Below, one piece after another: positions 1 to 64,000 of a stretch of 64,000 nt of DNA. The DNA is taken from NCBI RefSeq assembly GCF_015690345.1, contig NZ_JADPUN010000422.1:62001-126000 (forward strand). Direction: 5' to 3'. Position 1 is the stretch's first letter. The number at the start of each line of letters is the position of its first letter. The translations under genes were made by a program, and so were the position numbers. The notes beneath the pieces were generated by a model that saw nothing but the letters and a program-made list of their open reading frames with translations, did not search any database and was not told the origin of the DNA. The stretch is from Plantactinospora alkalitolerans (GTDB taxonomy: Bacteria; Actinomycetota; Actinomycetes; Mycobacteriales; Micromonosporaceae).

Positions 1-261
1 ACCGAACCGCACCTGCACCTGGCCTACCTCGCGGTGCTGCCGCAGAGGCGCGGTCGGGGGATCGGCCGGGCCCTCCTGGCCGAGTTGCACCGCCGCGCCG
101 ACGAGGACGGTGTTCTCGCGCACGTCGACGTGCCGGACGTGCGCGCGATGGAATGGTTCAAGGCCCAGGGCTGGCAGGCCGGTGAGCCGTTCGACGTTCC
201 GGACGGCGGACCGCGCCTGTGGCCGATGACGCGCCCGCCCGCACCGGTGTCGGTGTCGTGA
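1..261 (+). CDS. GNAT-family N-acetyltransferase, C-terminal part (cut by window start)
   Basis: The frame is open from base 1 to a TGA at 259-261, so the start lies outside the window. The visible 86 residues contain RRGRGIGRALL, the acetyl-CoA pyrophosphate-binding loop of GNAT proteins (consensus R/Q-x-x-G-x-G/A), followed by an FKAQGW segment typical of the last GNAT strands. The family moves an acetyl group from acetyl-CoA to an amine; the substrate cannot be told. The next gene overlaps it by GTGA, so the two are probably translated together. Confidence 0.8.
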   Translation, partial: TEPHLHLAYLAVLPQRRGRGIGRALLAELHRRADEDGVLAHVDVPDVRAMEWFKAQGWQAGEPFDVPDGGPRLWPMTRPPAPVSVS

Positions 262-773
262 GCGGCCCGCGTCAGGCCCGCCGGGCGGATATCGCCGCCA
301 TCTGCCACTTCTTCGACATGCTGTCGACCAGCGCCAGCCTGCTCGGTCGGCGTGCGCCGTGGCCGTGGCCGTACCCGGCCCGTCGAATCATCCATGCGAT
401 CAGCACCGGTGCGCAGTACGTGCTGCGCGACGACAACGGCAGGATCCTCGCTGTTGCTCGGATCGCCGGAGGGCACTCGCTGTGGACTGACGGCGTCCCT
501 GCCGTGTACGTCTCGGACCTTGCGGCCCTGCCCGACCGTGGCCGCGACGTGGCGATGCTGCGGTACGTCCACGACCGGGCCAGGGCGGCGGGGTTGCCGG
601 TGCGGACCGACATCCCGGCGACCGATGACGCTCGGCATGACTGGTGGAAGCGGTTTGGCTATCAGTCGGTCGAGCCGGCCGGGCCGGACAAGATCATTCG
701 GACGCGTCGGTACGGGACATTGCAGACGGCGATGCTGCTGCAGGCCGACCCGCCCGAGCCCATCACCGAGTGA
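258..773 (+). CDS. GNAT-like acetyltransferase
   Basis: 171 residues from a GTG at 258 that overlaps the upstream TGA, the usual sign of translational coupling; an ATG at 219 in the same frame would overlap the neighbour by more. The fold pattern is GNAT-like: an N-terminal RQARRADIAAI helix, a central strand pair ending VSDLAALPDRGRD before a helix, and a WWKRFGY motif near residue 135, where GNAT proteins carry G-F/Y. The acetyl-CoA loop is less canonical than in the preceding gene. Substrate unknown. The pair may be tandem moron-type cargo ahead of the terminator at 1036. Confidence 0.65.
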   Translation: MSGPRQARRADIAAICHFFDMLSTSASLLGRRAPWPWPYPARRIIHAISTGAQYVLRDDNGRILAVARIAGGHSLWTDGVPAVYVSDLAALPDRGRDVAMLRYVHDRARAAGLPVRTDIPATDDARHDWWKRFGYQSVEPAGPDKIIRTRRYGTLQTAMLLQADPPEPITE

Positions 774-875
774 CGTTCCCGAATCGGCGCACCTCCCGAC
801 GGCGGCCTCGACGACGCCGTCCTCACGACTCGCGGCGGGTTGCCGCGTAGAGGAAGTCGACGAAAGGGGGCAGAG

Positions 876-1019
876 TTGTACATCCACAAGATCCCGACCA
901 GCGACGCCAAGACGACCGACTGTGGGGCGAGCGTCCAGGAGATCAAGACGCAGTCGCCCACCGAAGAGGTGACGACCAATCCGGCGAGCGTGACCTGCCC
1001 GGGTTGTAGGAAGAGGTAG
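876..1019 (+). CDS. Small cysteine-containing protein (47 aa)
   Basis: A short frame starting at TTG 876, six bases after AAAGGGGG, and ending at TAG 1017. It has one cysteine in TTDCGA and a TCPGC pair at the C-terminus followed by RKR, like half of a zinc ribbon. Third positions are mostly G or C, as in real genes here. It lies between the acetyltransferases and a strong terminator, so it is probably the last gene of that transcript. Function unknown. Confidence 0.55.
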   Translation: MYIHKIPTSDAKTTDCGASVQEIKTQSPTEEVTTNPASVTCPGCRKR

Positions 1020-1035
1020 TCCTGAGGCGCTGACG

Positions 1036-1086
1036 AAACGGCCCCACCGCCCGACGGTTCGCGTGCGTCGGGTGGTGGGGCCGTTT
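1036..1086. terminator. Strong two-sided stem-loop terminator
   Basis: AAACGGCCCCACC at 1036-1048 pairs perfectly with GGTGGGGCCGTTT at 1074-1086, and an inner CCCGAC/GTCGGG stem extends the hairpin. The A-run on one side and T-run on the other let it work in both directions. It closes the rightward acetyltransferase transcript. Confidence 0.85.
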
Positions 1087-1165
1087 CGCGTCAATGGGCG
1101 GTGTGTGCGGGGATTCCGGCGAGCCGGCGGTGTCTCCCGGGTGACCGCCGGTACGGTGCATCGGC

Positions 1166-1738
1166 ATGCATGCATACCGCGTCGGGGGTCTGTACAACGC
1201 TAGTCGGACCAGCTGGAACGAGGGCACCTACCTGCGGTTCACGGCCGCCGGCCCCGAGCTGATCTTGTTCTTCGCCCGCCCGAGCGCGAAGGAGATCGCA
1301 GACTTACGCCGGGGGGCTCCCTGGTTCGCCTGGATCGACAGCGAGCACGTCGGCCTGCTCGCCTTCAAGTTCGGGACCGCGATCCCATGGTCGGACGCCC
1401 CGTACCACCCGGGCCGCGAATCAGAGCCGGTCACCTTCGACCACCAGGGCGACAACCACCTGCTCCTGTTGGTGCTCCTCGTCGACGCCGACACCGGCAT
1501 CATCCGCGCGATGCGCCAAGTGACCTGGCCACCCGCGTTCGCGCAGCGGGTGGCCAGGTCCATACGGCGCATGAGCGCCACGCCGTACAGCGAGCGCGCG
1601 TTCGACCTGGCGCTCAACCAGCTGTACCGGCAGTGGCCCGGGACCGAGCAGCTGGTCGAGGAGCGTGCCGACATCACCTGTTACGGCGGCACCGACGAGG
1701 TGGCGCGCGGCACCGGACCGGACGCCGCGCCCGACTAA
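1166..1738 (+). CDS. Conserved hypothetical protein (190 aa)
   Basis: Starts at ATG 1166 without a clear ribosome binding site, so it may be leaderless or start elsewhere. It begins MHAYRVGGLYNASRTSW and continues with a beta-rich domain (TYLRFTAAGPELILFFARP, then FAWIDSEHVGLLAFKFG) and a helical C-terminus. Proteins beginning YRVGGLYNASRTSW are, from memory, common in actinobacteria, without assigned function. It stands alone after the terminator, and its TAA overlaps the stop of the convergent gene at 1735. Confidence 0.7.
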   Translation: MHAYRVGGLYNASRTSWNEGTYLRFTAAGPELILFFARPSAKEIADLRRGAPWFAWIDSEHVGLLAFKFGTAIPWSDAPYHPGRESEPVTFDHQGDNHLLLLVLLVDADTGIIRAMRQVTWPPAFAQRVARSIRRMSATPYSERAFDLALNQLYRQWPGTEQLVEERADITCYGGTDEVARGTGPDAAPD

Positions 1739-1995
1739 GGGCGTGAGTTCTTCGCTATCTGGATGGCGGCGGCGGCCAGCAGCTCCGCGGCGAACCGTTG
1801 ATTCTCGCCCTCCAGCTGCATGCCCCGGATCATTTCCAAACCGAGAAGCGCCCACGCCTCGGTTTCGCTCGGCTCGGTCGCCAGCAGCTCTCGGGCCCGC
1901 CTGACGGACAGGTCCGTCAGCGTCTTCTTGACGTGCTCGTACTGGCGGTCGGCATCCGCCAGCGCCTTGATCATCGAAGCGTCGTCGCCGGTCAT
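1735..1995 (-). CDS. Small helical hypothetical protein (86 aa)
   Basis: The frame is open to 2007, but GGAGG at 2000-2004 sits five bases before the ATG at 1995, so that start is preferred. The product is almost all helix and acidic-basic patterned (KALADADRQYEHVKKTL, RARELLATEPSETEAW, MQLEGENQRFAAELL), consistent with a small helical bundle. Its TAG overlaps the TAA of the convergent gene at 1738. Function unknown. Confidence 0.65.
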   Translation of the reverse strand: MTGDDASMIKALADADRQYEHVKKTLTDLSVRRARELLATEPSETEAWALLGLEMIRGMQLEGENQRFAAELLAAAAIQIAKNSRP

Positions 1996-2049
1996 CATTT
2001 CCTCCATGGTAGTTGCGGTCCACCGGCACGGTCGGCCGGTCGTCTAGGC

Positions 2050-2068
2050 TTGCCCGCCAGGCGGGCAA
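2050..2068. promoter_or_regulatory. 9-bp inverted repeat between divergent genes
   Basis: TTGCCCGCC at 2050-2058 and GGCGGGCAA at 2060-2068 are perfect complements around one base. They lie just downstream of a TAGGCT that resembles an actinobacterial -10 box (2045-2050) and just upstream of the GAGGGG ribosome site of the gene at 2085. This could be an operator or a leader hairpin; no good -35 box was found. Confidence 0.4.
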
Positions 2069-2084
2069 CGAGGGGCGGTGCGGG

Positions 2085-2960
2085 ATGGTGCAACCCGGAA
2101 CCAAGGTCATGATCTGCGACAAATGCCTGGTCATCTGCGTACCGGACCCGTCGGTGACGACTGGCCCGCCCCGACCCGGGCCCCCGCCCAAGATCCGCTG
2201 GATTCACCCACCGGAAGCCCGCGAGCGGTGGCCGCGGGGCGTCTGCGATGACCCGGTCGTGGAGACACAGCGGCGCGCCAAGGAGCCCGAGATCAAGCGG
2301 ATGCGCGGCTCCGCGACGAAACGCGAACCGTGGCTGATCCGGGGACAGCTCGCCGGCCTCGACGTGCCGCCCGGCGACCGGGTCGAGCTGGCCGCCGTCG
2401 GCTGGATCGAAGAAGACGGGCCGACGGTTCCGCCGCTGGCCTGGGGCTACTTGGCCAGCAGTGGACACTGGGGCCTCGGTGCGAGCCCGGTACCGCGACG
2501 GGTAGGCGGCGACGAGGTCGTCGGCGCAGAGGCCCGCGGCCTGTTCTGGGGGATGCGGTCCCTCTTTCCCCGCGAACGTAACCCCGTCACGGTGATCACT
2601 GACTTCCCCGAGGTCGCCGACATGGTCAACGCCTGGCGCGACGGCCGCACCGACGTCATGCCCGCGGGCTACATGACCCAGCATCCCGACAGTGGACGCC
2701 TGCCGAAGTTGGTGATCTTGTCCAGGTCGGTCGCCCAGTATCCGGAGCTGATCTTTGTCCGGCTCGTCGAGGACTACACCGACACCCGGTACGGCCGCGG
2801 CGCCAACACGCTGGCCCGGACCGCCTGGGACTGGTCGACCCGTCGCATCGACAGGGAGAAGGCCGCCGCCGACGCCCTGGCCGCCGCCGCCCGCCGGCTC
2901 GACGTGCCACCGGTGTTGCTCCCGCCGGAGCATGAGCAGCGACGCGCCGAGGTCGACTAG
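2085..2960 (+). CDS. RNase H-fold-like protein
   Basis: 291 residues from ATG 2085 preceded by GAGGGGCGG. An N-terminal ICDKC suggests half of a metal site. The middle has the order seen in RNase H folds: strands GYLASSGHWG, a helix with E and A spacing in VVGAEARGLFWGMRSL, a strand with aspartate VTVITDFPEVADMVNAW, and a late polar stretch VEDYTDTRYGRGANTLARTAWD. The four acidic positions are plausible but unproven. RNase H-type enzymes cut RNA in RNA-DNA hybrids or act as nucleases. It is alone on the plus strand, convergent with 2957. Confidence 0.5.
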   Translation: MVQPGTKVMICDKCLVICVPDPSVTTGPPRPGPPPKIRWIHPPEARERWPRGVCDDPVVETQRRAKEPEIKRMRGSATKREPWLIRGQLAGLDVPPGDRVELAAVGWIEEDGPTVPPLAWGYLASSGHWGLGASPVPRRVGGDEVVGAEARGLFWGMRSLFPRERNPVTVITDFPEVADMVNAWRDGRTDVMPAGYMTQHPDSGRLPKLVILSRSVAQYPELIFVRLVEDYTDTRYGRGANTLARTAWDWSTRRIDREKAAADALAAAARRLDVPPVLLPPEHEQRRAEVD

Positions 2961-3337
2961 CGCCCGCGCCAGCGCCGAATCTGGACGCCGACCGTCGGCC
3001 AGCCGACGAGCGTCCCGCAGATGACTGCCACCGGGACCGAGACGGGCGCGGTCAGGATTGCCAACGGAAGGACCGTGAACAGCCCGATCGCGATGAGGCC
3101 CAGGGTCAGGACCCGGTTTGTCCGCCGAGGCGGCAGCCGGTCGGCGGGGCCCCAAACCGGGCGCTGGGCGACCGGGCCGGGGTTGATCTGCGCCTGATAC
3201 GGCGGCTGCGGCCAGTACATGGGGTGCGACGGCGGCGGCGCCCAGTATGTCGGGTGCGGCGGCGCGGGCACCGGGGGAGCGGAGTACGGCAGCGCGGACA
3301 CCGGGTATGGGTACGTGGACATCGCTTGGTTGTACAT
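2957..3337 (-). CDS. Proline/tyrosine-rich membrane protein (126 aa)
   Basis: Starts at ATG 3337 after AGGAGGAG. The first 60 residues are a low-complexity Pro-Tyr-Ala stretch (PPVPAPPHPTYWAPPPSHP). Two hydrophobic segments follow (VLTLGLIAIGLFTVLPLAIL and VSVPVAVICGTLVGW) and the end is basic (RRWRGR). This layout fits a small cytoplasmic-membrane protein with a proline-rich cytosolic arm. It is the last gene of the leftward array; its stop overlaps that of the RNase H-like gene. Confidence 0.75.
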   Translation of the reverse strand: MYNQAMSTYPYPVSALPYSAPPVPAPPHPTYWAPPPSHPMYWPQPPYQAQINPGPVAQRPVWGPADRLPPRRTNRVLTLGLIAIGLFTVLPLAILTAPVSVPVAVICGTLVGWPTVGVQIRRWRGR

Positions 3338-3365
3338 GTCTCCTCCTCGGGTGGCTTGCGCGTCG

Positions 3366-3414
3366 GCAGCCACCGCCGCCCCCCGACCGGAAGCCGGGAC
3401 ACGACGGAAGCGGT
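3366..3414 (-). repeat. Intergenic hairpin element, family A
   Basis: ACCGC (3372-3376) and GCGGT (3410-3414) close the element around a short CCGG/CCGG stem. The upstream stop codon is 9 bases away. Confidence 0.6.
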
Positions 3415-3422
3415 CGAACCAC

Positions 3423-3974
3423 TCACCCGCGGGCGGCCTGACCTTCCGACAACGTCGGCTCGTGCTTGCCGGCCACCCGCCAGGTCCCGGACGGGTCGCG
3501 TCGAACGATGATGCCAGCGGTGGTGACGAAGCGGTCGCGGGCCGCATCCATGTCGATCTCCATTGAGCCGGCCAGGTCCAGCTCGATCGGGTTCGACGGG
3601 GCCATGACGACGTCCTGCCACGGGTTGCTGCCCCGGTACGCGTTGAGCGCGTCGACGAGCAGCGCCAGGACCTCGATCTCGTCGTACCGAACCTCAACAG
3701 CCCGCCACGCCTCGGCGAACAGCTCCGTCATCTCCTCCTCGTCGGGCAGCGCGACGTCGAGCGGGTGCTCGAACGCGGAGGTTTGCGGTTGCCACATCAC
3801 ACCCTCGGGCAGACGGTCGTCGACCTCGAACTGCAATTCGAGGAAAAGAGCCGCGGCGACCGTCCCTGCGTGCTCCGACCCGTAGTCAGCGCCGTTGATG
3901 TAGGCGTAGATGCTGTCCGACTGCTCGTCCTTGCCGAACCTGCTGCCGTAGGTGGTTGTTGTCGTCCAGGGCAT
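3423..3974 (-). CDS. Acidic hypothetical protein (183 aa)
   Basis: Starts at ATG 3974 preceded by AGGAGA; the longer in-frame extension to 4025 runs through the hairpin spacer and lacks a ribosome site. The product is acidic, with a helical centre rich in Glu (PDEEEMTELFAEAWRAVEVRYDEIEV) and a beta-type end that looks like a small domain with RRDPSGTWRVAGKH. No family recognised. It lies between two family A hairpin elements. Confidence 0.75.
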   Translation of the reverse strand: MPWTTTTTYGSRFGKDEQSDSIYAYINGADYGSEHAGTVAAALFLELQFEVDDRLPEGVMWQPQTSAFEHPLDVALPDEEEMTELFAEAWRAVEVRYDEIEVLALLVDALNAYRGSNPWQDVVMAPSNPIELDLAGSMEIDMDAARDRFVTTAGIIVRRDPSGTWRVAGKHEPTLSEGQAARG

Positions 3975-4007
3975 GTCGGTCTCCTGATCGTTTGTGTTCG
4001 AGTGGCT

Positions 4008-4066
4008 GCCGAACTCGGCTGCCACCGCCGCGACCCGACTCCCGGTCGGGACGCGGCGGAAGCGGT
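4008..4066 (-). repeat. Intergenic hairpin element, family A
   Basis: CCGCCGCG (4025-4032) pairs with CGCGGCGG (4052-4059), and CCCGAC (4034-4039) with GTCGGG (4045-4050), giving a 14-bp stem with one A-A mismatch and a five-base loop. Confidence 0.75.
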
Positions 4067-4071
4067 CGGGA

Positions 4072-4911
4072 TCAGTTCGTTCTGCCTTCCATGACTTGCG
4101 AAAGCAGCCCTAGAACCGCCTCGTCGGCGTCGGGGTCGAGCCCCCAGGACACGGTCGCGGAGTTCTGCCCGTGCATCCGCTGAGTGCGCCTTTTGTCCGC
4201 CAACAGGTGCTGCAACGCCACGGTGGCCCGGTCTCCGCAGGCCACGCAAATCGGCAAACCGCTCCCCGCCGTTTTGCGCTCGGCCTCCGTGAGCACCGAC
4301 AGCTGGACCTCCCATGCGGCCCCCGGGACAAGGTGTGCAGGGATGGCGTTCGGAAGCGTCGCCGCGAGGATTCGGATCTGGCCGCACGACACGCACAACC
4401 CGGTCTGGCCGCCCTTGAGCCGGGTCACCGTCTCGACCCAGAACCGGACTGCCTCCGGGGACTCGTGCAGCCAGATCCCGTCGATCCGCACCCCGACGAC
4501 GTTCCGTGCGTCGACCTCGTGCTCGGTTTCGATCCGGCCGTGGGTCTGAAGTAGGACAATGGCCGCGCCGAGGGCCGGATGACGATGCTCGCTGGCCAAC
4601 CACTGCCCCATCTGGTCCCAGAAAGCCTTGGTGCGGCTGGTTGCCTGCGCCTCGGAGGCTCCCACGCCGGCCTGGCCTAGCACGTAGGCGGCGTTGTCGA
4701 CGCAAAGCAACGGCATGGGCTTGGGGCCGGAGCGCCGCATCGTGGGCACGACACTCATTTCGCCCCAGGGCTCGATATCGATCCGCGGTGAGTTGTCGTT
4801 GGTGACGTATCGGATGTGCAGAGCCCAGTCGATCCGGCGCTCTCGGTAGCAGGGCGGCGGTAGCTCGGGGACGGTCGCCGCGTACCTGGTCAGCGAGGCG
4901 AAGATGTTCAT
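4072..4911 (-). CDS. Solitary Cas8c/Csd1-like protein (truncated)
   Basis: 279 residues from ATG 4911; the ribosome site is weak (GAGCGG). It resembles the N-terminal half of Cas8c (Csd1), the large subunit of type I-C CRISPR Cascade, which recognises target DNA. Matching landmarks in order are an N-terminal LPPPCYRERRIDWAL, then PLLCVDNAAYVLGQ near residue 70, a TGLCVSCGQ cysteine pair near 180, and LPICVACGDRATVALQHLLADKR near 235. Full-length Cas8c is usually 550-600 residues. No cas5, cas7, cas3 or spacer array is visible nearby. A solitary subunit could interfere with host Cascade; that is inference. An unrelated protein sharing the motifs is possible but less likely. Confidence 0.65.
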   Translation of the reverse strand: MNIFASLTRYAATVPELPPPCYRERRIDWALHIRYVTNDNSPRIDIEPWGEMSVVPTMRRSGPKPMPLLCVDNAAYVLGQAGVGASEAQATSRTKAFWDQMGQWLASEHRHPALGAAIVLLQTHGRIETEHEVDARNVVGVRIDGIWLHESPEAVRFWVETVTRLKGGQTGLCVSCGQIRILAATLPNAIPAHLVPGAAWEVQLSVLTEAERKTAGSGLPICVACGDRATVALQHLLADKRRTQRMHGQNSATVSWGLDPDADEAVLGLLSQVMEGRTN

Positions 4912-4951
4912 CGGCGCCCGCTCGTCGGGTAGCGAGGGCTGGCGATAGCCA

Positions 4952-5209
4952 TCAGACCAGCGCCGCCTCGTCGTCGGCCGACCAGATCGCGGCCGGCTCG
5001 CCGACGGTGTCCGCATCGGCACCGGTCCAGACCGCCACCCGCCAGTGCGGGCCCTCTGCCACCGTCTGGTTGCCGGCGACCCAGCGCGCGACATCTTCGG
5101 CAGTCTCACCTTCGATTTGCTTGACGTTTTCCGCCGGATGGAGGGCCTGCCAGATGGTCTCGTCGGCGTCGCTGGCCTGGATCTCCACAGTGAAAACGGT
5201 CGGTTCCAT
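4952..5209 (-). CDS. Small acidic hypothetical protein (85 aa)
   Basis: Starts at ATG 5209 after AGGAGA, which itself overlaps the end of the upstream regulator. The product is short and acidic with a Trp-rich second half (WQALHPAENVKQIEG, GPHWRVAVWTGADADT, IWSADDEAA). It resembles single-domain phage accessory proteins but matches no family known to me. Only 40 bp separate it from the Cas8c-like gene, with no hairpin element between them, so the regulator, this gene and the Cas8c-like gene may form one unit. Confidence 0.65.
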   Translation of the reverse strand: MEPTVFTVEIQASDADETIWQALHPAENVKQIEGETAEDVARWVAGNQTVAEGPHWRVAVWTGADADTVGEPAAIWSADDEAALV

Positions 5210-5219
5210 CTCGGGTCTC

Positions 5220-5516
5220 CTACTTCCCTCGGGTCGCCGTGCGGGCGACCAGTACACGTTGAGATGCCTCACGTCCCTGTGGCGTGAGGCTGACGTACTT
5301 GCGACGCGGCCGGGCTGTGCGCGAGTCGAGCGCTTCCCACTCCTCGCTGAGCCAACCGAGAGCCGCGAGCCGCTTGAAGATCAGGGTCACTACCCCGCTT
5401 GTCAGGCCGGTCTTCTCGGCCACAGCTCGTCCGTACAGTTGCTCGCCGTCCTCCTGGTCGACGAGGACTCGGAGGACGGCGAGCAGCTGCGGCGTGATGC
5501 GTTGCGGGGTCTCCAC
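5220..5516 (-). CDS. Winged-helix transcriptional regulator (PadR/MarR-like)
   Basis: 98 residues from GTG 5516. The pattern is that of a PadR/MarR-type winged helix: TPQLLAVLRVLVDQ, then LYGRAVAEKTGLTSGVVTLIFKRLAALGW (recognition helix), then the wing PRRKYVSLTPQGRE. It probably represses its own promoter and perhaps the two downstream genes, including the Cas8c-like one. There is no clear ribosome site and a TATAAC box lies 22 bases upstream, so the message may be leaderless or nearly so. Confidence 0.8.
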   Translation of the reverse strand: METPQRITPQLLAVLRVLVDQEDGEQLYGRAVAEKTGLTSGVVTLIFKRLAALGWLSEEWEALDSRTARPRRKYVSLTPQGREASQRVLVARTATRGK

Positions 5517-5521
5517 CCGGC

Positions 5522-5580
5522 TTATGCTAGCTACCTGTTATAAGAGTTAGTCCATTTGTGTCGCCTGATTGACAGTTAGT
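5522..5580 (-). promoter_or_regulatory. Possible promoter/operator of the winged-helix regulator
   Basis: Read on the minus strand, TATAAC is a good -10 box ahead of the GTG start. It lies inside an imperfect inverted repeat beginning TTAT and ending ATAA around GGTAGCTAGC (5522-5543). Two copies of AGTTAGT (5545-5551 and 5574-5580) flank the -35 side. No clear -35 hexamer was seen. Confidence 0.4.
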
Positions 5581-5582
5581 AG

Positions 5583-6152
5583 TCAGGCTGCCGGCCGCAG
5601 TCCGGTCAACGGCTTCAACCCGCGAACCTCGCCCAGCGTGGTGACCAGATCGACGCCCGTCACCTCCCCCTGCCGGTTCTCCGTGCACGCCTTCCGCTTG
5701 ACCACCGCCCGTTGCGCTTTGTACGAATCCACCGCGGGCCACGGGCCGTTGCCGACCGGAGCCTTCGTCGCGCTCCGGTCGAAGGTGACGAGGATGGCCG
5801 TCCCCGGCCTGACATCCGCGGCCGGGATCAGTTCGACCACGTCGCCGACCGGCCCCGACAACCGAGGCCGATGGTGGCGCCGTCCGGACCGGCGCACGTA
5901 GCTGGGCGACGAAGCGGCTCGATTGACCGCCTGAGGATCGAGTACCAGATCTGGCGTCAGGAAGAAGTTGGCGTTCGCCCCCTTCCACGCGGCAACGTTC
6001 CAGACGGCATCGGCCGGGTTCTGGTTGAGCGCGAAGTCCACCAGCAGGTCGTACAGGCCGTCGCCGTCCTCGCCGTGAACGTTTTTCCGCTCCCGTATGA
6101 TCCAGCCGCCCTTGGTGAGCGTTCGTAGCGCCACCGTGCAGGTAATCGTCAT
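5583..6152 (-). CDS. Hypothetical protein (189 aa)
   Basis: Starts at ATG 6152 after GGAGGTGG. The N-terminal half (ITCTVALRTLTKGGWIIRER, then ADAVWNVAAWKGANANFFLTPDLV) looks like a compact alpha-beta domain; the second half has a basic run YVRRSGRRHHRPRL and a beta-like tail. No family recognised. The TGA at 5583 lies within the regulatory stretch of the downstream winged-helix gene. Confidence 0.7.
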   Translation of the reverse strand: MTITCTVALRTLTKGGWIIRERKNVHGEDGDGLYDLLVDFALNQNPADAVWNVAAWKGANANFFLTPDLVLDPQAVNRAASSPSYVRRSGRRHHRPRLSGPVGDVVELIPAADVRPGTAILVTFDRSATKAPVGNGPWPAVDSYKAQRAVVKRKACTENRQGEVTGVDLVTTLGEVRGLKPLTGLRPAA

Positions 6153-6180
6153 AACCACCTCCAGTGCTTGTTGATTTTGT

Positions 6181-6241
6181 CCCGACATGCGGGCCACCGC
6201 ACGGCCCGGACGGTTTCTCCACCCGGGCCGCACGGAAGCGG
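6181..6241 (-). repeat. Intergenic hairpin element, family A, detached from a stop codon
   Basis: CCGC (6197-6200)/GCGG (6238-6241) enclose GGCCCGG (6203-6209)/CCGGGCC (6223-6229). Here 86 bp separate it from the next stop codon. That stretch has no gene and ends in a CGTACG repeat, perhaps the remnant of a lost gene. Confidence 0.6.
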
Positions 6242-6327
6242 CATGAATAGAACAGCTTGCATACTCTCAGCGGCCGGTCATCGATATGTAACCGACCGGG
6301 TGGGTCGACGCTCGGGTGATCGTACGA

Positions 6328-6741
6328 TTACCGTACGTCGGCCGGCTTGTCGGCGTCCGCCGCGATCAGCCGTACCTCCGCACCCCAGGCGAGGCCCCCG
6401 CGCCGCTCGACCCCGAAACCTTCCTCGCCGAACGCCGTCACGACCGCGTCGCCGATGTCCGGCGCGGCGAGCGGCCAGACGAACAGCAGCACCGCCACCG
6501 GCGTTTTGATCCCGCAGTGGACCAGCTCGTCGTCGATCCAGGTGGCGTCCGGGACGGACGTGCCCGCCCAACGGCCAGGCGTCCCCGCCATCGAAGCCGT
6601 CACCTCGTAGTCTTCGCGGTCCGGCGCCAGCCTGGCCCACCTGGCCGCCGTGTCGTACAGCACCGCGACCGGCGTGATGCCCACGGCCCGCAGTCGTCGG
6701 AATGCCGCCTCGAACCGCTCCCGCTGTGTCGGCGTCGACAT
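6328..6741 (-). CDS. Hypothetical protein, possibly DUF6891-like (137 aa)
   Basis: Starts at ATG 6741 after GGAAGGGGG. It opens with a helix RERFEAAFRRLRAVGIT and has a C-terminal half (PVAVLLFVWPLAAPDIGDAV then GFGVERRG) whose order recalls the actinobacterial DUF6891 family, though the match is by memory and weak. Beta-alpha composition suggests a soluble protein. Function unknown. Confidence 0.7.
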   Translation of the reverse strand: MSTPTQRERFEAAFRRLRAVGITPVAVLYDTAARWARLAPDREDYEVTASMAGTPGRWAGTSVPDATWIDDELVHCGIKTPVAVLLFVWPLAAPDIGDAVVTAFGEEGFGVERRGGLAWGAEVRLIAADADKPADVR

Positions 6742-6756
6742 GACGCCCCCTTCCCG

Positions 6757-6814
6757 CCGTCACCCTGACGGCCACCGCGAGCGCCGGCTGCCCGGCAGTC
6801 ACGGTGGCCGTCAG
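6757..6814 (-). repeat. Intergenic hairpin element, family A, with competing stems
   Basis: CTGACGGCCACCG (6765-6777) pairs perfectly over 13 bp with CGGTGGCCGTCAG (6802-6814), around GCCGG/CCGGC. CCGTCA (6757-6762) can instead pair with TGACGG (6766-6771), so two folds exclude each other. The upstream TGA lies inside the long stem. Confidence 0.8.
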
Positions 6815-7269
6815 GGTTCAAGGCTGCGCCACAGCTCGGCGGCATCGCGGACCTTGCTGACCGTCAACTCCAGGCGAGAGGGGACGATCCGGTATCCCTG
6901 GTCCTGGTGCTCCTTGACCAGTCGACGCCCCTGGTCGAGCAGCGGGCCGCGGTCGCCCCACGGCAGAGGCAGGGTCGCCAGCTCGTACCCGTCGCCCTTC
7001 CGTCGCACCATCACGAAGAGCTGCGGACTGTGCTGGGCAATCCACTTGCGCACCGACGAACGTGTTGCCTCGTCGCCGCCGAGCTTGGACATCTCGTCGG
7101 CCAACCGTTCCTGCGCAACGCCTTCAATGAAGTACAGATCTGCCGCGAGTAGGCCGCGTTGGCGTGCCCGATCGGCACGTGCGCCTTCCAGATCAGCGTG
7201 CTCCTGGTTCAATTCCCGCAGCTCTTCCAACCCCCTTTTGATTCGCTGCATGTCCCTGCTCTTGCTCAT
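6811..7269 (-). CDS. Coiled-coil hypothetical protein (152 aa)
   Basis: Starts at ATG 7269 after GAAGGGAA. The first 60 residues are a charged helix (MQRIKRGLEELRELNQ, DLEGARADRARQRG) followed by a segment that looks like a helix-turn-helix (AQERLADEMSKLGGDEATRSS) and then VRKWIAQHSPQLFV. A DNA-binding role is possible but not shown. Its stop codon is buried in the 13-bp hairpin stem downstream. Confidence 0.7.
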   Translation of the reverse strand: MSKSRDMQRIKRGLEELRELNQEHADLEGARADRARQRGLLAADLYFIEGVAQERLADEMSKLGGDEATRSSVRKWIAQHSPQLFVMVRRKGDGYELATLPLPWGDRGPLLDQGRRLVKEHQDQGYRIVPSRLELTVSKVRDAAELWRSLEP

Positions 7270-7294
7270 TCGGATTCCCTTCGTCGCGCTATTC

Positions 7295-7337
7295 GGGTCG
7301 ACAGGGCCGCCCACCCGGAAGTCCGGATGTGCGACCC
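7295..7337 (-). repeat. Intergenic hairpin element, divergent
   Basis: GGGTCG (7295-7300) pairs with CGACCC (7332-7337) around CCGG-AAGT-CCGG. It keeps the outer/inner stem layout but has little sequence in common with family A. Confidence 0.5.
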
Positions 7338-7368
7338 GACCGAACCGCAGGTCACTGACGCCGCGTGG

Positions 7369-7716
7369 TCAGTCCAGGACGAAGCTGCACTCGATTCCCT
7401 CGTCGGTCTTGTGGCAGATGGGGTAACCCTCGTCCTTGAGGTTCATACCGCACCGTGGGCAGTAGTCGGGGGATCGCTGCTGAACCTGAGCGGTGAAGCC
7501 CCTGCCCATGACTCCGCCGAACTCGGGGACCCACTGCGTTACCTGCCGCCATCGATGTTCGGCGAGAGCGCTCGCCGCCATGCCGACCAAACCTCCGCCG
7601 GTATCCGTAAGCCAGATGGTTTCGACTTCGCCTGGGCCGTCAATCTGAATTCGGGCGCCGCCGTAACCGTCGATCAGCGTCGCCGTAAACAGTTCCTGAC
7701 TGGTTTCCGTGACCAT
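7369..7716 (-). CDS. Zinc-ribbon protein (115 aa)
   Basis: The ATG at 7716 lies eight bases after GGGGG and is preferred over a GTG at 7725 that touches the ribosome site. A beta-rich N-terminal half (LFTATLIDGYGGARIQIDG) is followed by a CPRCG pair near residue 85 and a second Cys group (ICHKTDEGIEC) near 103, a likely four-ligand zinc ribbon. Such ribbons bind nucleic acid or protein; the partner here is unknown. Confidence 0.75.
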   Translation of the reverse strand: MVTETSQELFTATLIDGYGGARIQIDGPGEVETIWLTDTGGGLVGMAASALAEHRWRQVTQWVPEFGGVMGRGFTAQVQQRSPDYCPRCGMNLKDEGYPICHKTDEGIECSFVLD

Positions 7717-7770
7717 TTCTTTCACCCCCTCGTTTTACGTAGGCGCGCATAAGCGCTGTTATGGTGCGTG

Positions 7771-7965
7771 TCAGTCCGCATCGATGCTGAACGGCTGGAC
7801 CGGCCATGCTTTCGCATGCCACCGTTCGTCCCCGTCCTCGTCGCTCGGCGGGTTCGCCTTGTTCCACCCGTCGGCGTCGCCCTGCGCCCGTTCCTCCGAG
7901 CGGTACGGCCCGAGGAGGGTCGGAGTCTCCGTCGGGCCGACGATCATAACCACGTACTGGGCCAC
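7771..7965 (-). CDS. Small hypothetical protein (64 aa)
   Basis: GTG start at 7965, one base after the TGA of the tiny upstream frame, so it may depend on that frame for translation. The sequence AQYVVMIVGPTETPTLLGPY then SEERAQGDADGWNKA looks like one beta-alpha unit. Small proteins with a Y-V-V-x-I-G-P strand and a following helix occur widely in actinophages; none has a firm function. Confidence 0.65.
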   Translation of the reverse strand: MAQYVVMIVGPTETPTLLGPYRSEERAQGDADGWNKANPPSDEDGDERWHAKAWPVQPFSIDAD

Positions 7966-7966
7966 G

Positions 7967-8014
7967 TCACACCCGCTCGTCGGCAGTGGTGGTGGAGGTC
8001 TTGCTGTTGGTCAT
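7967..8014 (-). CDS. Possible 15-residue leader peptide
   Basis: GGAAGG precedes an ATG at 8014 that opens MTNSKTSTTTADERV and stops at 7967, two bases from the GTG of the next gene. It is rich in Thr and Ser. It fills the exact gap between two genes that have no hairpin element between them. It could couple translation of the downstream gene; it could also be a chance frame. Confidence 0.35.
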   Translation of the reverse strand: MTNSKTSTTTADERV

Positions 8015-8019
8015 CGCGA

Positions 8020-8700
8020 CTACCTTCCAAACTCCTCGGCCCCGTCGAGATCTTCTATCAGTGCTCGGATTTCGTCCTCCGTGGCTGTCAGCAGGCCGAG
8101 CTTCGCGGCTCGCCGCTCGCCACGCATGGCCCTCAGAAATTGCCGCCACAGCGGCAGGTCGGCGTCGACCCGGGTGTAGGTATAGGTACTCCGGTCGAGG
8201 CGGTACGCGCGAACTTCGCACGTGACGACCATGTCGGCTGTGCCGATCTTGTAGATCCTGGCAGTTTTCGTTGCCTGCCCGGTTTGCTCCGCCTCGTTCT
8301 CCGCGGCGTAGTCAAGGTCCAAGTCGGAGACGTCGAGGTCGTCGAGCTGTCCTATTGGGGTCTTGTGCGTAGTGCGGATGTATCGAGTACGGCTGTCGTG
8401 GTTCTCGTACGCGGCTTTCGGATCCAACCGCTGAATCCGATCCCAGAACAGTCGCCCGACCGCAGCCGTCGTTTGATTTCGGCGGCGATACCGCCAGATC
8501 CTGAACAGCGCCCGGCCTGAAACAATCCCGACGACGGCGGCAATCACCGCTGGCACGACAGCGGGGGGCCGGCCATCCTCTCGCCAGGCGACGACAGTGG
8601 CCGCCAACCAACCGAGCACCAGGGTCATCAGGACAAGGTGCAGTACGACGGCAATCTTGAAAACTGGTGTCCATCTGTCGGCTTGCGGGTCAGCCGTCAT
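8020..8700 (-). CDS. Membrane protein with cytosolic C-terminal domain (226 aa)
   Basis: Starts at ATG 8700 after GGAGAG. Two hydrophobic segments lie near the N-terminus (IAVVLHLVLMTLVLGWLAAT and AVVPAVIAAVVGIVSGRAL), followed by a basic RIWRYRRRNQ. The remaining 150 residues are soluble with an acidic patch (DDLDVSDLDLDYAAENEAE) and a helical end. This suggests a host inner-membrane protein with its bulk in the cytoplasm; superinfection exclusion is one of several possibilities. Confidence 0.75.
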   Translation of the reverse strand: MTADPQADRWTPVFKIAVVLHLVLMTLVLGWLAATVVAWREDGRPPAVVPAVIAAVVGIVSGRALFRIWRYRRRNQTTAAVGRLFWDRIQRLDPKAAYENHDSRTRYIRTTHKTPIGQLDDLDVSDLDLDYAAENEAEQTGQATKTARIYKIGTADMVVTCEVRAYRLDRSTYTYTRVDADLPLWRQFLRAMRGERRAAKLGLLTATEDEIRALIEDLDGAEEFGR

Positions 8701-8766
8701 ATCTCTCCGTCCCAATACTGTGTGGCCGCCATGTCATGCCTGTTCGACTGGCTGTCGTTCGCCGGA

Positions 8767-9297
8767 TCACCTGACACCTCTTTCGTCGTCGTCCAGGCCG
8801 ATCTGGTCGGCGAGGTCCGGGTCGACAATGAGCCCGGTCCACCGCTCGGTGAGTTCACGTACGGCCGCCCGCCGCCCCGCGTCGTCGACAACCGCGATCA
8901 GCTCCAGGTCGACACCTTCGACGATGAGGGCGGCGGCCCGTTCTGGCGTGTAACCTCGCCGGTGCCAGGCCGCTGCGACCTCGACCGGCTGGCCCGACCC
9001 GAACCATCCGAGCGCGACGGCCGTTTCCTCCAGGGCTCGATCCGCCCCGAACATGCGCTCGGCGTAGGCGCCGAACTCGGCCGCGGTGCCTCGGCCTGCG
9101 AGTTGAGCGACGACGGAGGGGCCCACGTGCAGCGCCCACCAGGCGACCGCCTCGACCGCGTCGACGCGCAGCTCGGAGAACCGGCGGATCATCTTCAGGT
9201 GGTCGGATCCCCAGCCGCCGGACGGGTACAGGTCGCGCCGTTCCGCCTCGTCTCGAAAGGCGGTGGTGTACGCGTGAAGGTCAGCCAGCCTGCCCAC
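8767..9297 (-). CDS. Helical hypothetical protein (176 aa)
   Basis: GTG start at 9297, six bases after GGGAG, inside the end of the upstream gene (17-bp overlap). The product is largely helical: LADLHAYTTAFRDEAERRD, a HLKMIRRFSELRVDAVEAVAWW segment, and repeated acidic helices to the end (RGYTPERAAALIVEGVDLEL). No family recognised. It is co-translated with 9281 and 9667, forming a three-gene overlapping block without hairpin elements. Confidence 0.7.
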   Translation of the reverse strand: MGRLADLHAYTTAFRDEAERRDLYPSGGWGSDHLKMIRRFSELRVDAVEAVAWWALHVGPSVVAQLAGRGTAAEFGAYAERMFGADRALEETAVALGWFGSGQPVEVAAAWHRRGYTPERAAALIVEGVDLELIAVVDDAGRRAAVRELTERWTGLIVDPDLADQIGLDDDERGVR

Positions 9298-9670
9298 CGG
9301 GCACTCCCGTCTTGTCCGCACTGCCGGCCTCGTCGGTGGCGTACTGGATCGGCTGGCCGAGTGAACGGGCGGCGTTCGACCAGCCGGAGTACCGCCGCTC
9401 GCCGCACCGCCGCGCGTACGCCTCCAACTCCGGCCGCAGCGCCTCCCAGAGCGCCAGGTGGTTCGCGTCACGCTCGGCCAGCAGTCCGGGAGCGTCGCCC
9501 GGGTGCTCGTTGGCGATCCGGTACGCCTCCTGACCGAGCCAGCCGTGGGGCCCACCGATGCCCTCGGTCGAGATCTGGTAGTCGAACGCGGGGGCGCTCA
9601 GCCCACTGGCGTTACGCGCTCGGGCAATGATGGTCGCCGCGATGTGCTCCAGGTCCCTGCCGGTGATCAT
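9281..9670 (-). CDS. Hypothetical protein (129 aa)
   Basis: Starts at ATG 9670 after AAAGGAG; the ATGA overlap with the upstream stop indicates coupling. Helical start (ITGRDLEHIAATIIARARN), a Gly-Trp loop (GIGGPHGWLGQEAYRIANEHPGD split across the middle) and a long helix LALWEALRPELEAYARRCG. No family recognised. Confidence 0.7.
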   Translation of the reverse strand: MITGRDLEHIAATIIARARNASGLSAPAFDYQISTEGIGGPHGWLGQEAYRIANEHPGDAPGLLAERDANHLALWEALRPELEAYARRCGERRYSGWSNAARSLGQPIQYATDEAGSADKTGVPGGQAG

Positions 9671-10083
9671 CGAATGCTCCTTTCGTACCCGGCCAGCCCA
9701 TCCCAGTCCTCCGTCGTGGGTACCCGCAGCGCAGCGCATGCCAGGTACGCGTCGGCGTCGGACGGTGTGCTCCCACCGAACGGGATGATCATGTGGTGGT
9801 AGTCGGCCCAATCCCCGGTGCCACCCGGGTCCTTCGGGTCGCGGCACAGGATCCGCTCCTCCTGCTGGCGCAGCACCGGCCGAGGGGTGTGGCCCGGGTC
9901 GTCCTGGTTCAGGTAGTCCTCGTCCGCCACGTACACGCGCAGGGTCAGGACCGGGTGCAGCCCGTCCTCGCGGGGTGGCAGCGTGAAACGCCGCTCCCAT
10001 GCCGTGCCGATCTGCTCGTCACCGCCGACATCGCCCCCGTCCGTAGGGCGGCGAGGCTCCTCCTCGTGCCACGACTTCACCAT
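9667..10083 (-). CDS. Hypothetical protein (138 aa)
   Basis: Several ATG codons follow TTGGAG. The one at 10083 (MVKSWHEEEP) has workable spacing and is chosen; starts up to 10098 are possible. The central stretch (WERRFTLPPREDGLHPVLTLRVYVADEDYL) is beta-like and the end has TEDWDGLAGYERSIR. Function unknown. It is the first gene of an overlapping trio. Confidence 0.65.
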   Translation of the reverse strand: MVKSWHEEEPRRPTDGGDVGGDEQIGTAWERRFTLPPREDGLHPVLTLRVYVADEDYLNQDDPGHTPRPVLRQQEERILCRDPKDPGGTGDWADYHHMIIPFGGSTPSDADAYLACAALRVPTTEDWDGLAGYERSIR

Positions 10084-10119
10084 GATCATCATCTCCAATT
10101 CTGCGATAGCTTACGGTCG

Positions 10120-10182
10120 GGCTGTCGTTCTGACAGCCACCGCCGCGACCCGGCCGGTGCCGGGGCGCGACAGAAGCGGTCA
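10120..10182 (-). repeat. Intergenic hairpin element, family A
   Basis: A side hairpin GGCTGTC/GACAGCC (10120-10126, 10132-10138) lies next to ACCGC/GCGGT (10139-10143, 10176-10180). Inside is CGCG..CCGGC cggt GCCGG..CGCG. It ends in the TGA of the upstream gene. Confidence 0.75.
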
Positions 10183-10548
10183 GGCGTCCGGAGCGCTTCG
10201 TGGAATCCACGGAATGGCGGGTGGCGCCAGCGTCGCCGGATCGACCAGCTCCGCCGACCGTCGGGCCGGCGGCCGTAGCACTGGCGTGCCCGGCTCGTGC
10301 TCGCCGAAGCCCTCCTCGTCCTGTCGGGCCGGGCACTCGGTGTTTCGCCCCGTCAAACCACCCAGTTTGGCTGAACCCCACAGCGCGTCCGGGTGCGGAT
10401 CGCGCTCGATCGTCGCCTTGCACCACCGGCACGTCGACCGGTCCGGCCGGGGGTCGCCGTCCTGCCGCTCGCCGATGATCTCGACGGCGCACCTCTCGAC
10501 CGTCGTGCTCCCTAGCACGCCACACGCACTGCATCTGTGCACTGTCAC
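10180..10548 (-). CDS. Zinc-finger hypothetical protein (122 aa)
   Basis: GTG start at 10548 after AGAGGGG. Cysteine pairs CSAC (near residue 6) and CRWC (near residue 41), with a further RC at 19-20, suggest a zinc ribbon at the N-terminus. The rest is Pro/Ala-rich and probably extended. Likely a small nucleic-acid- or protein-binding accessory protein. Confidence 0.7.
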   Translation of the reverse strand: MTVHRCSACGVLGSTTVERCAVEIIGERQDGDPRPDRSTCRWCKATIERDPHPDALWGSAKLGGLTGRNTECPARQDEEGFGEHEPGTPVLRPPARRSAELVDPATLAPPAIPWIPRSAPDA

Positions 10549-10564
10549 CGATCCCCTCTCTGTT

Positions 10565-10619
10565 CGCCACCGTGGCGACTACCGCGAGCACCCGGCGGGG
10601 CCGGGCACCACGGGAGTCG
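10565..10619 (-). repeat. Intergenic hairpin element, family A variant
   Basis: CGCCAC/GTGGCG around one base (10565-10577) and CCCGG/CCGGG (10591-10605). The outer stem is CGACT (10576-10580) with AGTCG (10615-10619) instead of ACCGC/GCGGT, a paired substitution. Confidence 0.75.
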
Positions 10620-11126
10620 TCAGGACAACGCCTTGACGCTCATCCGCACGACCTCGCCCCGCCCTTGCTTGACGCGGCCATAGAAGCCGCCCGGCTCTTG
10701 CATCCGAAACATGGCCGGATGAGGTTGGATCATGACCGGTACGCCCTCGTGGCCCACCTCGCGTTCGCACTTGATCCAGCCGTAGTACTGACCCTCCGGA
10801 TCCTCGGTCAGCAGCACCCCGGTCGGCTCGCCCCGGCCCGTCCACGGCCGGTGGACGCTCTGCTCGTCACCGAAGCACATGAACTCGCGACCCTCGACTA
10901 CCTTCTCCTGCCGCCGTGCCCACATCTGCCAGGTCCGCGGTGACCGGTCGCAGGCCACCACCCGATGCCCGACCGTCGCCTCGGACCGATCCAGTTCGAG
11001 CTGCACGACCAGGCGCACGTGGACAGCCAGGTCGTCGCCGCACCAGTCGCACCCCGCGAGGCCGGCCGGCCCGTTCGCGCAGGCGGCCTCGATCGCAGGC
11101 TCGTCGTAGATCCTCAGGAGGTACAT
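10620..11126 (-). CDS. Hypothetical protein with cysteine pair (168 aa)
   Basis: ATG at 11126 is six bases after a GAGAGGGG site; a TTG two codons upstream is less likely. A GCDWCGDD motif near residue 27 and single cysteines later (ACDRS, MCFGDE, KCERE) could bind zinc. Beta strands around it (AVHVRLVVQLELDR) suggest a compact domain. No family recognised. Confidence 0.75.
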   Translation of the reverse strand: MYLLRIYDEPAIEAACANGPAGLAGCDWCGDDLAVHVRLVVQLELDRSEATVGHRVVACDRSPRTWQMWARRQEKVVEGREFMCFGDEQSVHRPWTGRGEPTGVLLTEDPEGQYYGWIKCEREVGHEGVPVMIQPHPAMFRMQEPGGFYGRVKQGRGEVVRMSVKALS

Positions 11127-11140
11127 CGCCAACCCCTCTC

Positions 11141-11201
11141 GCCGCCGCCCTGGCAGCCACCGCGAACGCCCGTCCCCGATCGGGCGCCACGGAAGCGGTC
11201 A
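11141..11201 (-). repeat. Intergenic hairpin element, family A
   Basis: ACCGC (11159-11163)/GCGGT (11195-11199) enclose GCCCG/CGGGC (11168-11172, 11181-11185). A side hairpin GCCGCC/GGCAGC needs one G-U pair. The upstream TGA overlaps the last bases. Confidence 0.75.
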
Positions 11202-11489
11202 GGACCAGTCGATACAGGCGTCGCTGAGAACCTTGTCGATGAAGGCGTCCTCGGGCGCCTGGTCGAAGTCCCCGATGTACTTGTCGTAGTCGTCGAGTCG
11301 CGGCCCGACGTCCGCCCACTCCTCTTCGGTCAGCTCGCGGCCGAGCTGGTGCTCGACCACGGTCCGGTCGATCCAGGCGATCCCGATGCCGGACACCTGC
11401 GCCAGGTACTTGAGTGCGTACCAAGCGGGGTTGTCGGTATGGGCGAACTGCCGAACGAACTGCTCACGAGCGTCGTCGAGCTGGCTCAT
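11199..11489 (-). CDS. Acidic hypothetical protein (96 aa)
   Basis: ATG at 11489 (MSQLDD) is chosen over ATG 11495 because GGAAGGGAG is better spaced to it. Helical and acidic (DDAREQFVRQFAHTDN, LTEEEWADVGPRLDDYDKY). It ends CIDWS. Function unknown. Confidence 0.7.
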   Translation of the reverse strand: MSQLDDAREQFVRQFAHTDNPAWYALKYLAQVSGIGIAWIDRTVVEHQLGRELTEEEWADVGPRLDDYDKYIGDFDQAPEDAFIDKVLSDACIDWS

Positions 11490-11517
11490 CGCCATGCTCC
11501 CTTCCTGTCTTCGGTTG

Positions 11518-11565
11518 CGCCACCCTGGCGGCCACCGCGCGGGCTCGACACCCCGAGCCCGGCGG
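11518..11565 (-). repeat. Intergenic hairpin element, family A
   Basis: Side hairpin CGCCA/TGGCG (11518-11522, 11526-11530); main stem CGGGCTCG/CGAGCCCG (11540-11547, 11554-11561) extended by CCGC/GCGG. The stop codon of the upstream gene is 18 bases away. Confidence 0.75.
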
Positions 11566-11582
11566 AAGCAGTCAGGTCGCTC

Positions 11583-11879
11583 TCACCATTCCCAGTACGG
11601 CAGGTTGTCGTCGTCAGGCGCGTCGCGCTCGAAGAGGACGTAACGGCACCCCTGGGATCGCGCGTAACGCAGCACTCGCGCCAGCTCAGGCGGCATGCTG
11701 CCGTACCACTGCACGTGGTACTCGTCATCTTCCGGGGCGTACACCAGGGCGCCGATCTGCCCGCCAAGGTGTACGCGGGTGATCGGGTCCGCGTGGACTC
11801 CATCCATATCCAGGAGGTCGTCGAACACCTCCTCGGGGAGATGGCAGTTCGCCAACTCCAGAACTCGCATCGTGGGCAT
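11583..11879 (-). CDS. Small hypothetical protein (98 aa)
   Basis: ATG at 11879 lies eight bases after AAAGGAGGG. Alternating helix and strand (MRVLELANCHLPEEVFDDLL, ITRVHLGGQIGALVYAP, YHVQWYGSMPPELARVLRY), ending WEW. It resembles single-domain alpha-beta accessory proteins of phages. No family recognised. Confidence 0.75.
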   Translation of the reverse strand: MPTMRVLELANCHLPEEVFDDLLDMDGVHADPITRVHLGGQIGALVYAPEDDEYHVQWYGSMPPELARVLRYARSQGCRYVLFERDAPDDDNLPYWEW

Positions 11880-11902
11880 GCTGCTGCCCTCCTTTCCGCG
11901 CC

Positions 11903-11961
11903 GCCACCCTGGCAGCCACCGCGCCCACCCGGCCGGAGCCGGGGGAGCACGGAAGCGGTCA
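11903..11961 (-). repeat. Intergenic hairpin element, family A
   Basis: GCCA ccc TGGC (11903-11913), ACCGC/GCGGT (11918-11922, 11955-11959) and CCCGGC cgga GCCGGG (11928-11943). TGA of the upstream gene overlaps the last base. Confidence 0.8.
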
Positions 11962-12468
11962 GAACGGCAGGTCGTACCGGAACGCGACGGCGCCGGAGTC
12001 CGGCTGGCACGCGTCGTACGGGCGGAAGAGTGCGTTGCCCTTCGCCAGGCGCTCCACCCAGTCGCCGAAGTCCTCCTCGTCGTCGCCGGTGTCACGTCCG
12101 AGGTTGTCGCGACCATCGCCCCGCTTGACCAGTTGCAGTGCGGCGGTGCCCAGCGGGTCACCCACGTCCGACTGGTCCTCGAAGTAGCCGTCAGTCAGCC
12201 ACTTGCGGTCGTCGTACAGCACGCGGTCACCTGCGCCGACCACCTGCTCGATGGTCACGCTGGTGCCCTCGCCGTCCTCGTGCAGAGTGAAGACCACCGC
12301 CGTCGCCTCGGGGTAGTACCGGCGGAGCATGACGCCGGCCTCGGCCGCGTTGTACGGGGCGACCCGGGCTGCCCGGTACGCCTTCCCCAGATCTCGCCGC
12401 CAACCGGCGATTACGGCGGCGCGCACGTCGCGGTCACTGATTTGCGCGTAGTCCTGAATGCTTATCAT
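11959..12468 (-). CDS. Acidic hypothetical protein (169 aa)
   Basis: ATG at 12468 after GAGAGGA. N-terminal helical region (IQDYAQISDRDVRAAVIAGWRR), a beta region (ATAVVFTLHEDGEGTSVTIEQV), then an acidic loop (GRDTGDDEEDFGDWVER). No family recognised; the composition is that of a soluble cytosolic protein. Confidence 0.75.
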   Translation of the reverse strand: MISIQDYAQISDRDVRAAVIAGWRRDLGKAYRAARVAPYNAAEAGVMLRRYYPEATAVVFTLHEDGEGTSVTIEQVVGAGDRVLYDDRKWLTDGYFEDQSDVGDPLGTAALQLVKRGDGRDNLGRDTGDDEEDFGDWVERLAKGNALFRPYDACQPDSGAVAFRYDLPF

Positions 12469-12494
12469 CGTCGTTCCTCTCCCTTGAACCTGGA

Positions 12495-12546
12495 CCTGGC
12501 CAGGCTTCCGCCACGGCCCGTACGAGACGGGCCGGACGGGAGCGGT
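12495..12546 (-). repeat. Intergenic hairpin element, family A variant
   Basis: Side palindrome CCTGGCCAGG (12495-12504); CCGC/GCGG outer (12508-12511, 12542-12545); inner GGCCCGT acgag ACGGGCC (12515-12533). The same inner arms recur at 21273-21291. Confidence 0.75.
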
Positions 12547-12552
12547 CAGCTC

Positions 12553-13011
12553 CTATACGAGCGTCGCCACCAGGTACGACGCGATCCGCTCCGACACCTT
12601 CTGATCGCGGGGCACCCCCGGCGACAGCTCGGCAACCTTGAACGGGACCACCCGGGGAGACCACTTCGTCGCCGTCTCGTAGCGGCGCAGCAGGGTCAGC
12701 TCCAGACATGCGCCGTCCGCGTCCAGGTGCCAGCGGCCGTACCTGATCAGGTAATGCTCGCCGACATACCTGCCACCAGCCACCAGTGCCACCGGCTCGA
12801 AATCGCGCCGACCCTCGAACAGGGTTGCCAGCGCGTCAGCGAGCAGTAGGCAACCGCCGTCAGTCCAGTCGTACTCCATCCCGCCGCCTGGCAGGAGTGT
12901 CCAGCCCTCGTCGGTACGTAGCGCGCGGTACAACGCCCGCCCGAAGCGACGAGGGTCGGCGACGAACGCTTCAGCCGGCGTCATCGCCCGTGTCCGCTGT
13001 CGATCGTCCAT
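12553..13011 (-). CDS. Possible cysteine-peptidase-like protein (152 aa)
   Basis: ATG at 13011 overlaps the upstream stop as TGATG, suggesting coupling; ATG 12984 is an alternative start. The motif order GGCLLLADAL, then GEHYLIRYGRWHLDADG, gives Cys, His and Asp in the arrangement of papain/transglutaminase-like enzymes, and similar small proteins occur in actinophages. No activity is shown; the residues could equally bind a ligand. It follows 13011-13391 in one unit. Confidence 0.65.
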   Translation of the reverse strand: MDDRQRTRAMTPAEAFVADPRRFGRALYRALRTDEGWTLLPGGGMEYDWTDGGCLLLADALATLFEGRRDFEPVALVAGGRYVGEHYLIRYGRWHLDADGACLELTLLRRYETATKWSPRVVPFKVAELSPGVPRDQKVSERIASYLVATLV

Positions 13012-13391
13012 CAGAACTCGTTGAGCGTGCGAAGGAGCCCCAACGCCTCCTCGGCCAGCTCCTCCTGACTGGTGCTCAGGTCGGCGTCGCCGCCGGAGTG
13101 CAGCTCGGCGGCCGTGATGACCAGGGACTCGGTCTCCCAGGCGTCGAAACGCCCTGCCACGCCGTCCCCGGGCGCCACCTTGCGGTGCTTCATCAGCGCC
13201 GCGATCAGGGTCTCCCGCTCGTCCGGCGTCAGGTAGATGTGACCGAGGCCGTTGAAGTCCCCGCCCTGCTTGCTGCCGAGCGGGATGACCGTGCACCCGT
13301 CCTCACGCTGGCGCGGCTCCATGACCAGCACGCGGTGCGCGCCGTGAGGAAGCGACGCCAGTAGGCCGAGGTGCTGCTCGAATCCAGGCAT
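13011..13391 (-). CDS. Hypothetical protein (126 aa)
   Basis: ATG at 13391 after AAAGGAC. N-terminal beta region with RVLVMEPRQREDGCTVIPLG, then a helix LTPDERETLIAALMKHRKV, and an acidic helical end (STSQEELAEEALGLL). No family recognised. Its TGA overlaps the ATG of the peptidase-like gene. Confidence 0.75.
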   Translation of the reverse strand: MPGFEQHLGLLASLPHGAHRVLVMEPRQREDGCTVIPLGSKQGGDFNGLGHIYLTPDERETLIAALMKHRKVAPGDGVAGRFDAWETESLVITAAELHSGGDADLSTSQEELAEEALGLLRTLNEF

Positions 13392-13412
13392 GATCTTGTC
13401 CTTTCGTAGGTT

Positions 13413-13469
13413 GGCCACCGTCTGGCCACCACCACCCGGCCCGCACCTGGCGGGCCGGATAGAAGCGGT
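13413..13469 (-). repeat. Intergenic hairpin element, family A
   Basis: Side hairpin GGCCA/TGGCC (13413-13417, 13423-13427) and an 8-bp main stem CCGGCCCG/CGGGCCGG (13436-13443, 13451-13458), followed by GCGGT. Confidence 0.75.
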
Positions 13470-13474
13470 CAGCC

Positions 13475-13828
13475 TCAGTCGTTCGACGCGAACGACTCGG
13501 CGACGATCTCCATCGCCACCGCCTTGCTGATGCCGAGTTCGGTGTTCCAGTCGTCCACCTGCCGCTTCGCCGTCTCGAAGTCGCGCGAGAGGTACCACGG
13601 CTGGATACCTGCGGCCTCGTTGCCCTGGTGGCAGAATCCGCGCTCGCCCTCGGTCACGATGATCGGCCGGTAGCCGTGCGGAGTGACGCGCAGCTCGTCG
13701 CCTCGGACGCCCGGCTCGGTCAGCGGCCAGGACGCGACCGCTACCTTGTCCGCCGGCAGCAGCATCGACACGCCAAAAACGCTGTTGGTCCAGCCCTGTA
13801 CGTACACCTTGCTGCCCTGCTCGATCAC
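13475..13828 (-). CDS. Hypothetical protein (117 aa)
   Basis: GTG start at 13828 (VIEQGSKVYVQGW), six bases after GGAGG; an in-frame extension runs into the spacer. Beta strands at both ends of a central GYRPIIVTEGERGFCHQ and a terminal helix (KAVAMEIVAESFA). Possibly a small barrel-like protein. No family recognised. Confidence 0.75.
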   Translation of the reverse strand: MIEQGSKVYVQGWTNSVFGVSMLLPADKVAVASWPLTEPGVRGDELRVTPHGYRPIIVTEGERGFCHQGNEAAGIQPWYLSRDFETAKRQVDDWNTELGISKAVAMEIVAESFASND

Positions 13829-13848
13829 CGTGCACCTCCACTTCGGTA

Positions 13849-13912
13849 CGCCACCATGGCGCACTCCCCGGCCGCCGGGCCGAAGCCCGGATGCCAGGGG
13901 GCACGCCCCTCA
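13849..13912 (-). repeat. Intergenic hairpin element, family A/B intermediate
   Basis: CGCCA/TGGCG side hairpin (13849-13861), CCGGGC CGAA GCCCGG (13875-13890) and an extra AGGGG gcacg CCCCT hairpin (13896-13910) at the upstream stop codon. Confidence 0.7.
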
Positions 13913-14200
13913 GCCCTCGGAGCCGAACGCTCGTCCCGGGTTGAGCCAGCCGGCGAGGCCGGCGCGGTCGCAGGCGTCCCGGATTGCCTCCCGGAGCGCA
14001 CCGTCGCGACCGTCGTACTCGTCGTAGTTGAAGCATCGCTCGTAGAACATCGCCGTCCCTGTCAGATTGGGCATCCACGCGCTGACGGCCTCCCAGTTGG
14101 TAGCGGAGACGCCAGCGACGAAGTAGCCCTGGATTTCGCCGTTGTGATACCTGGGCACGATCGCGTGAAGCTCGCACCCCTCCAGCTCGATGACTGGCAT
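13910..14200 (-). CDS. Hypothetical protein (96 aa)
   Basis: ATG at 14200 after GAAGGGAG. Starts with a strand PVIELEGCELHAIVPRYHNG and has a helix with paired acidic and aromatic residues (ERCFNYDEYDGRDGALREAI). No family recognised. Confidence 0.75.
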   Translation of the reverse strand: MPVIELEGCELHAIVPRYHNGEIQGYFVAGVSATNWEAVSAWMPNLTGTAMFYERCFNYDEYDGRDGALREAIRDACDRAGLAGWLNPGRAFGSEG

Positions 14201-14217
14201 GCTGTTCTCCCTTCGGA

Positions 14218-14259
14218 CCGCACCGCGCGGCCGGCGGCGTCCCGCCGGGTTATCCGGCG
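14218..14259 (-). repeat. Intergenic hairpin element, family B
   Basis: CCGC/GCGG side hairpin (14218-14221, 14227-14230) and CGCCGG gttat CCGGCG (14243-14259), followed by the family B tail that carries the upstream stop codon. Confidence 0.75.
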
Positions 14260-14278
14260 AGCACCGTCACCCCTCGCG

Positions 14279-14548
14279 TTACGCCTCCAACTTGCAAGCC
14301 GAGATGTCCGCCCACTCGCCGAGGCGTCGTGAGAAGTACGCCTCCGCCGCCTCGTTGTCGTCCTCCGGCGGCTCTGTCGGTAGATCCGGGTGGTCGGCCG
14401 ACAGGGCCTCCCACTCATCCCGGGCGTACCCCGCCTTCGCCTTCAAGGCCCCCTCGGGGGTCAGGTGTGTGGTGACGAACTTGCCGTACTCGTTCACGTA
14501 CACCACCACGTGCACCTCGGCGCCGATCGGCGCCACCATGTTGCCCAT
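14279..14548 (-). CDS. Acidic hypothetical protein (89 aa)
   Basis: ATG at 14548 eight bases after GGAGG. A short beta hairpin (EVHVVVYVNEYGKFVTTHL) is followed by an acidic helix pair (LPTEPPEDDNEAAEAYFSRRL). Small, acidic and single-domain; function unknown. Confidence 0.75.
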   Translation of the reverse strand: MGNMVAPIGAEVHVVVYVNEYGKFVTTHLTPEGALKAKAGYARDEWEALSADHPDLPTEPPEDDNEAAEAYFSRRLGEWADISACKLEA

Positions 14549-14570
14549 GACCCTGCCTCCGATCTTCCCG

Positions 14571-14613
14571 CCGCACCGCGCGGCCGGCGGCGTCTCGCCC
14601 GGCGTACCGGGCG
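14571..14613 (-). repeat. Intergenic hairpin element, family B
   Basis: CCGC/GCGG side hairpin and CGCCCGG cgta CCGGGCG (14596-14613). It differs from the copy at 14218 by a base pair inserted in both arms. Confidence 0.75.
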
Positions 14614-14620
14614 AGCACCG

Positions 14621-14899
14621 TCACCCCTCGCGAAGCTCGATCTTGCGCACAATCCGTAGCGGAAACGCCATGACTCGGTCGTTGCCGCTGCCCTCGCAGA
14701 GCAGCACGAGGATGTAGCCGAGATTGCTACCGCCCCACCCGTGCGCCAGAGCCACTACAAATCCGGTGAAGCTCTCGCGCAGCGAGGCGCTGCCGCTCCA
14801 GTCGGCCGTTACGACCACCGTCTTTTCCACGAACTGCGCGGCGTGACGCGCCCTCTCGTCGACCGACATGCTTCCCATTTGACGCTCTCGACCAGCCAT
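14621..14899 (-). CDS. Hypothetical protein (92 aa)
   Basis: ATG at 14899 six bases after GGAGG. An N-terminal helix (VDERARHAAQFVEKT) precedes beta strands (YILVLLCEGSGNDRVMAFPL). The last residues IELREG share the -REG ending also found at 23018 and 23290, all next to family B elements. Confidence 0.75.
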   Translation of the reverse strand: MAGRERQMGSMSVDERARHAAQFVEKTVVVTADWSGSASLRESFTGFVVALAHGWGGSNLGYILVLLCEGSGNDRVMAFPLRIVRKIELREG

Positions 14900-14915
14900 G
14901 GCGAACCTCCGATTT

Positions 14916-14970
14916 CGCCGGACCATCCGGCGATGGCACCCGCCCTCCCCCGTCCGGGCGAGCACCATCG
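14916..14970 (-). repeat. Intergenic hairpin element, family C, with competing stems
   Basis: CGCCGGA cca TCCGGCG (14916-14932) shares two bases with CGATGG/CCATCG (14931-14936, 14965-14970), which encloses CGCCC/GGGCG. The two folds compete for those bases. Confidence 0.8.
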
Positions 14971-14979
14971 GCGCACGGG

Positions 14980-15654
14980 TCAGTTGTGGCCGTCGTAGCC
15001 GGCCTCGATCGCCTCCAGCAGGTCGCCGATCCGCCCGTCCCCGCACTCGCGCAGGATTCGGCCGAGCGACAGCGCCACCCACGCCTCGTCACGAATCCGA
15101 GCCTCCGGGCCGACCTCTTCGCCGTCCCAGCCGAGACTCGCGACGATCTTCATCTCGACCATCGGCGCCATGTCCCCGTCCGACCGGCACAGCCCGGCGA
15201 GGGCGTTGCCGAGGACCAGCGCGCCGTCGCGGAAGTTGCGGGCGTGGTGCGCCGCCCACCTGCCCCCGCACGGGTCCGGGGTGTCCCACTCCGGACCCCA
15301 GGTGTAGTACGCCCGCTTGAAGGCGTTCACCGCCCGGATGCCGCACCGCTCGCGCGGCATCCGCACCTCGGCCAGCGCGGCGCGGGCGGCCTCGTCCTGC
15401 TTGCTCCAGTCCGGGTCGAAATCGGTCCGCAGGTAGTACATCAGCCCGGGTACCGCGTGCTCCGCGCGGAACTGCTCCAGCGCCCGGAGGCCGTCGGCCC
15501 GGTTGCCTCCCCGCGGCACGTACGCGTCCGTCCGCTCGTACGCACCCTTGCCCAGCTTCTCGACCCCGATGGCGCGCAGCAGCTCGCCCCCCTCCCGCAG
15601 CGCCGACGCCGCCGCGACCGGATCGGTCACGTCCTCCACGATTACGTAGACCAT
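14980..15654 (-). CDS. Hypothetical protein (224 aa)
   Basis: ATG at 15654 after GGAAGG. One of the larger products of the array: VYVIVEDVTDPVAAASAL at the start, a Tyr/Asp-rich middle (LMYYLRTDFDPDWSKQDEAARAA), and a helical end. Cysteines at RERCGI, PDPCGG and LCRSD are spaced too widely for a simple zinc ribbon. No family recognised. Confidence 0.75.
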   Translation of the reverse strand: MVYVIVEDVTDPVAAASALREGGELLRAIGVEKLGKGAYERTDAYVPRGGNRADGLRALEQFRAEHAVPGLMYYLRTDFDPDWSKQDEAARAALAEVRMPRERCGIRAVNAFKRAYYTWGPEWDTPDPCGGRWAAHHARNFRDGALVLGNALAGLCRSDGDMAPMVEMKIVASLGWDGEEVGPEARIRDEAWVALSLGRILRECGDGRIGDLLEAIEAGYDGHN

Positions 15655-15673
15655 TGCTGGCACCTTCCTTCGC

Positions 15674-15724
15674 CGAACCGTTCGACGATGGCGGTCGCCG
15701 GACCGAAGCCCGGCGGCCACCATC
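15674..15724 (-). repeat. Intergenic hairpin element, family D
   Basis: CGAAC c GTTCG (15674-15684) next to a long stem GATGG..CGCCGG/CCGGCG..CCATC (15687-15724) with one mismatch and one G-T pair. Confidence 0.8.
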
Positions 15725-15739
15725 ACTCGTGCGGGGCGA

Positions 15740-16156
15740 TCAAGCGGGCACGAAGAACAGGCGCACCCGCTGGTGCCTAACCCTGTAGAGCGCCATGGAG
15801 TCCATCCACCAGCACTCACGGCCGTCGGTAGGCTTCACGCCCACGCCGGGCACGTCGTTGTCCTTGTCGCGAAACGCCGCCTCGGTGAACAGCTCGCCCG
15901 TACCGAGGGCGACGACCTCGCCGACCCGGGCCGCCTCCGGTCCGAACCGCCGGGGACCGTCGCTCTCGGACGGTTCGACCACCTCGGCGTACAGCGTGCC
16001 GAGCCGCCCGGCGTGCTCGCCGACGTTCACCTCCACCGGAGCGCTGTCGCCCCTGTTTTCGACCTTGAGGTACGCCAGGCCGTAGCGGTCGGTGTGTCGC
16101 TCACCCGAGTGGCTGGCCAGCACTCCCTCGCCGATCGTGTGTTGCTTCCCTGCCAT
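15740..16156 (-). CDS. Hypothetical protein (138 aa)
   Basis: ATG at 16156 with AGGGG six bases upstream. Beta-rich throughout (GLAYLKVENRGDSAPVEVNV, GRLGTLYAEVVEPSE, VGEVVALGTGELFTE), with a basic end RHQRVRLFFVPA. It looks like a small beta-sandwich or barrel. Function unknown. Confidence 0.75.
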   Translation of the reverse strand: MAGKQHTIGEGVLASHSGERHTDRYGLAYLKVENRGDSAPVEVNVGEHAGRLGTLYAEVVEPSESDGPRRFGPEAARVGEVVALGTGELFTEAAFRDKDNDVPGVGVKPTDGRECWWMDSMALYRVRHQRVRLFFVPA

Positions 16157-16176
16157 GGTCGACCCCTGCCTCCGTG

Positions 16177-16222
16177 CGAGACCTTCGCTCGACGGGGGCG
16201 GACGCCGGACCGGAGCCCGGCG
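16177..16222 (-). repeat. Intergenic hairpin element, family D
   Basis: CGAG/CTCG side hairpin (16177-16180, 16188-16191) and CGCCGG accggagc CCGGCG (16203-16222). Confidence 0.65.
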
Positions 16223-16242
16223 ACCACCCTCACTCGTGCGGA

Positions 16243-16599
16243 CTACTGCGCGGTTCGGCTTACAGCCCGGCCGTCGGCGTCGAGCAGACCGCGATCCTTG
16301 GCCTCCTGGATGGAGGCGGCCCGCATCGCCTCCCGTACCTTGGCGCTGCGCTGGTCAGAATCCAACTCGCTGTACGTTTCGTACATCTCATACAGCGAGT
16401 TGAACAGGGCGGTTCGGTCCCCGCCGTTCCACTCCCAGCCGTGCTGCTCCAGGTAGTCGGCGCACCTACGCGCGTGTGACCTCCACCCGTTGCCCCACAA
16501 CTCCCGGCCGCACGGACAGGGGTGGCGATGGCGGCGAGCGTGGGCACCCGCCCTGGCGCGACGCGCCGCCTCGGCGCCGCCGTCGGTACCCCAGCCCAC
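16243..16599 (-). CDS. Zinc-finger-like protein (118 aa)
   Basis: GTG start at 16599, two bases after the upstream TGA; GAGGAC in the end of that gene serves as ribosome site. An early CPCG, then H and C in WRSHARRC, give a C-x-C-x(11)-H-x(3)-C set that may bind one zinc. The second half is helical and charged (YETYSELDSDQRSAKVREAM). No family recognised. Confidence 0.7.
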   Translation of the reverse strand: MGWGTDGGAEAARRARAGAHARRHRHPCPCGRELWGNGWRSHARRCADYLEQHGWEWNGGDRTALFNSLYEMYETYSELDSDQRSAKVREAMRAASIQEAKDRGLLDADGRAVSRTAQ

Positions 16600-16601
16600 C
16601 G

Positions 16602-16829
16602 TCAGTCCTCGCCCTCGCGGCAGTCGATTACCGTCGCGCCTGCCCGTTCCAGCTTGGCAAGCACGCCTACCCAGTCGCCCTCGGGAACCCGGTAGCGGTC
16701 CACATCTCCCGCCGGGCGAGCCACGTCCAAGACAGCGCTCATCTGGTTGGCTGTGTCGCGCTGGTCCGCGCGGAAGACATACACCTCATCCCCGCTGCCC
16801 AACACGATTAGCCGGCCGTCGTTGTCCAC
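16602..16829 (-). CDS. Small hypothetical protein (75 aa)
   Basis: GTG start at 16829 six bases after GGAGG. One alpha-beta unit: GRLIVLGSGDEVYVFRADQR, then a helix, then GDWVGVLAKLERAGATVIDC. Coupled to the zinc-finger-like gene downstream by a two-base gap. No family recognised. Confidence 0.7.
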   Translation of the reverse strand: MDNDGRLIVLGSGDEVYVFRADQRDTANQMSAVLDVARPAGDVDRYRVPEGDWVGVLAKLERAGATVIDCREGED

Positions 16830-16850
16830 TGTTTGCCTCCGATCAGGTGT

Positions 16851-16892
16851 CCACCGTGGCCACCACCGCGAGCGCCCGGCCCCGTCCGGGCG
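16851..16892 (-). repeat. Intergenic hairpin element, family A
   Basis: CCAC c GTGG (16851-16859) and CGCCCGG ccccgt CCGGGCG (16873-16892). Confidence 0.75.
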
Positions 16893-16904
16893 CCACGGAA
16901 GCAG

Positions 16905-17216
16905 TCAGCAGCGGCCGTCGACGCGGTAGCTGCCGACGGCGACCGCCCCGTCCGGGAAGGTCACCGTGACCGAGCGGTCCGACCAGTTGTCGGCGTTGTA
17001 CTCGCCCCGCTCGACCTTGACCTCCAGCGGTACCGGCTTGCCGGCGTCGTCGAGCCCATACGGCTGCGGAGCCCCACCGAGGTCCGCGTATCCGTGGTCG
17101 AGATCCGAGAAGATCTTGGCCACGTCCTGCACGGTTCCGTGCTCGGAGTGCCAGTCCCCGCCCGCGTTGTAGATGATGATCATGCGCCGGTCTTCGGCGT
17201 ACATGGTCGTGGACAT
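16905..17216 (-). CDS. Hypothetical protein (103 aa)
   Basis: ATG at 17216 after GGAGATC. Opens with TMYAEDRRMIIIYNAGGDWH, has a Gly/Asp-rich middle and ends in beta strands (RSVTVTFPDGAVAVGSYRV). Probably a small beta-rich soluble protein; no family recognised. Confidence 0.7.
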   Translation of the reverse strand: MSTTMYAEDRRMIIIYNAGGDWHSEHGTVQDVAKIFSDLDHGYADLGGAPQPYGLDDAGKPVPLEVKVERGEYNADNWSDRSVTVTFPDGAVAVGSYRVDGRC

Positions 17217-17230
17217 CTCGATCTCCGATC

Positions 17231-17291
17231 CGTCGCCACCGTGACGACCACCGCGCCCACCCGGCCGGAGTCGGGGGAGCACGGAAGCGGT
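17231..17291 (-). repeat. Intergenic hairpin element, family A
   Basis: CGTC/GACG side hairpin (17231-17234, 17243-17246), ACCGC/GCGGT outer stem (17250-17254, 17287-17291), CCCG/CGGG inside. Confidence 0.7.
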
Positions 17292-17758
17292 CAGGAGCCG
17301 AACACCTCGGGGTGCGTGTGCTTCCACTCGGTCCACGGTCCCTCCGTGGCCTCGGAGTGCAGGGGGTCCATGGCGTCGACCAGCGTCAGCGATGACCTGT
17401 GCATGCGCCGGTTGCGTGGGCCCCCACCCGAGTACTCCGACCACCGACGCCTCTTGTAGCTCCAGTCGCCGTCGGCCCACTTCCGGAAGATGACACCGTT
17501 CGTGGCGCCGTCGACGTCGAGCAGCCTGCGTTCCATGCGCGCGATCCAGCTCGTGTTGTACCAACGCTGCTTCCACTCGGCGAGGTACGACGCCAGCATG
17601 GCCGCCTCGCGCTCCGTCGGACGTTCGGCCGAGTCGTAGTCGAACGCGACCAGGAACGGCCAGCCCGCCCACTGGTGGGTCACCGCGATGCGTCGAGCGG
17701 TCAGCGGGTCGTCCCGCCGAGCTTCGACCCCGAACGGCCACGGGTCGTCGTTGCCCAT
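17291..17758 (-). CDS. Hypothetical protein (155 aa)
   Basis: ATG at 17758 after GAAGAGG. Starts GNDDPWPFGVEARRDDP, contains an RRLLDVDGATNGVIFRKW segment and is rich in Trp and Arg toward the end (RRRWSEYSGGGPRNRRMHR). A nucleic-acid-binding role would fit the basic patch, without proof. Confidence 0.7.
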   Translation of the reverse strand: MGNDDPWPFGVEARRDDPLTARRIAVTHQWAGWPFLVAFDYDSAERPTEREAAMLASYLAEWKQRWYNTSWIARMERRLLDVDGATNGVIFRKWADGDWSYKRRRWSEYSGGGPRNRRMHRSSLTLVDAMDPLHSEATEGPWTEWKHTHPEVFGS

Positions 17759-17774
17759 ACCCAACCTCTTCCCT

Positions 17775-17818
17775 GTCACCGCTCTGGCGACTTCCGCGCC
17801 CACCCGGCCGAGGCCGGG
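17775..17818 (-). repeat. Intergenic hairpin element, family A
   Basis: Main stem CCCGGCC ga GGCCGGG (17803-17818) and a weak GTC/GAC side arm. The outer GCGGT has become ACCGT. Confidence 0.65.
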
Positions 17819-17833
17819 GGAGCACGGGAACCG

Positions 17834-18562
17834 TCAGGCGGCCCTGGCGGGTTCGCCCCGCACAGCGGCCATAAGATGTCCTCCGATGTACTCGGTGTAC
17901 CTCGGAGGAATCGCCTCGCAGACCTCGCGGATGGTGCCCATCCAGGGCACATCCATTTCGAGCGCAGCTCGCTCGCGCCACGCCTTGCTGTGCTTGCCGC
18001 CATGAATGGACATGAACGGCGCTTCGGGTGTCGGGAGGTAGCCGTTTCTGGTGCAGCGTTCTCGGTGCGGCAGGTGGGTCGGCTGCGGAAGGTGCCAGTT
18101 CGTTTCAAATGAACGATGGCGGTACACGCGCAGCCCCACCTCAGCCATAGCTCCGCATAACAGCGTGGGGTTTCGCAGCGGGGCTTGCGGTACGTTTTCG
18201 ATCACGTACGGCAATCCGGTTGCGGCGAACGCTTCCCTCGTCCGGTCTACCAGATCGGGATACACCTTCTTGTTATAGGCATTCAAGGGGCTGTACGCCT
18301 GACAGGGGGGGGAGCCGTGAAGGGCGGCAGGGTGAAATTGGGCCAGTAGTTGCGGCAGGAGGTGGAACGCGTCGCCTTGAAAGAACGGGAACGGGTTTCG
18401 GGGCTGCGGCTCGATGTCTACCGCGACAACTCGAAACCCGGCACGGTGGTAACCCATCCCTGCCCCGGACGCACACGAGAACAGTTCGAGCACCACGGGG
18501 GCGTTCGACGCGACCGCGACGGCACTCTCAGGGTTGACCACCCCGAGAGTATCTCCGCTCAC
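17834..18562 (-). CDS. DNA C5-cytosine methyltransferase
   Basis: 242 residues from GTG 18562, overlapping the upstream TGA as GTGA. C5-methyltransferase motifs appear in order: motif I LFSCASGAGMGYHRAGF with following VVAVDIEPQ, motif IV GSPPCQAYSPLN with the catalytic Cys, motif VI YVIENVPQ, and motif VIII RVYRHRSFETN. The C-terminal motifs IX-X are compact, as in small phage enzymes. It methylates cytosine in DNA using S-adenosylmethionine, most likely to protect phage DNA from host restriction. No partner nuclease is adjacent. Confidence 0.92.
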   Translation of the reverse strand: MSGDTLGVVNPESAVAVASNAPVVLELFSCASGAGMGYHRAGFRVVAVDIEPQPRNPFPFFQGDAFHLLPQLLAQFHPAALHGSPPCQAYSPLNAYNKKVYPDLVDRTREAFAATGLPYVIENVPQAPLRNPTLLCGAMAEVGLRVYRHRSFETNWHLPQPTHLPHRERCTRNGYLPTPEAPFMSIHGGKHSKAWRERAALEMDVPWMGTIREVCEAIPPRYTEYIGGHLMAAVRGEPARAA

Positions 18563-18909
18563 TCCGACAGCCTTTCCTCGTCGAGGGAATCGTGCGCAGC
18601 TACGAGGTCTCGCTCGTGCTCGTGCGCCCACTGAGCAACGATCGGCGTCGTGCGCCACCCGCCGCCGTCCCCGGCGACTCCGTGAAGAGACCACGTCTCG
18701 CCATCGGTCAGCAACATCTCCAGTAGGTCTATCAACGCTTGCCGTTCGCAGGCGGGAAGCGGGCGAGACGCGAGGCGCAACCCCTTGTACTCGCCCTCGC
18801 AAGCCACCCCTCTGCTTATCAGGCTCCAGGCCCAGCTTCCCCCGGCATCGCCGACCGTTGCCCGCAACGACGCGCGCAGCTTCGCCGAGCCGACCGTTAT
18901 CTCGCGCAT
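18559..18909 (-). CDS. Hypothetical protein upstream of the methyltransferase (116 aa)
   Basis: ATG at 18909 after GGAAGGAA. Begins REITVGSAKLRASLRATVG and has helical acidic segments (LIDLLEMLLTDGETW, AHEHERDLVAAHDSL). It is translationally coupled to the methyltransferase, so the two may act together, but no family was recognised. Confidence 0.7.
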   Translation of the reverse strand: MREITVGSAKLRASLRATVGDAGGSWAWSLISRGVACEGEYKGLRLASRPLPACERQALIDLLEMLLTDGETWSLHGVAGDGGGWRTTPIVAQWAHEHERDLVAAHDSLDEERLSE

Positions 18910-18930
18910 AGCCCATTCCTTCCTTGCGCC

Positions 18931-18975
18931 CGCCACCCTGGCGACCCCCGCCACGGCCCGGGACTTGACCGGGCC
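18931..18975 (-). repeat. Intergenic hairpin element, family A variant
   Basis: CGCCA ccc TGGCG (18931-18943) and GGCCCGG gacttga CCGGGCC (18955-18975); the tail reads GTGGTCA rather than GCGGTCA. Confidence 0.75.
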
Positions 18976-18987
18976 GGACGGTAGTGG

Positions 18988-19869
18988 TCAGGTGCGGTTG
19001 TACTCGCGGACCTTCCGGTCCACTCGGGGCTGGAGTCGAGCGACGATCTCCTCCACCGTGACGCCCGCCTTAGCGGCCAACGCCTCGGCGATGACCTTCG
19101 CGTGCGCCCGGTTCTCGGCCGCCGTGTTGCCCCAGGTCGCGGCGTATTCCATGTACCGTACGTAGTTGTTCTGAGCAGTCACGACCGTCCGGATGACCTC
19201 GCCGTCGACCCGGAGCACGCTGCCGTCCGGAGCGCCGATCAACTTCGGGTCCTCGATCCGCGCTTTCTGGTCGGCGTCCAGCTTCTTGCGCTCGTGCGGG
19301 TGCTTCCGCAGGTACCCGAGCGGGGTTATCGACACCCCACGTGCGCCGCACTCGCAACTGCCGGTCACGTAGGCCCTGCGCCAGTCCACGCCGCCCTGGA
19401 CCGGGGTCCGGTTGGGGCAGTCGCCGGACGCCTCCTGCTCGGCCACCCCGGCGGTCCCCGGCGTGCGAAACGCCGGCAGGGTCGGCGCGGCCGGCACGCA
19501 CACCGTGCACACGTGCCAGCCGCGCAGCACCACCACCTGCTCGCCGGTCATGTCTGACGCGGCCGGGTACAGGTTGCGCTCGGTGCTCGGCCACAGGGTG
19601 TTGCACTCCTTGTACTCGCGGTGGATGTGCCCGTTCGGCACCCAGTACCACCGGGGCCACTGACGCCTGGCGTATGCCAGCTCCAGCGGCTCGGACTCGG
19701 CCTCCAGGCGGGCGTACGCCAGCTCCGCCTCGGCCTGCTGGTCGGGCGTGGCGCCCTTCGCCTCCAGCACCGCCATCTCGCGGGCCATCGCCCACGCCAG
19801 CTCGACCAGGCGCGCGTCGATCTCGGCGGGCGTGCTGTCCGGGGTCACCTCGGGTCTCGTATCGGTCAT
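18988..19869 (-). CDS. Conserved actinophage-type hypothetical protein (293 aa)
   Basis: ATG at 19869 after TGGAGATC. A charged helical start (EIDARLVELAWAMAREMAVLE) leads to YWVPNGHIHREYKECNTLW and HVCTVC, a His/Cys cluster that recurs, from memory, in many actinophage proteins of unknown role (pattern NGHIH..C..., C-x-V-C). A second cysteine group is CECGARG. The C-terminal third is helical. The clusters may bind zinc. Confidence 0.75.
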   Translation of the reverse strand: MTDTRPEVTPDSTPAEIDARLVELAWAMAREMAVLEAKGATPDQQAEAELAYARLEAESEPLELAYARRQWPRWYWVPNGHIHREYKECNTLWPSTERNLYPAASDMTGEQVVVLRGWHVCTVCVPAAPTLPAFRTPGTAGVAEQEASGDCPNRTPVQGGVDWRRAYVTGSCECGARGVSITPLGYLRKHPHERKKLDADQKARIEDPKLIGAPDGSVLRVDGEVIRTVVTAQNNYVRYMEYAATWGNTAAENRAHAKVIAEALAAKAGVTVEEIVARLQPRVDRKVREYNRT

Positions 19870-19894
19870 CGTGATCTCCAGTCGTACGGACGTT

Positions 19895-19953
19895 CGCCAC
19901 CCTGGCGACTTCCGCAGCCGCCCGGCAGTGAGCCGGGCAACCACGGGAGCGGT
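19895..19953 (-). repeat. Intergenic hairpin element, family A
   Basis: CGCCA ccc TGGCG (19895-19907), CCGC/GCGG outer (19912-19915, 19949-19952), GCCCGGC agtga GCCGGGC (19920-19938). Confidence 0.8.
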
Positions 19954-19957
19954 CAGG

Positions 19958-20359
19958 TCAGCCCCACGTGCCATCGGGGTTCGGGCCACGAAGCAGCTCG
20001 ATCTCCACGGCGTGGCCCGCCGACATCAGCGCGTGCACCGCCCACGCCGACGCGTGCGGGTGGTCCTCGCGCCACCCGCCGACGCTGTACGACCGGACCT
20101 CGTCGGCGTGCTCGTCGTACCGGTAGCCGGCCGGCAGCTCGTCGCGGTCGTAGTCGTACAGGTTGACCCACCCGGCCGGCGTCTTGATGTACCAACCGTG
20201 CGAGAGGTCCGGGCCGCTGTCGAGCACCTGGTACGGCGGGCCGAACGTCGCCCGTAGCGCGGCGTACGTCGTGAGCAGCCGGGCGCGGAGATCGGTGCTG
20301 TTCAGTTCAGCCCAGCGCGGGCGCTCGGTCACCGTGCCGTCGTCGTTGATGGTGGGCAT
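19958..20359 (-). CDS. Hypothetical protein, paralogue of 20442 (133 aa)
   Basis: ATG at 20359 after AAAGGGGA. Shares with the upstream gene the segment TTYAALRATFGPPYQVL..DLSHGWYIKTPAGWVNLYDYD (there TTYAALVAVFGEPDQRI..DVHAGWQIYTPFDSVVVFDF) and a final EDHPHA/EHPDEA stretch, so the pair arose by tandem duplication. The shape suggests a small alpha-beta domain. Function unknown. Confidence 0.75.
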   Translation of the reverse strand: MPTINDDGTVTERPRWAELNSTDLRARLLTTYAALRATFGPPYQVLDSGPDLSHGWYIKTPAGWVNLYDYDRDELPAGYRYDEHADEVRSYSVGGWREDHPHASAWAVHALMSAGHAVEIELLRGPNPDGTWG

Positions 20360-20377
20360 GGTCAGTCCCCTTTCGTT

Positions 20378-20427
20378 CGCCGAACCGTTCGGCGGTGGCC
20401 GGCGCACCGGTCGCCCGATGCGCCACC
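20378..20427 (-). repeat. Intergenic hairpin element, family D
   Basis: CGCCGAAC c GTTCGGCG is an 8-bp perfect stem (20378-20394) next to GGCGC/GCGCC (20401-20405, 20420-20424) with flanking GGTGG/CCACC. Confidence 0.8.
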
Positions 20428-20441
20428 ATCACCCGCGCGGG

Positions 20442-20834
20442 TCAGTACGTGATGCCCGCGCGGCCAGCGGTCACCTCGACCGGCTGCCCGGCGCGGGCAA
20501 GTGCGAGCACCACCACGGCGAACGCGTGCGGGGCGCCCTCCAGGTGGCCGGATATCGAGTACGGGATCGCCTCGTCGGGGTGCTCGTCGTGCCACCAGCC
20601 GCTCTGGCGCCGCCCGTCGGCCATGAAGTCGAACACGACGACGCTGTCGAACGGCGTGTAGATCTGCCACCCGGCGTGCACGTCGGGCTTGCCGTCGATT
20701 CGCTGGTCCGGCTCGCCGAACACCGCCACCAGCGCGGCGTACGTCGTGAACACCTGGGCGATGATGTTGACCTCGCTCGCATCGAAGCGCACTCGCATCG
20801 GTTCCACCGCGCCGAACGCGTTGATCCTGGCCAC
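20442..20834 (-). CDS. Hypothetical protein, paralogue of 19958 (130 aa)
   Basis: GTG start at 20834 eight bases after GGAGG. See 19958 for the shared core. The N-terminus (ARINAFGAVEPMRVRFDAS) differs, and the spacer element between the copies is family D while the one upstream is family A, so the duplicated unit did not keep its hairpin. Confidence 0.75.
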   Translation of the reverse strand: MARINAFGAVEPMRVRFDASEVNIIAQVFTTYAALVAVFGEPDQRIDGKPDVHAGWQIYTPFDSVVVFDFMADGRRQSGWWHDEHPDEAIPYSISGHLEGAPHAFAVVVLALARAGQPVEVTAGRAGITY

Positions 20835-20855
20835 GTCTCGGCCCTCCCTTCGTGC

Positions 20856-20903
20856 CGCCACCCTGGCGACTTCGGAGCCGCCCGGTCGAGCCGGGCGGAA
20901 CCG
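20856..20903 (-). repeat. Intergenic hairpin element, family A
   Basis: CGCCA ccc TGGCG (20856-20868) and CCGCCCGG tcgag CCGGGCGG (20878-20898), extended by CGG/CCG (20873-20875, 20901-20903). The outer arms differ from ACCGC/GCGGT on both sides. Confidence 0.8.
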
Positions 20904-20909
20904 GAGCGG

Positions 20910-21233
20910 TCAGGGGACGTCGTACCAGCCCCGAGCGATGTGGACTGCGTCGTTCGGCTCGTTGCTGACGGTGACTCGTACGCGGTTGCCCGCCACGCGG
21001 GGCGTGAGCAGCCACGCGCGGATCAGCTCGTCACCACGGCGTACGTACACGGCCTGCACGCGCCGTCGGTCGTCGTCCGGCTCGCTGTGCCACCGGGCGA
21101 ACCGCTGGCACAGCGACATGATGTCGGTCACCGACGCGCCGTCATCCCACAGGACGACCAGCTCCTCGTCGGCCCCGGCCCGCTCGATCGTTACGTCACC
21201 TTCGGTGCGCGTGCTGTTCTCGTCCCTCTCCAC
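20910..21233 (-). CDS. Hypothetical protein (107 aa)
   Basis: GTG start at 21233 after GGAAGGGAG. Begins ERDENSTRTEGDVTIERAG, with strand-helix alternation (EELVVLWDDGASVTDIMSLC, VQAVYVRRGDELIRAWLL). No family recognised. Confidence 0.7.
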   Translation of the reverse strand: MERDENSTRTEGDVTIERAGADEELVVLWDDGASVTDIMSLCQRFARWHSEPDDDRRRVQAVYVRRGDELIRAWLLTPRVAGNRVRVTVSNEPNDAVHIARGWYDVP

Positions 21234-21248
21234 AGTGCTCCCTTCCGG

Positions 21249-21306
21249 CGCCAACCTGGCGACCACCGCCACGGCCCGTACGAGACGGGCCGGACGGGTA
21301 GTGGTC
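21249..21306 (-). repeat. Intergenic hairpin element, family A variant
   Basis: CGCCA/TGGCG (21249-21253, 21257-21261), GGCCCGT acgag ACGGGCC (21273-21291) and an outer stem GACCAC/GTGGTC (21261-21266, 21301-21306) replacing ACCGC/GCGGT on both sides. Confidence 0.8.
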
Positions 21307-21511
21307 AGGAACGACGTTCCGCACTCACCCGGACCTCGGTGCCCTGGCTGATGCCGTACACGTCCACGGTGAGACTCCCGTCGGGCATGTTCGTGATGTT
21401 GATCAGGCACCCCTGACCGTTGCCGGTGTTGCTCGACACCTCCACGATTCGCTCGTCCGGCCCGGTGTAAGCGTTCGCGACGCACTTCGTGATGACCCTG
21501 GGCTTGGGCAT
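21305..21511 (-). CDS. Small hypothetical protein (68 aa)
   Basis: ATG at 21511 after GGAGGAGGGG. Beta-rich with one cysteine near the start (ITKCVANAYTG) and one in the middle (GCLINITNMPDGSLTVDVYG). Likely a single small domain; function unknown. Confidence 0.7.
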   Translation of the reverse strand: MPKPRVITKCVANAYTGPDERIVEVSSNTGNGQGCLINITNMPDGSLTVDVYGISQGTEVRVSAERRS

Positions 21512-21526
21512 GATCGGCCCCTCCTC

Positions 21527-21577
21527 CGTCGAACCGCTCGACGGTGGCGGTCGCCGGACCGAAGCCCGGCGGCCACC
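21527..21577 (-). repeat. Intergenic hairpin element, family D
   Basis: CGTCGA/TCGACG (21527-21532, 21538-21543), CGCCGG/CCGGCG (21552-21557, 21566-21571), GGTGG/CCACC outer stem. Confidence 0.75.
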
Positions 21578-21595
21578 ATCACCCGAGCGGGGTGG

Positions 21596-21955
21596 TCAGC
21601 AGGTGCACGGCCCGTACAGCGGCGCCTCGCCCTCGGCGGGGAGGTCCTTCGGGCCGTGGCCGTAGTGCCGCCAGTAGAAGACGGCCGTGTCGCTGGTCGC
21701 CTTGTCTCGGGCGTCAACCTCCGGGTACGCCTCGATCGTGAGGTCGCCCTCGCAGTACAACACCCGCCCGTACACCCCGTCGTCGTAGTGCGCCACGATG
21801 ACGTACGGCCAGTTGCCGAGATCCCAGCCGTCGGAGCCCCACACGCCGACCGCGTACCAGCCACCGGCGAGGCCGCCCATCCAGTCGTACCCGCTGCCGA
21901 CGTAGCTGTAGGGCAGGGCGGGCAGCAGGGCCACCAACGCGTCGTCGCTCTCCAT
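21596..21955 (-). CDS. Trp/Tyr-rich hypothetical protein (119 aa)
   Basis: ATG at 21955 after GGAGATC. Unusually aromatic (SYVGSGYDWMGGLAGGWYAV, GSDGWDLGNWPYVIVAHYDD) and ending PLYGPCTC. The aromatic pattern resembles beta-strand proteins. No family recognised. Confidence 0.75.
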   Translation of the reverse strand: MESDDALVALLPALPYSYVGSGYDWMGGLAGGWYAVGVWGSDGWDLGNWPYVIVAHYDDGVYGRVLYCEGDLTIEAYPEVDARDKATSDTAVFYWRHYGHGPKDLPAEGEAPLYGPCTC

Positions 21956-21973
21956 CACGATCTCCGTCCTCCA

Positions 21974-22026
21974 TCGAACCGCTCGACGGTGGCGCGGCAC
22001 GGACGCGAGGCCCGTGCGGCACCATC
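21974..22026 (-). repeat. Intergenic hairpin element, family D variant
   Basis: TCGA/TCGA side arm, GCACGG/CCGTGC main stem (21997-22002, 22012-22017) inside GGTG/CACC. Confidence 0.7.
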
Positions 22027-22549
22027 ACCCGAGCGGGGTGCGGATCACGTTGCCCTGACGGTCGCGGGGCCACAGGCCCGGCAGGGGCGAATCGGTGAAC
22101 AGGTACTCGCGCGGCTCCAACGCCGGGGTGATGTGCCACCCCACCTCGCCCGGACCGCCCGCGATCGTCGGCCCGGCCGGCATCACCTCGCCGTGCTGGC
22201 CACGCGACGCGAGACCGATCGCCTCAGCCGCAAGACCGCACAACCGCTCGACCTCGTCGCCCGGCACCTGGCGCTTGCCCGGGTTGGCCAGCGGCACCGC
22301 CGCGTACCACCGCTCGTCCTTGCGCCACACCCGGACCAACGCCAGCGGCCACAGCCGCGCCAGCGCGTCACGGATCGCCGGGTACTCGTCCGCCTTCGGC
22401 ACGCGGGTGCAGTGGGCGAACGTTGCCGCCAGGTTTGCGTCCGACGCACCCGGGAAGCTGGGCGGCTCGTAGCTGACCGTCTCGGCTGCGAACTTCGCGG
22501 CGTACCCCTCGGTCCGTCGCGCCAGTGCCGCCGCCCTCTCGTCGCTCAT
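22025..22549 (-). CDS. Hypothetical protein (174 aa)
   Basis: ATG at 22549 after GGAGAG. Helical first half (SDERAAALARRTEGYAAKFA, EYPAIRDALARLWPLALVRV), then a Gly/Pro-rich half (GPTIAGGPGEVGWHITPAL). No family recognised. Confidence 0.75.
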   Translation of the reverse strand: MSDERAAALARRTEGYAAKFAAETVSYEPPSFPGASDANLAATFAHCTRVPKADEYPAIRDALARLWPLALVRVWRKDERWYAAVPLANPGKRQVPGDEVERLCGLAAEAIGLASRGQHGEVMPAGPTIAGGPGEVGWHITPALEPREYLFTDSPLPGLWPRDRQGNVIRTPLG

Positions 22550-22566
22550 GCTCTCTCCGATCGTTG

Positions 22567-22624
22567 CGCGAGTCGTTCGCTCGCGACATGGCGCGGCACG
22601 GACACGTGGCCCGTGCGGCACCAT
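22567..22624 (-). repeat. Intergenic hairpin element, family D variant
   Basis: CGCGA/TCGCG side hairpin (22567-22571, 22581-22585), ATGG/CCAT outer (22588-22591, 22621-22624), GCACGG/CCGTGC inner (22596-22601, 22611-22616). Confidence 0.75.
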
Positions 22625-22647
22625 CACCCGAGCGGGGTGACTGCCGG

Positions 22648-22947
22648 TCAGTCCTCAGCGGGGCACATGCAGTCGTTGTAGGTCATCTCCGATTCTTCGT
22701 CGGCCCACGGAATGTCGATCGTCGCGTCTCCGTCTTCGACCGACGCCTCGAAGTCGATGATCTCGGCGAAGTCGCCCGCGTGGCTGTCCAGCCACAGTCC
22801 GACCGACTCGCGGGTGATCTTGCCGTTGTCGTCCCGGGCGTTGTCCACGTCGCTCGACGTCAGGGTGATGTCCTGCCCGGCTGTGTGTCCCGGCTGCCAG
22901 ATACGTCCGATCACCCGTACCACGGACGTACGCACCATGTACCGCAT
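22648..22947 (-). CDS. Acidic hypothetical protein (99 aa)
   Basis: ATG at 22947 after GGAGAGAGG. Begins with a basic strand RYMVRTSVVRVIGRIWQPGH and ends with an acidic stretch (DIPWADEESEMTYNDCMCPAED) holding a CMC pair. Function unknown. Confidence 0.7.
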   Translation of the reverse strand: MRYMVRTSVVRVIGRIWQPGHTAGQDITLTSSDVDNARDDNGKITRESVGLWLDSHAGDFAEIIDFEASVEDGDATIDIPWADEESEMTYNDCMCPAED

Positions 22948-22967
22948 GTCGTTCCGCCTCTCTCCGC

Positions 22968-23020
22968 CCGCACCGCGCGACCGGCGGCGTCCGGCCGGGT
23001 CACCCCGGCCGGCACCGTCA
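22968..23020 (-). repeat. Intergenic hairpin element, family B
   Basis: A 9-bp perfect stem CCGGCCGGG/CCCGGCCGG (22991-22999, 23004-23012), ending in the TGA of the upstream gene. Confidence 0.75.
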
Positions 23021-23221
23021 TCCCTCGCGGACGCCGTTGTCGATGATCTCGATGTCGGGCAGCTCCCCGGCCGCCTTCTTCTCGGCCAGTCGCGCCAGGA
23101 ACTGGCGCAACTGGCCGTCCAGCTCCGGATCGATGGGGCCGCTGATCACGACCGACATCGCAACATCTCCCGTGTCGGCATCGTTCGGCCGCCCGGCCTC
23201 GCCTTCGTGGTGGCTGTTCAT
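23018..23221 (-). CDS. Small hypothetical protein (67 aa)
   Basis: ATG at 23221 after GGAGAGAGG. Acidic-basic helix (PELDGQLRQFLARLAEKKAA) and a tail DIEIIDNGVREG that matches DVTVIDNGYREG at the end of the upstream gene. Either the genes share a C-terminal motif or the repeat element reached into both. Confidence 0.65.
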   Translation of the reverse strand: MNSHHEGEAGRPNDADTGDVAMSVVISGPIDPELDGQLRQFLARLAEKKAAGELPDIEIIDNGVREG

Positions 23222-23239
23222 GATCGCCTCTCTCCGTTA

Positions 23240-23282
23240 CCGCACCGCGCGGCCGGCGGCGTCCCGCCGGGTTACCCCGGCG
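23240..23282 (-). repeat. Intergenic hairpin element, family B
   Basis: CCGC/GCGG side hairpin (23240-23243, 23249-23252) and CGCCGGG ttac CCCGGCG (23265-23282). Confidence 0.75.
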
Positions 23283-23289
23283 AGCACCG

Positions 23290-23688
23290 TCATCCCTCGC
23301 GGTATCCGTTGTCGATCACCGTTACGTCCGGCGAGTACCCGCCGTCGAGTTGTACGACGGCGGGGCGTTCGCCACCGCCGTACATCGGCCGTTTGAACGC
23401 CCGCGCACGGGCAAGCACGCGGCCCTGTCGGTATCCGTGACGTTCCAGAGTTGCCGGGTTGACCGGGCTCACCTTGAGCCACCGCAACGGCGCGGCGCCG
23501 TGGTCGGCCGGGTCAAGCACGCCCCACCGGGGACCGTGACGCGTGTCGATGATCTTGGCTGGCACCAGGTGGCCCGCCAGATCGAACAAGCCCGGCACCA
23601 CGGCGTAGCCGCCGGCCGCGTCGATCTCTGCCTGTAGCTGCTCAACCCGAGCGTCGATGCCCAGTCGGTCAGCGGTCGTCGTGGGCAT
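23290..23688 (-). CDS. Hypothetical protein (132 aa)
   Basis: ATG at 23688 after GGAGAGGGGG. Starts with a helix (DARVEQLQAEIDAAGGYAVV), then LVPAKIIDTRHGPRWGVLD, and ends in the IDNGYREG tail also found at 23018. No family recognised. Confidence 0.7.
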   Translation of the reverse strand: MPTTTADRLGIDARVEQLQAEIDAAGGYAVVPGLFDLAGHLVPAKIIDTRHGPRWGVLDPADHGAAPLRWLKVSPVNPATLERHGYRQGRVLARARAFKRPMYGGGERPAVVQLDGGYSPDVTVIDNGYREG

Positions 23689-23705
23689 CGTCGCCCCCTC
23701 TCCAA

Positions 23706-23771
23706 GGTCGCACCGCGCGACCTCGGCACCGGCCGGACCATCAGCCCGGCCAGCACCGGCTACGTGCGGTG
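23706..23771 (-). repeat. Intergenic hairpin element, family E
   Basis: GGTCGC accgc GCGACC (23706-23722), GGCCGG/CCGGCC (23731-23736, 23746-23751); the loop CACCGC can also pair with GCGGTG at 23766-23771. Confidence 0.8.
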
Positions 23772-23775
23772 GCGA

Positions 23776-24324
23776 TCATCGGCCGTAGGGCCGCACGGCT
23801 CCATGTGGGCCGAACCCGACGGCTGGTGCTTGCTCGCGCACCAGCTCAGACACGAGCGCGAACGCGGCCCAGAACCGGGTATCGGCGTAGTCGACTACCC
23901 CGCTGGTAACCGAGCTGCCGTCCGGGGACCGGTGAAGGTGCGACGGCACCGCGTCCAGCACGTGCCCTAGGTCGTCGGGACCGGTACCACGAAAGGCGTC
24001 CGATCCCACGTACGCCAGCCATTGGCCGGCATACTCGCCGAACTCCTCGCGTACCGCCCAACCGAGGCCCCGCCCGTTGTCGGCCCGCACGACGTGCCAG
24101 CCGCCCCACTCCCGCCTGGTGAAACGGATCAGGACCACCAGACCCCGGGCGGCCGTGGTGCTTCTCCAATCGCGGACCACCACGGCGGACACCCCGGCCG
24201 GCAGCGGTGGCGTCGCCTCGTTGTGCAGGCACAACCCGTCGTAGCACCGCATGTCGGGGTGCTCGGCGGTCAGGCGATCTTGCAACGCCCGGATCTCCGG
24301 GCGCAATGTCAACTCGCGGGCCAT
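23776..24324 (-). CDS. Hypothetical protein (182 aa)
   Basis: ATG at 24324 after GAGAGGGG. N-terminal helix ARELTLRPEIRALQDRL, a CYDGLCLHNE segment, central strands (GVSAVVVRDWRSTTAARG, GWHVVRADNGRGLGWAV) and a helical C-terminus. No family recognised. Confidence 0.7.
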   Translation of the reverse strand: MARELTLRPEIRALQDRLTAEHPDMRCYDGLCLHNEATPPLPAGVSAVVVRDWRSTTAARGLVVLIRFTRREWGGWHVVRADNGRGLGWAVREEFGEYAGQWLAYVGSDAFRGTGPDDLGHVLDAVPSHLHRSPDGSSVTSGVVDYADTRFWAAFALVSELVREQAPAVGFGPHGAVRPYGR

Positions 24325-24339
24325 CGTTGCCCCTCTCCA

Positions 24340-24404
24340 GGTCGCACCGCGCGACCTCGGCACCGGCCGGACTCATGCCCGGCCAGCACCGGCTACGTGC
24401 GGTG
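24340..24404 (-). repeat. Intergenic hairpin element, family E
   Basis: GGTCGC/GCGACC (24340-24345, 24351-24356), GGCCGG/CCGGCC (24365-24370, 24379-24384), GCGGTG tail. Nearly identical to the copy at 23706. Confidence 0.8.
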
Positions 24405-24405
24405 T

Positions 24406-24594
24406 TCAGTACGTCGGGTCGTACTCCCGTAGGTGATCCGCCAGGAGCGGGCCGGTCGTGACCCCGTTCCCGCCTTTGAAGCCGCACGTGCAACGCGGCG
24501 GGACACCGCCAGCCATGGGCACGATGGGCTGATGATCAGGGTTCTTCGTCGCCACAGGAGCGCCAGGCATACCGCAGCCCGGAGTCAGTTCCAT
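24406..24594 (-). CDS. Small protein with a possible zinc site (62 aa)
   Basis: ATG at 24594 six bases after GGAGG. RCTCGFKGGNGV, with a later HLREYDPTY, gives C-x-C and a downstream His. It may be a single zinc-binding module; the N-terminus is extended and Pro-rich. Function unknown. Confidence 0.65.
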   Translation of the reverse strand: MELTPGCGMPGAPVATKNPDHQPIVPMAGGVPPRCTCGFKGGNGVTTGPLLADHLREYDPTY

Positions 24595-24620
24595 GTCGTA
24601 CCTCCATGCCGGTCAAGGCA

Positions 24621-24685
24621 GGTCGCACCGCGCGATCTCGGCACCGGCCGGACTCGTGCCCGGCCAGCACCGGCTACGTGCGGTG
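24621..24685 (-). repeat. Intergenic hairpin element, family E
   Basis: Like 23706, but one side arm reads GCGATC, leaving one mismatch in the minus-strand RNA. This is the only clear unpaired change seen in this family. Confidence 0.7.
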
Positions 24686-24706
24686 TTTCGCGACGCACGC
24701 GGGCCG

Positions 24707-24940
24707 TCAGCCGCGCCGGACGATCTCGGCCCGCAGCATGTCGACGGACCATGGCAGCGCGGCCTGCCTGGCGACCAGACCTTGAAAGGTCCGCAGCGCG
24801 TCTGCGAGTTGTTCATCCGTCATGCCGGCCGCGATCCGCGCCGCCGCCTCTTTCTGCTGGGCGATGCGGTACGCGCGACTCCTCGCGGCCTCTCGCGCCA
24901 GATCCGGGTCGTACGGGTCGCGTATGTCGTCGTTGTTCAC
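24707..24940 (-). CDS. Small helical protein (77 aa)
   Basis: GTG start at 24940 after GGGAG. Almost all helix (DPDLAREAARSRAYRIAQQKEAAARI cut short here) with a MTDEQLADALRTFQGLV second helix. Possibly a small dimerising protein. No family recognised. Confidence 0.65.
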   Translation of the reverse strand: MNNDDIRDPYDPDLAREAARSRAYRIAQQKEAAARIAAGMTDEQLADALRTFQGLVARQAALPWSVDMLRAEIVRRG

Positions 24941-24993
24941 TCGTCGTTTCTCCCAGTCCTCGTCGTTGTGGGCATGGTTTTGCCCGCGCCCAT

Positions 24994-25057
24994 GTCGCAC
25001 CGCGCGACCTCGGCACCGGCCGGACTCGTGCCCGGCCAGCACCGGCTACGTGCGGTG
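24994..25057 (-). repeat. Intergenic hairpin element, family E
   Basis: Same arms as 23706. The element ends in TCA, as if a stop codon once stood there, but the upstream gene now stops 20 bases further on. Confidence 0.7.
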
Positions 25058-25076
25058 TCAGCGGTCGGCGTATGGG

Positions 25077-25442
25077 CTAGTCGTCGGCAGCGTCGAGGGT
25101 CGCCTCGGCGGCCAGCTCTGCGGCCTCCCGCTTGGCGGAGTCGATGCAGTACGCCATGTCTTCCCCCGACTCGACTCGGATGTCGATGATTCGTTCGGCC
25201 AGCTCCGCCCCGTACCCCTCGGTCAGAGCCACCCGCATGGCCGTCTCTGCGGCTCCGTACGGCCCCCGGCCCTGAGCGCCGAGCGGGTACCCGCCACCTG
25301 CCAGGTTCAGCGCGTGTAGCGCCATGTCGAGCCCTTCCAGTGCGGCCATGACGTTCGGCTGGTACGGCTCCCGCTCGTCACCCCCGTAGCGGCAGCGAAC
25401 CGTGATCGTGGCCTGCCGGTAGACGGACGCGTTGTCTTCCAT
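25077..25442 (-). CDS. Helical hypothetical protein (121 aa)
   Basis: ATG at 25442 after a GTGAGG site. RQATITVRCRYGGDE strand, then helices MAALEGLDMALHALNLAGGG and ERIIDIRVESGEDMAYCID, acidic end. No family recognised. Confidence 0.7.
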   Translation of the reverse strand: MEDNASVYRQATITVRCRYGGDEREPYQPNVMAALEGLDMALHALNLAGGGYPLGAQGRGPYGAAETAMRVALTEGYGAELAERIIDIRVESGEDMAYCIDSAKREAAELAAEATLDAADD

Positions 25443-25462
25443 TGAAGTGCCTCACTTTCTAG

Positions 25463-25515
25463 CCGGACCATCCGACGATGGCAACCGGCCGGCACCTGTC
25501 CGGCCAGCACCAACG
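25463..25515 (-). repeat. Intergenic hairpin element, family C/E hybrid
   Basis: CGGA cca TCCG side hairpin (family C) joined to GGCCGG/CCGGCC (25487-25492, 25500-25505) as in family E. It looks recombinant. Confidence 0.65.
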
Positions 25516-25524
25516 GCGCACGGG

Positions 25525-25677
25525 TCAGTCGTCGTCGTCCTCGTCGTCGCCCTCGTCGTCGCCCTCCGGTAGGTAGTCGTCCGGGTCGTACGGGGCGTCG
25601 TCGTGCCCCGGGGCGTCCCAGCCGGTCGGCTCGCCGGCCTCGTTGCGGTGAATCTCTGCCCCGGCACCGGGAAACAT
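25525..25677 (-). CDS. Very acidic 50-residue protein
   Basis: ATG at 25677 after GAGG. About 20 of 50 residues are Asp or Glu and the end is a run of acids (EGDDEGDDEDDDD). Low-complexity acidic phage proteins sometimes mimic DNA or bind basic host proteins; that is a possibility only. Confidence 0.65.
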   Translation of the reverse strand: MFPGAGAEIHRNEAGEPTGWDAPGHDDAPYDPDDYLPEGDDEGDDEDDDD

Positions 25678-25696
25678 GGCTGCCTCGCTCTCTCCT

Positions 25697-25745
25697 CCGG
25701 ACCATCCGGCGGTGGCGCCGGCCGGGCGTGACCCGGCCAGCACCG
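25697..25745 (-). repeat. Intergenic hairpin element, family C
   Basis: CCGGA cca TCCGG (25697-25709), CGGTG/CACCG outer, GGCCGGG cgtga CCCGGCC inner (25720-25738). Confidence 0.8.
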
Positions 25746-25756
25746 TCGTCGTACGG

Positions 25757-26119
25757 TCAGACGCCGGGGCACCAGTCCCACACGGGCACCGTGACGGTGT
25801 ACTCCTCGCGGTTGTCCGCCCGGCGCATGCCGTTGCGGAAGCGCCACACCGTCACCTCGGTCGTCTCGCCCGTCCACCGGAGTTCGGCGGTGACCGTGGC
25901 TATCGTCGCCGGGTCACCGGAACAGCGGACCACTCGACCATCGCGGTACGTGCTGGCGTTGAACGTGATCGAGCCCTGATCGATCGGCTTGCCGAGCATG
26001 CCGTCGATCACGCCGACGGCACCGACCTTGACCCCCATGTTGCCGCCACGCCACGGCGTGGCCAGGCGCACGGCGTCACCAGCCATGACCCGGCGGGTGG
26101 CGCTGTTGTCCGTGGTCAT
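25757..26119 (-). CDS. Hypothetical protein, beta-rich (120 aa)
   Basis: ATG at 26119 after AGGGG. Beta pattern through most of its length (RVMAGDAVRLATPWRGGN, SITFNASTYRDGRVVRC, EYTVTVPVWDW), like a small barrel. No family recognised. Confidence 0.7.
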   Translation of the reverse strand: MTTDNSATRRVMAGDAVRLATPWRGGNMGVKVGAVGVIDGMLGKPIDQGSITFNASTYRDGRVVRCSGDPATIATVTAELRWTGETTEVTVWRFRNGMRRADNREEYTVTVPVWDWCPGV

Positions 26120-26135
26120 CTCTACCCCTTCCCCT

Positions 26136-26185
26136 CCGGACCGTCCGGCGGTGGCACTCGCCCGGCGGACCGGGCGAGCACCATC
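26136..26185 (-). repeat. Intergenic hairpin element, family C
   Basis: CCGGA ccg TCCGG (26136-26148), CGCCCGG cgga CCGGGCG (26159-26176), GGTGG/CCATC outer with a G-T pair. Confidence 0.8.
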
Positions 26186-26195
26186 GGCGTACGGG

Positions 26196-26804
26196 TCAGG
26201 GCAGGAAACCGAGCAGCCGCGCGGCCTCGATCTCCTCGTCGTCCGTGAACCCCACGGCACGCGCGGCGACGCTCGCCGTGCGACCCGGCCCGTCCGACAC
26301 CGTGTCGGACGCGTAGAACGTCGGACAGCCGTTGTATCCCTCGATCGCCCCGAGCGAATCCCGCAGGACCCGTGCCAGCCATGCGGCCGGGGATTCGCCG
26401 GAGTCTCGTGAGTAGTTCCGTTGCGGGTAGAACCCCCGCTTAGGGGCCAACTCCCGGTAGCCCTTACCCGGCTCGCACGGCTCGCCGTAGGCGTTGGTGT
26501 CCGACCCGTCCGACTTGGTGATCGAGGCGTTATAGGTCACGTACTTGCGTCCCGCGTTGTCGTGCAGACTGTCCGGCGCGGCCGGCTGGCCGTTGTCGCG
26601 GGCGTGGCGGTCCCGGCCGTGCGCGGCACCCAACGCATTCCGGGCGGCCACGCCGCGCCCGTCGGTGATGTGGTTCAGGTCGAGTACGCGGCTGAGCATG
26701 GTACGGGTCAGCCCATCGATGATCTCGAACGCTTCGTCTGTGGTCTTGGCCTGGGCAATGCGGTCGTTCACCGCGCTGACCTCAGCGTCCGTGATGCGTG
26801 CCAT
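26196..26804 (-). CDS. Hypothetical protein (202 aa)
   Basis: ATG at 26804 after AGGGG. Helical start (TDAEVSAVNDRIAQAKTTDE), a basic-polar middle (RNALGAAHGRDRHARDNG), a Tyr-rich stretch (RGFYPQRNYSRDSGESP) and a helical end. No family recognised; basic enough to touch nucleic acid. Confidence 0.75.
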   Translation of the reverse strand: MARITDAEVSAVNDRIAQAKTTDEAFEIIDGLTRTMLSRVLDLNHITDGRGVAARNALGAAHGRDRHARDNGQPAAPDSLHDNAGRKYVTYNASITKSDGSDTNAYGEPCEPGKGYRELAPKRGFYPQRNYSRDSGESPAAWLARVLRDSLGAIEGYNGCPTFYASDTVSDGPGRTASVAARAVGFTDDEEIEAARLLGFLP

Positions 26805-26823
26805 GGTGATGCCCCTGTCTCCT

Positions 26824-26876
26824 CCGGACCATCCGGCGGTGGCACCGTCCGGACACGTGGCCCGGCCGGCACCATC
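26824..26876 (-). repeat. Intergenic hairpin element, family C
   Basis: CCGGA cca TCCGG (26824-26836) inside GGTGG/CCATC (26838-26842, 26872-26876); the inner CCGG stems are shorter than in other copies. Confidence 0.65.
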
Positions 26877-26885
26877 GGCGTACGG

Positions 26886-27116
26886 TCAGCTCTCCTGCCA
26901 GGCCAGCCGGCCCTGTACCAGGACGCCAATCGGGTACTCCGTACTCAGTGCCGTCTTGGCGCGGTACCCCTCGATCACCGCACCAGACAGGTACCACTCG
27001 CCCGCGCGTGGGCACCGCGTCTCGCCTGTCGCCCGTACGCGGGCCTTAGCGCGGCCGGACGGCGCGGACTCGCCCGGGGCCACCGGGTACAACTCTCCAA
27101 CGTTGAGCGTCTGCAT
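26886..27116 (-). CDS. Small hypothetical protein (76 aa)
   Basis: ATG at 27116 after GAGG. QTLNVGELYPVAPGESAPSG then short strands (RATGETRCPRAGEWYLSG, GYRAKTALSTEYPIGVLV). Could be a small barrel. Function unknown. Confidence 0.7.
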   Translation of the reverse strand: MQTLNVGELYPVAPGESAPSGRAKARVRATGETRCPRAGEWYLSGAVIEGYRAKTALSTEYPIGVLVQGRLAWQES

Positions 27117-27134
27117 GGTCAACCTCGTTTCCCT

Positions 27135-27187
27135 CCGGACCATCCGGCGGTGGCACCCGCCCGCCCCCGTACGGGCGAGCACCATCG
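27135..27187 (-). repeat. Intergenic hairpin element, family C
   Basis: CCGGA cca TCCGG (27135-27147) and CGCCCG/CGGGCG (27158-27163, 27172-27177), with GGTGG/CCATC. Confidence 0.75.
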
Positions 27188-27196
27188 GCGTACGGG

Positions 27197-27562
27197 TCAG
27201 CGGCCGTATCGCCACAGCGCGGCGTACAGCGGCGCGATACGGCCGTCAGGCACCGGCACGGCGACCGGCCCGTCACCCTCGCTGTACTCCAGCCGCGCAG
27301 CCGGCGTGGGCTCGCCCGCTTTGAGTAGGAAGACGACCGACACGGCCGGGCTGGAATCGGTCACGAACACGCGCACCGGTCGGCCGTGGTCGAGCCGGTC
27401 CTCGGCGCCGCAGTGCGCGACGCCTACGACCCCCGGCTCGGGGTTGTCGAGCTGGTCGAGCACCGAGGCCAGCGCGCCCCGTGCCGCGTCGGCCACCGTG
27501 CGGCCGGGAAGGTAGCGGGATGGACGGTCGGCCAACTCCGGGCGGATCTCGTTGTGGATCAT
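27197..27562 (-). CDS. Hypothetical protein (121 aa)
   Basis: ATG at 27562 after GAGAGGG. Helix (RTVADAARGALASVLDQL), then strands PGVVGVAHCGAEDRLD, PVRVFVTDSSPAVSVVFLL and a GDGPVAVPVPDGR end. Alpha-beta single domain; no family recognised. Confidence 0.7.
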   Translation of the reverse strand: MIHNEIRPELADRPSRYLPGRTVADAARGALASVLDQLDNPEPGVVGVAHCGAEDRLDHGRPVRVFVTDSSPAVSVVFLLKAGEPTPAARLEYSEGDGPVAVPVPDGRIAPLYAALWRYGR

Positions 27563-27583
27563 GGGTCACCCTCTCGGGTTGCA

Positions 27584-27640
27584 GTCGCTACCGTGCGACC
27601 CCATGGCAGGCCACCACGCGCGGCGTGATGGGCCACCATG
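27584..27640 (-). repeat. Intergenic hairpin element, transition to family F
   Basis: GTCGC taccgt GCGAC (27584-27599) as in family E, followed by CATGG..GGCC/GGCC..CCATG (27602-27640). Confidence 0.65.
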
Positions 27641-27656
27641 AAGGCAGGGTGATCGG

Positions 27657-28052
27657 TCAGTCGGCGTCGTCCGGGTCGGTGTCGTCCGGGAAAACCTCGT
27701 CCGGGTCCGGCATGTAGTGTTCGCCGAACATCGTCCACAGTTCCCGATTGCCGTAGTCGAGCATTTCCGCGAGCATCACGGCCACTACGTGGCCGGACGG
27801 CAACGACGATTCGACGTACTCGCGTAGCGCGTCGCGTACGGCGATGCCGACAACTGCTGCATAGTCGCTCCGGTCGTACCTGCCCGATCGGCCCGCGTAG
27901 GCGTCGCGGTAGTCGTCGGGGGTGGCACCGGTACCCACGTCCCCGTCTTCGATGGCCTGGCAGGCCGCGAAGGTAAGGCGACGGTAAAGGTGTTCGGTGG
28001 GGTGATTGTCGGCAACCTTGGTTACCATTTCGAGAATGTAGTCGTCACACAT
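27657..28052 (-). CDS. Acidic hypothetical protein (131 aa)
   Basis: ATG at 28052 after GGAAAGG. Helical (DDYILEMVTKVADNHPTEHL, AAVVGIAVRDALREYVESS) with an acidic end (DPDEVFPDDTDPDDAD). No family recognised. Confidence 0.7.
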   Translation of the reverse strand: MCDDYILEMVTKVADNHPTEHLYRRLTFAACQAIEDGDVGTGATPDDYRDAYAGRSGRYDRSDYAAVVGIAVRDALREYVESSLPSGHVVAVMLAEMLDYGNRELWTMFGEHYMPDPDEVFPDDTDPDDAD

Positions 28053-28070
28053 GGCAAGCCTTTCCTGGAC

Positions 28071-28125
28071 CGCAATCCTTGCGAATCCACGGCCGGGCAC
28101 CGTCACGAGTGGACGATGCCCGGCC
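28071..28125 (-). repeat. Intergenic hairpin element, family F
   Basis: CGCAA tcc TTGCG (28071-28083), then GGCCGGGCA/TGCCCGGCC (28091-28099, 28117-28125) with an inner CGTC/GACG. Confidence 0.8.
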
Positions 28126-28144
28126 GAACATGCGCACGGGGATG

Positions 28145-28462
28145 TCAGCCGCCGTAGTACTGCTCGACCGGTAGGCCATCTTTCGTAGCCTCGCGAATGA
28201 TCGACTCGGCACCTTCCACGAAGAATCGCAGTGCCAGCGCGGCACCCGCCGTGTCGTCTGCCGCGTAGGCGTAATCCGGGTGACTGACCGGCACCATGTC
28301 GTCCCGCTTGCCCGCGAGTAGGAACATGTGCGAGTCAACCCGCATCAGCCGGCCGCCCGGCCGCTTACGGGATGGGACCTCGTGGTACACGCTGCCGACG
28401 ATTCCCCGCTCGATCCGGACGCGAATCGTCGTACCGTCGGACAGGGTGTGAACCTTGGCCAT
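28145..28462 (-). CDS. Hypothetical protein (105 aa)
   Basis: ATG at 28462 after GGAGGTACG. Beta strands (KVHTLSDGTTIRVRIERG, SVYHEVPSRKRPGG, SHMFLLAGKRDDMVPV) then a helix (AALALRFFVEGAESIIREA). No family recognised. Confidence 0.7.
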   Translation of the reverse strand: MAKVHTLSDGTTIRVRIERGIVGSVYHEVPSRKRPGGRLMRVDSHMFLLAGKRDDMVPVSHPDYAYAADDTAGAALALRFFVEGAESIIREATKDGLPVEQYYGG

Positions 28463-28481
28463 GACGTACCTCCATACCTCA

Positions 28482-28550
28482 GGTCGCTATCGTGCGACAC
28501 GTGACCGGGCACCGGGCTAGGCACGGTGGCCGATCATCTGTGCACGGTCA
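28482..28550 (-). repeat. Intergenic hairpin element, family F
   Basis: GTCGC/GCGAC (28483-28487, 28494-28498) and CACCG ggctaggca CGGTG (28510-28528), running into the upstream stop codon. Confidence 0.65.
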
Positions 28551-28874
28551 GTCGCACTCGGCGCCGGGCGTGCCGCACCGGCAAACCGCTTCCACGGGCG
28601 TCCGTCCGGCACGGCGCGCGGCCCATTCCAGCGCGTCACCGGGCGTGCGAAATCGCATGCTGTCGGCGAACACGGGGAGTCGAAACGCCTCGGTCGCGTC
28701 GATCTGCCACAGTCGACGCGGTGATCGAACCAGGTGGATCAGCAGCATGTCACCGTGAGCACCCTCGAATGCGGTAGCCGTTTCGGCGTCATCCTCGGCG
28801 TAGAGCGGCTGTGCGGTGATGTCGTTGTTGCCCTTGCCGTACGTCCACCGGTACGGCAACGCGCTTTCTGCCAT
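28548..28874 (-). CDS. Hypothetical protein with C-terminal cysteines (108 aa)
   Basis: ATG at 28874 after GGGGG. ESALPYRWTYGKGNNDITAQ start, a central strand-helix (HGDMLLIHLVRSPRRLWQID), and VCRCGTPGAECD at the end, which may bind a metal. Function unknown. Confidence 0.7.
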   Translation of the reverse strand: MAESALPYRWTYGKGNNDITAQPLYAEDDAETATAFEGAHGDMLLIHLVRSPRRLWQIDATEAFRLPVFADSMRFRTPGDALEWAARRAGRTPVEAVCRCGTPGAECD

Positions 28875-28899
28875 GGGATACCCCCTGGATTGGCTAGGT

Positions 28900-28955
28900 C
28901 GGACCGTCCGCCCATGACCGGCCACCGGGCACGCGGCACGGTGAGCGATCATCGA
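28900..28955 (-). repeat. Intergenic hairpin element, family F
   Basis: CGGAC c GTCCG (28900-28910) and CACCG ggcacgcggca CGGTG (28923-28943). Confidence 0.65.
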
Positions 28956-28962
28956 TGCACGG

Positions 28963-29361
28963 TCAGTCGCGCAACGCTTCCAACTCTTCGTAGGCGACGT
29001 ACAGGTCACACATGTTGTCGCGCGCCCATTCCTGTACGGAACGGGGCAGCCATCCGAGGTCCGACTCTTCCGAGGCCAACTCTTCGCAGAGCAGAGACGC
29101 GGCGCGCGCCGCAAGATCGCCGAGTGTTTCACCAGCCAACGGCGCAACCGTCAGCGAGGGCACCTCCCGGCCGTTCACAACCTCCCGGCCGGTCTTCGGA
29201 CTCTCGTAGCGGCCGTTCGGTGTTTCGATCACGTAGCGGAAGTGCGTGCGGCCGTTCGGTTCCTGGCCTACCGCCTCGACTCGGATCTCGCCGTCACTGA
29301 CGCGGATGCCAGGCACCAGTGAAGCCGTGATGATCATCGGATGCCGGAGTACGTACTGCAT
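28963..29361 (-). CDS. Hypothetical protein (132 aa)
   Basis: ATG at 29361 after GGGAGCG. Beta-rich first half (IITASLVPGIRVSDGEIRVE, THFRYVIETPNGRYESPKTG) and helical acidic second half (TLGDLAARAASLLCEELA). No family recognised. Confidence 0.7.
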   Translation of the reverse strand: MQYVLRHPMIITASLVPGIRVSDGEIRVEAVGQEPNGRTHFRYVIETPNGRYESPKTGREVVNGREVPSLTVAPLAGETLGDLAARAASLLCEELASEESDLGWLPRSVQEWARDNMCDLYVAYEELEALRD

Positions 29362-29399
29362 TGGAACGCTCCCTACGTGCGGCCCTATCCGTGGGCACA

Positions 29400-29436
29400 C
29401 CGACCGGCACCGGGCTACGCGCACGATGCCGGTCGG
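29400..29436 (-). repeat. Intergenic hairpin element, family F
   Basis: CCGACCGGCA/TGCCGGTCGG is a 10-bp perfect stem (29400-29409, 29427-29436). Confidence 0.85.
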
Positions 29437-29452
29437 AACGCTGACGGTGTGG

Positions 29453-29728
29453 TCAGGAAAGCCACGCGGCAGACGGGCTACGCGCGGAAAGCAAGTGGTC
29501 GGCAGCATCGGCGCGCGTCTCGTGCGACGGGCTCCACTTGGTGCCAGCCGTTACGTCCGTGGGTTTGCCCTCCGTGATCTCGGCGTACCGCCACCCGTCC
29601 GACTTGCGTGCGCCTCGCGAGACACAGCCGACCGGCTCGCCGTGGTGCGTGACGGTGTAGACCGTGCGCCCGTTTACGTCGCGACGGTCCGTGTAGTGGA
29701 TCTTCGTGTGGTCCCAAAGCTGACGCAT
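29453..29728 (-). CDS. Small hypothetical protein (91 aa)
   Basis: ATG at 29728 after GGGAGCG, the same ribosome-site context as 29361. Strands YTVTHHGEPVGCVSRGARKS and GWRYAEITEGKPTDVTAGTK; Ser/Ala-rich end. No family recognised. Confidence 0.7.
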   Translation of the reverse strand: MRQLWDHTKIHYTDRRDVNGRTVYTVTHHGEPVGCVSRGARKSDGWRYAEITEGKPTDVTAGTKWSPSHETRADAADHLLSARSPSAAWLS

Positions 29729-29755
29729 TGAAACGCTCCCGTTCATACGGCCCTA

Positions 29756-29815
29756 CCCATGGGGCACTCCGCCCGGCACCGGGCGCGCGGCACGGTGCCG
29801 GGCGGGAAGCATGGG
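29756..29815 (-). repeat. Intergenic hairpin element, family F
   Basis: CCCAT/ATGGG outer (29756-29760, 29811-29815) around an 11-bp perfect stem CCGCCCGGCAC/GTGCCGGGCGG (29769-29779, 29795-29805). Confidence 0.85.
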
Positions 29816-29820
29816 TGTGA

Positions 29821-30345
29821 CTAGATGCGCTCCAGCCGGAACAGCGCGGTTACCCCCCACGACTCCGGACGGTGCGCGAATTCCAGCGGCCCCGGGTCGG
29901 TACGTCCGGTCAGCCGGTCGGCCAGCCATGAACGCGCGTCCGACTCTGCCGCGCACGGCTCGCACTCGTCGTCCGAGTCGCACTCGCACGTGTGCGACTC
30001 GCCGAACAGTTCCCCCGCGATCGATTCGAGCAGGCACCGGAACGCGTCGAGCGCATCCGCGTAGTCAGCGTGCTCGGTGACGGTGCTCAGGTCCGACCCG
30101 ACGGCATCCGTCTTGTGACCGACACGCCAGTGCACGCGCGTCAGGCACGCCGAGTCGATGTAGTAGCGCGTGCCGTTGTCCCACTGGACGGTTGCGCCGT
30201 AGGTGCAGTGTGCACCGTCGATCCGGCCGAGCATGCCATCGCATCGACGTACTCTCATGCCATGGGCGTTGCTGCCCTGATCGATACCGACGATCAGAGG
30301 CTTTCCCGCGTGGATCTCTGCCGGTCGGTCACCAAAAGCGTGCAT
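29821..30345 (-). CDS. Cysteine-rich hypothetical protein (174 aa)
   Basis: ATG at 30345 seven bases after GGGAG. Beta-rich first half (GKPLIVGIDQGSNAHGMRVR, CTYGATVQWDNGTRYYID). A dense cysteine group CECDSDDECEPC near residue 125 could bind one or two metals; the end is helical. No family recognised. Confidence 0.7.
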   Translation of the reverse strand: MHAFGDRPAEIHAGKPLIVGIDQGSNAHGMRVRRCDGMLGRIDGAHCTYGATVQWDNGTRYYIDSACLTRVHWRVGHKTDAVGSDLSTVTEHADYADALDAFRCLLESIAGELFGESHTCECDSDDECEPCAAESDARSWLADRLTGRTDPGPLEFAHRPESWGVTALFRLERI

Positions 30346-30383
30346 GGCATATCTCCCTACGTACGGCCCTATCCGTGGGCACA

Positions 30384-30420
30384 CCGACCGGCATCGGGCT
30401 ACGTGCACGATGCCGGTCGG
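30384..30420 (-). repeat. Intergenic hairpin element, family F
   Basis: CCGACCGGCAT/ATGCCGGTCGG, 11-bp perfect stem (30384-30394, 30410-30420). Confidence 0.85.
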
Positions 30421-30439
30421 AATGCTGACGGCGCGGGGG

Positions 30440-30586
30440 CTAGCGGGTTGCGCGCGGGACGTGATCCATTGATCGATACCACTTGAACGCCACGCCCGGA
30501 TTAGCTCTCATCGCGCGGTCCACCACGTCACGGTCTGAGGTAACGATGATCACCGGCGGCGCGGTTTCTTCGTCTTTGACGTCCAT
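30440..30586 (-). CDS. Small protein (48 aa)
   Basis: ATG at 30586 preceded by GGGAGAGC; TAG at 30440. The product DVKDEETAPPVIIVTSDRDV continues VDRAMRANPGVAFKWYRS and reads like one strand-helix unit. It sits nine bases from the stop of the gene upstream and follows the ribosome-site style of the array. Confidence 0.6.
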   Translation of the reverse strand: MDVKDEETAPPVIIVTSDRDVVDRAMRANPGVAFKWYRSMDHVPRATR

Positions 30587-30595
30587 CTGCTCTCC

Positions 30596-30928
30596 CTAGC
30601 TCGCATCAGTTTCATAGTTGCAGCGTGCGCTGTACGTCGGACTGATAGCAACGATGCGGGTGTGACTGTCGGCTGCCATACCGCGTGGCTCGCGGCGAGA
30701 TGCAGTGATCTTGTGCGGCGCCGATACGTGACGGCTCTGCGTCGGTCCGGCAGGGATGTTACCCACGTATCCCACGACCGGAAGGGATCCATTCGGCTTG
30801 ACCAGCCGATATCCGCCGTTGCTCAAGTCAACCTTGACCCGAGCCTTACCCTGCCGAACGATCTTCCCCACGGCCGTGACCGTGTGACCGTCGAGCATCA
30901 TCCCCTTACGGATCAATGACACGTGCAC
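30596..30928 (-). CDS. Basic hypothetical protein, first gene of the leftward array (110 aa)
   Basis: GTG start at 30928, six bases after GGAGGGGG; a GTG at 30958 is in frame but lacks a site. Beta-rich core (GHTVTAVGKIVRQGKARVKVD, GGYRLVKPNGSLPVVGY) like an SH3-type barrel, and a basic tail. It is the first recognisable gene downstream of the structured non-coding region, so that region may be its leader. Confidence 0.7.
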   Translation of the reverse strand: MHVSLIRKGMMLDGHTVTAVGKIVRQGKARVKVDLSNGGYRLVKPNGSLPVVGYVGNIPAGPTQSRHVSAPHKITASRREPRGMAADSHTRIVAISPTYSARCNYETDAS

Positions 30929-30994
30929 TCTTGGCCCCCTCCACTCGGTCACGACCACGGGCCGTACCCATGATCGAAACCGGATGGGTGGGAT

Positions 30995-31038
30995 GGTTTG
31001 CCGACCGGGCCGGGCGATACCGGACCGGTCGGCAAACC
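30995..31038 (-). repeat. Hairpin element, family F, upstream of the first array gene
   Basis: GGTTTGCCGACC (30995-31006) pairs perfectly with GGTCGGCAAACC (31027-31038), a 12-bp stem. It is the only copy with no gene immediately upstream. Confidence 0.8.
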
Positions 31039-31059
31039 TCCAACGGAGCTACACGAACG

Positions 31060-32250
31060 AACACCGTTGGGTAAAACCGATGTCCCGACTTGCACGGGAC
31101 TTGCACAGGCGACCGACCGGCGGACATGTCCGCTGTTAGATCCCGTGACCGGCAAGCTTGGCAGGCTTGCTGTTAGGCCACGTGCCTACGGGTTTATTCA
31201 GATAAGCGGTTACGCGCAACCGCTTCCCGACAACGTACGTCGGTACCATGTTTTCAAGCGCGCGCCGCAATGCTTCACCATACGAAAAGATCTCCGCACT
31301 CAAGCTCTAACCGGGTGGCCTATCAGTGGCACTTATCCACGGGAGCGTTGGGAAATAAGGCAGCAAACTACGGCCATGGGTAAAACTCTGACCTCGACCC
31401 GTGCCATGCTCTGCGCATGGTCTTTTATGTTGCGCCGTCCTTAAAACATCGAGACGGATCCCCTAACCGGGGACGTGTCTACCCACTGTGCTAGCGGGCA
31501 TTGACTATGGAATTCTCAATGAACAAGTTACCAGCCACATAAGCGACGGACCGACCCGTATACACGGGAGGTATCCCTTGCCCATGGCTGGCCAGCGAAT
31601 CGCGACCCTTAGATACGTGTCGACTCCCCGGGGTTATCGCACCCCGGATCAACCCTCTTGCGAGGGACTACCGTGTATCCGCCATCCGTCTAGCGCGGTA
31701 CCTCGATAAGCCACCCCCGAGAGAGTGACCCGACTCGCCACTGTTGCCAGTGGAGCAACTCCCCTAGGGGAATCAGTGTCTAGCCTTCACCGCGCAACCG
31801 GTCCGCGTAACACGCTTTCAGGTTCGCCATCCGCTGTTTAGTTGATCAAGCTACAAGCCCTGTCCGAGGTCAGCGATTGAGCCGGAACGCATCCGGGGGT
31901 AAACCGCGTCGCTCGGATCGAGCACGCCAAACGTAAGCCCTGAGTGCCATTACTGGTACCCGGGTCACAGTGTTTTTTTGAAATACTTCTGGATCAAGCC
32001 TCTGACCTGCGAAAACATCGACTGTCACCCGGGCGACAGTCTCACGTATTGAGACGAGATCTGCTCCATACATGATCCGCAGGTGCTACCGCAAGAGATT
32101 CCGGTAAATAGACGCTCATGGAATTAATCTTGATACCGCGCATCCGGTCATACCCGCTACCAGGCTCTAAGCGCTTACAGGCCAAATGAAGGCCGAAAGT
32201 TAACGAGCGTTAAGGGTTACGGAACGGGAGAAACGGACAGTTGACCGAAT
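31060..32250 (-). ncRNA. Candidate large structured RNA or leader region
   Basis: About 1.2 kb with lower GC than its surroundings and at least eleven stem-loops. On the minus strand, CCCTC-GCAA-GAGGG (31653-31666) and CCACTG-GCAA-CAGTGG (31738-31753) have GNRA tetraloops. Others are GTCCCG/CGGGAC (31082-31100), GCGGACATGTCCGC (31121-31134), GCAAGC/GCTTGC (31152-31170), AAGCGGTT/AACCGCTT (31204-31225), TCCCC/GGGGA (31459-31473), CATTGA/TCAATG (31499-31521), CCGGGG/CCCCGG (31628-31647) and GACTGTC/GACAGTC (32020-32041). It could be a structured RNA, a long leader or a replication origin; which is unknown. Confidence 0.35.
31870..32073 (-). CDS. Doubtful 67-residue frame inside the structured region
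   Basis: ATG at 32073 without a ribosome site. The translation (SIRETVARVTVDVFAGQRLD, VTRVPVMALRAYVWRARSER) looks protein-like, but G/C at third positions is near 50%, unlike the roughly 85-90% of real genes here, and it overlaps the hairpin at 32020-32041. Listed as possible only. Confidence 0.2.
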   Translation of the reverse strand: MYGADLVSIRETVARVTVDVFAGQRLDPEVFQKNTVTRVPVMALRAYVWRARSERRGLPPDAFRLNR

Positions 32251-32280
32251 GGATGAATTACTCCCTCACCTGATCAGGTA

Positions 32281-32797
32281 GTACCAACCGCAATCGCTCA
32301 CCCTGTGCACGTGGTGACACCTACCCCCTGCCGTACGTAGCCCGCACCAGACCGACACAGGTCTGCCCCTGCCTACCCTGCCCCGTGCCATCTGCGGTTG
32401 CCCTGTGCCGTGCCTGCCTCGCTCGACGCGTCGCGATGATCGTTGAACATGATCAGTCGAAGTCAATCGATCGCCGTACGTCACTGCCTGCCCTGCCGGT
32501 CCGACGTGGTATCCGTGCCGCTCCGTCGATGTCTTGTCGCTTGTGGACTGTCCAGAGGGGAGGGACCCTCCCCCGGGTGGCCTGCGCGGGACCGGGACGT
32601 ACTGGGCCTCGCGGTGCGATCAATTCTGGGACCTTTCGTGGCACTCCTCAGAAGCCCCTCGCAGGAAGGCCCCACGGGCCCGCTGAGCTGGCCCCTGGCG
32701 GCCCATTTCGGCCCCCGGGGGCCCGGGTAGCCTCGGAAACACCCCAAGAACGCCTAGGGAGCCCCCTAGATCATCTCGACGAACAGGATTCCCGAAC
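32281..32797. other. GC-rich intergenic stretch with palindromes
   Basis: No convincing gene. It contains many CTGCC words (32340-32430), an 8-bp mirror-arm palindrome GGGGAGGG-a-CCCTCCCC (32557-32573) and a perfect GGCCCCCGGGGGCC (32710-32723). It separates the leftward array from the rightward late arm, so it could hold the late promoter or the physical genome ends. Neither can be shown here. Confidence 0.4.
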
Positions 32798-33097
32798 GTG
32801 GCGGTGCGACAGAGCCCGGACTGGGTGATTCTCGGGGTGCCGACGCCGGACGGTCAGGTGGTGATCTGCGCCAGCAAGGACCTGAACCATGCCGAGCTGG
32901 CCGCCGAGCTGGACGAGTACGACTGGGGCGGCTTCCTCGGCCGGCGTACTCCGACCCGACGGTACGAGCTGACCGTGGAGATGCGCAGCTACGTCTTGGT
33001 CCTGGCGGATACCTACCAGGAGGCGCTGCGGAAGCTGTTCGGCGTCTGGTCGCCCGACATCGACGACCGCGCTCTCGGCGCCGCGCCGCGTGGGTAG
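32798..33097 (+). CDS. Hypothetical protein, first rightward gene (99 aa)
   Basis: GTG start at 32798, with AGGA nine bases before. A strand-rich start (DWVILGVPTPDGQVVICASK), then a helix with acidic face (HAELAAELDEYDWGGFLG), then RYELTVEMRSYVLVLADTYQEAL. No family recognised. It starts the plus-strand arm and may be early-late or regulatory. Confidence 0.65.
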   Translation: MAVRQSPDWVILGVPTPDGQVVICASKDLNHAELAAELDEYDWGGFLGRRTPTRRYELTVEMRSYVLVLADTYQEALRKLFGVWSPDIDDRALGAAPRG

Positions 33098-33131
33098 CCT
33101 GGCAGGCTGCCGACCGCTTCCCCCGGAGGTC

Positions 33132-33356
33132 ATGACCGTGAGTGAGTCAAACGACTGGATCAACCTGCAGGTGGGCCTTCTGCCGAAGGCGATGAACGCC
33201 CTGGAAGATGCCGCCGCGCTGGAGGGGCACAACGTCGAGGACACGGTCAACCGGGCGCTGCAGATGTACTGCTTTATGGTCGCCGAGCGGCGGGCGGGCG
33301 CCAGAGTGTTCGTCGGGCGTTCGCGCTGGCGGTCGAAGGAGATGATCTGGGGGTAG
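33132..33356 (+). CDS. Ribbon-helix-helix-like protein (74 aa)
   Basis: ATG 33132 is close to GGAGG; GTG 33138 has better spacing, so the true start may be two codons later. NDWINLQVGLLPKAMNALED, then AAALEGHNVEDTVNRALQMYC, matches the strand-helix-helix order of CopG/Arc-type repressors. Such dimers bind DNA as autoregulators. A small inverted repeat AGCCTG-g-CAGGCT near 33097-33109, upstream of the start, is a candidate operator. Confidence 0.6.
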   Translation: MTVSESNDWINLQVGLLPKAMNALEDAAALEGHNVEDTVNRALQMYCFMVAERRAGARVFVGRSRWRSKEMIWG

Positions 33357-33376
33357 TGCCCGGGCGGCGGCCTGAG

Positions 33377-33733
33377 CTACCCGAGAAGCCCGCCTGCGCG
33401 CCACGACCGCAGCAGCTCTCGAAAGTGATCGTCCAGCAGCTCGCGGGCGGGACGGTGCCACGCGTCCACCAGGTCGTCGATCACCTGTCGGGGCGGTTCC
33501 CAGTCCACGCGGGGCCCGGGCGCGGACGGCTCGAAGGCGTCGAGGATCAGCTGGCGGATCTCGGTGGCGCGCTCTCGTCGCTCGCGGTTCGGCCCGAAGC
33601 TGTGGTAGGTGCCGCGCGATCCGCGGCTGCTGTGGCGGGTGTGGAGGGTGGCGTACTCGTCGAGCAGCTGCTCCAGCTCGGCCGGGTCATCTCCGCCACG
33701 TGTCGAGGGTACGTGCTCGTCGAGTTGCCCCGG
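33377..33733 (-). pseudogene. Convincing reading frame without a start codon
   Basis: Ending at TAG 33377, this minus-strand frame has nearly all G/C third positions and reads PGQLDEHVPSTRGGDDPAEL, LEQLLDEYATLHTRHSS, DAFEPSAPGPRVDWEPP and LLDDHFRELLRSWRAGG. Upstream it is closed by a TGA at 33734-33736, and no ATG, GTG or TTG lies before the conserved-looking part. Possible explanations are a CTG start, a one-base sequencing error joining it to the GTG frame just upstream, or a broken gene. It is convergent with the ribbon-helix-helix gene. Confidence 0.5.
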
Positions 33734-33814
33734 TCACAGCACTTGCGACCCGCGCCCCGAGCGTGGCATCCTTCCCGAAACGGGCAGAGGTATGCCCGGA
33801 CACAGCTTGAATGC

Positions 33815-33852
33815 GCGGCCTCGGAGGAGCCCTCCCGAGGCCGCCTTTTTTT
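33815..33852 (+). terminator. Intrinsic terminator
   Basis: GCGGCCTCGG (33815-33824) pairs with CCGAGGCCGC (33835-33844) and is followed by CTTTTTTT. A second hairpin CGGGCA gaggta TGCCCG (33781-33798) lies just upstream. The T-run fits termination of rightward transcripts ahead of the terminase-proximal genes. Confidence 0.85.
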
Positions 33853-33900
33853 GTGCCCCCGTGATGATCTTGTAGATCGGCGATGCGCTCGGGGGTGATC

Positions 33901-34161
33901 GTGGACCCCGACGCGTATCTGACCCGCGCCCAGGCCGTGATGCTGACCGGCGTTCCGTCGAGCACGATCGCCCACTGGCGAGCCCGCGGCTGGCTGACCC
34001 CCGACGGCGAGCGTCGGCACCTGCGTACCCGCGCCGGCGCCCGGTCCTGGCTGGAGTACCACCTCGGGGACCTCGTCGACGCCGAGCGGCACACCCGGTC
34101 GAGCCGGAACAGTCCGCGCAACTGGCGCCGCGGCCGTGTCGAAGAGCGGAGCGCGGCATGA
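33901..34161 (+). CDS. Helix-turn-helix DNA-binding protein (86 aa)
   Basis: GTG 33901 follows GGGGGTGATC; ATG 33883 in the same frame is possible. VDPDAYLTRAQAVMLTGV then SSTIAHWRARGWLTPDGERR matches MerR/excisionase-type winged helices, in which the second helix reads DNA. Located at the head of the HNH-terminase block, such proteins are common in actinophages and may regulate late genes or aid packaging. ATGA overlap with the next gene. Confidence 0.7.
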   Translation: MDPDAYLTRAQAVMLTGVPSSTIAHWRARGWLTPDGERRHLRTRAGARSWLEYHLGDLVDAERHTRSSRNSPRNWRRGRVEERSAA

Positions 34162-34493
34162 CGCGCCGCCGGCGGCTGGCCGGCCCGACGATGCGCGACG
34201 TCGTCCGCCACTACCTGGGGCTGGACGAGATCGATCACCTACTCACCGAACTGGAGCGCCGCATGGCTACCGCCGCCGAACAGCTCGACACCCTCTCCAC
34301 GAAGGTCGACGACCTCGTGGCCGACGTCCGCGCCGCCCTCGACGCATTGGAGGCTGACCGGGAGAACCTGACCCCCGACGGCCAGGCCGCGCTTGACCGG
34401 CTGACCGCGAAGGTCGACGCGTTCGACACGGAGATCGGCGACGCCGACGGTTCCGACACTCCGCCGGCCCCGCCGGCGGAGCCGACCTTCTAG
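34158..34493 (+). CDS. Coiled-coil protein (111 aa)
   Basis: ATG at 34158 overlaps the upstream TGA. After a basic start (RRRRLAGPTM), residues 25-95 form heptad-type helix (LLTELERRMATAAEQLDTLS, VDDLVADVRAALDALEADRE), followed by a Pro-rich tail. Comparable small coiled-coil proteins are frequent near actinophage structural genes; role unknown, perhaps an assembly factor. Confidence 0.65.
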   Translation: MTRRRRLAGPTMRDVVRHYLGLDEIDHLLTELERRMATAAEQLDTLSTKVDDLVADVRAALDALEADRENLTPDGQAALDRLTAKVDAFDTEIGDADGSDTPPAPPAEPTF

Positions 34494-34606
34494 AAGACCT
34501 CGCCGGGGTGGCAAGGGAAGCGGGCAGAGGCGTCGGGGAAGGTCGCCTCTGCCCGCTGGCCACCCCTCGAATGTGGTAACCCTACGCAGGTCGGGCGGGG
34601 TGACCG

Positions 34607-34915
34607 GTGCCTACTCGTCTTGGCCGTACGCCGTGGGAGGGCAGTAACCGACGCGGTCGACTGCCGGACGACTGGGCCTGGCGGTGCCGGGAGACCTTCC
34701 GGGTGCACGGCACAATCTGCCACTGGTGCAACGCGCCCGGTGCCGACGAAATTGATCACGTCAAGCGGGGCGATGATCATCGGCTGGAAAACTTGCGCCC
34801 GATCCACTCCTGGCGCACACCGCAGCGATGTCACGTGGCGAAGACCGCCATCGAGGCGAACGCTGCGAGGGTGCCGCTGCACCGCCCGAAGGGCAAGCAT
34901 CCGGGCCTGATGTAG
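34607..34915 (+). CDS. HNH endonuclease
   Basis: GTG start at 34607. CHWCNAPGADEIDHVKRGDD carries the first Cys pair and the DH of the HNH site; LENLRPIHSWRTPQRCHVAK supplies the Asn and later His-Cys. 102 residues is normal for free-standing phage HNH proteins. In many cos phages an HNH protein beside terminase stimulates cutting of DNA ends, the likely role here. Confidence 0.9.
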   Translation: MPTRLGRTPWEGSNRRGRLPDDWAWRCRETFRVHGTICHWCNAPGADEIDHVKRGDDHRLENLRPIHSWRTPQRCHVAKTAIEANAARVPLHRPKGKHPGLM

Positions 34916-34924
34916 GGGGTTCTG

Positions 34925-35515
34925 GTGACCACGGTGCTCGCCTGCGCGGTCGGCGACCGGATCTTGATGGCGGCGGACAGTTGCACCAACGTCTACGAGC
35001 GCCCGCTGCATGACGCCGCCCGCAAGGTCGTTCGACTGCCCGCCGGCGACGAAGAGGTGCTGATCGGCGTCAGTGGCTCGGCAGGAATGCCGGACGTGCT
35101 GCACGCGGGCTTGAAGCTCGACGCGGTCCCGGTCGAGGACGAAGACCCTCAGGCGTGGGCACACGCAGTCGCAGTCGCCGCCACCGAACTGGCCGTCGAG
35201 GCCGGGCTCGTCGAGGCCGGGCGGATGGAATCGAACCTGCTACTTGGCTGGCGTGGCCACCTGTGGACGCTGGTGCACAGCTGCGCCCTGCGGCACCCGG
35301 ACGGCCGAGCCGCCCTCGGTTCCGGTGAGGGGTCGGCACTCGGCGCGCTCGACGCGCTCCTGGACGTGGGGGTCACACCGGCCGAAGCGATTGTCCGCGC
35401 CGTGCAGATCGCCTGCCGGCGGGACCGCTACTCCGAGCCGCCGATCTACCTGGAGCTCCTGGCGCCCCAGAAAAGGAAAGAGCCGGGCCGCGAAGCGGTA
35501 GCCGGCTCTCCCTGA
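34925..35515 (+). CDS. HslV/proteasome-like Ntn hydrolase
   Basis: 196 residues from GTG 34925 after AGGGGG. Once Met is removed, the protein starts TTVLACAVGDRILMAADS; Thr1, Asp17 (AADS) and Lys33 (ARKV) fall at the exact positions of the catalytic residues in HslV and proteasome beta subunits. LGSGEGSALGALDALL matches their Gly-Ser-Gly core and following helix. The family are threonine proteases in ring complexes. Here it stands alone, between HNH and receptor-binding genes, with no unfoldase nearby. It may form its own chamber, act on capsid proteins, or affect host proteolysis; all are inference. Confidence 0.75.
   Translation: MTTVLACAVGDRILMAADSCTNVYERPLHDAARKVVRLPAGDEEVLIGVSGSAGMPDVLHAGLKLDAVPVEDEDPQAWAHAVAVAATELAVEAGLVEAGRMESNLLLGWRGHLWTLVHSCALRHPDGRAALGSGEGSALGALDALLDVGVTPAEAIVRAVQIACRRDRYSEPPIYLELLAPQKRKEPGREAVAGSP
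35479..35509 (+). terminator. Hairpin at the end of the Ntn hydrolase gene
   Basis: AGAGCCGG (35479-35486) pairs with CCGGCTCT (35502-35509) around CCGC GAA GCGG. It lies within the last codons; there is no strong T-run, so termination may be partial. Confidence 0.5.
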
Positions 35516-35653
35516 GTGGCAAGGCACTGCCTTGCTCCGCGTGTAAGGGAAACACATCCCTCAGCGCTTCCAATGTAGCAACGGGACGCGACTTCGCCAG
35601 CTCTCTCCCACGTTCTCCCACTTGCGGGAGCAACGCCTCGAAGGAGGTGTGCG

Positions 35654-35935
35654 ATGCCGGGTTCCCCGCAGCACGTCGTCCTGGCCGCCGACACGGTCCG
35701 GACCGTCACCTTGGACCAGGACTACTACGAGGTCGAGGTGGCGATGATCGCCGACCCGGCCACGTTGTGGTTCCGGGCGGACGGGCAGGCGCCGGTGGCG
35801 ATGGGCGACGGCACGCACGTCTTGCCGGCGGCGTTGTCCTTCCTGAGCCTGCGGCCGGGCTCGTCCGGGCCGACGGTCGTCAAGCTGCTGTCGGCCGGCA
35901 CGCCGACCGTGTCCGTGCGCGGAGTGCCGCGGTGA
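35654..35935 (+). CDS. Small structural-type protein (93 aa)
   Basis: ATG at 35654 after the strong site GAAGGAGGT. Beta-rich (TVTLDQDYYEVEVAMIAD, PATLWFRADGQAPVAMGDGT, TVVKLLSAGTPTVSVRG). Proteins with a strand, W/YF.ADG.AP..G, then strands are common in actinophage tail or capsid fibre blocks. It probably contributes to a virion appendage with the next three genes. Confidence 0.65.
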   Translation: MPGSPQHVVLAADTVRTVTLDQDYYEVEVAMIADPATLWFRADGQAPVAMGDGTHVLPAALSFLSLRPGSSGPTVVKLLSAGTPTVSVRGVPR

Positions 35936-36333
35936 GCCGCGGCTTCTACGGCGGCGGGGGTGGTGGGGGTGGCGCAGGCGTGACCCCGGAAGACCTCGAA
36001 GATGGCCTGGCGACGAAGGTCGACCTGTCGGACTACACCGGCCACGGCGTCATTCTCGCCGGCGCGGACGAGGGTGTTCCAGGAGAGCTGGAGGCCGGGG
36101 CGGACGGCACCAGCCTGGTCGCGGACGCTTCGGAGCCGCTGGGGCTGCGCTGGCAGACGACGGCGTTGTTCGGCAACGTCTTGTCCTGGACCGGTACCGA
36201 CTACGTGCCGACCCCGTTGAAGACTGACACGAGCAAGCCGAGGATCTTCGTGGGTCCGGTCGACCCGGCCGTGGCCACCGGCGTGGTCTTGAACACCGAC
36301 GACTGGTTCGATACCTGGGTCGGGAGTGGCTAA
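35932..36333 (+). CDS. Glycine-rich linker protein (133 aa)
   Basis: GTG at 35932 overlaps the upstream TGA. Starts SRGFYGGGGGGGGAGV, then a TPEDLEDGLATKVDLSDY segment typical of the N-terminal anchors of phage fibres, then strands to the end. TAATG overlap with the beta-helix protein suggests a fibre adaptor made in step with it. Confidence 0.65.
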   Translation: MSRGFYGGGGGGGGAGVTPEDLEDGLATKVDLSDYTGHGVILAGADEGVPGELEAGADGTSLVADASEPLGLRWQTTALFGNVLSWTGTDYVPTPLKTDTSKPRIFVGPVDPAVATGVVLNTDDWFDTWVGSG

Positions 36334-37829
36334 TGAGTCAGGTACGCGTGTGGAGCGGCCCGACGACGCACTGGCGGGTCATGTCCGGCGGCGTGCCGAG
36401 CCTGCGGGCTCCGGGCCCCGCTCGACAGGTCGCGGTCGCCGAGTCTTCGGGTCAACTGACCGTCACGTGGTTGCCCCCGTATGACAACGGCGGTACGCCG
36501 CTCCTCGGCTACACCATCACGATCGAACCTGACGACGCTCCCGGGCAGAGCCTTGACAGTACCGACCTCACCTGGACGTTCGTGGGCTTGGAAAACGGGG
36601 TCGCGTACACGGTCAGCCTCACCGCCCTGAACGAGGCGGGTTTCGGCGAGGAAGCGGAGGTGCTGGCGACCCCGTCGGGGGAGTGGGTGATCGGCTCGAT
36701 CGGGCCGATCGTCGGGGCCCCCGCGGGTTGGGGCGGCAGCACCCTGACGCCGAACGGCCGTGGGTACTGGGGTGCGACGACCCCACCGCCCGGGGTGACG
36801 AACGGCTATCAGCTCGGTGCGACGTACTGCGGTGTCCTGCCGGTGTTGACCGCGCAGGGTAAGACCTACGACGACCTGCATGTGCTCGACGCCTCGTCGG
36901 TCGGCACGTTCATCGACGCGAAGGGTTTGCCGTCGGGAACGGTGACGCACGACCCGGTCACCGGCAACACCTTCCTCAATATCACCCGGCGCGGCGCGCT
37001 GGTGCAGTACATCGACATCGTCGGCTCCGTCTCGATTCGGGCCGAGAATGTCACCTTCCGGTACAACCGAATCGACTCGCGCCTGATCGAGGGCAAGGGC
37101 AAGTACATGTTGTCCACCCGGGACGACTTCCCAGGTGCGGTTATCAGTTACTGCGAGTTCATCGCGGGATTCGCCATCAGCGCGATCATCCCGCCGTACG
37201 GGCAGTTCACGGCCCGCTACCTTGACTGTTGGAACATCAGCAACGACGCGATCAAGACTGGCACGAACTGCCTGGTCGAGTTCTGCTGGACGCACCATCT
37301 CAAGAAGGCGCCCGGCGCCCACGCGGACAGCCACCAGATCACCGCGGGCCACAACACGGCGGTGCGGTTCTGCCGCTTCGACATGTGGAACGGCAACGAG
37401 TCCGACGAGGTTCCGCAGATCACTGATTTCGCGAACGCGGCCACCATCGTCGGCCACATGACCGGCGACAGCAGCTGGCACGCGTTCCACGACAACTACT
37501 GCGACGGCTCCAACATCCACATGCGGGCCGGCGTCGAGTCCCCGCAGACGGTGTCGCGTGGCACGTTCTACACCACCTACTACTCCTACCGCCGGAACCG
37601 CTTCGGCCTGCGGTTTTACGGTCTACCGGCCTACATCCTGTCCGGCACCGATCCGACGACCGTGGTCGAGCGGGAAACGAACGTGTGGCATGTCAGCGGG
37701 CAGACGTTTCATCGTTCCGTCTCCGGCGGGGTCACCACCTGGTTCTACAGCTACGTCGTCACCGAGGGCGAGTCGGTTTTCGACTGGGAATCCGACCACT
37801 TCGGCGTCTGGACGCCGCCGACACCGTAA
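36333..37829 (+). CDS. Fibronectin III plus right-handed beta-helix protein (tailspike/receptor-binding type)
   Basis: 498 residues. Residues about 28-115 are a fibronectin type III domain (ARQVAVAESSGQLTVTWLPP with NGGTPLLGYTITIE and TALNEAGFGEEAEVLATPS). From about 175 onward come repeated short strands, each with Asn/Asp turns (NTFLNITRRGALVQYIDIVG, VTFRYNRIDSRLIEGKG, ISNDAIKTGTNCLVEFC, ADSHQITAGHNTAVRFC), the layout of parallel beta-helix tailspikes and polysaccharide-degrading enzymes. It probably binds or cuts a cell-surface glycan. Enzyme residues cannot be assigned. Confidence 0.8.
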   Translation: MSQVRVWSGPTTHWRVMSGGVPSLRAPGPARQVAVAESSGQLTVTWLPPYDNGGTPLLGYTITIEPDDAPGQSLDSTDLTWTFVGLENGVAYTVSLTALNEAGFGEEAEVLATPSGEWVIGSIGPIVGAPAGWGGSTLTPNGRGYWGATTPPPGVTNGYQLGATYCGVLPVLTAQGKTYDDLHVLDASSVGTFIDAKGLPSGTVTHDPVTGNTFLNITRRGALVQYIDIVGSVSIRAENVTFRYNRIDSRLIEGKGKYMLSTRDDFPGAVISYCEFIAGFAISAIIPPYGQFTARYLDCWNISNDAIKTGTNCLVEFCWTHHLKKAPGAHADSHQITAGHNTAVRFCRFDMWNGNESDEVPQITDFANAATIVGHMTGDSSWHAFHDNYCDGSNIHMRAGVESPQTVSRGTFYTTYYSYRRNRFGLRFYGLPAYILSGTDPTTVVERETNVWHVSGQTFHRSVSGGVTTWFYSYVVTEGESVFDWESDHFGVWTPPTP

Positions 37830-37841
37830 CTGGAGGTGGCT

Positions 37842-38882
37842 GTGGGCACCATCCTGATCAGGGGGTCGAGCTCGGCGTCGTCCGGCGGCGCCAGCTCGCC
37901 CACGCCCGGCGGAGTCATTCCCGGAGCGGCGCAGGTCGGCGACCTGCTGATCGTCGTCGTCGCCCTGACTTCCTCGGCGCCGGTGTTCACCAACGTTCCG
38001 GCCGGGTGGACGCAGTTGGCGGCGGCCCCGTCGACCTCTGTCAGCTCTACCCGGGCGTTTCGGTACCGGATCGCCTCCCTGGTGGAGGCGGGCGCCTCTT
38101 GGAGCATGACCGCCGGTAACTCGCGCTGGACTTCGTGGTCGTTCGTCGCCTACGACAACGCCGGCCTGCCGGTCACCCTGGAACAGACGACCGCCTACTT
38201 CAACACCGCGAGCGCCGGCACGACCAGCCCGCCGTCGCCGGCGATCACCCCGGCCGCCGCCGATACGCTCGTGGTCGCCGCTGTCGGAGGGGGTACCGCG
38301 GCGACGACCGGCTCGCCGATCCCGTCGTTCGACCCGACGTCCGGGTGGACGCTGATCGGCCAGGTGTCGTCGTCGCTGGCGACGCTGCGGAACTCGGCGA
38401 TGGCGCTCTACAGCAAGCCGAACCCAGGCGTCGCGACGGTGCCGCAGACGGCGCACCACATCAACAACGGCTTCGCGCTCGTGCCGACGACGCTCGCGTT
38501 CGCGTTGTCGAACTCGAACGTGTCGCCGACCGCGAACGCCGGACCGGATCAGACTGTCAGCCCCGGTGCGACGGTGACCTTGACCGGGCTCGGCTCAACC
38601 GATCCGGACGGCACGATCGCCGCGTACTCGTGGACGAAGCTGTCGGGGCCGGCGGTAACCCTGTCCTCGGCGAGCGCCGCGCAGCCGACGTTCACCGCGC
38701 CGTCCACGGTCAGCGGGACCACGTTGACGTTCGGGTTGACGGTGACCGATGACCGGTCGGCGACCAGCTCGCAGGACACCGTCACCATCACCGTCGGCCC
38801 GTCCGCCTCGATGCGGGTCCGGGTCGACGACGCCTGGGTGTCGCATCCGCTGAAGACTCGACAGAACGACGCATGGGTCTGA
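37842..38882 (+). CDS. PKD-domain fibre/decoration protein
   Basis: GTG start at 37842, with GGAGG upstream. Residues about 10-230 form a Ser/Thr-rich beta domain (DLLIVVVALTSSAPVFTNVP, WTSWSFVAYDNAGLPVTLEQ). Near 230-315 a PKD domain is clear (TANAGPDQTVSPGATVTLTG, GSTDPDGTIAAYSWTKLSGP, LTVTDDRSATSSQDTVTITV). The end repeats DAWV. PKD domains are extracellular adhesion modules, so it is likely a virion surface protein that works with the beta-helix protein. Confidence 0.75.
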   Translation: MGTILIRGSSSASSGGASSPTPGGVIPGAAQVGDLLIVVVALTSSAPVFTNVPAGWTQLAAAPSTSVSSTRAFRYRIASLVEAGASWSMTAGNSRWTSWSFVAYDNAGLPVTLEQTTAYFNTASAGTTSPPSPAITPAAADTLVVAAVGGGTAATTGSPIPSFDPTSGWTLIGQVSSSLATLRNSAMALYSKPNPGVATVPQTAHHINNGFALVPTTLAFALSNSNVSPTANAGPDQTVSPGATVTLTGLGSTDPDGTIAAYSWTKLSGPAVTLSSASAAQPTFTAPSTVSGTTLTFGLTVTDDRSATSSQDTVTITVGPSASMRVRVDDAWVSHPLKTRQNDAWV

Positions 38883-39244
38883 CCGGCAGGCGGTATTCGC
38901 CGCTGAACCGGGCCGAGGTCCACGCCGACATGCACAACGATCCCGAGGGCACCCGGCGGGCGGTCGCCGCCCAGCCGGGTGTCGCCGCGGCGCACCGCGA
39001 CTGCGCGGAGTGCGCCGACCTGGACCCCCAGGCCGCGTACGCCACGTCGCGGCGCGGCCAGGTCGTACTCGACATGCCGACGATCGCCGCCGGCCTGAAC
39101 CTGCCGCCCGGCGCCCGGCCGGTTCGGATGTGGGTGTCCGACGACCCGCAGCTGCTGCACCTGGTCATCGAGGCGCCGGAGCTGGAAGAGGCGCTGCTGG
39201 CCGCCGCGACGCCGTACGTGATGCTCAACCCAGCCGAGGAGTAG
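38873..39244 (+). CDS. Hypothetical protein at the end of the fibre block (123 aa)
   Basis: ATG at 38873 lies within the end of the PKD gene; no clear ribosome site. Contains PLNRAEVHADMHNDPEGTRR and AAHRDCAECADLDP, a possible metal site, then strands GARPVRMWVSDDPQLLHLVI. No family recognised. Directly after its stop begin two folded non-coding elements. Confidence 0.6.
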   Translation: MGLTGRRYSPLNRAEVHADMHNDPEGTRRAVAAQPGVAAAHRDCAECADLDPQAAYATSRRGQVVLDMPTIAAGLNLPPGARPVRMWVSDDPQLLHLVIEAPELEEALLAAATPYVMLNPAEE

Positions 39245-39359
39245 CGAGGGCTGGCGACCGGCGGGATCTCGCAACTACGCGCTTCCGGTCAGCCCGAAGC
39301 GATCACCGCCGGTTCTCGATCCGCATCGGATCTTTCCTGGCTGCCCGGACCAGCCCTCG
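39245..39359 (+). ncRNA. Folded element 1 upstream of terminase
   Basis: CGAGGGCTGG (39245-39254) pairs perfectly with CCAGCCCTCG (39350-39359). Inside, ACCGGCGG (39257-39264) pairs with CCGCCGGT (39306-39313), which encloses GCTTC/GAAGC, and a separate GATCCG cat CGGATC hairpin follows. The result is a multi-branched fold of 115 nt starting one base after a stop codon. Confidence 0.5.
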
Positions 39360-39372
39360 TTGCCACCTTATC

Positions 39373-39475
39373 GGCGGAGGGCCGGCGTCCTGCGTAGCGA
39401 TCAGTTGTCGCGCCCATGCAGCCCTGCGCGGCCCCGCCGAATCTCGACCCCGGCTGCCCGGGCCGGCCCTCCGCC
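39373..39475 (+). ncRNA. Folded element 2 upstream of terminase
   Basis: GGCGGAGGGCCGGC (39373-39386) pairs perfectly over 14 bp with GCCGGCCCTCCGCC (39462-39475). An inner GCAGCC/GGCTGC helix and smaller hairpins lie between. The remaining 120 bp to the terminase start add TCGGCG gt CGCCGA and CCCC/GGGG hairpins; no gene was found in 39245-39595. Confidence 0.5.
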
Positions 39476-39595
39476 CTAAAGGACGTCGGCGGTCGCCGAA
39501 ACCTCACTACCCACCGCGCTCCCCGCCATGGGGTGACGCCACCGCGCGCCCCGACATGGGACGCCGCGTCGATCCCGCCACGGGAGTTGATCAAC

Positions 39596-40063
39596 ATGGC
39601 CTACTCTGGCCGGCCCCCCAAGGACAACAAGCACGGTCGCGGCTACACCGTCGACTGGAACGACGTGCCCGCCGTTGACTACACCGGCCCGTCGCCCGAC
39701 TTGCCCGAGTATCCGGAGTTCGAGTGGAATTTCCGGGTCCGCGAGTGGTGGGAGATGGTGCGGCGGATGCCGCACTGCGCGCTCTGGTCCGAAATGGACT
39801 GGGACTTTGCCCTGGTCACGGCCTTCATGTGGCAGGACTGGTGGCGCAACTACTTCAGCGACGAGACGGTTCACGCCAACAAGTCGACCGAGATCCGGCG
39901 CCGAGAGGACCAGATCGGCACGACGGCGGAGGCTCGGCGCAAGCTGAGGATTCGGTACGTCGAGCCGGCGGAACTCGCGAAGTCCGAGCCGGAAGCCACG
40001 CCGGCCGCCGGCGGGGCGAAGGTGACGAACATCCAGTCGCGCCGTAACCGCCTGGCGGGCTGA
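39596..40063 (+). CDS. terS: Terminase small subunit
   Basis: 155 residues from ATG 39596 after GGGAG. It begins with a basic arm (YSGRPPKDNKHGRGYTVDW) and has EWNFRVREWWEMVRRMPHC, a tryptophan-rich helical region usual in actinophage small terminases, then an RREDQIGTTAEARRKLRIRY helix. The small subunit recognises the packaging site and loads the large subunit. It precedes the large-subunit gene by two bases. Confidence 0.8.
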   Translation: MAYSGRPPKDNKHGRGYTVDWNDVPAVDYTGPSPDLPEYPEFEWNFRVREWWEMVRRMPHCALWSEMDWDFALVTAFMWQDWWRNYFSDETVHANKSTEIRRREDQIGTTAEARRKLRIRYVEPAELAKSEPEATPAAGGAKVTNIQSRRNRLAG

Positions 40064-40065
40064 CC

Positions 40066-41776
40066 GTGCCACGTACGTTGGTCCGGCCGCCCGGGCACGA
40101 CCGCAACCGGTCGCTCGGCTGGCTCGCCGTTGCCTGGATGGAGCACTTCGTTCGGCACGGTCCCGGCGACGTGCAGGGGATGGCGATCGAGCACGGTGAC
40201 GAATACACCGGCTTCATCGTCGACTGCTACGCCCAGGGCGACGACGCGAAGAATAACCACCTGCTGATCGACGCGGCCTTCCTGTCAAGATCGAAAGGTT
40301 GCGATAAAAGCGGACTGGGTGCCCGTCTCTCGCTTTTCGAAGCGCTCGGCCCTTGCCGATTCGGCGGGTGGGCACGCGGCGGCGAGGTATACGAGGATCC
40401 GTGGGGGCTCGGGTTTCGCTACGAATATCAGCCCGGCGAGCCGATGGGCAAGCCAATCCAGGTTCCGTACGTCCGTATTCTCGCCACTGAAGAAGGACAG
40501 ACCGGAAACGTCTATGACTCGATTTACTTCAATCTGACCGACGACGACTGCCCTATTTCCGAAGTGCCGGGCGTCGATTGCGGCAAGGGGCAGGTCTTCC
40601 TTCCGTGGGGCGGCAGAATCATGCCGTCAACGGCGTCAGGGGCCAGTAAGGACGGTGGCAAGGAGACGTTCTCTGTCTTTTGACGAGTCGCATTTGTACA
40701 ATTTGCCCGAATTGAAGCGCATGTATAAGACGGTCACGAGGAACCACCGCAAGCGTAAGAAGCTGACCGGTACATGGTTTCTCGAAACGACCACCATGTT
40801 CGCGCCCGGCGAGGAGTCGACCGCCGAGGACACCTTCGCCGAGGCCGAGTCGATGCGCGAGGGCCGCAAGCGCGGTGACCACCGTCTCCTGTACGACCAC
40901 AGGTGGGGCGAGGTCGACGATCTCACGAACGAGGACGAGCTGCGAGCCGGCCTGATCGAGGCGTACGGCGACGCCGTCGAGTGGATTGACATCGACGGTC
41001 TGATCAACGAGTTCTGGGACTCGCGTAACGATCCCGTCGACTCGCGGCGCTACTTCCTGAACGCGCAGACGTCGACGAGCGACGCGTGGCTGACGGCGCA
41101 GGAATGGGACGGCTGTGGCCGCCCGGACCGGCAACTGCAGGACCGCGACTTCGTTTGCCTCGGCCTGGATGGAAGCGTCAACGAGGACAGCACCTGTTTG
41201 GTGGCCTGCCGCATTTCGGATGGTCACCTGGAACTGCTCGACTGCTTCGAGAAGCCCCCGGGTCGACTCGGCGAGGGCTGGCAGGTCGATCGGATCGCGG
41301 TTGACGCTGCGGTGGCGCACGCCATGGAACGATTCGAAGTAGCGGGCTTCTATATGGACCCCGCCCATTGGCAAGACTACGCAGACAAGTTCTCGGCGGA
41401 ATTTGGCGAGAAGATGCAGGTGAAAGCGACCCAGTCTCGTCCGCTCGAATGGTGGACCAATAAGCCAACCCGGATGGTTGCCGCGCTCGAACGTTTTCAC
41501 GAGGCGGTCGTCGACAGGCGGGTCAGCTTCACCCCGGCGGCGGACCGGGCTGGACGTACCGCCGAGTTGGCGGTGACGCTACGCCGGCACGCTTTGAATG
41601 CTCGCCGTAGGCCGTCGCGGGCGGGATTGGGAATAGCAAAGGAATTTCCAAAATCGCCCAAGAAGATCGATGGGATCATGAGCGCCGTGCTCGCGTTCGA
41701 GGCGCGCGGGGACGCGATTGCAATCGGCGCGAAGCCGCGGGCGGCTCGGGTGTACGCCGCGAAGCGAATCCGGTGA
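40066..41776 (+). CDS. terL: Terminase large subunit, needing a +1 shift at 40678-40684
   Basis: GTG start at 40066. The first frame (205 codons) covers the ATPase up to a P-loop-like SKGCDKSGLGA and strand KETFSVF, then meets TGA at 40681. Skipping T40681 gives FSVF-DESHLYN, the Walker B motif, and 364 more residues with RNase H-type nuclease acidic residues (LGLDGS, FYMDPAHW, KKIDGIMSAV). The joined length, 569, is typical for the family. Terminase pumps and cuts DNA during packaging. The shift site TTT TGA C resembles the RF2 +1 site. A one-base sequencing error in TTTT is the main alternative. The P-loop has Asp where relatives carry Gly. Confidence 0.85.
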
Positions 41777-41784
41777 GCATGGGC

Positions 41785-41829
41785 GGGCCCGGCACAGGTC
41801 GTGGTGTGCCCTTGATCGGCGCCGGGCCC
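41785..41829. other. Hairpin after terminase, number 1
   Basis: GGGCCCGGC (41785-41793) pairs with GCCGGGCCC (41821-41829) over 9 bp with a 27-base loop. No T-run. Confidence 0.5.
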
Positions 41830-41852
41830 ACCGAAGACGATAGTCCCGAAGC

Positions 41853-41879
41853 CCGCCGGAGAGCAGGGTGACCCGGCGG
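41853..41879. other. Hairpin after terminase, number 2
   Basis: CCGCCGG (41853-41859) pairs with CCGGCGG (41873-41879). Confidence 0.45.
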
Positions 41880-41912
41880 TAATTTCGCCGAACGCCGCGT
41901 GGGTATGGTCGA

Positions 41913-41953
41913 GCCCGGCAGCCTGACTAACCGCGGGTCTGTCGCTGCCGGGC
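41913..41953. other. Hairpin after terminase, number 3
   Basis: GCCCGGCAG (41913-41921) pairs with CTGCCGGGC (41945-41953). TATGGT at 41903-41908 just before it could be a -10 box for the next gene. Confidence 0.45.
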
Positions 41954-41986
41954 CCGATGTCAATCGTATCGGAGGGGACCGACAAG

Positions 41987-42301
41987 TTGAGCGAGCTGGA
42001 CCAGCCGGAGAGTGACCGCCACGAGTGCGTGCTGCCGTTCATCGTCTGCCGATCGGCGAACGGCCCGTACGAGGATGACTCGTTCACCGCCGGGTTCTCC
42101 TGCGGCGCGATCGACGCCGAGCTGGCCGCGCTCGCGGCGGTGGGCGGTGTCCAGTCGCGCACGTACTCGGTGCTGCCGGAGGTCCTGCCGCAGCTCGACC
42201 TGATCGGCATGCGGCACAGGTACCCGATCATGGAAGCGGTCGTGCCCGAGGAGCATCCCGACTGGGCGTTCGTGACCTTCCGGCGCTCTGACGACGACTA
42301 A
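41987..42301 (+). CDS. Hypothetical protein (104 aa)
   Basis: TTG start at 41987 (SELDQPESDRHECV), nine bases after GGAGGGG; an ATG at 41957 lacks a site. Alternating strands and helices (CVLPFIVCRSANGPYEDDSF, IDAELAALAAVGGVQSRTYS). No family recognised. Its TAA overlaps the stop of the leftward gene at 42298. Confidence 0.6.
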   Translation: MSELDQPESDRHECVLPFIVCRSANGPYEDDSFTAGFSCGAIDAELAALAAVGGVQSRTYSVLPEVLPQLDLIGMRHRYPIMEAVVPEEHPDWAFVTFRRSDDD

Positions 42302-42564
42302 CCTCGCCGAGCCGCGTCGAACCCGATCAGCAATCCGCTCGGTGTTGACGCCACCACTACGCACTGACCGTCGACCTCCATCACGTCGACCACGGTCAGC
42401 GGCGGCTCGGGGATATCGGTGATGGCGACCCCGTCGGCGGAGCCGTCCAACTCGACCCACCGCACGCCCGGCGTGGCGCCGAGGATCGGGCCGTCGTCTG
42501 CCCACAGCGCGGCGACCTCGTCAGGGGTCAGTTCCTCCGGTTGACCGGAGCCGATTTCAAGCAC
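42298..42564 (-). CDS. Hypothetical protein (88 aa)
   Basis: GTG start at 42564 with a weak GGGAC site. GQPEELTPDEVAALWADDGP then VRWVELDGSADGVAITD and PLTVVDVMEVDGQCVVVAS, ending in LIGFDAARRG. Acidic, beta-rich. Last gene of a leftward island that starts at 43184. Confidence 0.6.
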   Translation of the reverse strand: MLEIGSGQPEELTPDEVAALWADDGPILGATPGVRWVELDGSADGVAITDIPEPPLTVVDVMEVDGQCVVVASTPSGLLIGFDAARRG

Positions 42565-42606
42565 AGGTCCCAGTGTGCCGAGGGGGTGCGCTGGTGCCGG
42601 TGACCG

Positions 42607-42810
42607 CTACGCACCGCCGTCGGCTCCGGTCTGGTCGGCACTCGGGGCGAGGTCGGTGCGGGCGCCTTGCCGCAGCTCGACAGCCTTGATCTGATCTGCC
42701 GGGTAACCGCTGACGCGTTTGATCTTCCGGTTGGCAAGGATCGCCCGGGCGCGTGACACGCTGACGCCCCAATGCTTGGACGCCTGCTCGACGGTCCACA
42801 GTTCGGTCAC
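42607..42810 (-). CDS. Excisionase/MerR-like DNA-binding protein (67 aa)
   Basis: GTG at 42810 overlaps the upstream TGA as GTGA. TELWTVEQASKHWGVSVSRARAIL is a helix-turn-helix with the W-x-V/I-x-Q-A-S-K-x-W-G opening of phage excisionase-like proteins; RKIKRVSGYPADQIKAVELR is the following wing. It may regulate this island or help recombination; no integrase was found in the window. Confidence 0.75.
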   Translation of the reverse strand: MTELWTVEQASKHWGVSVSRARAILANRKIKRVSGYPADQIKAVELRQGARTDLAPSADQTGADGGA

Positions 42811-43184
42811 GAGGTTGACTTGATGAAGTCGGGCCATTCGCTGGCAACCTCGTTCACCGCCAACCACTCGTCGGGCCGCATGTCAAGCCGGCTGATCGAG
42901 GGCAGGCTCCGGAGTGACTTCGGGTGTACCCACAGGCCGAGGCCGGATTCCGTCCAGAAGACCAGAGCACCGGGGCTGGTCAAGGTTTCGTTCGGAGTCT
43001 GGAATCGGGGGATGGTCTCGCCGTTCACCCATAGGTAACCCAGCTCGTCCTGTGCGACCGGACCGGAATGCACGACCAAGATGTGGCCCCAGCTGTTGTG
43101 GTGCTTCGGGATGTCACGCACGCGCGGCGGGCACGGCCAGCCGGGGAGGTCGAACGCTCTTGCGTGCTGCGACTGCTCGGTCAT
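42807..43184 (-). CDS. Hypothetical protein (125 aa)
   Basis: ATG at 43184 after GAGGGG. HARAFDLPGWPCPPRVRDIP, then ILVVHSGPVAQDELGYLWVNGE and a helical end SISRLDMRPDEWLAVNEVA. Coupled to the excisionase-like gene. No family recognised. Upstream lies the AGTTAGT repeat pair at 43207-43230. Confidence 0.65.
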   Translation of the reverse strand: MTEQSQHARAFDLPGWPCPPRVRDIPKHHNSWGHILVVHSGPVAQDELGYLWVNGETIPRFQTPNETLTSPGALVFWTESGLGLWVHPKSLRSLPSISRLDMRPDEWLAVNEVASEWPDFIKSTS

Positions 43185-43206
43185 CTGCTTGCCCCTCGGT
43201 TTGTGA

Positions 43207-43230
43207 CTAACTCCTGACGCCTACTAACTT
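43207..43230. promoter_or_regulatory. Direct repeat pair ACTAACT in a divergent promoter region
   Basis: ACTAACT at 43207-43213 and 43224-43230 (AGTTAGT on the minus strand), 17 bp apart start to start. The same heptamer pair occurs at 5545 and 5574. The region lies between the leftward island and the portal gene and may bind a shared regulator. Confidence 0.35.
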
Positions 43231-43294
43231 ACGAGCGTGGCGCTCGGAAGTCAACGGGGTCACGTGCCTCCTTATCTCCCGAGGAGGTGCGCTG

Positions 43295-44854
43295 GTGCCG
43301 ATCGACGTCGAGGTTCGCGAGTCCCCGGGCTGGTGGCTGCGCCGGTTGTTTTTCCAGCTCAACGACCCGCCGCGCCGTCGCCGGCTTGCCCAGTTGCACA
43401 ACTACTACATCGGGCATCCACCGCTGCCCGAAGGCGCAGAAAACGTCCGGGAGGCGTACGCCGCCTTCCAGGAGCATTGCCGCAGCAATTTCTCGAAGTT
43501 GATCGTCTCGGCGACGTCGTCTCGGATGCGCCCGGTCGGCTTCCAGACCGCTGTCGATGCCGACGTCACCGGTGACGCCGAAGCCGCGGCGATGTGGGAT
43601 CGGGCCGGGATGGCCGTGGTCGCGCCGGACACGCACAACAAGATGCTGGCGCTGTCCGAGTCGTACGTGATCGTCGGCGACGTCGATGAGGAGACCGGCG
43701 CGCCGCTGATCACTGCCGAGGACCCGCGCACGATGGTGGGGGAGCCGGACCCAACGCAGCCGACCCGGCTGCGGGCCGCCCTGAAGGTGCTGCACGACGA
43801 CGTCGCCGAAGAGGACCGCGCCTACCTTTTCCTGCCTGGCCAGGTCTTCGTGGCTTACCGCCAGCAGAAGACGCAGGCGTGGGCGAACCGGCTGCCTGGG
43901 GCCCCGGATCGGCCGGACACGAGCCTCGGCGTGTATTTCGACCCGCGTGGCTGGGACTGGCACCCCGACAAGGGCGGGGCGGACGGGCAGCGGTTGCCCC
44001 ACAACCGGATGCCGGCGGTCCGATTCCTCAACGAGGATGGCCTCGGGGAGTACGAGCCGCACAGGAATCTACTCAACAGGATCAATCACCAGATCCTGCA
44101 GCGCCTCACGATCGCCACCATGCAGGCGTTTCGCCAGCGTGCGGTGGTCGGCCTGCCGTTGCAGGACCCCAAGACCGGTGAGGAAATCGACTACTCCGAC
44201 GTCTTCACCATGGATCCGGCTGCTTTGTGGCAATTGCCCGAAGAGGCCAAGATGTGGGAGTCGCAGCAGGTCGACCTGACGCCGATCCTGAGCGCGGTCA
44301 AGGACGACCTGGAGACCCTGGCCAGCGTCACCTCCACGCCGATGCACATGCTGCAGCCGGCCGGTGAAAACCAGTCCGCCGAGGGTGCCTCGCTGAGCCG
44401 CGAGGGCCTGGTCTTCAAGGTCGAGGACCGGGTCGCGCGGACGTCGCACGCCTGGGCTCGGGTGATGAGCCTCGCCTTCTTGACGATGGATCAGCCGGAC
44501 CGGGCCGACCTTTCGAAATTGCGGACCCTGTGGGCACCGCCGGAGCGGCTGAGCCTGGCCGAGCGGGCCGACGCCGCCAGCAAGGCCGCGAACGACATTC
44601 CGCGACGTAGCCGCCTGATCCACATCTGGGGATTCACCCCCACCGAGTCGGACGCGATGATGACGGAATGGGCCGACGAACAACTGCTCGCCGCCCAGGT
44701 CGCCGCCGCCACCGCCGCCATGAACCCGCTGCCGGAGGGCCAGCAGCAGTCGGGCCGCCCGGCCGCGGCGAGCCCGCTGCCGGCGCTACCGACGCTGCCG
44801 ACCCCAGCGGACGTCCTGAAGAACCCGCTCGGCGGGCTCCCGGTGGCGGCGTGA
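43295..44854 (+). CDS. Portal protein
   Basis: 519 residues from GTG 43295 after GAGGAGGTG. Typical portal layout: WWLRRLFFQLNDPPRRRRLA, LHNYYIGHPPLPEGA near the start, KMLALSESYVIVGDVDEETG and YLFLPGQVFVAYRQQ wing strands, long stem helices near LLNRINHQILQRLTIATMQA, and TLASVTSTPMHMLQPAGENQSAEGASLSRE in the crown. The portal is the dodecameric gate for DNA at one capsid vertex, and binds terminase during packaging. Position after terminase and before MuF is canonical. Confidence 0.92.
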   Translation: MPIDVEVRESPGWWLRRLFFQLNDPPRRRRLAQLHNYYIGHPPLPEGAENVREAYAAFQEHCRSNFSKLIVSATSSRMRPVGFQTAVDADVTGDAEAAAMWDRAGMAVVAPDTHNKMLALSESYVIVGDVDEETGAPLITAEDPRTMVGEPDPTQPTRLRAALKVLHDDVAEEDRAYLFLPGQVFVAYRQQKTQAWANRLPGAPDRPDTSLGVYFDPRGWDWHPDKGGADGQRLPHNRMPAVRFLNEDGLGEYEPHRNLLNRINHQILQRLTIATMQAFRQRAVVGLPLQDPKTGEEIDYSDVFTMDPAALWQLPEEAKMWESQQVDLTPILSAVKDDLETLASVTSTPMHMLQPAGENQSAEGASLSREGLVFKVEDRVARTSHAWARVMSLAFLTMDQPDRADLSKLRTLWAPPERLSLAERADAASKAANDIPRRSRLIHIWGFTPTESDAMMTEWADEQLLAAQVAAATAAMNPLPEGQQQSGRPAAASPLPALPTLPTPADVLKNPLGGLPVAA

Positions 44855-44857
44855 CCA

Positions 44858-45067
44858 CTACACCTGCATCGCGGCCTGAACGAACTCACGGGTGAAGGTG
44901 GCGCCGCGCTGGCGAGCTTCCTCCAGCACCTGGTCGACGTCGTGCTCGGGGAATTCTTTCATCACGGCCCAGACCATCTCGTAGTTCTGTTCCGGCTGCG
45001 CACCTGGCTGGCGTCGTCGCAGCGGCAGGCGGATGCGTGGCCCGTACGGCTTGTCCGAGTAGATCAC
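44858..45067 (-). CDS. Small leftward protein between portal and MuF (69 aa)
   Basis: GTG start at 45067 after AGGAG; an in-frame GTG at 45103 has no site. IYSDKPYGPRIRLPLRRRQP then PEQNYEMVWAVMKEFPEHDV and VLEEARQRGATFTREFVQ, a helical small protein. Antisense to the flow of late transcription; its role is unknown. Confidence 0.6.
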   Translation of the reverse strand: MIYSDKPYGPRIRLPLRRRQPGAQPEQNYEMVWAVMKEFPEHDVDQVLEEARQRGATFTREFVQAAMQV

Positions 45068-45129
45068 GGCAACTCCTGTGACTCGGGGTTTGTCAATACT
45101 CACCCAGTGTATCGACGGGAGGGTGCGCG

Positions 45130-46353
45130 GTGCCTGCGCCTGACGGCGGCCTGACCGCTGCCGAGATCGCCGCCATCTACGCCCTGGTGCAGGCCCAGTC
45201 GGAGATCCGCCGCCAGCTCGCCGAGATGGCGATCGCCGCTGTGCTCGGGCCGCTGCGGATCGTCAACTGGTACGACCCGGTCGACGTAGCGCTCGCGGTG
45301 GAGCGGGTGTTGCGGATCGTGCAGCCGATCCAGACCCGGGCGGCCCAGGTCACCGACGCCTACCTGGCCCGGACGTTGACGCTGATGACGGGCCGCCCGG
45401 TACGTCCGGTCGGCACCATCGACGTGACCCAGCTGCGCCGCGTGGTGACACCGGCGGTGGCCCGGATCGTGTCGGCGCGCCCGCCCGTGGAGATCGAGCC
45501 CGAAGGCGACCTTGATCTCGACGATGTCTTCGAGGATGAGGACGAAGACGAGGATCGGCGGCTCGACGAGGAGTTCGAGCGGCAGGTCGACGACGAGCTC
45601 CGGGCGATCGAGGACGAGTTCGACCAGGAGCTGGAGCGGGAGCTGGCCGAGGACGAGGCCCGGCTCCTGGCGCTGGATCCGATGGAGCCGTACATCCGGA
45701 TCGGATCCGAGTACCGGTGGCGGATCTCGGAGGGCACCTCGGAGACGGAGGCGCTGGAACGGGCGCTGGCCCGGGCTGCCGACGTTGCCGACATGGACGT
45801 GGCTCTGGCCCAGCGGGCCCAGGAGCACGAGGTGATGATCCAACAGAACCCGAGCGAGATCACTGGGTACCGCCGGATCCTGCTCGCCGAGTTGCGGAAT
45901 CCAGACTCGCCGCCGTGCGGCCTGTGCGTGGTCGCCGCGGACAGGATCTACAAGCGCGAGGAACTGAAGCCAATCCACGATCGTTGCCGCTGCGGCGTCT
46001 TGGCGATTCGCGGGCCGGCCGATCCGGGACTGGACATCAACGGCCAGGACCTGGACCGGATCTACAAGGCCGCCGGCGGCACCCATGGCCGGAAACTCAA
46101 GAAACTGCGGGTCGCGATCGGCGAGCACGGCGAGATCGGCCCGATCCTGCTGCCGTACGGCAAGGGCTTTCGCGATGCCGAGGAGGCCGACCGGGACGGC
46201 CGCGCCGCCACCGCGCGCCGGCGCCTGCCGGGCCTGGAGCGGTCGACGACCGGGCTGCAACGCCGGCTTGACGAGGGCGAGACGCGGGTCCGACCACTGC
46301 TCGGCTACCAGCAGCGCCTGATCGAACAGCTACGGGCGGAGATCGGGGTCTGA
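45130..46353 (+). CDS. MuF-like minor capsid protein
   Basis: 407 residues from GTG 45130 after GGAGGG. Helical N-terminal half with an acidic stretch (DLDLDDVFEDEDEDEDRRLD) and a C-terminal part bearing PPCGLCVVAADRIYKREELK then PIHDRCRCGVLAI, the Cys/His signature of phage Mu gpF-like proteins. These are a few copies per virion, bound near the portal, often injected or needed for head assembly. Confidence 0.85.
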   Translation: MPAPDGGLTAAEIAAIYALVQAQSEIRRQLAEMAIAAVLGPLRIVNWYDPVDVALAVERVLRIVQPIQTRAAQVTDAYLARTLTLMTGRPVRPVGTIDVTQLRRVVTPAVARIVSARPPVEIEPEGDLDLDDVFEDEDEDEDRRLDEEFERQVDDELRAIEDEFDQELERELAEDEARLLALDPMEPYIRIGSEYRWRISEGTSETEALERALARAADVADMDVALAQRAQEHEVMIQQNPSEITGYRRILLAELRNPDSPPCGLCVVAADRIYKREELKPIHDRCRCGVLAIRGPADPGLDINGQDLDRIYKAAGGTHGRKLKKLRVAIGEHGEIGPILLPYGKGFRDAEEADRDGRAATARRRLPGLERSTTGLQRRLDEGETRVRPLLGYQQRLIEQLRAEIGV

Positions 46354-46590
46354 CGGGGTGCCGGGCACCGGTGGCACCCGGGCCGGCTCGGTCTCGTCGC
46401 CGTGGCAGGCGTAGAGCACGTCCGGGCACTTGTCGTGGCGACATCGCCAGGTACGACTCATCCGACCGCACGGGGAACAGGCGCCCCAGCCGAGTAGCGG
46501 GTCTTGGTGGCCTCTCCGGCAGGTCTTCGGCCTCCACTCCACCCAGAGCCACCCGGAGCGCCGCCGTATCCACCTGCCCGCGACCGTCAC
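46330..46590 (-). CDS. Cysteine-rich zinc-binding protein (86 aa)
   Basis: GTG start at 46590, weak ribosome site; the frame overlaps the end of the MuF gene. KTCRRGHQDPLLGWGACSPCG, then TWRCRHDKCPDVLYACHG, gives seven Cys and several His in an order that recurs, from memory, in actinophage proteins of unknown role. It is probably a zinc protein. Leftward, against the late genes. Confidence 0.65.
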   Translation of the reverse strand: MTVAGRWIRRRSGWLWVEWRPKTCRRGHQDPLLGWGACSPCGRMSRTWRCRHDKCPDVLYACHGDETEPARVPPVPGTPSDPDLRP

Positions 46591-46616
46591 GCCGACACCG
46601 TACGGGGAGGTGGGAC

Positions 46617-46949
46617 TTGCCGGTCGATCTCGCCCTGGGGCCCGGGTCGAAGCCGCCGGTGATCCTGGTTGCCCGCACGCTGGCCGAAGCCCGCCAGATC
46701 CGCCGCGAATGGGCGCCGGAGATTCCAGACCTCAAGGGCGCCGTTCTCGGGTCTACCTGCGGCTGGCGGCCGATGAACAGGTGGGGTCGGATGCGGGCCT
46801 ACATTGCTCCGAGCGCCCGGGACGGGCCGTACTACGCCCACTGGATCGTCGGTCTGCGTATCTGCCTGCGCAAGAAGCAGGCGGAGGGCGCCGACCCTGA
46901 CGTGCTCTTCCTGGTTCCGCCGAAGGTGGCGTGCCGTGGGGCCGCGTAG
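46617..46949 (+). CDS. Basic hypothetical protein (110 aa)
   Basis: TTG start at 46617, six bases after GGAGG. PPVILVARTLAEARQIRREW, LKGAVLGSTCGWRPMNRWGR, YAHWIVGLRICLRKKQAEGA. Basic alpha-beta protein; no family recognised. It lies between MuF and a membrane protein. Confidence 0.65.
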   Translation: MPVDLALGPGSKPPVILVARTLAEARQIRREWAPEIPDLKGAVLGSTCGWRPMNRWGRMRAYIAPSARDGPYYAHWIVGLRICLRKKQAEGADPDVLFLVPPKVACRGAA

Positions 46950-47187
46950 GTGGTGGCGTCGCGCCGACACCCGGTTGCGGCTGTCCGCCGCGCTGCTCGG
47001 GTTCGTTGTCGCCGGCTGGCCGGCGAGCGCCGCGTGGGTGTGGATTGCGAAGGGCTTCGACCCGTTCGAGCAGCTGATGTTGTTCCTGAGCTGGGGAGCT
47101 CTCGGTTACACCTCCGGCGACATGATCTTCACCAACAAGGCCGCTGAAGGCGGTCGCGACTCCAGCTTGGGCCGGCCCGGCGAGTGA
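46936..47187 (+). CDS. Small two-segment membrane protein (83 aa)
   Basis: GTG start at 46936, overlapping the previous stop; GAAGGTGG upstream. A basic N-terminus (GPRRWWRRADTRLRL) is followed by two membrane segments (SAALLGFVVAGWPASAAWVW and MLFLSWGALGYTSGDMIF). The size and layout would fit a holin or superinfection-exclusion protein, but no endolysin gene is nearby. Confidence 0.65.
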   Translation: MGPRRWWRRADTRLRLSAALLGFVVAGWPASAAWVWIAKGFDPFEQLMLFLSWGALGYTSGDMIFTNKAAEGGRDSSLGRPGE

Positions 47188-47244
47188 GAACGACTCCGCG
47201 CCGGGCCGGCCCTGCCATGCCCACCCACCGCACGGAGCCCACCC

Positions 47245-47577
47245 ATGCCCTTCTCGATGCGACTCCAGACCCTCTATCTGCCCAGCACCGGCCTGCGCGT
47301 CGACCAGAGCGTTGCGCCGTTCGCCCTCATCGTCGACCAGGTGCCCGCCGACCTGGGGGAGAGCGACCGCGAGACCCTTCACCAGTTCGGCCGAGATGCT
47401 GGCGCCGCCGGAGTACTGATCACCCAGGCGACCGTCCGGCTGGTCGACGACGACGACGAGACGTCCGACGGCGAGACGTTCGTCGACATCGATCCCGGTC
47501 CGCTCGGGGTCGCGGTGGCGCAGGCGGTACGTACGCACCTGGAGACACAGGGCGGCACCCTCCGCGGTTCGCGGTGA
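47245..47577 (+). CDS. Hypothetical virion-block protein (110 aa)
   Basis: ATG at 47245 after GGAG. Beta-rich (FSMRLQTLYLPSTGLRVDQS, APFALIVDQVPADLGE, GVLITQATVRLVDDDDE). Its stop overlaps the start of the next gene. It may help fibre assembly; function unknown. Confidence 0.65.
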   Translation: MPFSMRLQTLYLPSTGLRVDQSVAPFALIVDQVPADLGESDRETLHQFGRDAGAAGVLITQATVRLVDDDDETSDGETFVDIDPGPLGVAVAQAVRTHLETQGGTLRGSR

Positions 47578-47933
47578 GCGGCGACGCGGCTCAGCCAACC
47601 TGCGGCTGCGAGCCGCGGCTGATCTACCTCTGGGACGGCGACCTGTACTTCGGCGAGCTGACCGACGACGAGCGTCAGGACCTCGTCGAGTTCCTGCGGG
47701 CACATGACATTGACCCGATGTCGGTGCCGGCCAGCAACCAGATTGCGATTCGGGCCCGGTGCGACGGCTCGGACTGGCTGGAGCTGTGGCGGACGCCTGG
47801 CGGCGATCTCGCGCGGGCGCCGATCTGCGACTACTGCGACACCTGCGCGGTTCAGGAGCGGCTACTGATCCCGCTGGTCGAACTGCCGCCGCCGCTGCAT
47901 GGCGCGAAGGTCTACGGCGTGTCCGAACGCTGA
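47574..47933 (+). CDS. Cysteine-containing protein before the tail fibre (119 aa)
   Basis: GTG at 47574 overlaps the upstream TGA. TCGCEPRLIYLWDGDLYFGEL near the start and ICDYCDTCAV near residue 95 may form a zinc site. The centre is helical and acidic. Unknown role; placed 16 bp before the fibre gene, so possibly a fibre-associated factor. Confidence 0.65.
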   Translation: MSGDAAQPTCGCEPRLIYLWDGDLYFGELTDDERQDLVEFLRAHDIDPMSVPASNQIAIRARCDGSDWLELWRTPGGDLARAPICDYCDTCAVQERLLIPLVELPPPLHGAKVYGVSER

Positions 47934-47949
47934 CCGCGAGGGGGTGCTC

Positions 47950-49956
47950 GTGCCCGAGATCCCGTCTGTCACCTCGGTCCTCGTCACCGCCGACTACCGG
48001 TCGACCAGCGGCCTGCCGCTGTACGGCATCGTGACGTTCACCCCGTCGACGCTGGGTATCGCGGACGGCGCGGTCGTCATCCCGAGCACCGTCGAGGTGC
48101 GGGTGGTCGACGGCCGGCTCGCGGTGGCCCTGGCTGTGTCCGACGACCCGGACCTGGCGCCGGCCGGCATGACGTACGCGGTGACCGAGGACTTCGGTGT
48201 CGGGCTCGGACAGTACGAGATCACCCTGACGGCGGACATGGCCCCCGCGGTCGAACTGAACGACGTCGCGCCGTGGCCCCGCCCGCCGATCTCCGACCCG
48301 CCGCCGCCCAGCGCCGTCTACGTCGGCAGCGTCAACGGGCGCACCGGTGCTGTCACGCTCACCAAGTCCGACGTCGGGCTCGGTGCCGTCGACAACACCA
48401 GCGACGCGGCCAAGCCGGTGTCTACGGCGGCGGCGACGGCGCTGGCCGGAAAGCAGGCGAGCCTGCCATCGGGTAGCGCCAGCCAGTTCCTGCGCGGCTC
48501 CGACAAGACGTTCGTCGCGGTCACGAAGGATGACGTCGGCCTCGGCAACGTCGACAACACCTCGGACGCGGCCAAGCCGGTGTCGACGGCGACGGCGACG
48601 GCACTCGGCGGCAAGCAGGCCACCCTGCCGTCGGGCACCTCCAGTCAGTTCCTGCGCGGCTCGGATCACACCTTCGTGTCGGTCTCGAAGTCGGCGGTGG
48701 GTCTGGACCAGGTCGACAACGTCGCGGACGCGAACAAGCCGATCTCGAACGCCACGCAGTCGGCGTTGAACGCCAAGCAGGCGAGCCTACCGTCGGGTAC
48801 CGCGTCGCAGTTCCTGCGCGGCTCCGACAAGACGTTCGTCGCGGTCGCGAAGGCCGATGTGGGCCTGGGCAGTGTCGACAACACCAGCGACGCGGCCAAG
48901 CCGGTGTCGACGGCGACGGCGACGGCGCTGGCCGGAAAGTTGAACCTGACCGGCGGCACGGTCAGCGGCGCGGTGCTGACGAGCGCCGGCGGCCAGGCCG
49001 GCACGGGTTCCCAGCCGCTGACGACGGTCGCGTACGTCCAGTCACGTGAAGAGAACCTGATCACCAACGGTTCGGGCCTGTTGGGCAACAACTACAACTT
49101 CTCCAGCTTCACCTTCGACCCGACGGTGACGTACGCCGGCGGCGGGTCGTTCCGGCACGCGACGTTCTCGGCCGTGGCCACCAACGACGAGCTGATCCCG
49201 GTCATCCCGACCAGCACGTACCGGCTGAGCGTGCACGCGATCTCGTCGGTGTACGCGGTCGGGGCGAAGGCGTTGCTGGGGATCGCCCCGTACGACATCG
49301 ACGGGCTCGGGATCACCCCGCAGAACTACATGAAGTACACCGGGTCGACCGACACGACCCTCGCCGCGCAGCTGAATCCGGGCGACACCACCGTGCAGCT
49401 GACGAACGCGGCCGGCTGGTACAACGGCGCCCTGAACAGCACGAACAGCCACTTCATCTGGTACGGCTACGTGAACAGCAAGGGCTACACGTACCCGAAC
49501 TACACCTACACGCGGCGGTCGAGCACCACATACAAGGCCGGCGGCTGGTGGGCCAGCGGCGGCATCTCCAGCAACACGATCACGCTCAACGGGGCCTGGA
49601 GCGGGCCAGTGATCCCGGCGGGTACGGCGGTGCGGAACTCGACCGGCGGTAGCACCTACAAGTACATCGCCGGCACGAACGTCGAGATCCCCGCCACCTG
49701 GACCGCGTACAGCGGCTACATCGGCGGCTACGACACGGCCGCGACCGGCGGGAACAACACCTTCCCGTACGGCACCGCCTACGTCCGGATCGTGTTCCTC
49801 CTCAACCGGGACGTAGCCGGCAACACGACCAACGTCGGCCCGGTGTCTCTCACCTCGAACGCGACCACCTCGGCGATCGTCCTGCGGTCGCCGAACGGCA
49901 CCGCGTACCAGATCACCGTCGACAACTCCGGCGTACTGGCGGCGACCGCCCTGTAG
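47950..49956 (+). CDS. Tail fibre protein with tandem repeats
   Basis: 668 residues from GTG 47950 after GAGGGGG. The N-terminal domain (SVTSVLVTADYRSTSGLPLY to about 120) is followed by four tandem repeats of about 50 residues (residues about 138-333). Each opens VGLGxVDNTSDAAKPVS and most continue SLPSGTASQFLRGSDKTFV, the layout of trimeric phage fibres. The C-terminal half is beta-rich (TTVQLTNAAGWYNGALNS, GYTYPNYTYTRRSSTTY) and likely binds the receptor. Its place inside the head gene block is unusual. Confidence 0.85.
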   Translation: MPEIPSVTSVLVTADYRSTSGLPLYGIVTFTPSTLGIADGAVVIPSTVEVRVVDGRLAVALAVSDDPDLAPAGMTYAVTEDFGVGLGQYEITLTADMAPAVELNDVAPWPRPPISDPPPPSAVYVGSVNGRTGAVTLTKSDVGLGAVDNTSDAAKPVSTAAATALAGKQASLPSGSASQFLRGSDKTFVAVTKDDVGLGNVDNTSDAAKPVSTATATALGGKQATLPSGTSSQFLRGSDHTFVSVSKSAVGLDQVDNVADANKPISNATQSALNAKQASLPSGTASQFLRGSDKTFVAVAKADVGLGSVDNTSDAAKPVSTATATALAGKLNLTGGTVSGAVLTSAGGQAGTGSQPLTTVAYVQSREENLITNGSGLLGNNYNFSSFTFDPTVTYAGGGSFRHATFSAVATNDELIPVIPTSTYRLSVHAISSVYAVGAKALLGIAPYDIDGLGITPQNYMKYTGSTDTTLAAQLNPGDTTVQLTNAAGWYNGALNSTNSHFIWYGYVNSKGYTYPNYTYTRRSSTTYKAGGWWASGGISSNTITLNGAWSGPVIPAGTAVRNSTGGSTYKYIAGTNVEIPATWTAYSGYIGGYDTAATGGNNTFPYGTAYVRIVFLLNRDVAGNTTNVGPVSLTSNATTSAIVLRSPNGTAYQITVDNSGVLAATAL

Positions 49957-50011
49957 CGGGCCGCTCGACATCTTCCGAGCCCGGGGTTCTGTCCGGGTCG
50001 GCCTGTTTCAC

Positions 50012-50029
50012 ACCCGGCCCTGACCGGGT
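50012..50029 (+). terminator. Short hairpin after the tail fibre gene
   Basis: ACCCGG ccctga CCGGGT (50012-50017, 50024-50029) followed by TTG. Confidence 0.45.
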
Positions 50030-50040
50030 TTGTTCATCCA

Positions 50041-50072
50041 GCGCTCGCCGTCACGGTGGGCGCTTTTCTTCT
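50041..50072 (+). terminator. Intrinsic terminator after the tail fibre gene
   Basis: GCGCTCGCC (50041-50049) pairs with GGTGGGCGC (50055-50063) with two G-U pairs, and TTTTCTTCT follows. It separates the fibre gene from the scaffold-capsid genes. Confidence 0.75.
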
Positions 50073-50095
50073 ACCCGCCAAGGGGAGATTTGTCC

Positions 50096-50299
50096 ATGTC
50101 GTCCACATCTTCGGTCGCGGCAGCCAGTGGCGCGCCCGAACCCACCACCGCTGAACTGCTCGGCGACTTCCGCCGGGAACTGCTGACACAGCAGGTCCCG
50201 TACGAGATCGTCAACGACCTGGTCCTGCACGCGGGAGCAACGCTGATCAACGACGGCCTCGTGGTCCGCGCCGCGGACGAAGTCGGTGGTCGGCGATGA
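50096..50299 (+). CDS. Small protein ahead of the scaffold (67 aa)
   Basis: ATG at 50096 eight bases after GGGGAG. Low-complexity start (SSTSSVAAASGAPEPTTAEL) and two helices (LGDFRRELLTQQVPYEIVND, LVLHAGATLINDGLVVRAAD). ATGA overlap with the scaffold gene suggests a head-assembly role. Confidence 0.65.
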   Translation: MSSTSSVAAASGAPEPTTAELLGDFRRELLTQQVPYEIVNDLVLHAGATLINDGLVVRAADEVGGRR

Positions 50300-51132
50300 C
50301 GCAGCCTGCCGGTGACAGCACCGCCGCCGGTACCGCCGGTACCACGGCGACCGGAACCGATCAGACCCCCGCACCAGCGCCCGCGCCCGTACCGACGCCG
50401 CCGGCGTCGACCGCTCCTTCACCTGCCGCTGCGCCGCAGCAGCCGGCCGCACCCGCCGCCGGCGGGGCGCCGGCACCGGCGAACCCGGGAGCACCGTGGC
50501 GCGAACTGCCGGTCGAGGACCAGGTCGAGTACTGGCGGGCCCAGTCCCGCCGCCACGAATCCCGCCACCTGGGCGCGCTCGGACTGCAGCCGGGCGAACT
50601 GGACCAGCTCCGGGCGACCGCCGCCGAGCACCAGCGCCAGGTGGAGGCGAACCAGACCGAGCACGAGCGCGCGGTGGCGGCTGCCGAGGCGAGGGGCCGG
50701 ACCGCGGCCCTCGCTGAAGTCGGCGGCCAGCTTGTCGACGCGCAGATGCGGGTCTCGATCGGCGACCGGATGACCGACGACCAGGTGACAGAACTGTTGC
50801 AGAACCTCGACCTGCGCCGCTTCCAGACCGCCGCCGGCGGCGTGGACCGCGACCGGGTCGCCGCGTTCGTCGGCACGCTTCTGCCGCAGGCCGCCGCGCC
50901 GGTCACCCCTGCCGTACCGGCATCGCCGGCCGGCCAGCCCCAGGTGCCCGCCACGGGTGCCGCCCCGCAAGCCCCGGCTGCCGTCACGGGAGCCCCCCTT
51001 CGCCCCGCGCCCGACATGGGCCAGGGCACGCACGCGGCAACCCGCCCGAGCGGCCTCGCCGCCGGCGCCGAGATCGCGCGTCAGCGCTTCGGCGATCGGC
51101 AGGCCCAGCCGCCGGCGACTCCGCAGCTGTAA
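50296..51132 (+). CDS. Scaffolding protein
   Basis: 278 residues; ATG at 50296 overlaps the upstream TGA. A long Pro/Ala/Thr-rich arm (to about 70), a coiled-coil core (DQVEYWRAQSRRHESRHLGA, LDQLRATAAEHQRQVEANQT, ERAVAAAEARGRTAALAEVG) and a Pro/Ala-rich end. Scaffolds guide capsid assembly and leave the shell before packaging. The position just before the decoration and capsid genes supports the call. Confidence 0.8.
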   Translation: MTQPAGDSTAAGTAGTTATGTDQTPAPAPAPVPTPPASTAPSPAAAPQQPAAPAAGGAPAPANPGAPWRELPVEDQVEYWRAQSRRHESRHLGALGLQPGELDQLRATAAEHQRQVEANQTEHERAVAAAEARGRTAALAEVGGQLVDAQMRVSIGDRMTDDQVTELLQNLDLRRFQTAAGGVDRDRVAAFVGTLLPQAAAPVTPAVPASPAGQPQVPATGAAPQAPAAVTGAPLRPAPDMGQGTHAATRPSGLAAGAEIARQRFGDRQAQPPATPQL

Positions 51133-51212
51133 CACCGCACGGCCCGCATCGAAGGGGTCATCCCAGGCGCCGGGCTCCCGTCTTTCCCTTTCGATCAAGG
51201 AGCTAGTCCATC

Positions 51213-51938
51213 GTGGACATTTCCCTGACGACTGAGGCGTGGACGGTCGAGAAGAGGGACTGGCTCGGCAGCCGCGACGGCACCGAGTTCACACGCACCA
51301 TCACCCTGCATCTCGCGTCGTTCACCGCCAACGTCCACTACCCGAACGGGTTCATCCCGTCGGGCATCGTCATCGCCAAGATCACCTCTGGGACTGGCAC
51401 CGGCCTGTACGGCCCGTACGCCGGCAGCACCTCCGAGGCGCAGACCGTCACCATCACCGGCACTCCGACCGGTGGCACCTTCACCCTCACCTGGGACGGG
51501 CAGACCTCTGGCGCGATCGCGTACAACGCGACCGCGTCGGCGGTGCAGACCGCCCTGGAGGCCATGTCGAACATCAACCCCGGCGACGTGTCGGTGTCCG
51601 GCGGCCCTGGCCCCGGCACCCCGTACGTGGTGGCGTTCGCCGGCCGCTACGTCGGCGACAACGTGCCGCAGATGACCGCCTCGGGCGCGTCGCTGACCGG
51701 CGGCTCGTCGCCGGCTGTCGGGGTCACCACCACCACTGCGGGTGGTTCCGGTTCCAGCAACGGCCTGGAGATCCCGGACGGCTTCCTCTTCAACTCCACG
51801 CACGTGCGGAGCACCCGCAACCTGGGCGCCCCGCTGCACTGGCGCGGGGTGATCCGCACCAGCAAGTTGCCGGCCGGCAACGGGTTGGACGCCAACGCCC
51901 GCGACGTGCTGGGCGCCAAGTTCCGGTTCGAGGCGTGA
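51213..51938 (+). CDS. Head decoration protein with inserted beta domain
   Basis: 241 residues from GTG 51213 after AAGGAG. Both ends match gpD-like decoration proteins (VEKRDWLGSRDGTEFTRTIT; DGFLFNSTHVRSTRNLGA, KLPAGNGLDANARDVLGAKF). An Ig-like module of about 110 residues is inserted between (TVTITGTPTGGTFTLTWDGQ to SPAVGVTTTTAG). Decoration proteins clamp the mature shell; the insert probably projects outward. Confidence 0.8.
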   Translation: MDISLTTEAWTVEKRDWLGSRDGTEFTRTITLHLASFTANVHYPNGFIPSGIVIAKITSGTGTGLYGPYAGSTSEAQTVTITGTPTGGTFTLTWDGQTSGAIAYNATASAVQTALEAMSNINPGDVSVSGGPGPGTPYVVAFAGRYVGDNVPQMTASGASLTGGSSPAVGVTTTTAGGSGSSNGLEIPDGFLFNSTHVRSTRNLGAPLHWRGVIRTSKLPAGNGLDANARDVLGAKFRFEA

Positions 51939-51951
51939 GGAGGGCTGACCG

Positions 51952-52998
51952 ATGATCATCGATGAGTATGTCGAGCCGGCCCTGCTGACCGGCTTCGTCC
52001 GCAACGTTCCAACCCCGTACGCGTTGCTGTTGAACCAGGTGCTGCCGGACCGGTTCATCCCGGACATCGAGGCGGCGATCGACCAGGTGACCCGGGTCAA
52101 CCGGGCCGCCCAGTTCCGCAGCTGGGACACGGAAACGCCCATCGGCGTCCGTGACTCCTTCCAGCGCAGCCGCGTGAAGCTCCCTCCGCTCGGCATCAAG
52201 ACGCCGATCGGCGAGCACGAGCGGCTGATGCTGGAGCGGATTCGCACCGGCGGCGACAACCGCGACGGTTACGTCAACGCCATCTACGACGACGCGGCGA
52301 ACAACACCCGTGCGGTCCTGAACCGCATGGAGGTCGCTCGCGGCGACGTGCTGGTGGACGGAAAGTTCACGTTGGCGGGTGAGAACGGCCTGTTCCTGGA
52401 GGCCGACTTCGGCGTGCCGGGCAGCAACATCGTGAACGCCGCGGTGGTGTGGTCCGACCACGACGACTCGCACCCGTTGCAGGAGATCAAGACCTGGGTC
52501 GACACCTACATCGACATCAACGGTGAGGCTCCGGGGTCGATCCTGACCAGCAACACCGTGATGAACAACCTGCTGCTCGCGGACGAGTTCCGCAAGTTGT
52601 TCAACACGGTCGGCTCCCCGCTGAACGCCAGCCCGAACCTGATCACCCCGGTTCAGGTGAACCAGGTGCTCCAGGCGCACGGCCTGCCGCCGATCCAGCA
52701 GTACAACACCAAGATCCAGGTCGATGGCGTGAACACCCGGGTCATCCCCGAGGACAAGCTCATCTTCCTGCCGTCGGACCGTGACAGCCTCGGCTTCACC
52801 GCCTGGGGCGTCACCGCCGAGGCGTTGGAACTGGCCGGCGTCAGCAACCCGCAGCTGTCTTTCCAGGAGCTGCCCGGGTTGATCGGTGTCGTGCTGCGCG
52901 AGGGCGACCCGGTGCGGGTGTGGACCAAGGTCGGCGCGGTCGGCATGCCGATCATCACCGACCCCAACAAGCTCATGGTCGCCGACGTCCTGGCGTAA
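51952..52998 (+). CDS. Major capsid protein, gpE-like
   Basis: 348 residues from ATG 51952 after GGAGGG. It matches lambda gpE-type capsid proteins: DEYVEPALLTGFVRNVPTPY start, RAAQFRSWDTETPIGVRDSF, PLGIKTPIGEHERLMLERIR, and a C-terminal GVVLREGDPVRVWTKVGAVG then PIITDPNKLMVADVLA. It has the HK97 fold and forms the icosahedral shell. Placed directly after the decoration protein, as in lambda. Confidence 0.93.
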   Translation: MIIDEYVEPALLTGFVRNVPTPYALLLNQVLPDRFIPDIEAAIDQVTRVNRAAQFRSWDTETPIGVRDSFQRSRVKLPPLGIKTPIGEHERLMLERIRTGGDNRDGYVNAIYDDAANNTRAVLNRMEVARGDVLVDGKFTLAGENGLFLEADFGVPGSNIVNAAVVWSDHDDSHPLQEIKTWVDTYIDINGEAPGSILTSNTVMNNLLLADEFRKLFNTVGSPLNASPNLITPVQVNQVLQAHGLPPIQQYNTKIQVDGVNTRVIPEDKLIFLPSDRDSLGFTAWGVTAEALELAGVSNPQLSFQELPGLIGVVLREGDPVRVWTKVGAVGMPIITDPNKLMVADVLA

Positions 52999-53008
52999 GG
53001 GGGACGAC

Positions 53009-53518
53009 ATGGCGAGGAAGCTGGCCCGGCGGCAGTACGCCGCCGGGCAGTGGTGGGAGCCCGAGGACAACATGCCCGAAGAGGTCGCCGCCACCATCAC
53101 CAACCCGAAGGCGTGGGAAGCCGGCGATGCCGGGCCGGACGGCAAGTCCGCCCGGCCACCAATCGCTGGATACGAGGGACACCTCCTGTCCGGATACGTC
53201 CACCTCGGCAACGAACGCTACGGGCCTTTCGATCCGGTGCCGGAGGATGCGGCGCGCCGCATCACCAACCCGAAGGCGTGGGTAGCCGGCGAGGTTCCGC
53301 AGTTCGTCGACAGTGACACCGCCGAACCCGGAGACGAGGAGCCGGCTGCGCCAACCCGGCGCAGCACGGTCCCGCCGCCGCCCCGGGTTGGCCGGGGCAG
53401 CGGCATCGAAGCCTGGGCGAGTTTTGCCGAGGCGAACGACGTCGACGTGCCGGACGGCGCGAGCCGCGACGAGATCATCGCCGCGTGCGAGGACGCCGGG
53501 GCGCTCGACCGGTCCTGA
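53009..53518 (+). CDS. Head-associated protein with internal repeat (169 aa)
   Basis: ATG at 53009, with GGGGG eight bases upstream of the start. An internal repeat is visible: PEEVAATITNPKAWEAGD and PEDAARRITNPKAWVAGE. The end holds a SAP- or Rho-N-like helix pair (DVDVPDGASRDEIIAACEDA). Similar proteins follow capsid genes in actinophages; a head-tail joining role is likely. Confidence 0.65.
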   Translation: MARKLARRQYAAGQWWEPEDNMPEEVAATITNPKAWEAGDAGPDGKSARPPIAGYEGHLLSGYVHLGNERYGPFDPVPEDAARRITNPKAWVAGEVPQFVDSDTAEPGDEEPAAPTRRSTVPPPPRVGRGSGIEAWASFAEANDVDVPDGASRDEIIAACEDAGALDRS

Positions 53519-53525
53519 GAAGCCT

Positions 53526-53563
53526 CACCCCGGCGGCGGATATCCCCGCCCGCCGCCGGGGTG
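53526..53563 (+). terminator. 13-bp hairpin after the capsid block
   Basis: CACCCCGGCGGCG (53526-53538) pairs perfectly with CGCCGCCGGGGTG (53551-53563). No T-run; it could stabilise the capsid message 3-prime end or give partial termination. Confidence 0.55.
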
Positions 53564-53582
53564 ACTCGGGAAGGAGTCGCCC

Positions 53583-54005
53583 GTGACGTCGTACGCCACC
53601 GTCAACGAAATCACCAAACTCACGGGGCCGCTCACCTCCGAGCAGCAGACGCAGGTGGCCGACCTTCTGGCCCGGGCGTCCGCGATGCTGCGTGGCGCGG
53701 TGCCGGACCTCCAAGAGCGGCTGATCTCCGGCGAGGTCGATCCGGTCAACGCGTCCACCGCGGTCATCAACATGGTGCTGCGGGTGATGCGGAACCCGCA
53801 GGGCCTGACAGCGGAAACCGTCGGCCCGTTCCGACGCGAGTGGGAACGGGACTCGTCGACCGCCTGGCTGTCCGTTACCCAGGCCGAACTGGACCTGGTC
53901 GCCAAGCCGGCGGAGAAGCCACGGGCCCGGGCGAGCACGATCCGGGTCCGTGCCGGCCTCGCGCCGCCGGGGCCGTGCTGGGGCAGTCATGTTCGGCGCT
54001 GGTGA
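53583..54005 (+). CDS. Head-tail connector, gp6/Gp19-like (adaptor)
   Basis: 140 residues from GTG 53583 after AAGGAG. TSYATVNEITKLTGPLTSEQ start, then helices (QVADLLARASAMLRGAVPDL, VNASTAVINMVLRVMRNPQG) and WERDSSTAWLSVTQAELDLV. This helical order is that of connector adaptor proteins, which bind the portal below the head. Confidence 0.75.
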   Translation: MTSYATVNEITKLTGPLTSEQQTQVADLLARASAMLRGAVPDLQERLISGEVDPVNASTAVINMVLRVMRNPQGLTAETVGPFRREWERDSSTAWLSVTQAELDLVAKPAEKPRARASTIRVRAGLAPPGPCWGSHVRRW

Positions 54006-54303
54006 GACCGAGACGGTGGTCGCGATCCGGCCGCCGCTACGGGACCAGTACGGCGATCCGGTACCGGGCAGCGGTGTGGAGACCCCGATCGCCGGTTGTC
54101 TGTTCGCGCCGGGGCCCTCCGCCGAGATGTTGAACGGTGCGACCCAGGTCGACACCGACGGCACCGTGTACGCGCCGGTCGGTGCGGACATCGAGCCGAC
54201 CGACAAGCTGCGGATCCGGGGCGACGTCTACGAGGTCGTGGGTCGCCCCCGCCGGTGGGACTCCGTCGGCCTGGAGATCGTCGTCCGCCTCGTCACCGGC
54301 TGA
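53989..54303 (+). CDS. Head-tail stopper-like protein (104 aa)
   Basis: ATG at 53989, 17 bp inside the upstream gene. Beta-rich (ETVVAIRPPLRDQYGDPVPG, GATQVDTDGTVYAPVGADIE, KLRIRGDVYEVVGRPRRW). The DG..YAP and I.GD.YEV.G.P.RW words are typical of actinophage stopper (head completion) proteins that close the DNA channel. Confidence 0.75.
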   Translation: MFGAGETETVVAIRPPLRDQYGDPVPGSGVETPIAGCLFAPGPSAEMLNGATQVDTDGTVYAPVGADIEPTDKLRIRGDVYEVVGRPRRWDSVGLEIVVRLVTG

Positions 54304-54315
54304 TCGGGGGTGGCC

Positions 54316-54684
54316 GTGGCGACGAAGACGGTCCGGTTCCGGATCAACAACAAGGGGATCGGCAAGGCGGCCACCGGGCCCGAGAGCAGGGCGGCCGTGT
54401 TCGACATGGCCACCAAGATGATGGCCCACGCCGTGTCCATCTCGCCGCACGAGAGCGGGGACTACGCCGGCTCGTTCGGGATCCACGCGCACATCCGTCG
54501 GGACTGGCCGGTTCGTAGGCCAAACCCGCGTGCGTGCGCCGATGTGTTCAACGACGACCCCGGCGCCTTGGCGATCGAGAAGGGCACCGCCCGCACCAGA
54601 CCCGACGGAACCGTGGTCACCACCCACGGTTTCAGGGTGCTGACCCGGACTCTCCAGCACTTCGAGATCCCGGCGGCGCCGTGA
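54316..54684 (+). CDS. HK97 gp10-like tail completion protein (122 aa)
   Basis: GTG 54316 (ATKTVRFRINNKGIGK) is five bases after GGGGG; GTG 54310 is an alternative. ESRAAVFDMATKMMAHAVSI then SPHESGDYAGSFGIHAHI and VFNDDPGALAIEKGTARTRP match the HK97 gp10 family: an N-terminal helix followed by G-x-Y..SF and a.al.iE.Gt. Acts at the head-tail joint. Confidence 0.75.
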   Translation: MATKTVRFRINNKGIGKAATGPESRAAVFDMATKMMAHAVSISPHESGDYAGSFGIHAHIRRDWPVRRPNPRACADVFNDDPGALAIEKGTARTRPDGTVVTTHGFRVLTRTLQHFEIPAAP

Positions 54685-55076
54685 CTGCGCCGCTGCGCCG
54701 GTTTCCGGACGTGCAGCGGGTTCTGGTGACGCTGCTCGAACCGCTCGCCGGCGTCGGCCGGACCGGGATCGAGACGCCCGGTGACCTGCAGTCGAAGCTG
54801 CCGTTCGTGCGGGTCATCCGCACCGGCGGCCCCAGTACCCGCACCTCCGACTACGCGACCGTCGACGTCGACGTCTTCGCGGCCTCGTACGCCGCCGCCG
54901 AACCGCTCGCCGAGCGGATTCGGCAGTACCTGACCGGCCCTCCGCTGAGTTCCGGCGCCGCAGTGCTGGACCGGATCACCTGCGAATCGGCGGCTGCCGA
55001 ACTTCCGTGGGCGCCCGGGATTCGTCGCCTGAGCGCGACGTACCGGGTCACCGCCCGCCGCTACCTGGCGACCTGA
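54681..55076 (+). CDS. Tail terminator protein (131 aa)
   Basis: GTG at 54681 overlaps the upstream TGA. FPDVQRVLVTLLEPLAGVGR, KLPFVRVIRTGGPSTRTSDY, TVDVDVFAASYAAAEPLAER: the order of strand and helix is that of gpU-type tail terminators, which cap the tail tube at its head end. Confidence 0.75.
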   Translation: MTAPLRRFPDVQRVLVTLLEPLAGVGRTGIETPGDLQSKLPFVRVIRTGGPSTRTSDYATVDVDVFAASYAAAEPLAERIRQYLTGPPLSSGAAVLDRITCESAAAELPWAPGIRRLSATYRVTARRYLAT

Positions 55077-55146
55077 AGCCCCACCCACCCGTCCGCCCCG
55101 CTGGTCGGGGCTGTTTCGCATGCCCTCGATCACGAGAGGACGCCAG

Positions 55147-55809
55147 ATGCCCACTTATTCGGGCGTTGCCGACAAGAAAAACCAGCTCATTCGCCGGGCG
55201 CGGGACGGGTCGGTGTTCATCGCGCCTCGTTCCGCCACGGCAATCAGCGCGATCACCAGCACGTCTGCCGCCACCTTGGTCGCTCTGCCGGCTGGCTACG
55301 AAGACCTCGGTTACACCTCGACCGACGGTGTCACCTACGGCCGGGAGACCGAGTCGAGCCAGGTGCGCAGTTTCGGCAGCACGGAGCCGACTCGGGAGGA
55401 CATCACCTCCGACGTCGTCACCATGCAGGTGACCGCGCAGGAAACGAAAATGCTCTCGATTGGCCTAATGACGGGCGTCGACACGTCTGCTCTGGAGGCC
55501 GCGGCGGTCACGGGTGAGTTCGCCATCGCGAAGCCGGACCTGCCGAACCCGCGCTACTACCACGTCCTGGGCCTTTTCGTCGACGAAAGCTCTGACGGAG
55601 AGATCTACATGGCCCGGTATATGCCGAATGCACGTATCACCGAATTCGGCGAGACGGTCTACACCTCCGACGGGGACGACCCGGTACAGGTGTCCCTTAC
55701 CTTCACCGGATTTCGCGACAGCACCCTCGGGTATAGTCATAAGTGGATCTTCGGCGGGCCCGGTTGGCTGGCGCTGCTTGAGGACATGGGAATCGAACAG
55801 GCGACGTAG
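55147..55809 (+). CDS. Major tail (tube) protein
   Basis: 220 residues from ATG 55147 after GAGAGGA. The N-terminus GVADKKNQLIRRARDGSVFI and EDLGYTSTDGVTYGRETESS, then EDITSDVVTMQVTAQETKML, MARYMPNARITEFGETVYTS and an F.ggpGW end fit actinophage tube proteins. It forms stacked rings around the tape measure. A strong terminator follows directly. Confidence 0.88.
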   Translation: MPTYSGVADKKNQLIRRARDGSVFIAPRSATAISAITSTSAATLVALPAGYEDLGYTSTDGVTYGRETESSQVRSFGSTEPTREDITSDVVTMQVTAQETKMLSIGLMTGVDTSALEAAAVTGEFAIAKPDLPNPRYYHVLGLFVDESSDGEIYMARYMPNARITEFGETVYTSDGDDPVQVSLTFTGFRDSTLGYSHKWIFGGPGWLALLEDMGIEQAT

Positions 55810-55821
55810 TCGCGCAATTCG

Positions 55822-55864
55822 ACCGGGGTGGCGCCCTATGGGTGGGGCTCGCCACCCCGGTTTC
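55822..55864 (+). terminator. Intrinsic terminator after the tube gene
   Basis: ACCGGGGTGGCG (55822-55833) pairs perfectly with CGCCACCCCGGT (55850-55861), with TTT at the end. It likely trims expression of the chaperone and tape measure relative to the tube. Confidence 0.85.
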
Positions 55865-55901
55865 CCATTCCCTAAAACGCCATTTCGTCAAGGAGAGTCG
55901 C

Positions 55902-56093
55902 ATGCCGCAGAAGCCCCAGAAGTTCGAGTTCGAGACCTACTTTCGCGAGCACCCCGTCACCGGCGAGCAGCAGGAACGGACCCCCGACACCCCGTCGCAG
56001 GAGGTCAACCTGATCGCCGACGGGTGGCGAAAGAAGCCGAAGGCCACCAAGTCCACCCCGCCGACCAAGTCGACCGGCGGCAGCAGCTCTTAA
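55902..56093 (+). CDS. Small protein between tube and chaperone (63 aa)
   Basis: ATG at 55902 six bases after AGGAG. PQKPQKFEFETYFREHPVTG start and a Lys/Thr/Ser-rich end (KKPKATKSTPPTKSTGGSSS). Unrecognised; placed among tail assembly genes. Confidence 0.65.
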   Translation: MPQKPQKFEFETYFREHPVTGEQQERTPDTPSQEVNLIADGWRKKPKATKSTPPTKSTGGSSS

Positions 56094-56117
56094 TCCCCAG
56101 AAAGGAAAGCCCCACCC

Positions 56118-56429
56118 ATGGCACGTTTCACCGCGTCCCGCCTGGAGCGGGAATCGAAGCTACGCGACAAGCGGCAGCGCGATCCGTTCGAATACGAGAG
56201 CGAGTCCCCTGGCTACGAAGGCCAGTCGGTCACGTTCCAGGATCCGAACCGGTTGCACTACCTCCAGCTTCGCAAGCTCGGCAAGGGCGACATCGACGAG
56301 ACGATCCGCTTGCTCCTGACCCCGGAGGACTACGAGCGTTTCGTCTCCTTTCCCGAGGTCAACGGCGAGCTGATGCAGGACCTCTTCTCCGCCTACGGGG
56401 ACCACTATTCGATGGAACCGGGGGAATAG
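56118..56429 (+). CDS. Tail assembly chaperone, short product (gpG-like)
   Basis: 103 residues. MARFTASRLERESKLRDKRQ start, then DPNRLHYLQLRKLGKGDIDE and LLTPEDYERFVSFPEVNGEL. The gene ends EPGE-stop just after the slip site CCG GGG GAA. This order (tube, chaperone pair, tape measure) is universal in siphoviruses; the short product coats the tape measure before tube assembly. Confidence 0.85.
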   Translation: MARFTASRLERESKLRDKRQRDPFEYESESPGYEGQSVTFQDPNRLHYLQLRKLGKGDIDETIRLLLTPEDYERFVSFPEVNGELMQDLFSAYGDHYSMEPGE

Positions 56430-56881
56430 ACCGCGCCTCCGAGTTAATTGACCGCTTCGGGGACGCGATCGAAGCCGACCTGGCGGACCGTCAGGTCGAC
56501 CTGGTCGACGAGTGGGGCCAGCGGCGGTTCCGGCGGATTCTCAACCTCGTCGACCACCTGCCGCGCAACTCCGCGTACATGCAGGCGTTGACCGACGACG
56601 ACGAATGGGCCGAGCAGGTTCTCCGCCTGCCCCAGGCCGAGCGGCGACCGACGGTTCCGATGGCGGAGTGGTCGCCGGAGGTCGAGCGGCTGACCGATCT
56701 CCTCGACCGCGTCGGTGACCTGATTCGGGCGGTCGTGGCGTCCGCCGGCGCGAAGCCGAAGCGGATGCAGCCGGCACCGAGGCCGACGACGGCGCTGGAC
56801 CGCGCCCGGGCCCGACGTCGCCGGGCGACACACAACCGGCTCGTCAACGTCCTCCTGCCACACAAGGCGTCCGACCAGTAG
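56118..56881 (+). CDS. Tail assembly chaperone, -1 frameshift product (gpGT-like)
   Basis: A -1 slip on GGGGGAA at 56420-56426 (re-reading G56423) continues EPGGIDRASELIDRFGDAIE for 152 more residues to TAG 56879-56881, giving 254 residues in all. The extension is helical and acidic-basic, ending in a basic patch (ARARRRRATHNR). No other start is evident for this frame, and the arrangement matches the known -1 shift in tail chaperones. Confidence 0.85.
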
Positions 56882-56911
56882 CGCCCGCCTCTTTCCAGGA
56901 GGGAGCGGGTT

Positions 56912-59900
56912 GTGGCCTACGACGTCGGCACCGCCGTCATCCACGTCAACGTCGCCTTCGAAGGCATCGAGCAACAGCTACGCAACCTCGCCGAGAAGAT
57001 CGGCAAGGACCTCAACGCCAAGGTCTCCGACGGCCTGAACGAGGGCGTCAGCGACGGCCTGGACAGGGCGACCCAGAGGGCGGGCCAGGCCGCGAAGCGC
57101 GGCGGCGCCCGAGTTGGCAAGGACGTCGGCGACGGGGTGGCGAAAGGGGTCGCCAACGGGGTGGCGAAGGGCATCGTCGACGGCGTCCGGGGAGGGCTTG
57201 ACGATGCCCTGAACGACGGCGAACGAGCTTGGCGGACCTGGGAGAACAACCTCGCTCACACCATCAGTGGCGCCTACGCCCTGCGGGTGCGTCAGGCAGC
57301 TGAGCGAGTGTTTCGGGATATGCCGACATTTCAGCAGGGTGTCGACATCGGGCCGGGGACCGAGCAGCTGCGCGCGGTACGGAACCAGATCTTGGAGCTG
57401 GTCAACGGTAGTCCCGATTTCTTGATCTCCGAGGAAGGGCTGGCCCGACTTAAGGAGCTTCGGTCCGAGCTGGCCAAGCTGTCGAAGGACGCGGAGGCGC
57501 CTCGTCAGATCCGCGTCGATGCCGAGACCGGGCTCCGTACCATCGACGGCCTATTCCGAGCCATCGAGACGCGGTCGGAGGAATCCGTCCGGATTCAGGC
57601 CGAGCGCGAGAAGGAACTGCGGGTTGCCGCCGCGAGGAAGACCGCCGAGGCGGCACGAAAGGTCTACGACGACTGGCAGCGGGGCGCCAACAAGGCCGTA
57701 CTCGACCTTGAACGGGAGCGGCAGCGGGCAATCGAGCTGCAACTTCAGCGCGAGGAGAAACTGCGGATCGCCGGAGCGACCAAGGCCGCCCGCGAAGCTC
57801 AGAAGATCTACGAGGACTACGAGCGGGCGGTTGCCAGGGCGGCGGCCGACGCGACGAAGGAGCGCGAGCGGGCGGCCAAGGCGGCTTTTGACCGGCAGCA
57901 GCAGACGGCGGTCGCCGTCGTCAAATTCTTCGACAAAATCAACCAGGACGCCGCCCGCGAGGCGGAGCGCCTCGCGGCACGGTCCGCCAAGGCAACCGAG
58001 GATGCCTTCAACTCCACCTTGGCTGGCCGGATCCGGAAGGTGTTCACCGACGCCTACCGGCAGATTCCTGACCTGGACGTCGATGCGAACACGGAGCCGG
58101 CGGCCCGGGCTCTTCTCGACCTGCGGAGGCAGATCGAGACTCTGAGCGGCGCCCGTGTCGGCGTCGACCTGTCGGCGCGGGAGGCGCTGGCCCAGATCGC
58201 GGTGTTGAAGGAACAGCTTCGCGAGCTGGCGGCGACGAGTCCGACGATCGAGGTTCGGGCCGCGGCTGTCGGGGCTTACAACGAGCTGGTTCGTGTCGAA
58301 CGCCTCGCCAAGGATCTCGACGGTCGCAACGTCCGCATCGACGTTTTCGCCGACGGCCGCTCGGCGACCTCGGCGTTGGCCGGTGTCGCTGCGAACGCCG
58401 AGGTGACGCTGCACCGCCTGGGCGCCCTGATCGTGACGTCGTCGTCGCTCGGTACGGCGATCGTTCCGGCGGCGGCGGCAGCGGCGGGCGCGATCGGGAC
58501 CATCGGCACGGCCGCGGTCGCGGCGGCGGCCGGTATCGGTGTCCTCATCCTCGGCTTCTCCGGTATCGGCGATGCCCTCAAGGCGATGGACGCCCACGCG
58601 AAGGATCTCGACAAGTCGCAGGCCAGCTTGGCTCGTTCGGCCGGACAGGTGGCGAGCGCGACTGACGCGGTCCGTTCGGCGGAGCGGGGGCTGGCGAACA
58701 CCCGTGCCAGCAACGCGTCGGCTTTCCGGCGGGCCGCCCAGGCGGTCGAGGACGCGGAGCGGGGCATCGCACGGGCGCAGGAGCAGGCCCGCCAGGCCAC
58801 ATTGGACTTGATCAGAGCGCGGGAAGAGGAGCGGCGCGCCAACCAGGATCTCGCCTTTGATCTTGAAGGTACGTCGATCGCGCAGCGGCAGGCGGCGCTC
58901 GACCAGGCCGAGGCGAAACGCGATCTTGACCGGATCCTGGCGAACCCACGGGCGACAGAGGAGCAGAAGGAAGCCGCCCGGATCGCCTACGACGAAATCT
59001 CCCTGCGGGTACGGGAGTTGGCGGTCCAGCACCAGCGGCTGACCGCCGAGCAACGCACCGCGAACAAGAACGGGATTGAGGGATCGGACCGGGTCGTGGC
59101 CGCGAAACGCCGCGAGCGCGACGCCGTCCAGGGTGTCCAGGACGCCCAGCGCCGCCTCGCCGAAGCGGTGATAGCCCAGGCCGACCAGCAGCGGCAGGCG
59201 GTCTTCGCCGTGGCCCAGGCCCAGCAGACCCTGGCGTCGGCTCAACGCCAGCTGCAGCAGGCGACAAGCAGCCAGAACCTCGCTGGCCTGGAAACCCTGG
59301 ACACGCTGAAGGAGCGGATGGAGGCGCTTTCGCCGGCCGGCCGGACCTTCGTAGCCTTCCTGTACTCGCTCAAGAAGCCGATTCAGGAGCTTCGGGCGGC
59401 GGCCCAGGAAGGGCTGCTGCCCGGCGTGCAGCGGGCTATCGAAACGGTGCTGCCGTATCTGCCGGGCTTCAGCAAGTGGGTCGGCAAGGTGGCAACGGCC
59501 ACTGGCCTGTTGTTCGAGAAGACGGCCGACCTGCTCACGAATGACGAGTCGTGGCAGAGGTTCTGGGGCTACGTCGGCAAAGAGACCATTCCGATGCTGT
59601 TCACGCTGTGGGAAATCGGCTCGAATCTGGCGACCGCGATGATCAACCTGTTCATGGCGTTCACCCCATTCAACGAACCCGTCGGCGGTGGCCTGGTCGA
59701 AATGACGAAGCGGTTCGCCGAGTGGTCAAAAACCCTGGACACCAATACCGGATTCCAGAAGTTCCTGGAATACGTGCGTGAGAATGGTCCGCGGGTCATC
59801 GAATTCTTGGGGCGGGCCGCGGTCCTGCTTGGTCGGTTCGTCGCCGCGGCGGCGCCTATCGGCGTGATCGTTATCGAGGTGCTGACGAAGCTCTTCGAGT

Positions 59901-61639
59901 GGATCAACAAGATCCCGGTCGACGTGCTGACGATCCTGATCGCCACCATCGCCGGTGTGGCCGCCGCGATCGGCCTGTTCGCTGCCGCCACGGCCATCGC
60001 GACAGCAAGCACGGCCGCCCTGGTCATCGCCGGCATCGGCGCCCTCGTGGCCGCCCTGCTTGTCCTCTGGAACACCGTCGAGCCGGTACGTACCGCGGTG
60101 ACGACCGTGTTCGACGCCATCGGCTCGGTGGTGTCCTGGGTGTACGAAAACCGGATCCGTCCGGCCCTGGATGGCATCGGATGGCTGATCGAAGAACGGG
60201 TCGCCCCGTTGTTCTCGTGGCTCTACCACAACATCATCGACCCGATCTGGGACGGGATTTCCCTGGCGTTCAAAATCGGGTTCTCCGTGATCCAGGTCGC
60301 CTTCGGGCTTTTCCAGATCTGGGTAAAGATAGCCGGCCTGGTGTGGGCGGGGCTCTACAAGATCTACATCAAGCCAATTTGGGATCTTGTTCGGCCGGTC
60401 TTCATGGCGTTCGCCGGAATCTGGTTCTCGCACATTCTGCCGGCCGTCAGGTCGGGCGTAAGCGCGGTAGGCAAGGCGTGGTCGGAATTGGTCGAACTGT
60501 CGAAAACGCCGATCCGCTTCATTGTGGAAACGATTTTGAACAATGGCCTACTGAAGGGCTACAACACGATCGCGAAAGCGTTCAAGGTGAAGCCCGACAA
60601 CGTCCACATCGACCTGAAGGGCTTCGCCCGGGGTGGCGCGATCGGCGGCTGGGGCACCGGAACCTCCGACGACAACATCATCCGGGCCTCCCGCGGCGAG
60701 CACATGTGGACGGCGAGGGAGGTCCGGGCGGCCGGCGGTCACCAGCGGGTGCATCAGCTGCGGCAGGCGGTCCTCGACGGGACGCTCCCGGCGTTCCGTG
60801 ACGGCGGGCCGATCGGCGACGGTATCGGTGACCTGTTCAACCGGTTGAAGAAGAAGGCCGGAGATGTCTGGGAGGGCGTCACCGACTTCCTGTCCGATCC
60901 GGCGGGAACGCTACGGAAACTGACCGACAAGCTGATCAAGCTGGTTCCTGGCGACTTCGCCGACTCCGACTTCGGCCGGGCTGCCCTCGGGGTTCCGCGC
61001 TCGATCGCCGAAGCCGCGATCGACAAGGTGAAGAACCTGTTCTCCGGCGAGGACGGCGGACCGGTGTCCGGCGGCGGGATCGGCTCCGCGCAGATGATGC
61101 GGCTCCTGCGGGCCCAGTTCCCGGGCCTGTCTCTCTACAGCGGGTACCGACCGGGCGCCGTCACCTCGTCGGGCAACCGGTCGTGGCACTCGGTGAACCG
61201 GGCTGTCGACGTTCCGCCACGGCGGGACGTTTTCAGCTGGATCCACGACAACTTCTTCAAGGTCACGAAGGAGTTGATCTGGGGCGGCGACCCGTCGCGC
61301 AACATCCAGAACGGCCGCTACCACCGGTTCAGCGACAGCCTGTTGCGGGCGCACGGTCCGTACAAGGGTGTGGCTGGGTCGTCACCGCACGTCCACTGGG
61401 CGTACGACTCCGGCGGCATGTTGCCGACCGGCGTGTCCACGGTGGTCAACAACACCGGACGGCCCGAGGCGGTGCTGAGCCCGAGTCAGTGGAACATGAT
61501 GGCGGCGCTGGCGCGCAACGCGCACGCCGAGCCGCGGCAGAACGTCTTCCACTTCCAGCAGGCCACTCTCGATCTCGGACGGTTGCGTGCGATCGAGGAC
61601 CGGCAGAACGCGCAGGCCCGGGTTGGACGACCGGGGTAG
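56912..61639 (+). CDS. Tail tape measure protein with C-terminal M15-like domain
   Basis: 1575 residues from GTG 56912, consistent with a tail of roughly 230-240 nm by the usual 0.15 nm per residue rule. Long coiled coils (residues about 180-330 and 560-810) and two hydrophobic blocks near 503-553 and 1004-1054 are typical of tape measures that enter the host membrane. Near 1385-1500, YSGYRPGAVTSSGNRSWHSV, NRAVDVPP and SPHVHWAYDSGG carry the H-x(6)-D and H-x-H of M15-type peptidoglycan peptidases, so it may open the wall during injection. Confidence 0.93.
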   Translation: MAYDVGTAVIHVNVAFEGIEQQLRNLAEKIGKDLNAKVSDGLNEGVSDGLDRATQRAGQAAKRGGARVGKDVGDGVAKGVANGVAKGIVDGVRGGLDDALNDGERAWRTWENNLAHTISGAYALRVRQAAERVFRDMPTFQQGVDIGPGTEQLRAVRNQILELVNGSPDFLISEEGLARLKELRSELAKLSKDAEAPRQIRVDAETGLRTIDGLFRAIETRSEESVRIQAEREKELRVAAARKTAEAARKVYDDWQRGANKAVLDLERERQRAIELQLQREEKLRIAGATKAAREAQKIYEDYERAVARAAADATKERERAAKAAFDRQQQTAVAVVKFFDKINQDAAREAERLAARSAKATEDAFNSTLAGRIRKVFTDAYRQIPDLDVDANTEPAARALLDLRRQIETLSGARVGVDLSAREALAQIAVLKEQLRELAATSPTIEVRAAAVGAYNELVRVERLAKDLDGRNVRIDVFADGRSATSALAGVAANAEVTLHRLGALIVTSSSLGTAIVPAAAAAAGAIGTIGTAAVAAAAGIGVLILGFSGIGDALKAMDAHAKDLDKSQASLARSAGQVASATDAVRSAERGLANTRASNASAFRRAAQAVEDAERGIARAQEQARQATLDLIRAREEERRANQDLAFDLEGTSIAQRQAALDQAEAKRDLDRILANPRATEEQKEAARIAYDEISLRVRELAVQHQRLTAEQRTANKNGIEGSDRVVAAKRRERDAVQGVQDAQRRLAEAVIAQADQQRQAVFAVAQAQQTLASAQRQLQQATSSQNLAGLETLDTLKERMEALSPAGRTFVAFLYSLKKPIQELRAAAQEGLLPGVQRAIETVLPYLPGFSKWVGKVATATGLLFEKTADLLTNDESWQRFWGYVGKETIPMLFTLWEIGSNLATAMINLFMAFTPFNEPVGGGLVEMTKRFAEWSKTLDTNTGFQKFLEYVRENGPRVIEFLGRAAVLLGRFVAAAAPIGVIVIEVLTKLFEWINKIPVDVLTILIATIAGVAAAIGLFAAATAIATASTAALVIAGIGALVAALLVLWNTVEPVRTAVTTVFDAIGSVVSWVYENRIRPALDGIGWLIEERVAPLFSWLYHNIIDPIWDGISLAFKIGFSVIQVAFGLFQIWVKIAGLVWAGLYKIYIKPIWDLVRPVFMAFAGIWFSHILPAVRSGVSAVGKAWSELVELSKTPIRFIVETILNNGLLKGYNTIAKAFKVKPDNVHIDLKGFARGGAIGGWGTGTSDDNIIRASRGEHMWTAREVRAAGGHQRVHQLRQAVLDGTLPAFRDGGPIGDGIGDLFNRLKKKAGDVWEGVTDFLSDPAGTLRKLTDKLIKLVPGDFADSDFGRAALGVPRSIAEAAIDKVKNLFSGEDGGPVSGGGIGSAQMMRLLRAQFPGLSLYSGYRPGAVTSSGNRSWHSVNRAVDVPPRRDVFSWIHDNFFKVTKELIWGGDPSRNIQNGRYHRFSDSLLRAHGPYKGVAGSSPHVHWAYDSGGMLPTGVSTVVNNTGRPEAVLSPSQWNMMAALARNAHAEPRQNVFHFQQATLDLGRLRAIEDRQNAQARVGRPG

Positions 61640-61665
61640 CGCACAGCGGCGGGCGGGGGTGAGCG

Positions 61666-62598
61666 ATGCCTCTGTCTATTGGTGTCATCCCCCCGCCCCC
61701 GCCACCTCCGGCGCCGCAGATCGACGTTGTCCGGGCCAACTGGGTTGCCCCCGACGGCACCGCCTGGGAGCTGATGGGCCCGCACGAGCAGTTCGGCTGG
61801 CTCACCACGCCCGGTATCGCCGGCTGGGGGGCGGCGCCGATCACCATTGTCACCGATCCGCTGGCGCGCGGCGGTGTCGAGGTGCGGCACATCCGTACGG
61901 AGCCGCGCCGGATCACGTGGCCGCTGAACGTCTACGGGGCCACACACACGCAGTTCCTGGCCAGGTACCGGAACCTGATGCGGGCGTTCACGCAGACGTC
62001 CCGGTTCCGGCGGCCCGGGGTGCTGACGGTGCGCCGCCCGACCGGCCAGGCAAGATCGATCGAGGGGTACTACGAGGACGGGTTCGGTGGCGAGGGCGGG
62101 GAGAACGCCTGGCACGCGAACCCGGTGCTGACGCTCTTCTGCCCGGATGGCTACTGGCGGGACACCGTCGTCGAGCGGGTCACCCGGGCGTACGGCAGTG
62201 AGACCGCGACGCCGTACCTGGACCCGTACATCACGGTGTCGTCAAGCCAGGTCCTCGGCCAGACGACGATCACGAACTCCGGCGATGTCGACACCTGGCC
62301 GGTGTGGACGATCACCGGCCCGACCACGGCCGTCACCGCGACCAGCAACACCCTCGACGCGAGCTGGACGATCACGTTCAATCTCGACGCCGGCGAAACC
62401 ATCACCGTCGACACCGGCTCGGTCCGGCCGACGATCCGGGGCCCGGCGGGCGAGAACCTGTCCGGGGCGCTCGACTGGCCCGACGCGGTGCTGTGGCCGC
62501 TGGTGCCCGGCGCCAACGACGTCGGCCTGCTGATGGAGGGCGCCGGCGAGGGGTCCGTGATCGAGCTGGCGTTCTACCGCCGGTACGAGACGGCCTGA
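61666..62598 (+). CDS. Distal tail protein (Dit-like)
   Basis: 310 residues from ATG 61666. An N-terminal Pro-rich start (GVIPPPPPPPAPQIDVVRAN), then WELMGPHEQFGWLTTPGIAG and a beta-rich body (YRNLMRAFTQTSRFRRPGVL, WTITFNLDAGETITVDTGSV), as in phage tail proteins that form the hub after the tape measure. The first gene after the tape measure is usually Dit. Confidence 0.75.
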   Translation: MPLSIGVIPPPPPPPAPQIDVVRANWVAPDGTAWELMGPHEQFGWLTTPGIAGWGAAPITIVTDPLARGGVEVRHIRTEPRRITWPLNVYGATHTQFLARYRNLMRAFTQTSRFRRPGVLTVRRPTGQARSIEGYYEDGFGGEGGENAWHANPVLTLFCPDGYWRDTVVERVTRAYGSETATPYLDPYITVSSSQVLGQTTITNSGDVDTWPVWTITGPTTAVTATSNTLDASWTITFNLDAGETITVDTGSVRPTIRGPAGENLSGALDWPDAVLWPLVPGANDVGLLMEGAGEGSVIELAFYRRYETA

Positions 62599-62599
62599 C

Positions 62600-63763
62600 G
62601 TGGCGATCACCGTGCTAGTCACCGACGCGAACCTCGCCGTCGTCGGCGACCCCATCGTCTGTTGGATGTCCGTCGACTGCACCGCCCGGTTCAACGCCGT
62701 CGGGTCCGGTGTCCTGACCGTGCCCGCCTATCCGTGGATCCGGGAACAGATCCAGGCCAGCCACCGGGTTGTCGTCATCCGCGACCGGCGGATCTTCCTC
62801 GCCGGCCCGATCGAGCAGACGACGGTGGAGCAGTCCGACGACGGCGAGAACTCCGGAATCGGCACGTTGACCGTCGACTTCGCCGACGACCTGGCGTGGG
62901 TCGCCGCCCGGATCACCTTTCCGAACCCAGCGCAGGAACCCGACGACTGGCTGGTGGACGACTGGACAGCGACCTCCGTCAACGCCGAGCAGATCCTGCA
63001 CAACCTCGTCAACCTCAACGCCGGCCCGGGTGCCCTCGCGGCGCGCCGGGTGCCGGCGCTGACCCTCGGCGACCTGCAAGGCATCGGCAACACGATCACG
63101 ATGACGACCCGGCTGGAGCCGCTGGTCGAGGTGCTGCGCCGGGTCGCGTCCAACGGCGGCGGCCTCGGCTTCCGCACCCGCCAGGTCGGCAACACGATCG
63201 AGTTCCAGACCTACCAGCCGCAGGACCTGTCGGGCGAGGTCCGGTTCGGGTTCGGCCTCGGCAACCTTCGCCACCTCGCCTACGAACGGTCGGCGCCGAC
63301 CGCGACGACGGTCCTCGTCGGCGGCCAGGGCGAGGGGACCGCCCGGTTCGTCACCTCCCGCACCAACACGATCGGCGAAACCGTCTGGGGGCGGACCGAA
63401 AAGCTCGTCGCCCGCTCCGGCGACGACGCGATCGGCGAGCTCGAACAGGCCGGCGACGAAGCCCTGGTGGAGGAGGCGGAAACGGTCCGCCTGCAGTCGT
63501 CGGCGTGGGACACCGACACGCAGCGGTACCCCGACGACTACGACCTCGGCGCCCGGGTCTCGATCCAGGTCGGCCCCGGCGAAGAGGTCTCCGACCTTGT
63601 CCGCCTCGTGCATCTGCAGGCGTGGGCGACCGCCGGGGAGCTCGTCTCGGCCATGGTCGGCTCCCAGGAGGCGTCGAACGATCCGCAGTGGGTGCAGCGG
63701 ATGCGGGCCCTCGACCGCCGCCTCGGCCACCTCGAACGCATCACCGCGCCGACGAGCGCGTGA
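62600..63763 (+). CDS. Baseplate protein, Gp37-like family (tail-associated)
   Basis: 387 residues from GTG 62600, two bases after the previous stop. CTARFNAVGSGVLTVPAYPW, VVVIRDRRIFLAGPIEQTTV and VLVGGQGEGTARFVTSRTN match the siphovirus ReqiPepy6 Gp37-like family, a Tal-like hub protein at the tail tip. The end is a charged helix (VQRMRALDRRLGHLERI). Confidence 0.8.
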   Translation: MAITVLVTDANLAVVGDPIVCWMSVDCTARFNAVGSGVLTVPAYPWIREQIQASHRVVVIRDRRIFLAGPIEQTTVEQSDDGENSGIGTLTVDFADDLAWVAARITFPNPAQEPDDWLVDDWTATSVNAEQILHNLVNLNAGPGALAARRVPALTLGDLQGIGNTITMTTRLEPLVEVLRRVASNGGGLGFRTRQVGNTIEFQTYQPQDLSGEVRFGFGLGNLRHLAYERSAPTATTVLVGGQGEGTARFVTSRTNTIGETVWGRTEKLVARSGDDAIGELEQAGDEALVEEAETVRLQSSAWDTDTQRYPDDYDLGARVSIQVGPGEEVSDLVRLVHLQAWATAGELVSAMVGSQEASNDPQWVQRMRALDRRLGHLERITAPTSA

Positions 63764-63773
63764 AAGGAGACCG

Positions 63774-64000
63774 GTGGCCAGCAACTCCTATCCGAGGCCC
63801 GACTACAACGGCGGCGAGGTTACCGAGCTGCTGTACGAGCGGCTGGTCGGCCCGCAGGCCGTCGACGGTGTCATCGGGCACCCCGGCGATCCGGCGGCCG
63901 TGTTCGCCGACGGGTCCGGCACCCGCACGGTGAAGGTCCGGGCCGACAAGCGGGCCCTGCTGCGCGGGTTCGCCTACGAGTCCGGCTCCTCCGACATTCC
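63774..64000 (+). CDS. Minor tail protein, N-terminal part (cut by window end)
   Basis: GTG start at 63774 after AAAGGAGA; the frame is open at base 64000. The visible start ASNSYPRPDYNGGEVTELLY, then LVGPQAVDGVIGHPGDPAAV and FADGSGTRTVKVRADKRALL, fits actinophage minor tail proteins that carry the fibres or appendages below the tail tip. Confidence 0.75.
   Translation, partial: MASNSYPRPDYNGGEVTELLYERLVGPQAVDGVIGHPGDPAAVFADGSGTRTVKVRADKRALLRGFAYESGSSDI

Follow-up and report, generated by a model that had tools for sequence, protein, structure and literature searches.

The leftward arm of a prophage in Plantactinospora alkalitolerans raises the question of what role is played by the folded elements that lie between most of its small genes. 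The 64,000-nucleotide stretch of DNA analysed here (the window) carries a siphophage prophage within a Micromonosporaceae genome, which corrects the actinophage setting implied in the initial annotation. The arm (2957-30958, reverse strand) is read from 31 kb to 3 kb and, by our own gene calls, comprises 60 small genes separated by the elements, with 59 gaps. Its 60 proteins match just five Pfam and six PHROG families. No close phage relatives were found by megablast with positions 1-25000 of the window as query or in IMG/VR with capsid peptide patterns, and blastn with a 2.4-kb array piece of a viral contig returned no close relatives. All portal matches are below 60% identity.

Elements in the gaps of the arm

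The arm contains 46 intergenic elements, comprising 19 of type A, 20 of type B, and 7 of type C. This count confirms the observation in the initial annotation of about 48 such elements in the small-gene gaps, and the eight stem examples it quoted are all present where it placed them. Type A and type B elements are described by the covariance models R1 and R2, respectively, both built from window elements. R1 finds the 19 sense-strand type A elements at E<1e-3, together with five weaker antisense matches (27-31 bits) that mirror sense elements, and R2 finds the 20 type B elements at 44 bits or more. Type A or B elements occupy 39 of the 59 gaps and type C elements occupy seven; the remaining 13 gaps hold none, and seven of these are shorter than 20 nt. 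No called gene contains an A or B element (0 of 39 in the window).

All elements lie on the reverse strand and are given here in the direction in which the arm is read. A long hairpin at 30995-31038, recognised by reading the sequence, precedes the first arm gene on the same strand and is not counted among the 46 elements. The type C elements, assigned by eye from their folds, span 27.6-30.4 kb and occupy the gaps at 30346-30439 (folding z-score -4.97), 29729-29820, 29362-29452, 28875-28962 (z-score only +0.25; R2 gives 29.1 bits at 28896-28958), 28463-28547, 28053-28144, and 27563-27656.

The type B elements follow at 27132-27191 (64.1 bits with R2), 26821-26881 (74.1), 26133-26190 (63.4), 25694-25752 (65.2), 25460-25519 (52.2), 24992-25051 (69.3), 24620-24679 (67), 24339-24398 (68.6), 23705-23765 (69), 23237-23296 (53.1), 22965-23024 (45.9), 22565-22630 (51.4), 21971-22031 (69.7; overlapping the stop codon of the upstream gene), and 21526-21585 (74.3). 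Further type B elements lie at 20377-20435 (47.4), 16182-16236 (50.1), 15670-15729 (69.8), 14915-14974 (59.4), 14568-14627 (44), and 14215-14273 (54).

The type A elements lie at 21246-21307 (65.6 bits with R1), 20853-20912 (63.2), 19892-19955 (70.3), 18928-18990 (70.4), 17774-17836 (63.9), 17231-17293 (70.6), and 16846-16907 (71.6), and then, past the second group of type B, at 13410-13471 (61.1), 12498-12548 (51), 11899-11961 (71.8), 11515-11574 (61.2), 11140-11201 (68), 10562-10622 (70.4), 10120-10182 (68.5), 6755-6813 (48.3), 4004-4068 (53.9), and 3353-3416 (57.9), the final one before the end of the arm. Two more, at 13846-13903 (29.3) and 6178-6243 (30.9), are divergent.

A pseudoknot that begins at the stop codon

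The 52 gaps of at least 30 nt have a mean folding z-score of -1.96 against dinucleotide shuffles, with 26 of the 52 below -2, compared with a mean of -0.33 and 3 of 56 below -2 for mid-gene controls. Paired changes in the stems exceed chance in both modelled types, at 31 double-change cells against 11.2 in shuffles for type A and 41 against 15.6 for type B (0 of 500 shuffles reaching the count in each case). Further pair types in the window's type B elements were no more numerous than in shuffles (285/500). An ungapped, anchored alignment of type A was dropped, with its ends invariant and its inner stem smeared by indels.

The same arrays occur in two related prophages, one in Micromonospora maritima and the other on IMG/VR contig 2930248008_000005. 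Because R1 and R2 derive from window elements, covariation in these relatives was tested separately from the window, and double-change cells again exceed shuffles (133 against 43.2 and 99 against 34.7; 0/500 for both). The excess of paired change over chance supports selection on structure. The paired arm changes described in the initial annotation are seen in the window and in its relatives alike, as covariation counted against shuffles.

From the stop codon onwards, each element consists of a P1 strand located at the stop codon or immediately past it, a main hairpin (P2) with an outer and an inner stem, and a small side hairpin (P3) whose loop is the partner of P1. The predicted element is an H-type pseudoknot carrying an inserted hairpin. 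The initial annotation had described the side hairpin and the outer and inner stems and overlooked the pseudoknot. In an open column scan of 56 type B gaps of the relatives, the top two covarying column pairs are those of P1, which has 19 double-change cells against 5.2 in shuffles (0/500) and 95.5% of its cells paired, compared with 4-62% in slid versions. In all 56 gaps, P1 starts between -9 and +8 nt from the stop codon, at +2 in 37 of them, and P3 ends a median of 19 nt upstream of the start codon.

A pseudoknot beside the ribosome site is found in the relatives and only partly in the window, where P1 of type B is only partly kept (at least five pairs in 10 of 20; 3 of 16 in another parse). 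In type A, P1 rests mainly on one covarying pair and has an internal A.C mismatch in 74 of 101 elements. P3 is poorly supported in type A of the relatives, with 53.7% of cells paired against 72.4% in type B, and on this figure the view that conservation in type A there centres on the side hairpin was rejected. Conserved bases fall in P1 and at the base of P2, motifs sit within otherwise variable stems, and P2 is a long variable stem on this fixed base.

The initial annotation left open whether RNA or cruciform DNA structure is selected. A sense-strand U.G wobble is conserved in 20 of 20 type B elements of the window and in 54 of 56 in the relatives; since this pair would read C.A on the opposite strand, it favours elements that act as sense-strand RNA and disfavours cruciform DNA. 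The strand argument uses aligned columns only. A tally of G.U against A.C across all possible helices was dominated by fortuitous pairs (174 against 170; for the window, 147 against 130) and was set aside, and the count of 202 against 78 in A3 is blurred by antisense rows and one often-failing pair.

Being compact, pseudoknotted and about 70 nt long within a phage mRNA, the element could also be a new self-cleaving ribozyme at every cistron border. However, no Rfam ribozyme matches at E up to 1 and an invariant unpaired core is not seen, which makes this reading very improbable. No family of Rfam 15 fits the elements, at which only sub-threshold matches occur (mir-Ro6-3 at 30.3 and 33.9 bits against 79; RsmW at 31.7 against 52).

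Relatives and wider distribution

Homologous elements in other genomes, including the two related prophages, were found, as the initial annotation had hoped in support of its proposal. The array order is common to the window prophage and both relatives, with B first and then mainly A, and none of the 89 elements counted in the two relatives lies inside a called gene. In the viral contig, the 40 kb with its structural genes (L130 and L131) have no R1 or R2 match at E<=0.001. Elsewhere in this host family, further loci carry one to a few copies each, and some of these loci are integrating conjugative elements. Foreign R1 matches are trusted only from about 40 bits. Five further viral contigs gave no R1 or R2 match at E<=0.01.

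Among 200 genomes of the family, 132 have an R2 match at E<=0.05, yet among the matches listed outside G000 none exceeds 37.7 bits, which indicates that these rough E-values overstate in GC-rich genomes. A pattern scan of named genomes returned 27 stretches, of which 16 are from Micromonosporaceae, 7 from Streptomyces, and 4 from alphaproteobacteria. The three Streptomyces matches inspected are nearly identical to each other and are attributed to chance or to one conserved gene; the alphaproteobacterial stretches score only 22-28 bits and were also rejected.

The initial annotation suggested that the elements might be recombination joints for gene swapping, which would make them attC-like folded single strands that shuffle gene cassettes. 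The anatomy of a gene plus a folded element in a single orientation suits such joints, as does a gene order that is partly changed between phages. Between the two relatives, homologous genes are nevertheless mostly collinear, and the gaps on both sides of homologues are equally alike (similarity 0.82 and 0.81 against 0.73 for random gaps). With the conserved sense-strand U.G pairs and the tight spacing to start codons also against it, this proposal finds no specific support and retains only a slim chance. Between the window and the relatives, gaps beside homologues show no greater similarity than random gaps (0.72 and 0.71 against 0.70; 0.70 and 0.66 against 0.69), and the gap comparison does not separate ownership of an element by the preceding gene from ownership by the following one.

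Among known repeats, the elements resemble the SAS and ESAS of cluster K mycobacteriophages, which also precede non-structural genes of actinophages. An SAS is an unvarying sequence of 13 bp present in 11-19 copies, about half of which have an upstream inverted repeat, while the ESAS is a 17-bp repeat with its own consensus; the function of both is reported as unknown (PMC3203893, PMC12699233). The present elements differ in keeping their fold while the sequence varies, in their pseudoknot, in filling most roomy gaps, and in beginning at the stop codon. The 13-bp SAS GGGATAGGAGCCC, which lies by the start codon in those phages, has no match anywhere in the window with up to two mismatches. REP/BIME and similar extragenic palindromes are folded intergenic repeats scattered near stop codons on chromosomes, whereas the strong matches to the present elements come from mobile elements, and an array has most of its gaps filled.

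Possible action at cistron borders

Beyond the fold, covariation, position, and distribution that sequence comparison establishes, we infer that the arm is transcribed as a single unit and that an element acts in translation where one cistron meets the next. The elements would thus be cis-acting parts of a long polycistronic phage mRNA, a tentative reading to which we assign a probability of roughly 0.4. Because P1 is located at the site of the terminating ribosome, a ribosome finishing the upstream gene would occupy this site and keep P1 open. On its departure, the pseudoknot would close, adjoining the downstream ribosome site. The closed pseudoknot would then insulate the cistrons, such that terminating ribosomes do not run on and each gene initiates independently, and it may also block exonucleases. 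Base conservation in P1 and at the foot of P2 suggests recognition of the element by a part of the ribosome or by a common host factor. An argument from arrays that end without an element was dropped: the final array genes meet convergent genes that leave no space, so a missing terminal element is uninformative.

Pseudoknots beside a ribosome site are known from translational operators and enhancers, including ColIb-P9 repZ, rpsO, and the IF3 operon, and formation of the repZ pseudoknot requires that a ribosome terminate on an upstream frame. Each of these serves its gene or operon from a single site, whereas the present elements number tens per array. A translational operator bound by one phage or host protein or RNA could switch the whole arm on or off together. 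The conserved motifs within variable stems are consistent with such an operator, as is the occurrence of type A elements in further mobile elements within this host family, but no candidate factor was found and types A, B, and C differ in their motifs, which renders it unlikely.

Alternatively, the elements could be mRNA processing or stabilising sites, in which an RNase III-like cut in the long P2, or a pseudoknot that stops RNase J or PNPase, would yield single-gene mRNAs at similar levels. T7 has about ten RNase III sites, hairpins that resemble each other and lie between genes on a single transcript. About one site in each gap having room, and a sense-strand RNA with a long variable stem on a fixed base, accord with this proposal. 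However, RNase III is not known to need either the conserved bases at the base of P2 or a pseudoknot, and to our knowledge the T7 sites have neither a pseudoknot nor a fixed fit to the stop codon, both of which mark the present elements. Processing is possible, though rather less than likely.

Transcriptional roles were also considered. The partial terminators suggested by the initial annotation find no support in the 11 terminator-like sites (a hairpin followed by a T run) in 2.9-31.2 kb, none of which overlaps an element, and its interpretation as a whole is partly supported. An antitermination or anti-Rho element would instead let polymerase pass intercistronic stops and terminators, as does the HK022 put RNA. 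The put RNA, present in two copies per phage and not at each gene, likewise forms a pair of neighbouring stem-loops of comparable size in the RNA of a phage; we know of no pseudoknot in it, whereas the present elements have one and occupy many gaps. In five related loci (L052, L055, L062, L063, and L065), a terminator-like hairpin stands between the element and the next gene, a short way ahead of that gene, and in two no reading frame ends at the element; these features fit transcription control better. The strong R1 matches of the host's own genome, all on the prophage contig, which also has other mobile-looking genes, are in keeping with antitermination as well. For the arm, however, the absence of overlap with terminator-like sites, the superfluity of a processive element at so many gaps, and the close fit to stop and start codons make antitermination quite improbable.

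A more specific and doubtful extension of the translational reading, drawn by analogy, is that the elements could be ribosome hand-over devices, in which a pseudoknot opened by the terminating ribosome would, on closing, set or recruit initiation of the next gene, with about 45 uses per arm. Such a device would be a bacterial counterpart, in plan, of the dicistrovirus intergenic pseudoknot entry sites, and, if true, would be shared between phages and further mobile elements found in a single host family.

Most borders between cistrons in a phage arm are occupied by a structured RNA that no Rfam family matches. The RNA is found again in two related prophages and, as a few copies, in further mobile elements within a single bacterial family. 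The elements would supply natural, interchangeable gene-border parts, and would offer a direct test of ribosome passage between cistrons in high-GC bacteria.

The prophage and its leftward array

The window lies on C111 (NZ_JADPUN010000422.1, 62001-126000), one of the 441 contigs that make up a 9.2 Mb genome of the family Micromonosporaceae. It contains a siphophage prophage, since terminase, portal, protease, tail, and capsid genes are among the rightward genes from 40 kb onward. The leftward arm consists of 60 small genes by our own gene calls, whose proteins match only five Pfam and six PHROG families at E ≤ 0.001. Within it lie a DNA methyltransferase gene (17834-18562, minus strand; phrog_363) and a gene for a 279-aa protein (4072-4911, minus strand) with a match (E 6.6e-15) to the first half of Cas_Csd1 (PF09709). 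The latter is a Cas8c-like piece, perhaps serving the phage as an interference decoy.

Gaps of at least 30 nt make up 52 of the 59 in the arm, and their folding relative to shuffles is stronger (mean z -1.96) than that of mid-gene controls (-0.33). The initial annotation described about 48 elements with one fold and many sequences. A single plan is indeed common to three sequence types, with 19 elements of type A, 20 of type B, and 7 of type C (27.6-30.4 kb, assigned by eye); the plan as described lacked a pseudoknot helix, P1. The type A model R1, built from 16 sequence-aligned elements, finds the 19 sense-strand elements at E<1e-3 and five further antisense matches (27-31 bits) mirroring sense elements, and the type B model R2 recovers the same 20 elements. 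Among gaps of at least 50 nt, type A or B elements occupy all three that exceed 99 nt and 36 of the 48 that measure 50-99 nt; of the rest, seven hold type C and five hold no element. Large hairpins, identified by eye, are present in the leader 5' of the first gene of each array: in the window (30995-31038), in L127 (2566-2766), and in L132 (9965-10165).

The paired change first noted in the stems is confirmed by double-change cells, counted on the very elements used to draw the models: 31 versus 11.2 shuffled for type A and 41 versus 15.6 for type B (both 0/500). Pair types in the 20 type B elements are no richer than in shuffles. In the 16 type A elements, 91.6% of cells are paired, compared with 33-60% in slid versions.

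Related prophages and other genomes

The expected homologues in other actinophages exist as whole arrays in two related prophages, one in Micromonospora maritima (NZ_CADEAU010000009.1; 17 B and 20 A) and one on the IMG/VR viral contig 2930248008_000005 (27 B and 25 A). As in the window, the elements lie on one strand; each array opens with type B and continues mostly with type A, among which a few B copies are interspersed. Both relatives carry terminase, portal, and protease genes in the opposite direction to the array. The window shares 14 and 8 pairs of homologous small genes with them, and they share 33 with each other. Phage and conjugative-element-like genes adjoin on the viral contig, because the genes after its main array match GntR/UTRA and DUF2637 and, below threshold, FtsK (L128, 16505-19128; L129, 1779-4031).

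In the source genome, R1 matches above 24 bits are confined to C111, where, beyond the arm, they form two more clusters (at 5.9-13.9 kb and at 38.7-43 kb) and also occur at one isolated site. An RNA ligase gene (L009, 12612-13397, minus strand; PF09414) sits amid another type A cluster on C111, which also encodes a TROVE/Ro-like protein (L011, 13470-15047, plus strand; PF05731). Under the stricter filters used for both genome samples, R1 matches at E ≤ 1e-4 occur in 13 of 199 other family genomes and in none of 295 other genomes of the class sample. Catellatospora coxensis and Dactylosporangium aurantiacum belong to genera of the Micromonosporaceae. Nine of the 43 foreign matches read individually lie directly 5' of a gene starting like the single-stranded DNA-binding protein (SSB) gene of locus L052. 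A partial Pfam scan of four loci found RepSA and integrase (L053), FtsK and DUF2637 (L059), SSB and a sub-threshold FtsK match (L052), and no match in the single protein scanned from L065. By these matches, L053 at least is marked as carrying an integrating conjugative element.

The pseudoknot and the case for RNA

Covariation extends beyond the window, as alignments of the relatives fitted to the models contain 99 double-change cells versus 34.7 shuffled (type B) and 133 versus 43.2 (type A; both 0/500). A sequence-only alignment was made of 56 type B gaps from the relatives, 4 of 60 rows having been excluded by eye as mis-typed. Scanning column pairs between its 5' strand and the side-hairpin (P3) region ranked 19-80 (U-A 35, C-G 12) and 20-79 highest; 23-76 and 16-83 on the same antidiagonal ranked fifth and eighth, and ranks three and four are pairs outside P1. 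This antidiagonal is P1, in which the strand at the stop codon pairs with the P3 loop.

P1 in type B relatives has 19 double-change cells versus 5.2 shuffled (0/500), and matched strands reach six pairs in 43 of 66 cases, a level attained by 30% of swapped strands and 2.4% of shuffled ones. In type A, P1 joins CUGRC to GCCAG and includes the stop codon; with 29 of 130 rows left out as not anchorable, one pair covaries (87/101 paired versus 75.0 shuffled, 0/2000), another does so weakly (12/2000), and the middle pair is mostly A.C. P1 is weaker in the window than in the relatives (10 of 20 type B; 3 of 16 in another parse). P3 is paired in 72.4% of cells in the 56-gap alignment and in 53.7% of cells in type A relatives.

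Selection on either RNA or cruciform DNA had been proposed, and the evidence argues for RNA rather than DNA, because a sense-strand U.G pair at the base of the main hairpin P2 is kept in 20/20 window type B elements and in 44/45 and 54/56 (overlapping sets) of the relatives; it would read C.A on the opposite strand. Counts over all possible helices are uninformative about strand.

Placement and proposed function

Of 97 matches in the relatives, 89 remain after exclusion of two antisense, one cut, and five from another contig, and none of these lies inside a called gene. In 37 of 56 type B gaps P1 starts at +2 nt relative to the stop codon, within a range of -9 to +8, and P3 ends a median 19 nt upstream of the start codon (range 4-34). 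The relatives' array gaps are bimodal: 17 of 134 are under 20 nt, too short to hold an element, and 106 are 50-99 nt. An element is found by model in 77 of the latter; 29 have no model match, and 24 of 26 model-negative gaps inspected are type B by eye.

Rfam gives no above-threshold match at the elements. A literature search short of most subscription papers yielded no recognisable account of them; the literature consulted included PMC2864571, PMC3218068, and PMC12221177. By place, the nearest known elements are SAS/ESAS (PMC3203893, PMC12699233).

The suggestion of partial terminators is not supported, as no terminator-like site between 2.9 and 31.2 kb overlaps any element; one (3977-3990) lies beside an element on the opposite strand. 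Antitermination may still be a role, because a terminator-like hairpin lies 3' of the element in five related loci and, on our reading, no frame ends at the element in two others (L061, L077). In L052, L055, L062, L063, and L065, a short ORF (encoding 46 aa in L052) precedes a type A element and then a terminator-like hairpin, which stands shortly 5' of the next gene, with TTTC after the hairpin in four of the five, a layout that looks like conditional termination.

Comparison systems include ColIb repZ, T7 RNase III sites, HK022 put, and attC. The pseudoknot, together with the close spacing of the elements to the stop and start codons, favours a putative role in translation where two cistrons meet, perhaps alongside protection of the mRNA.
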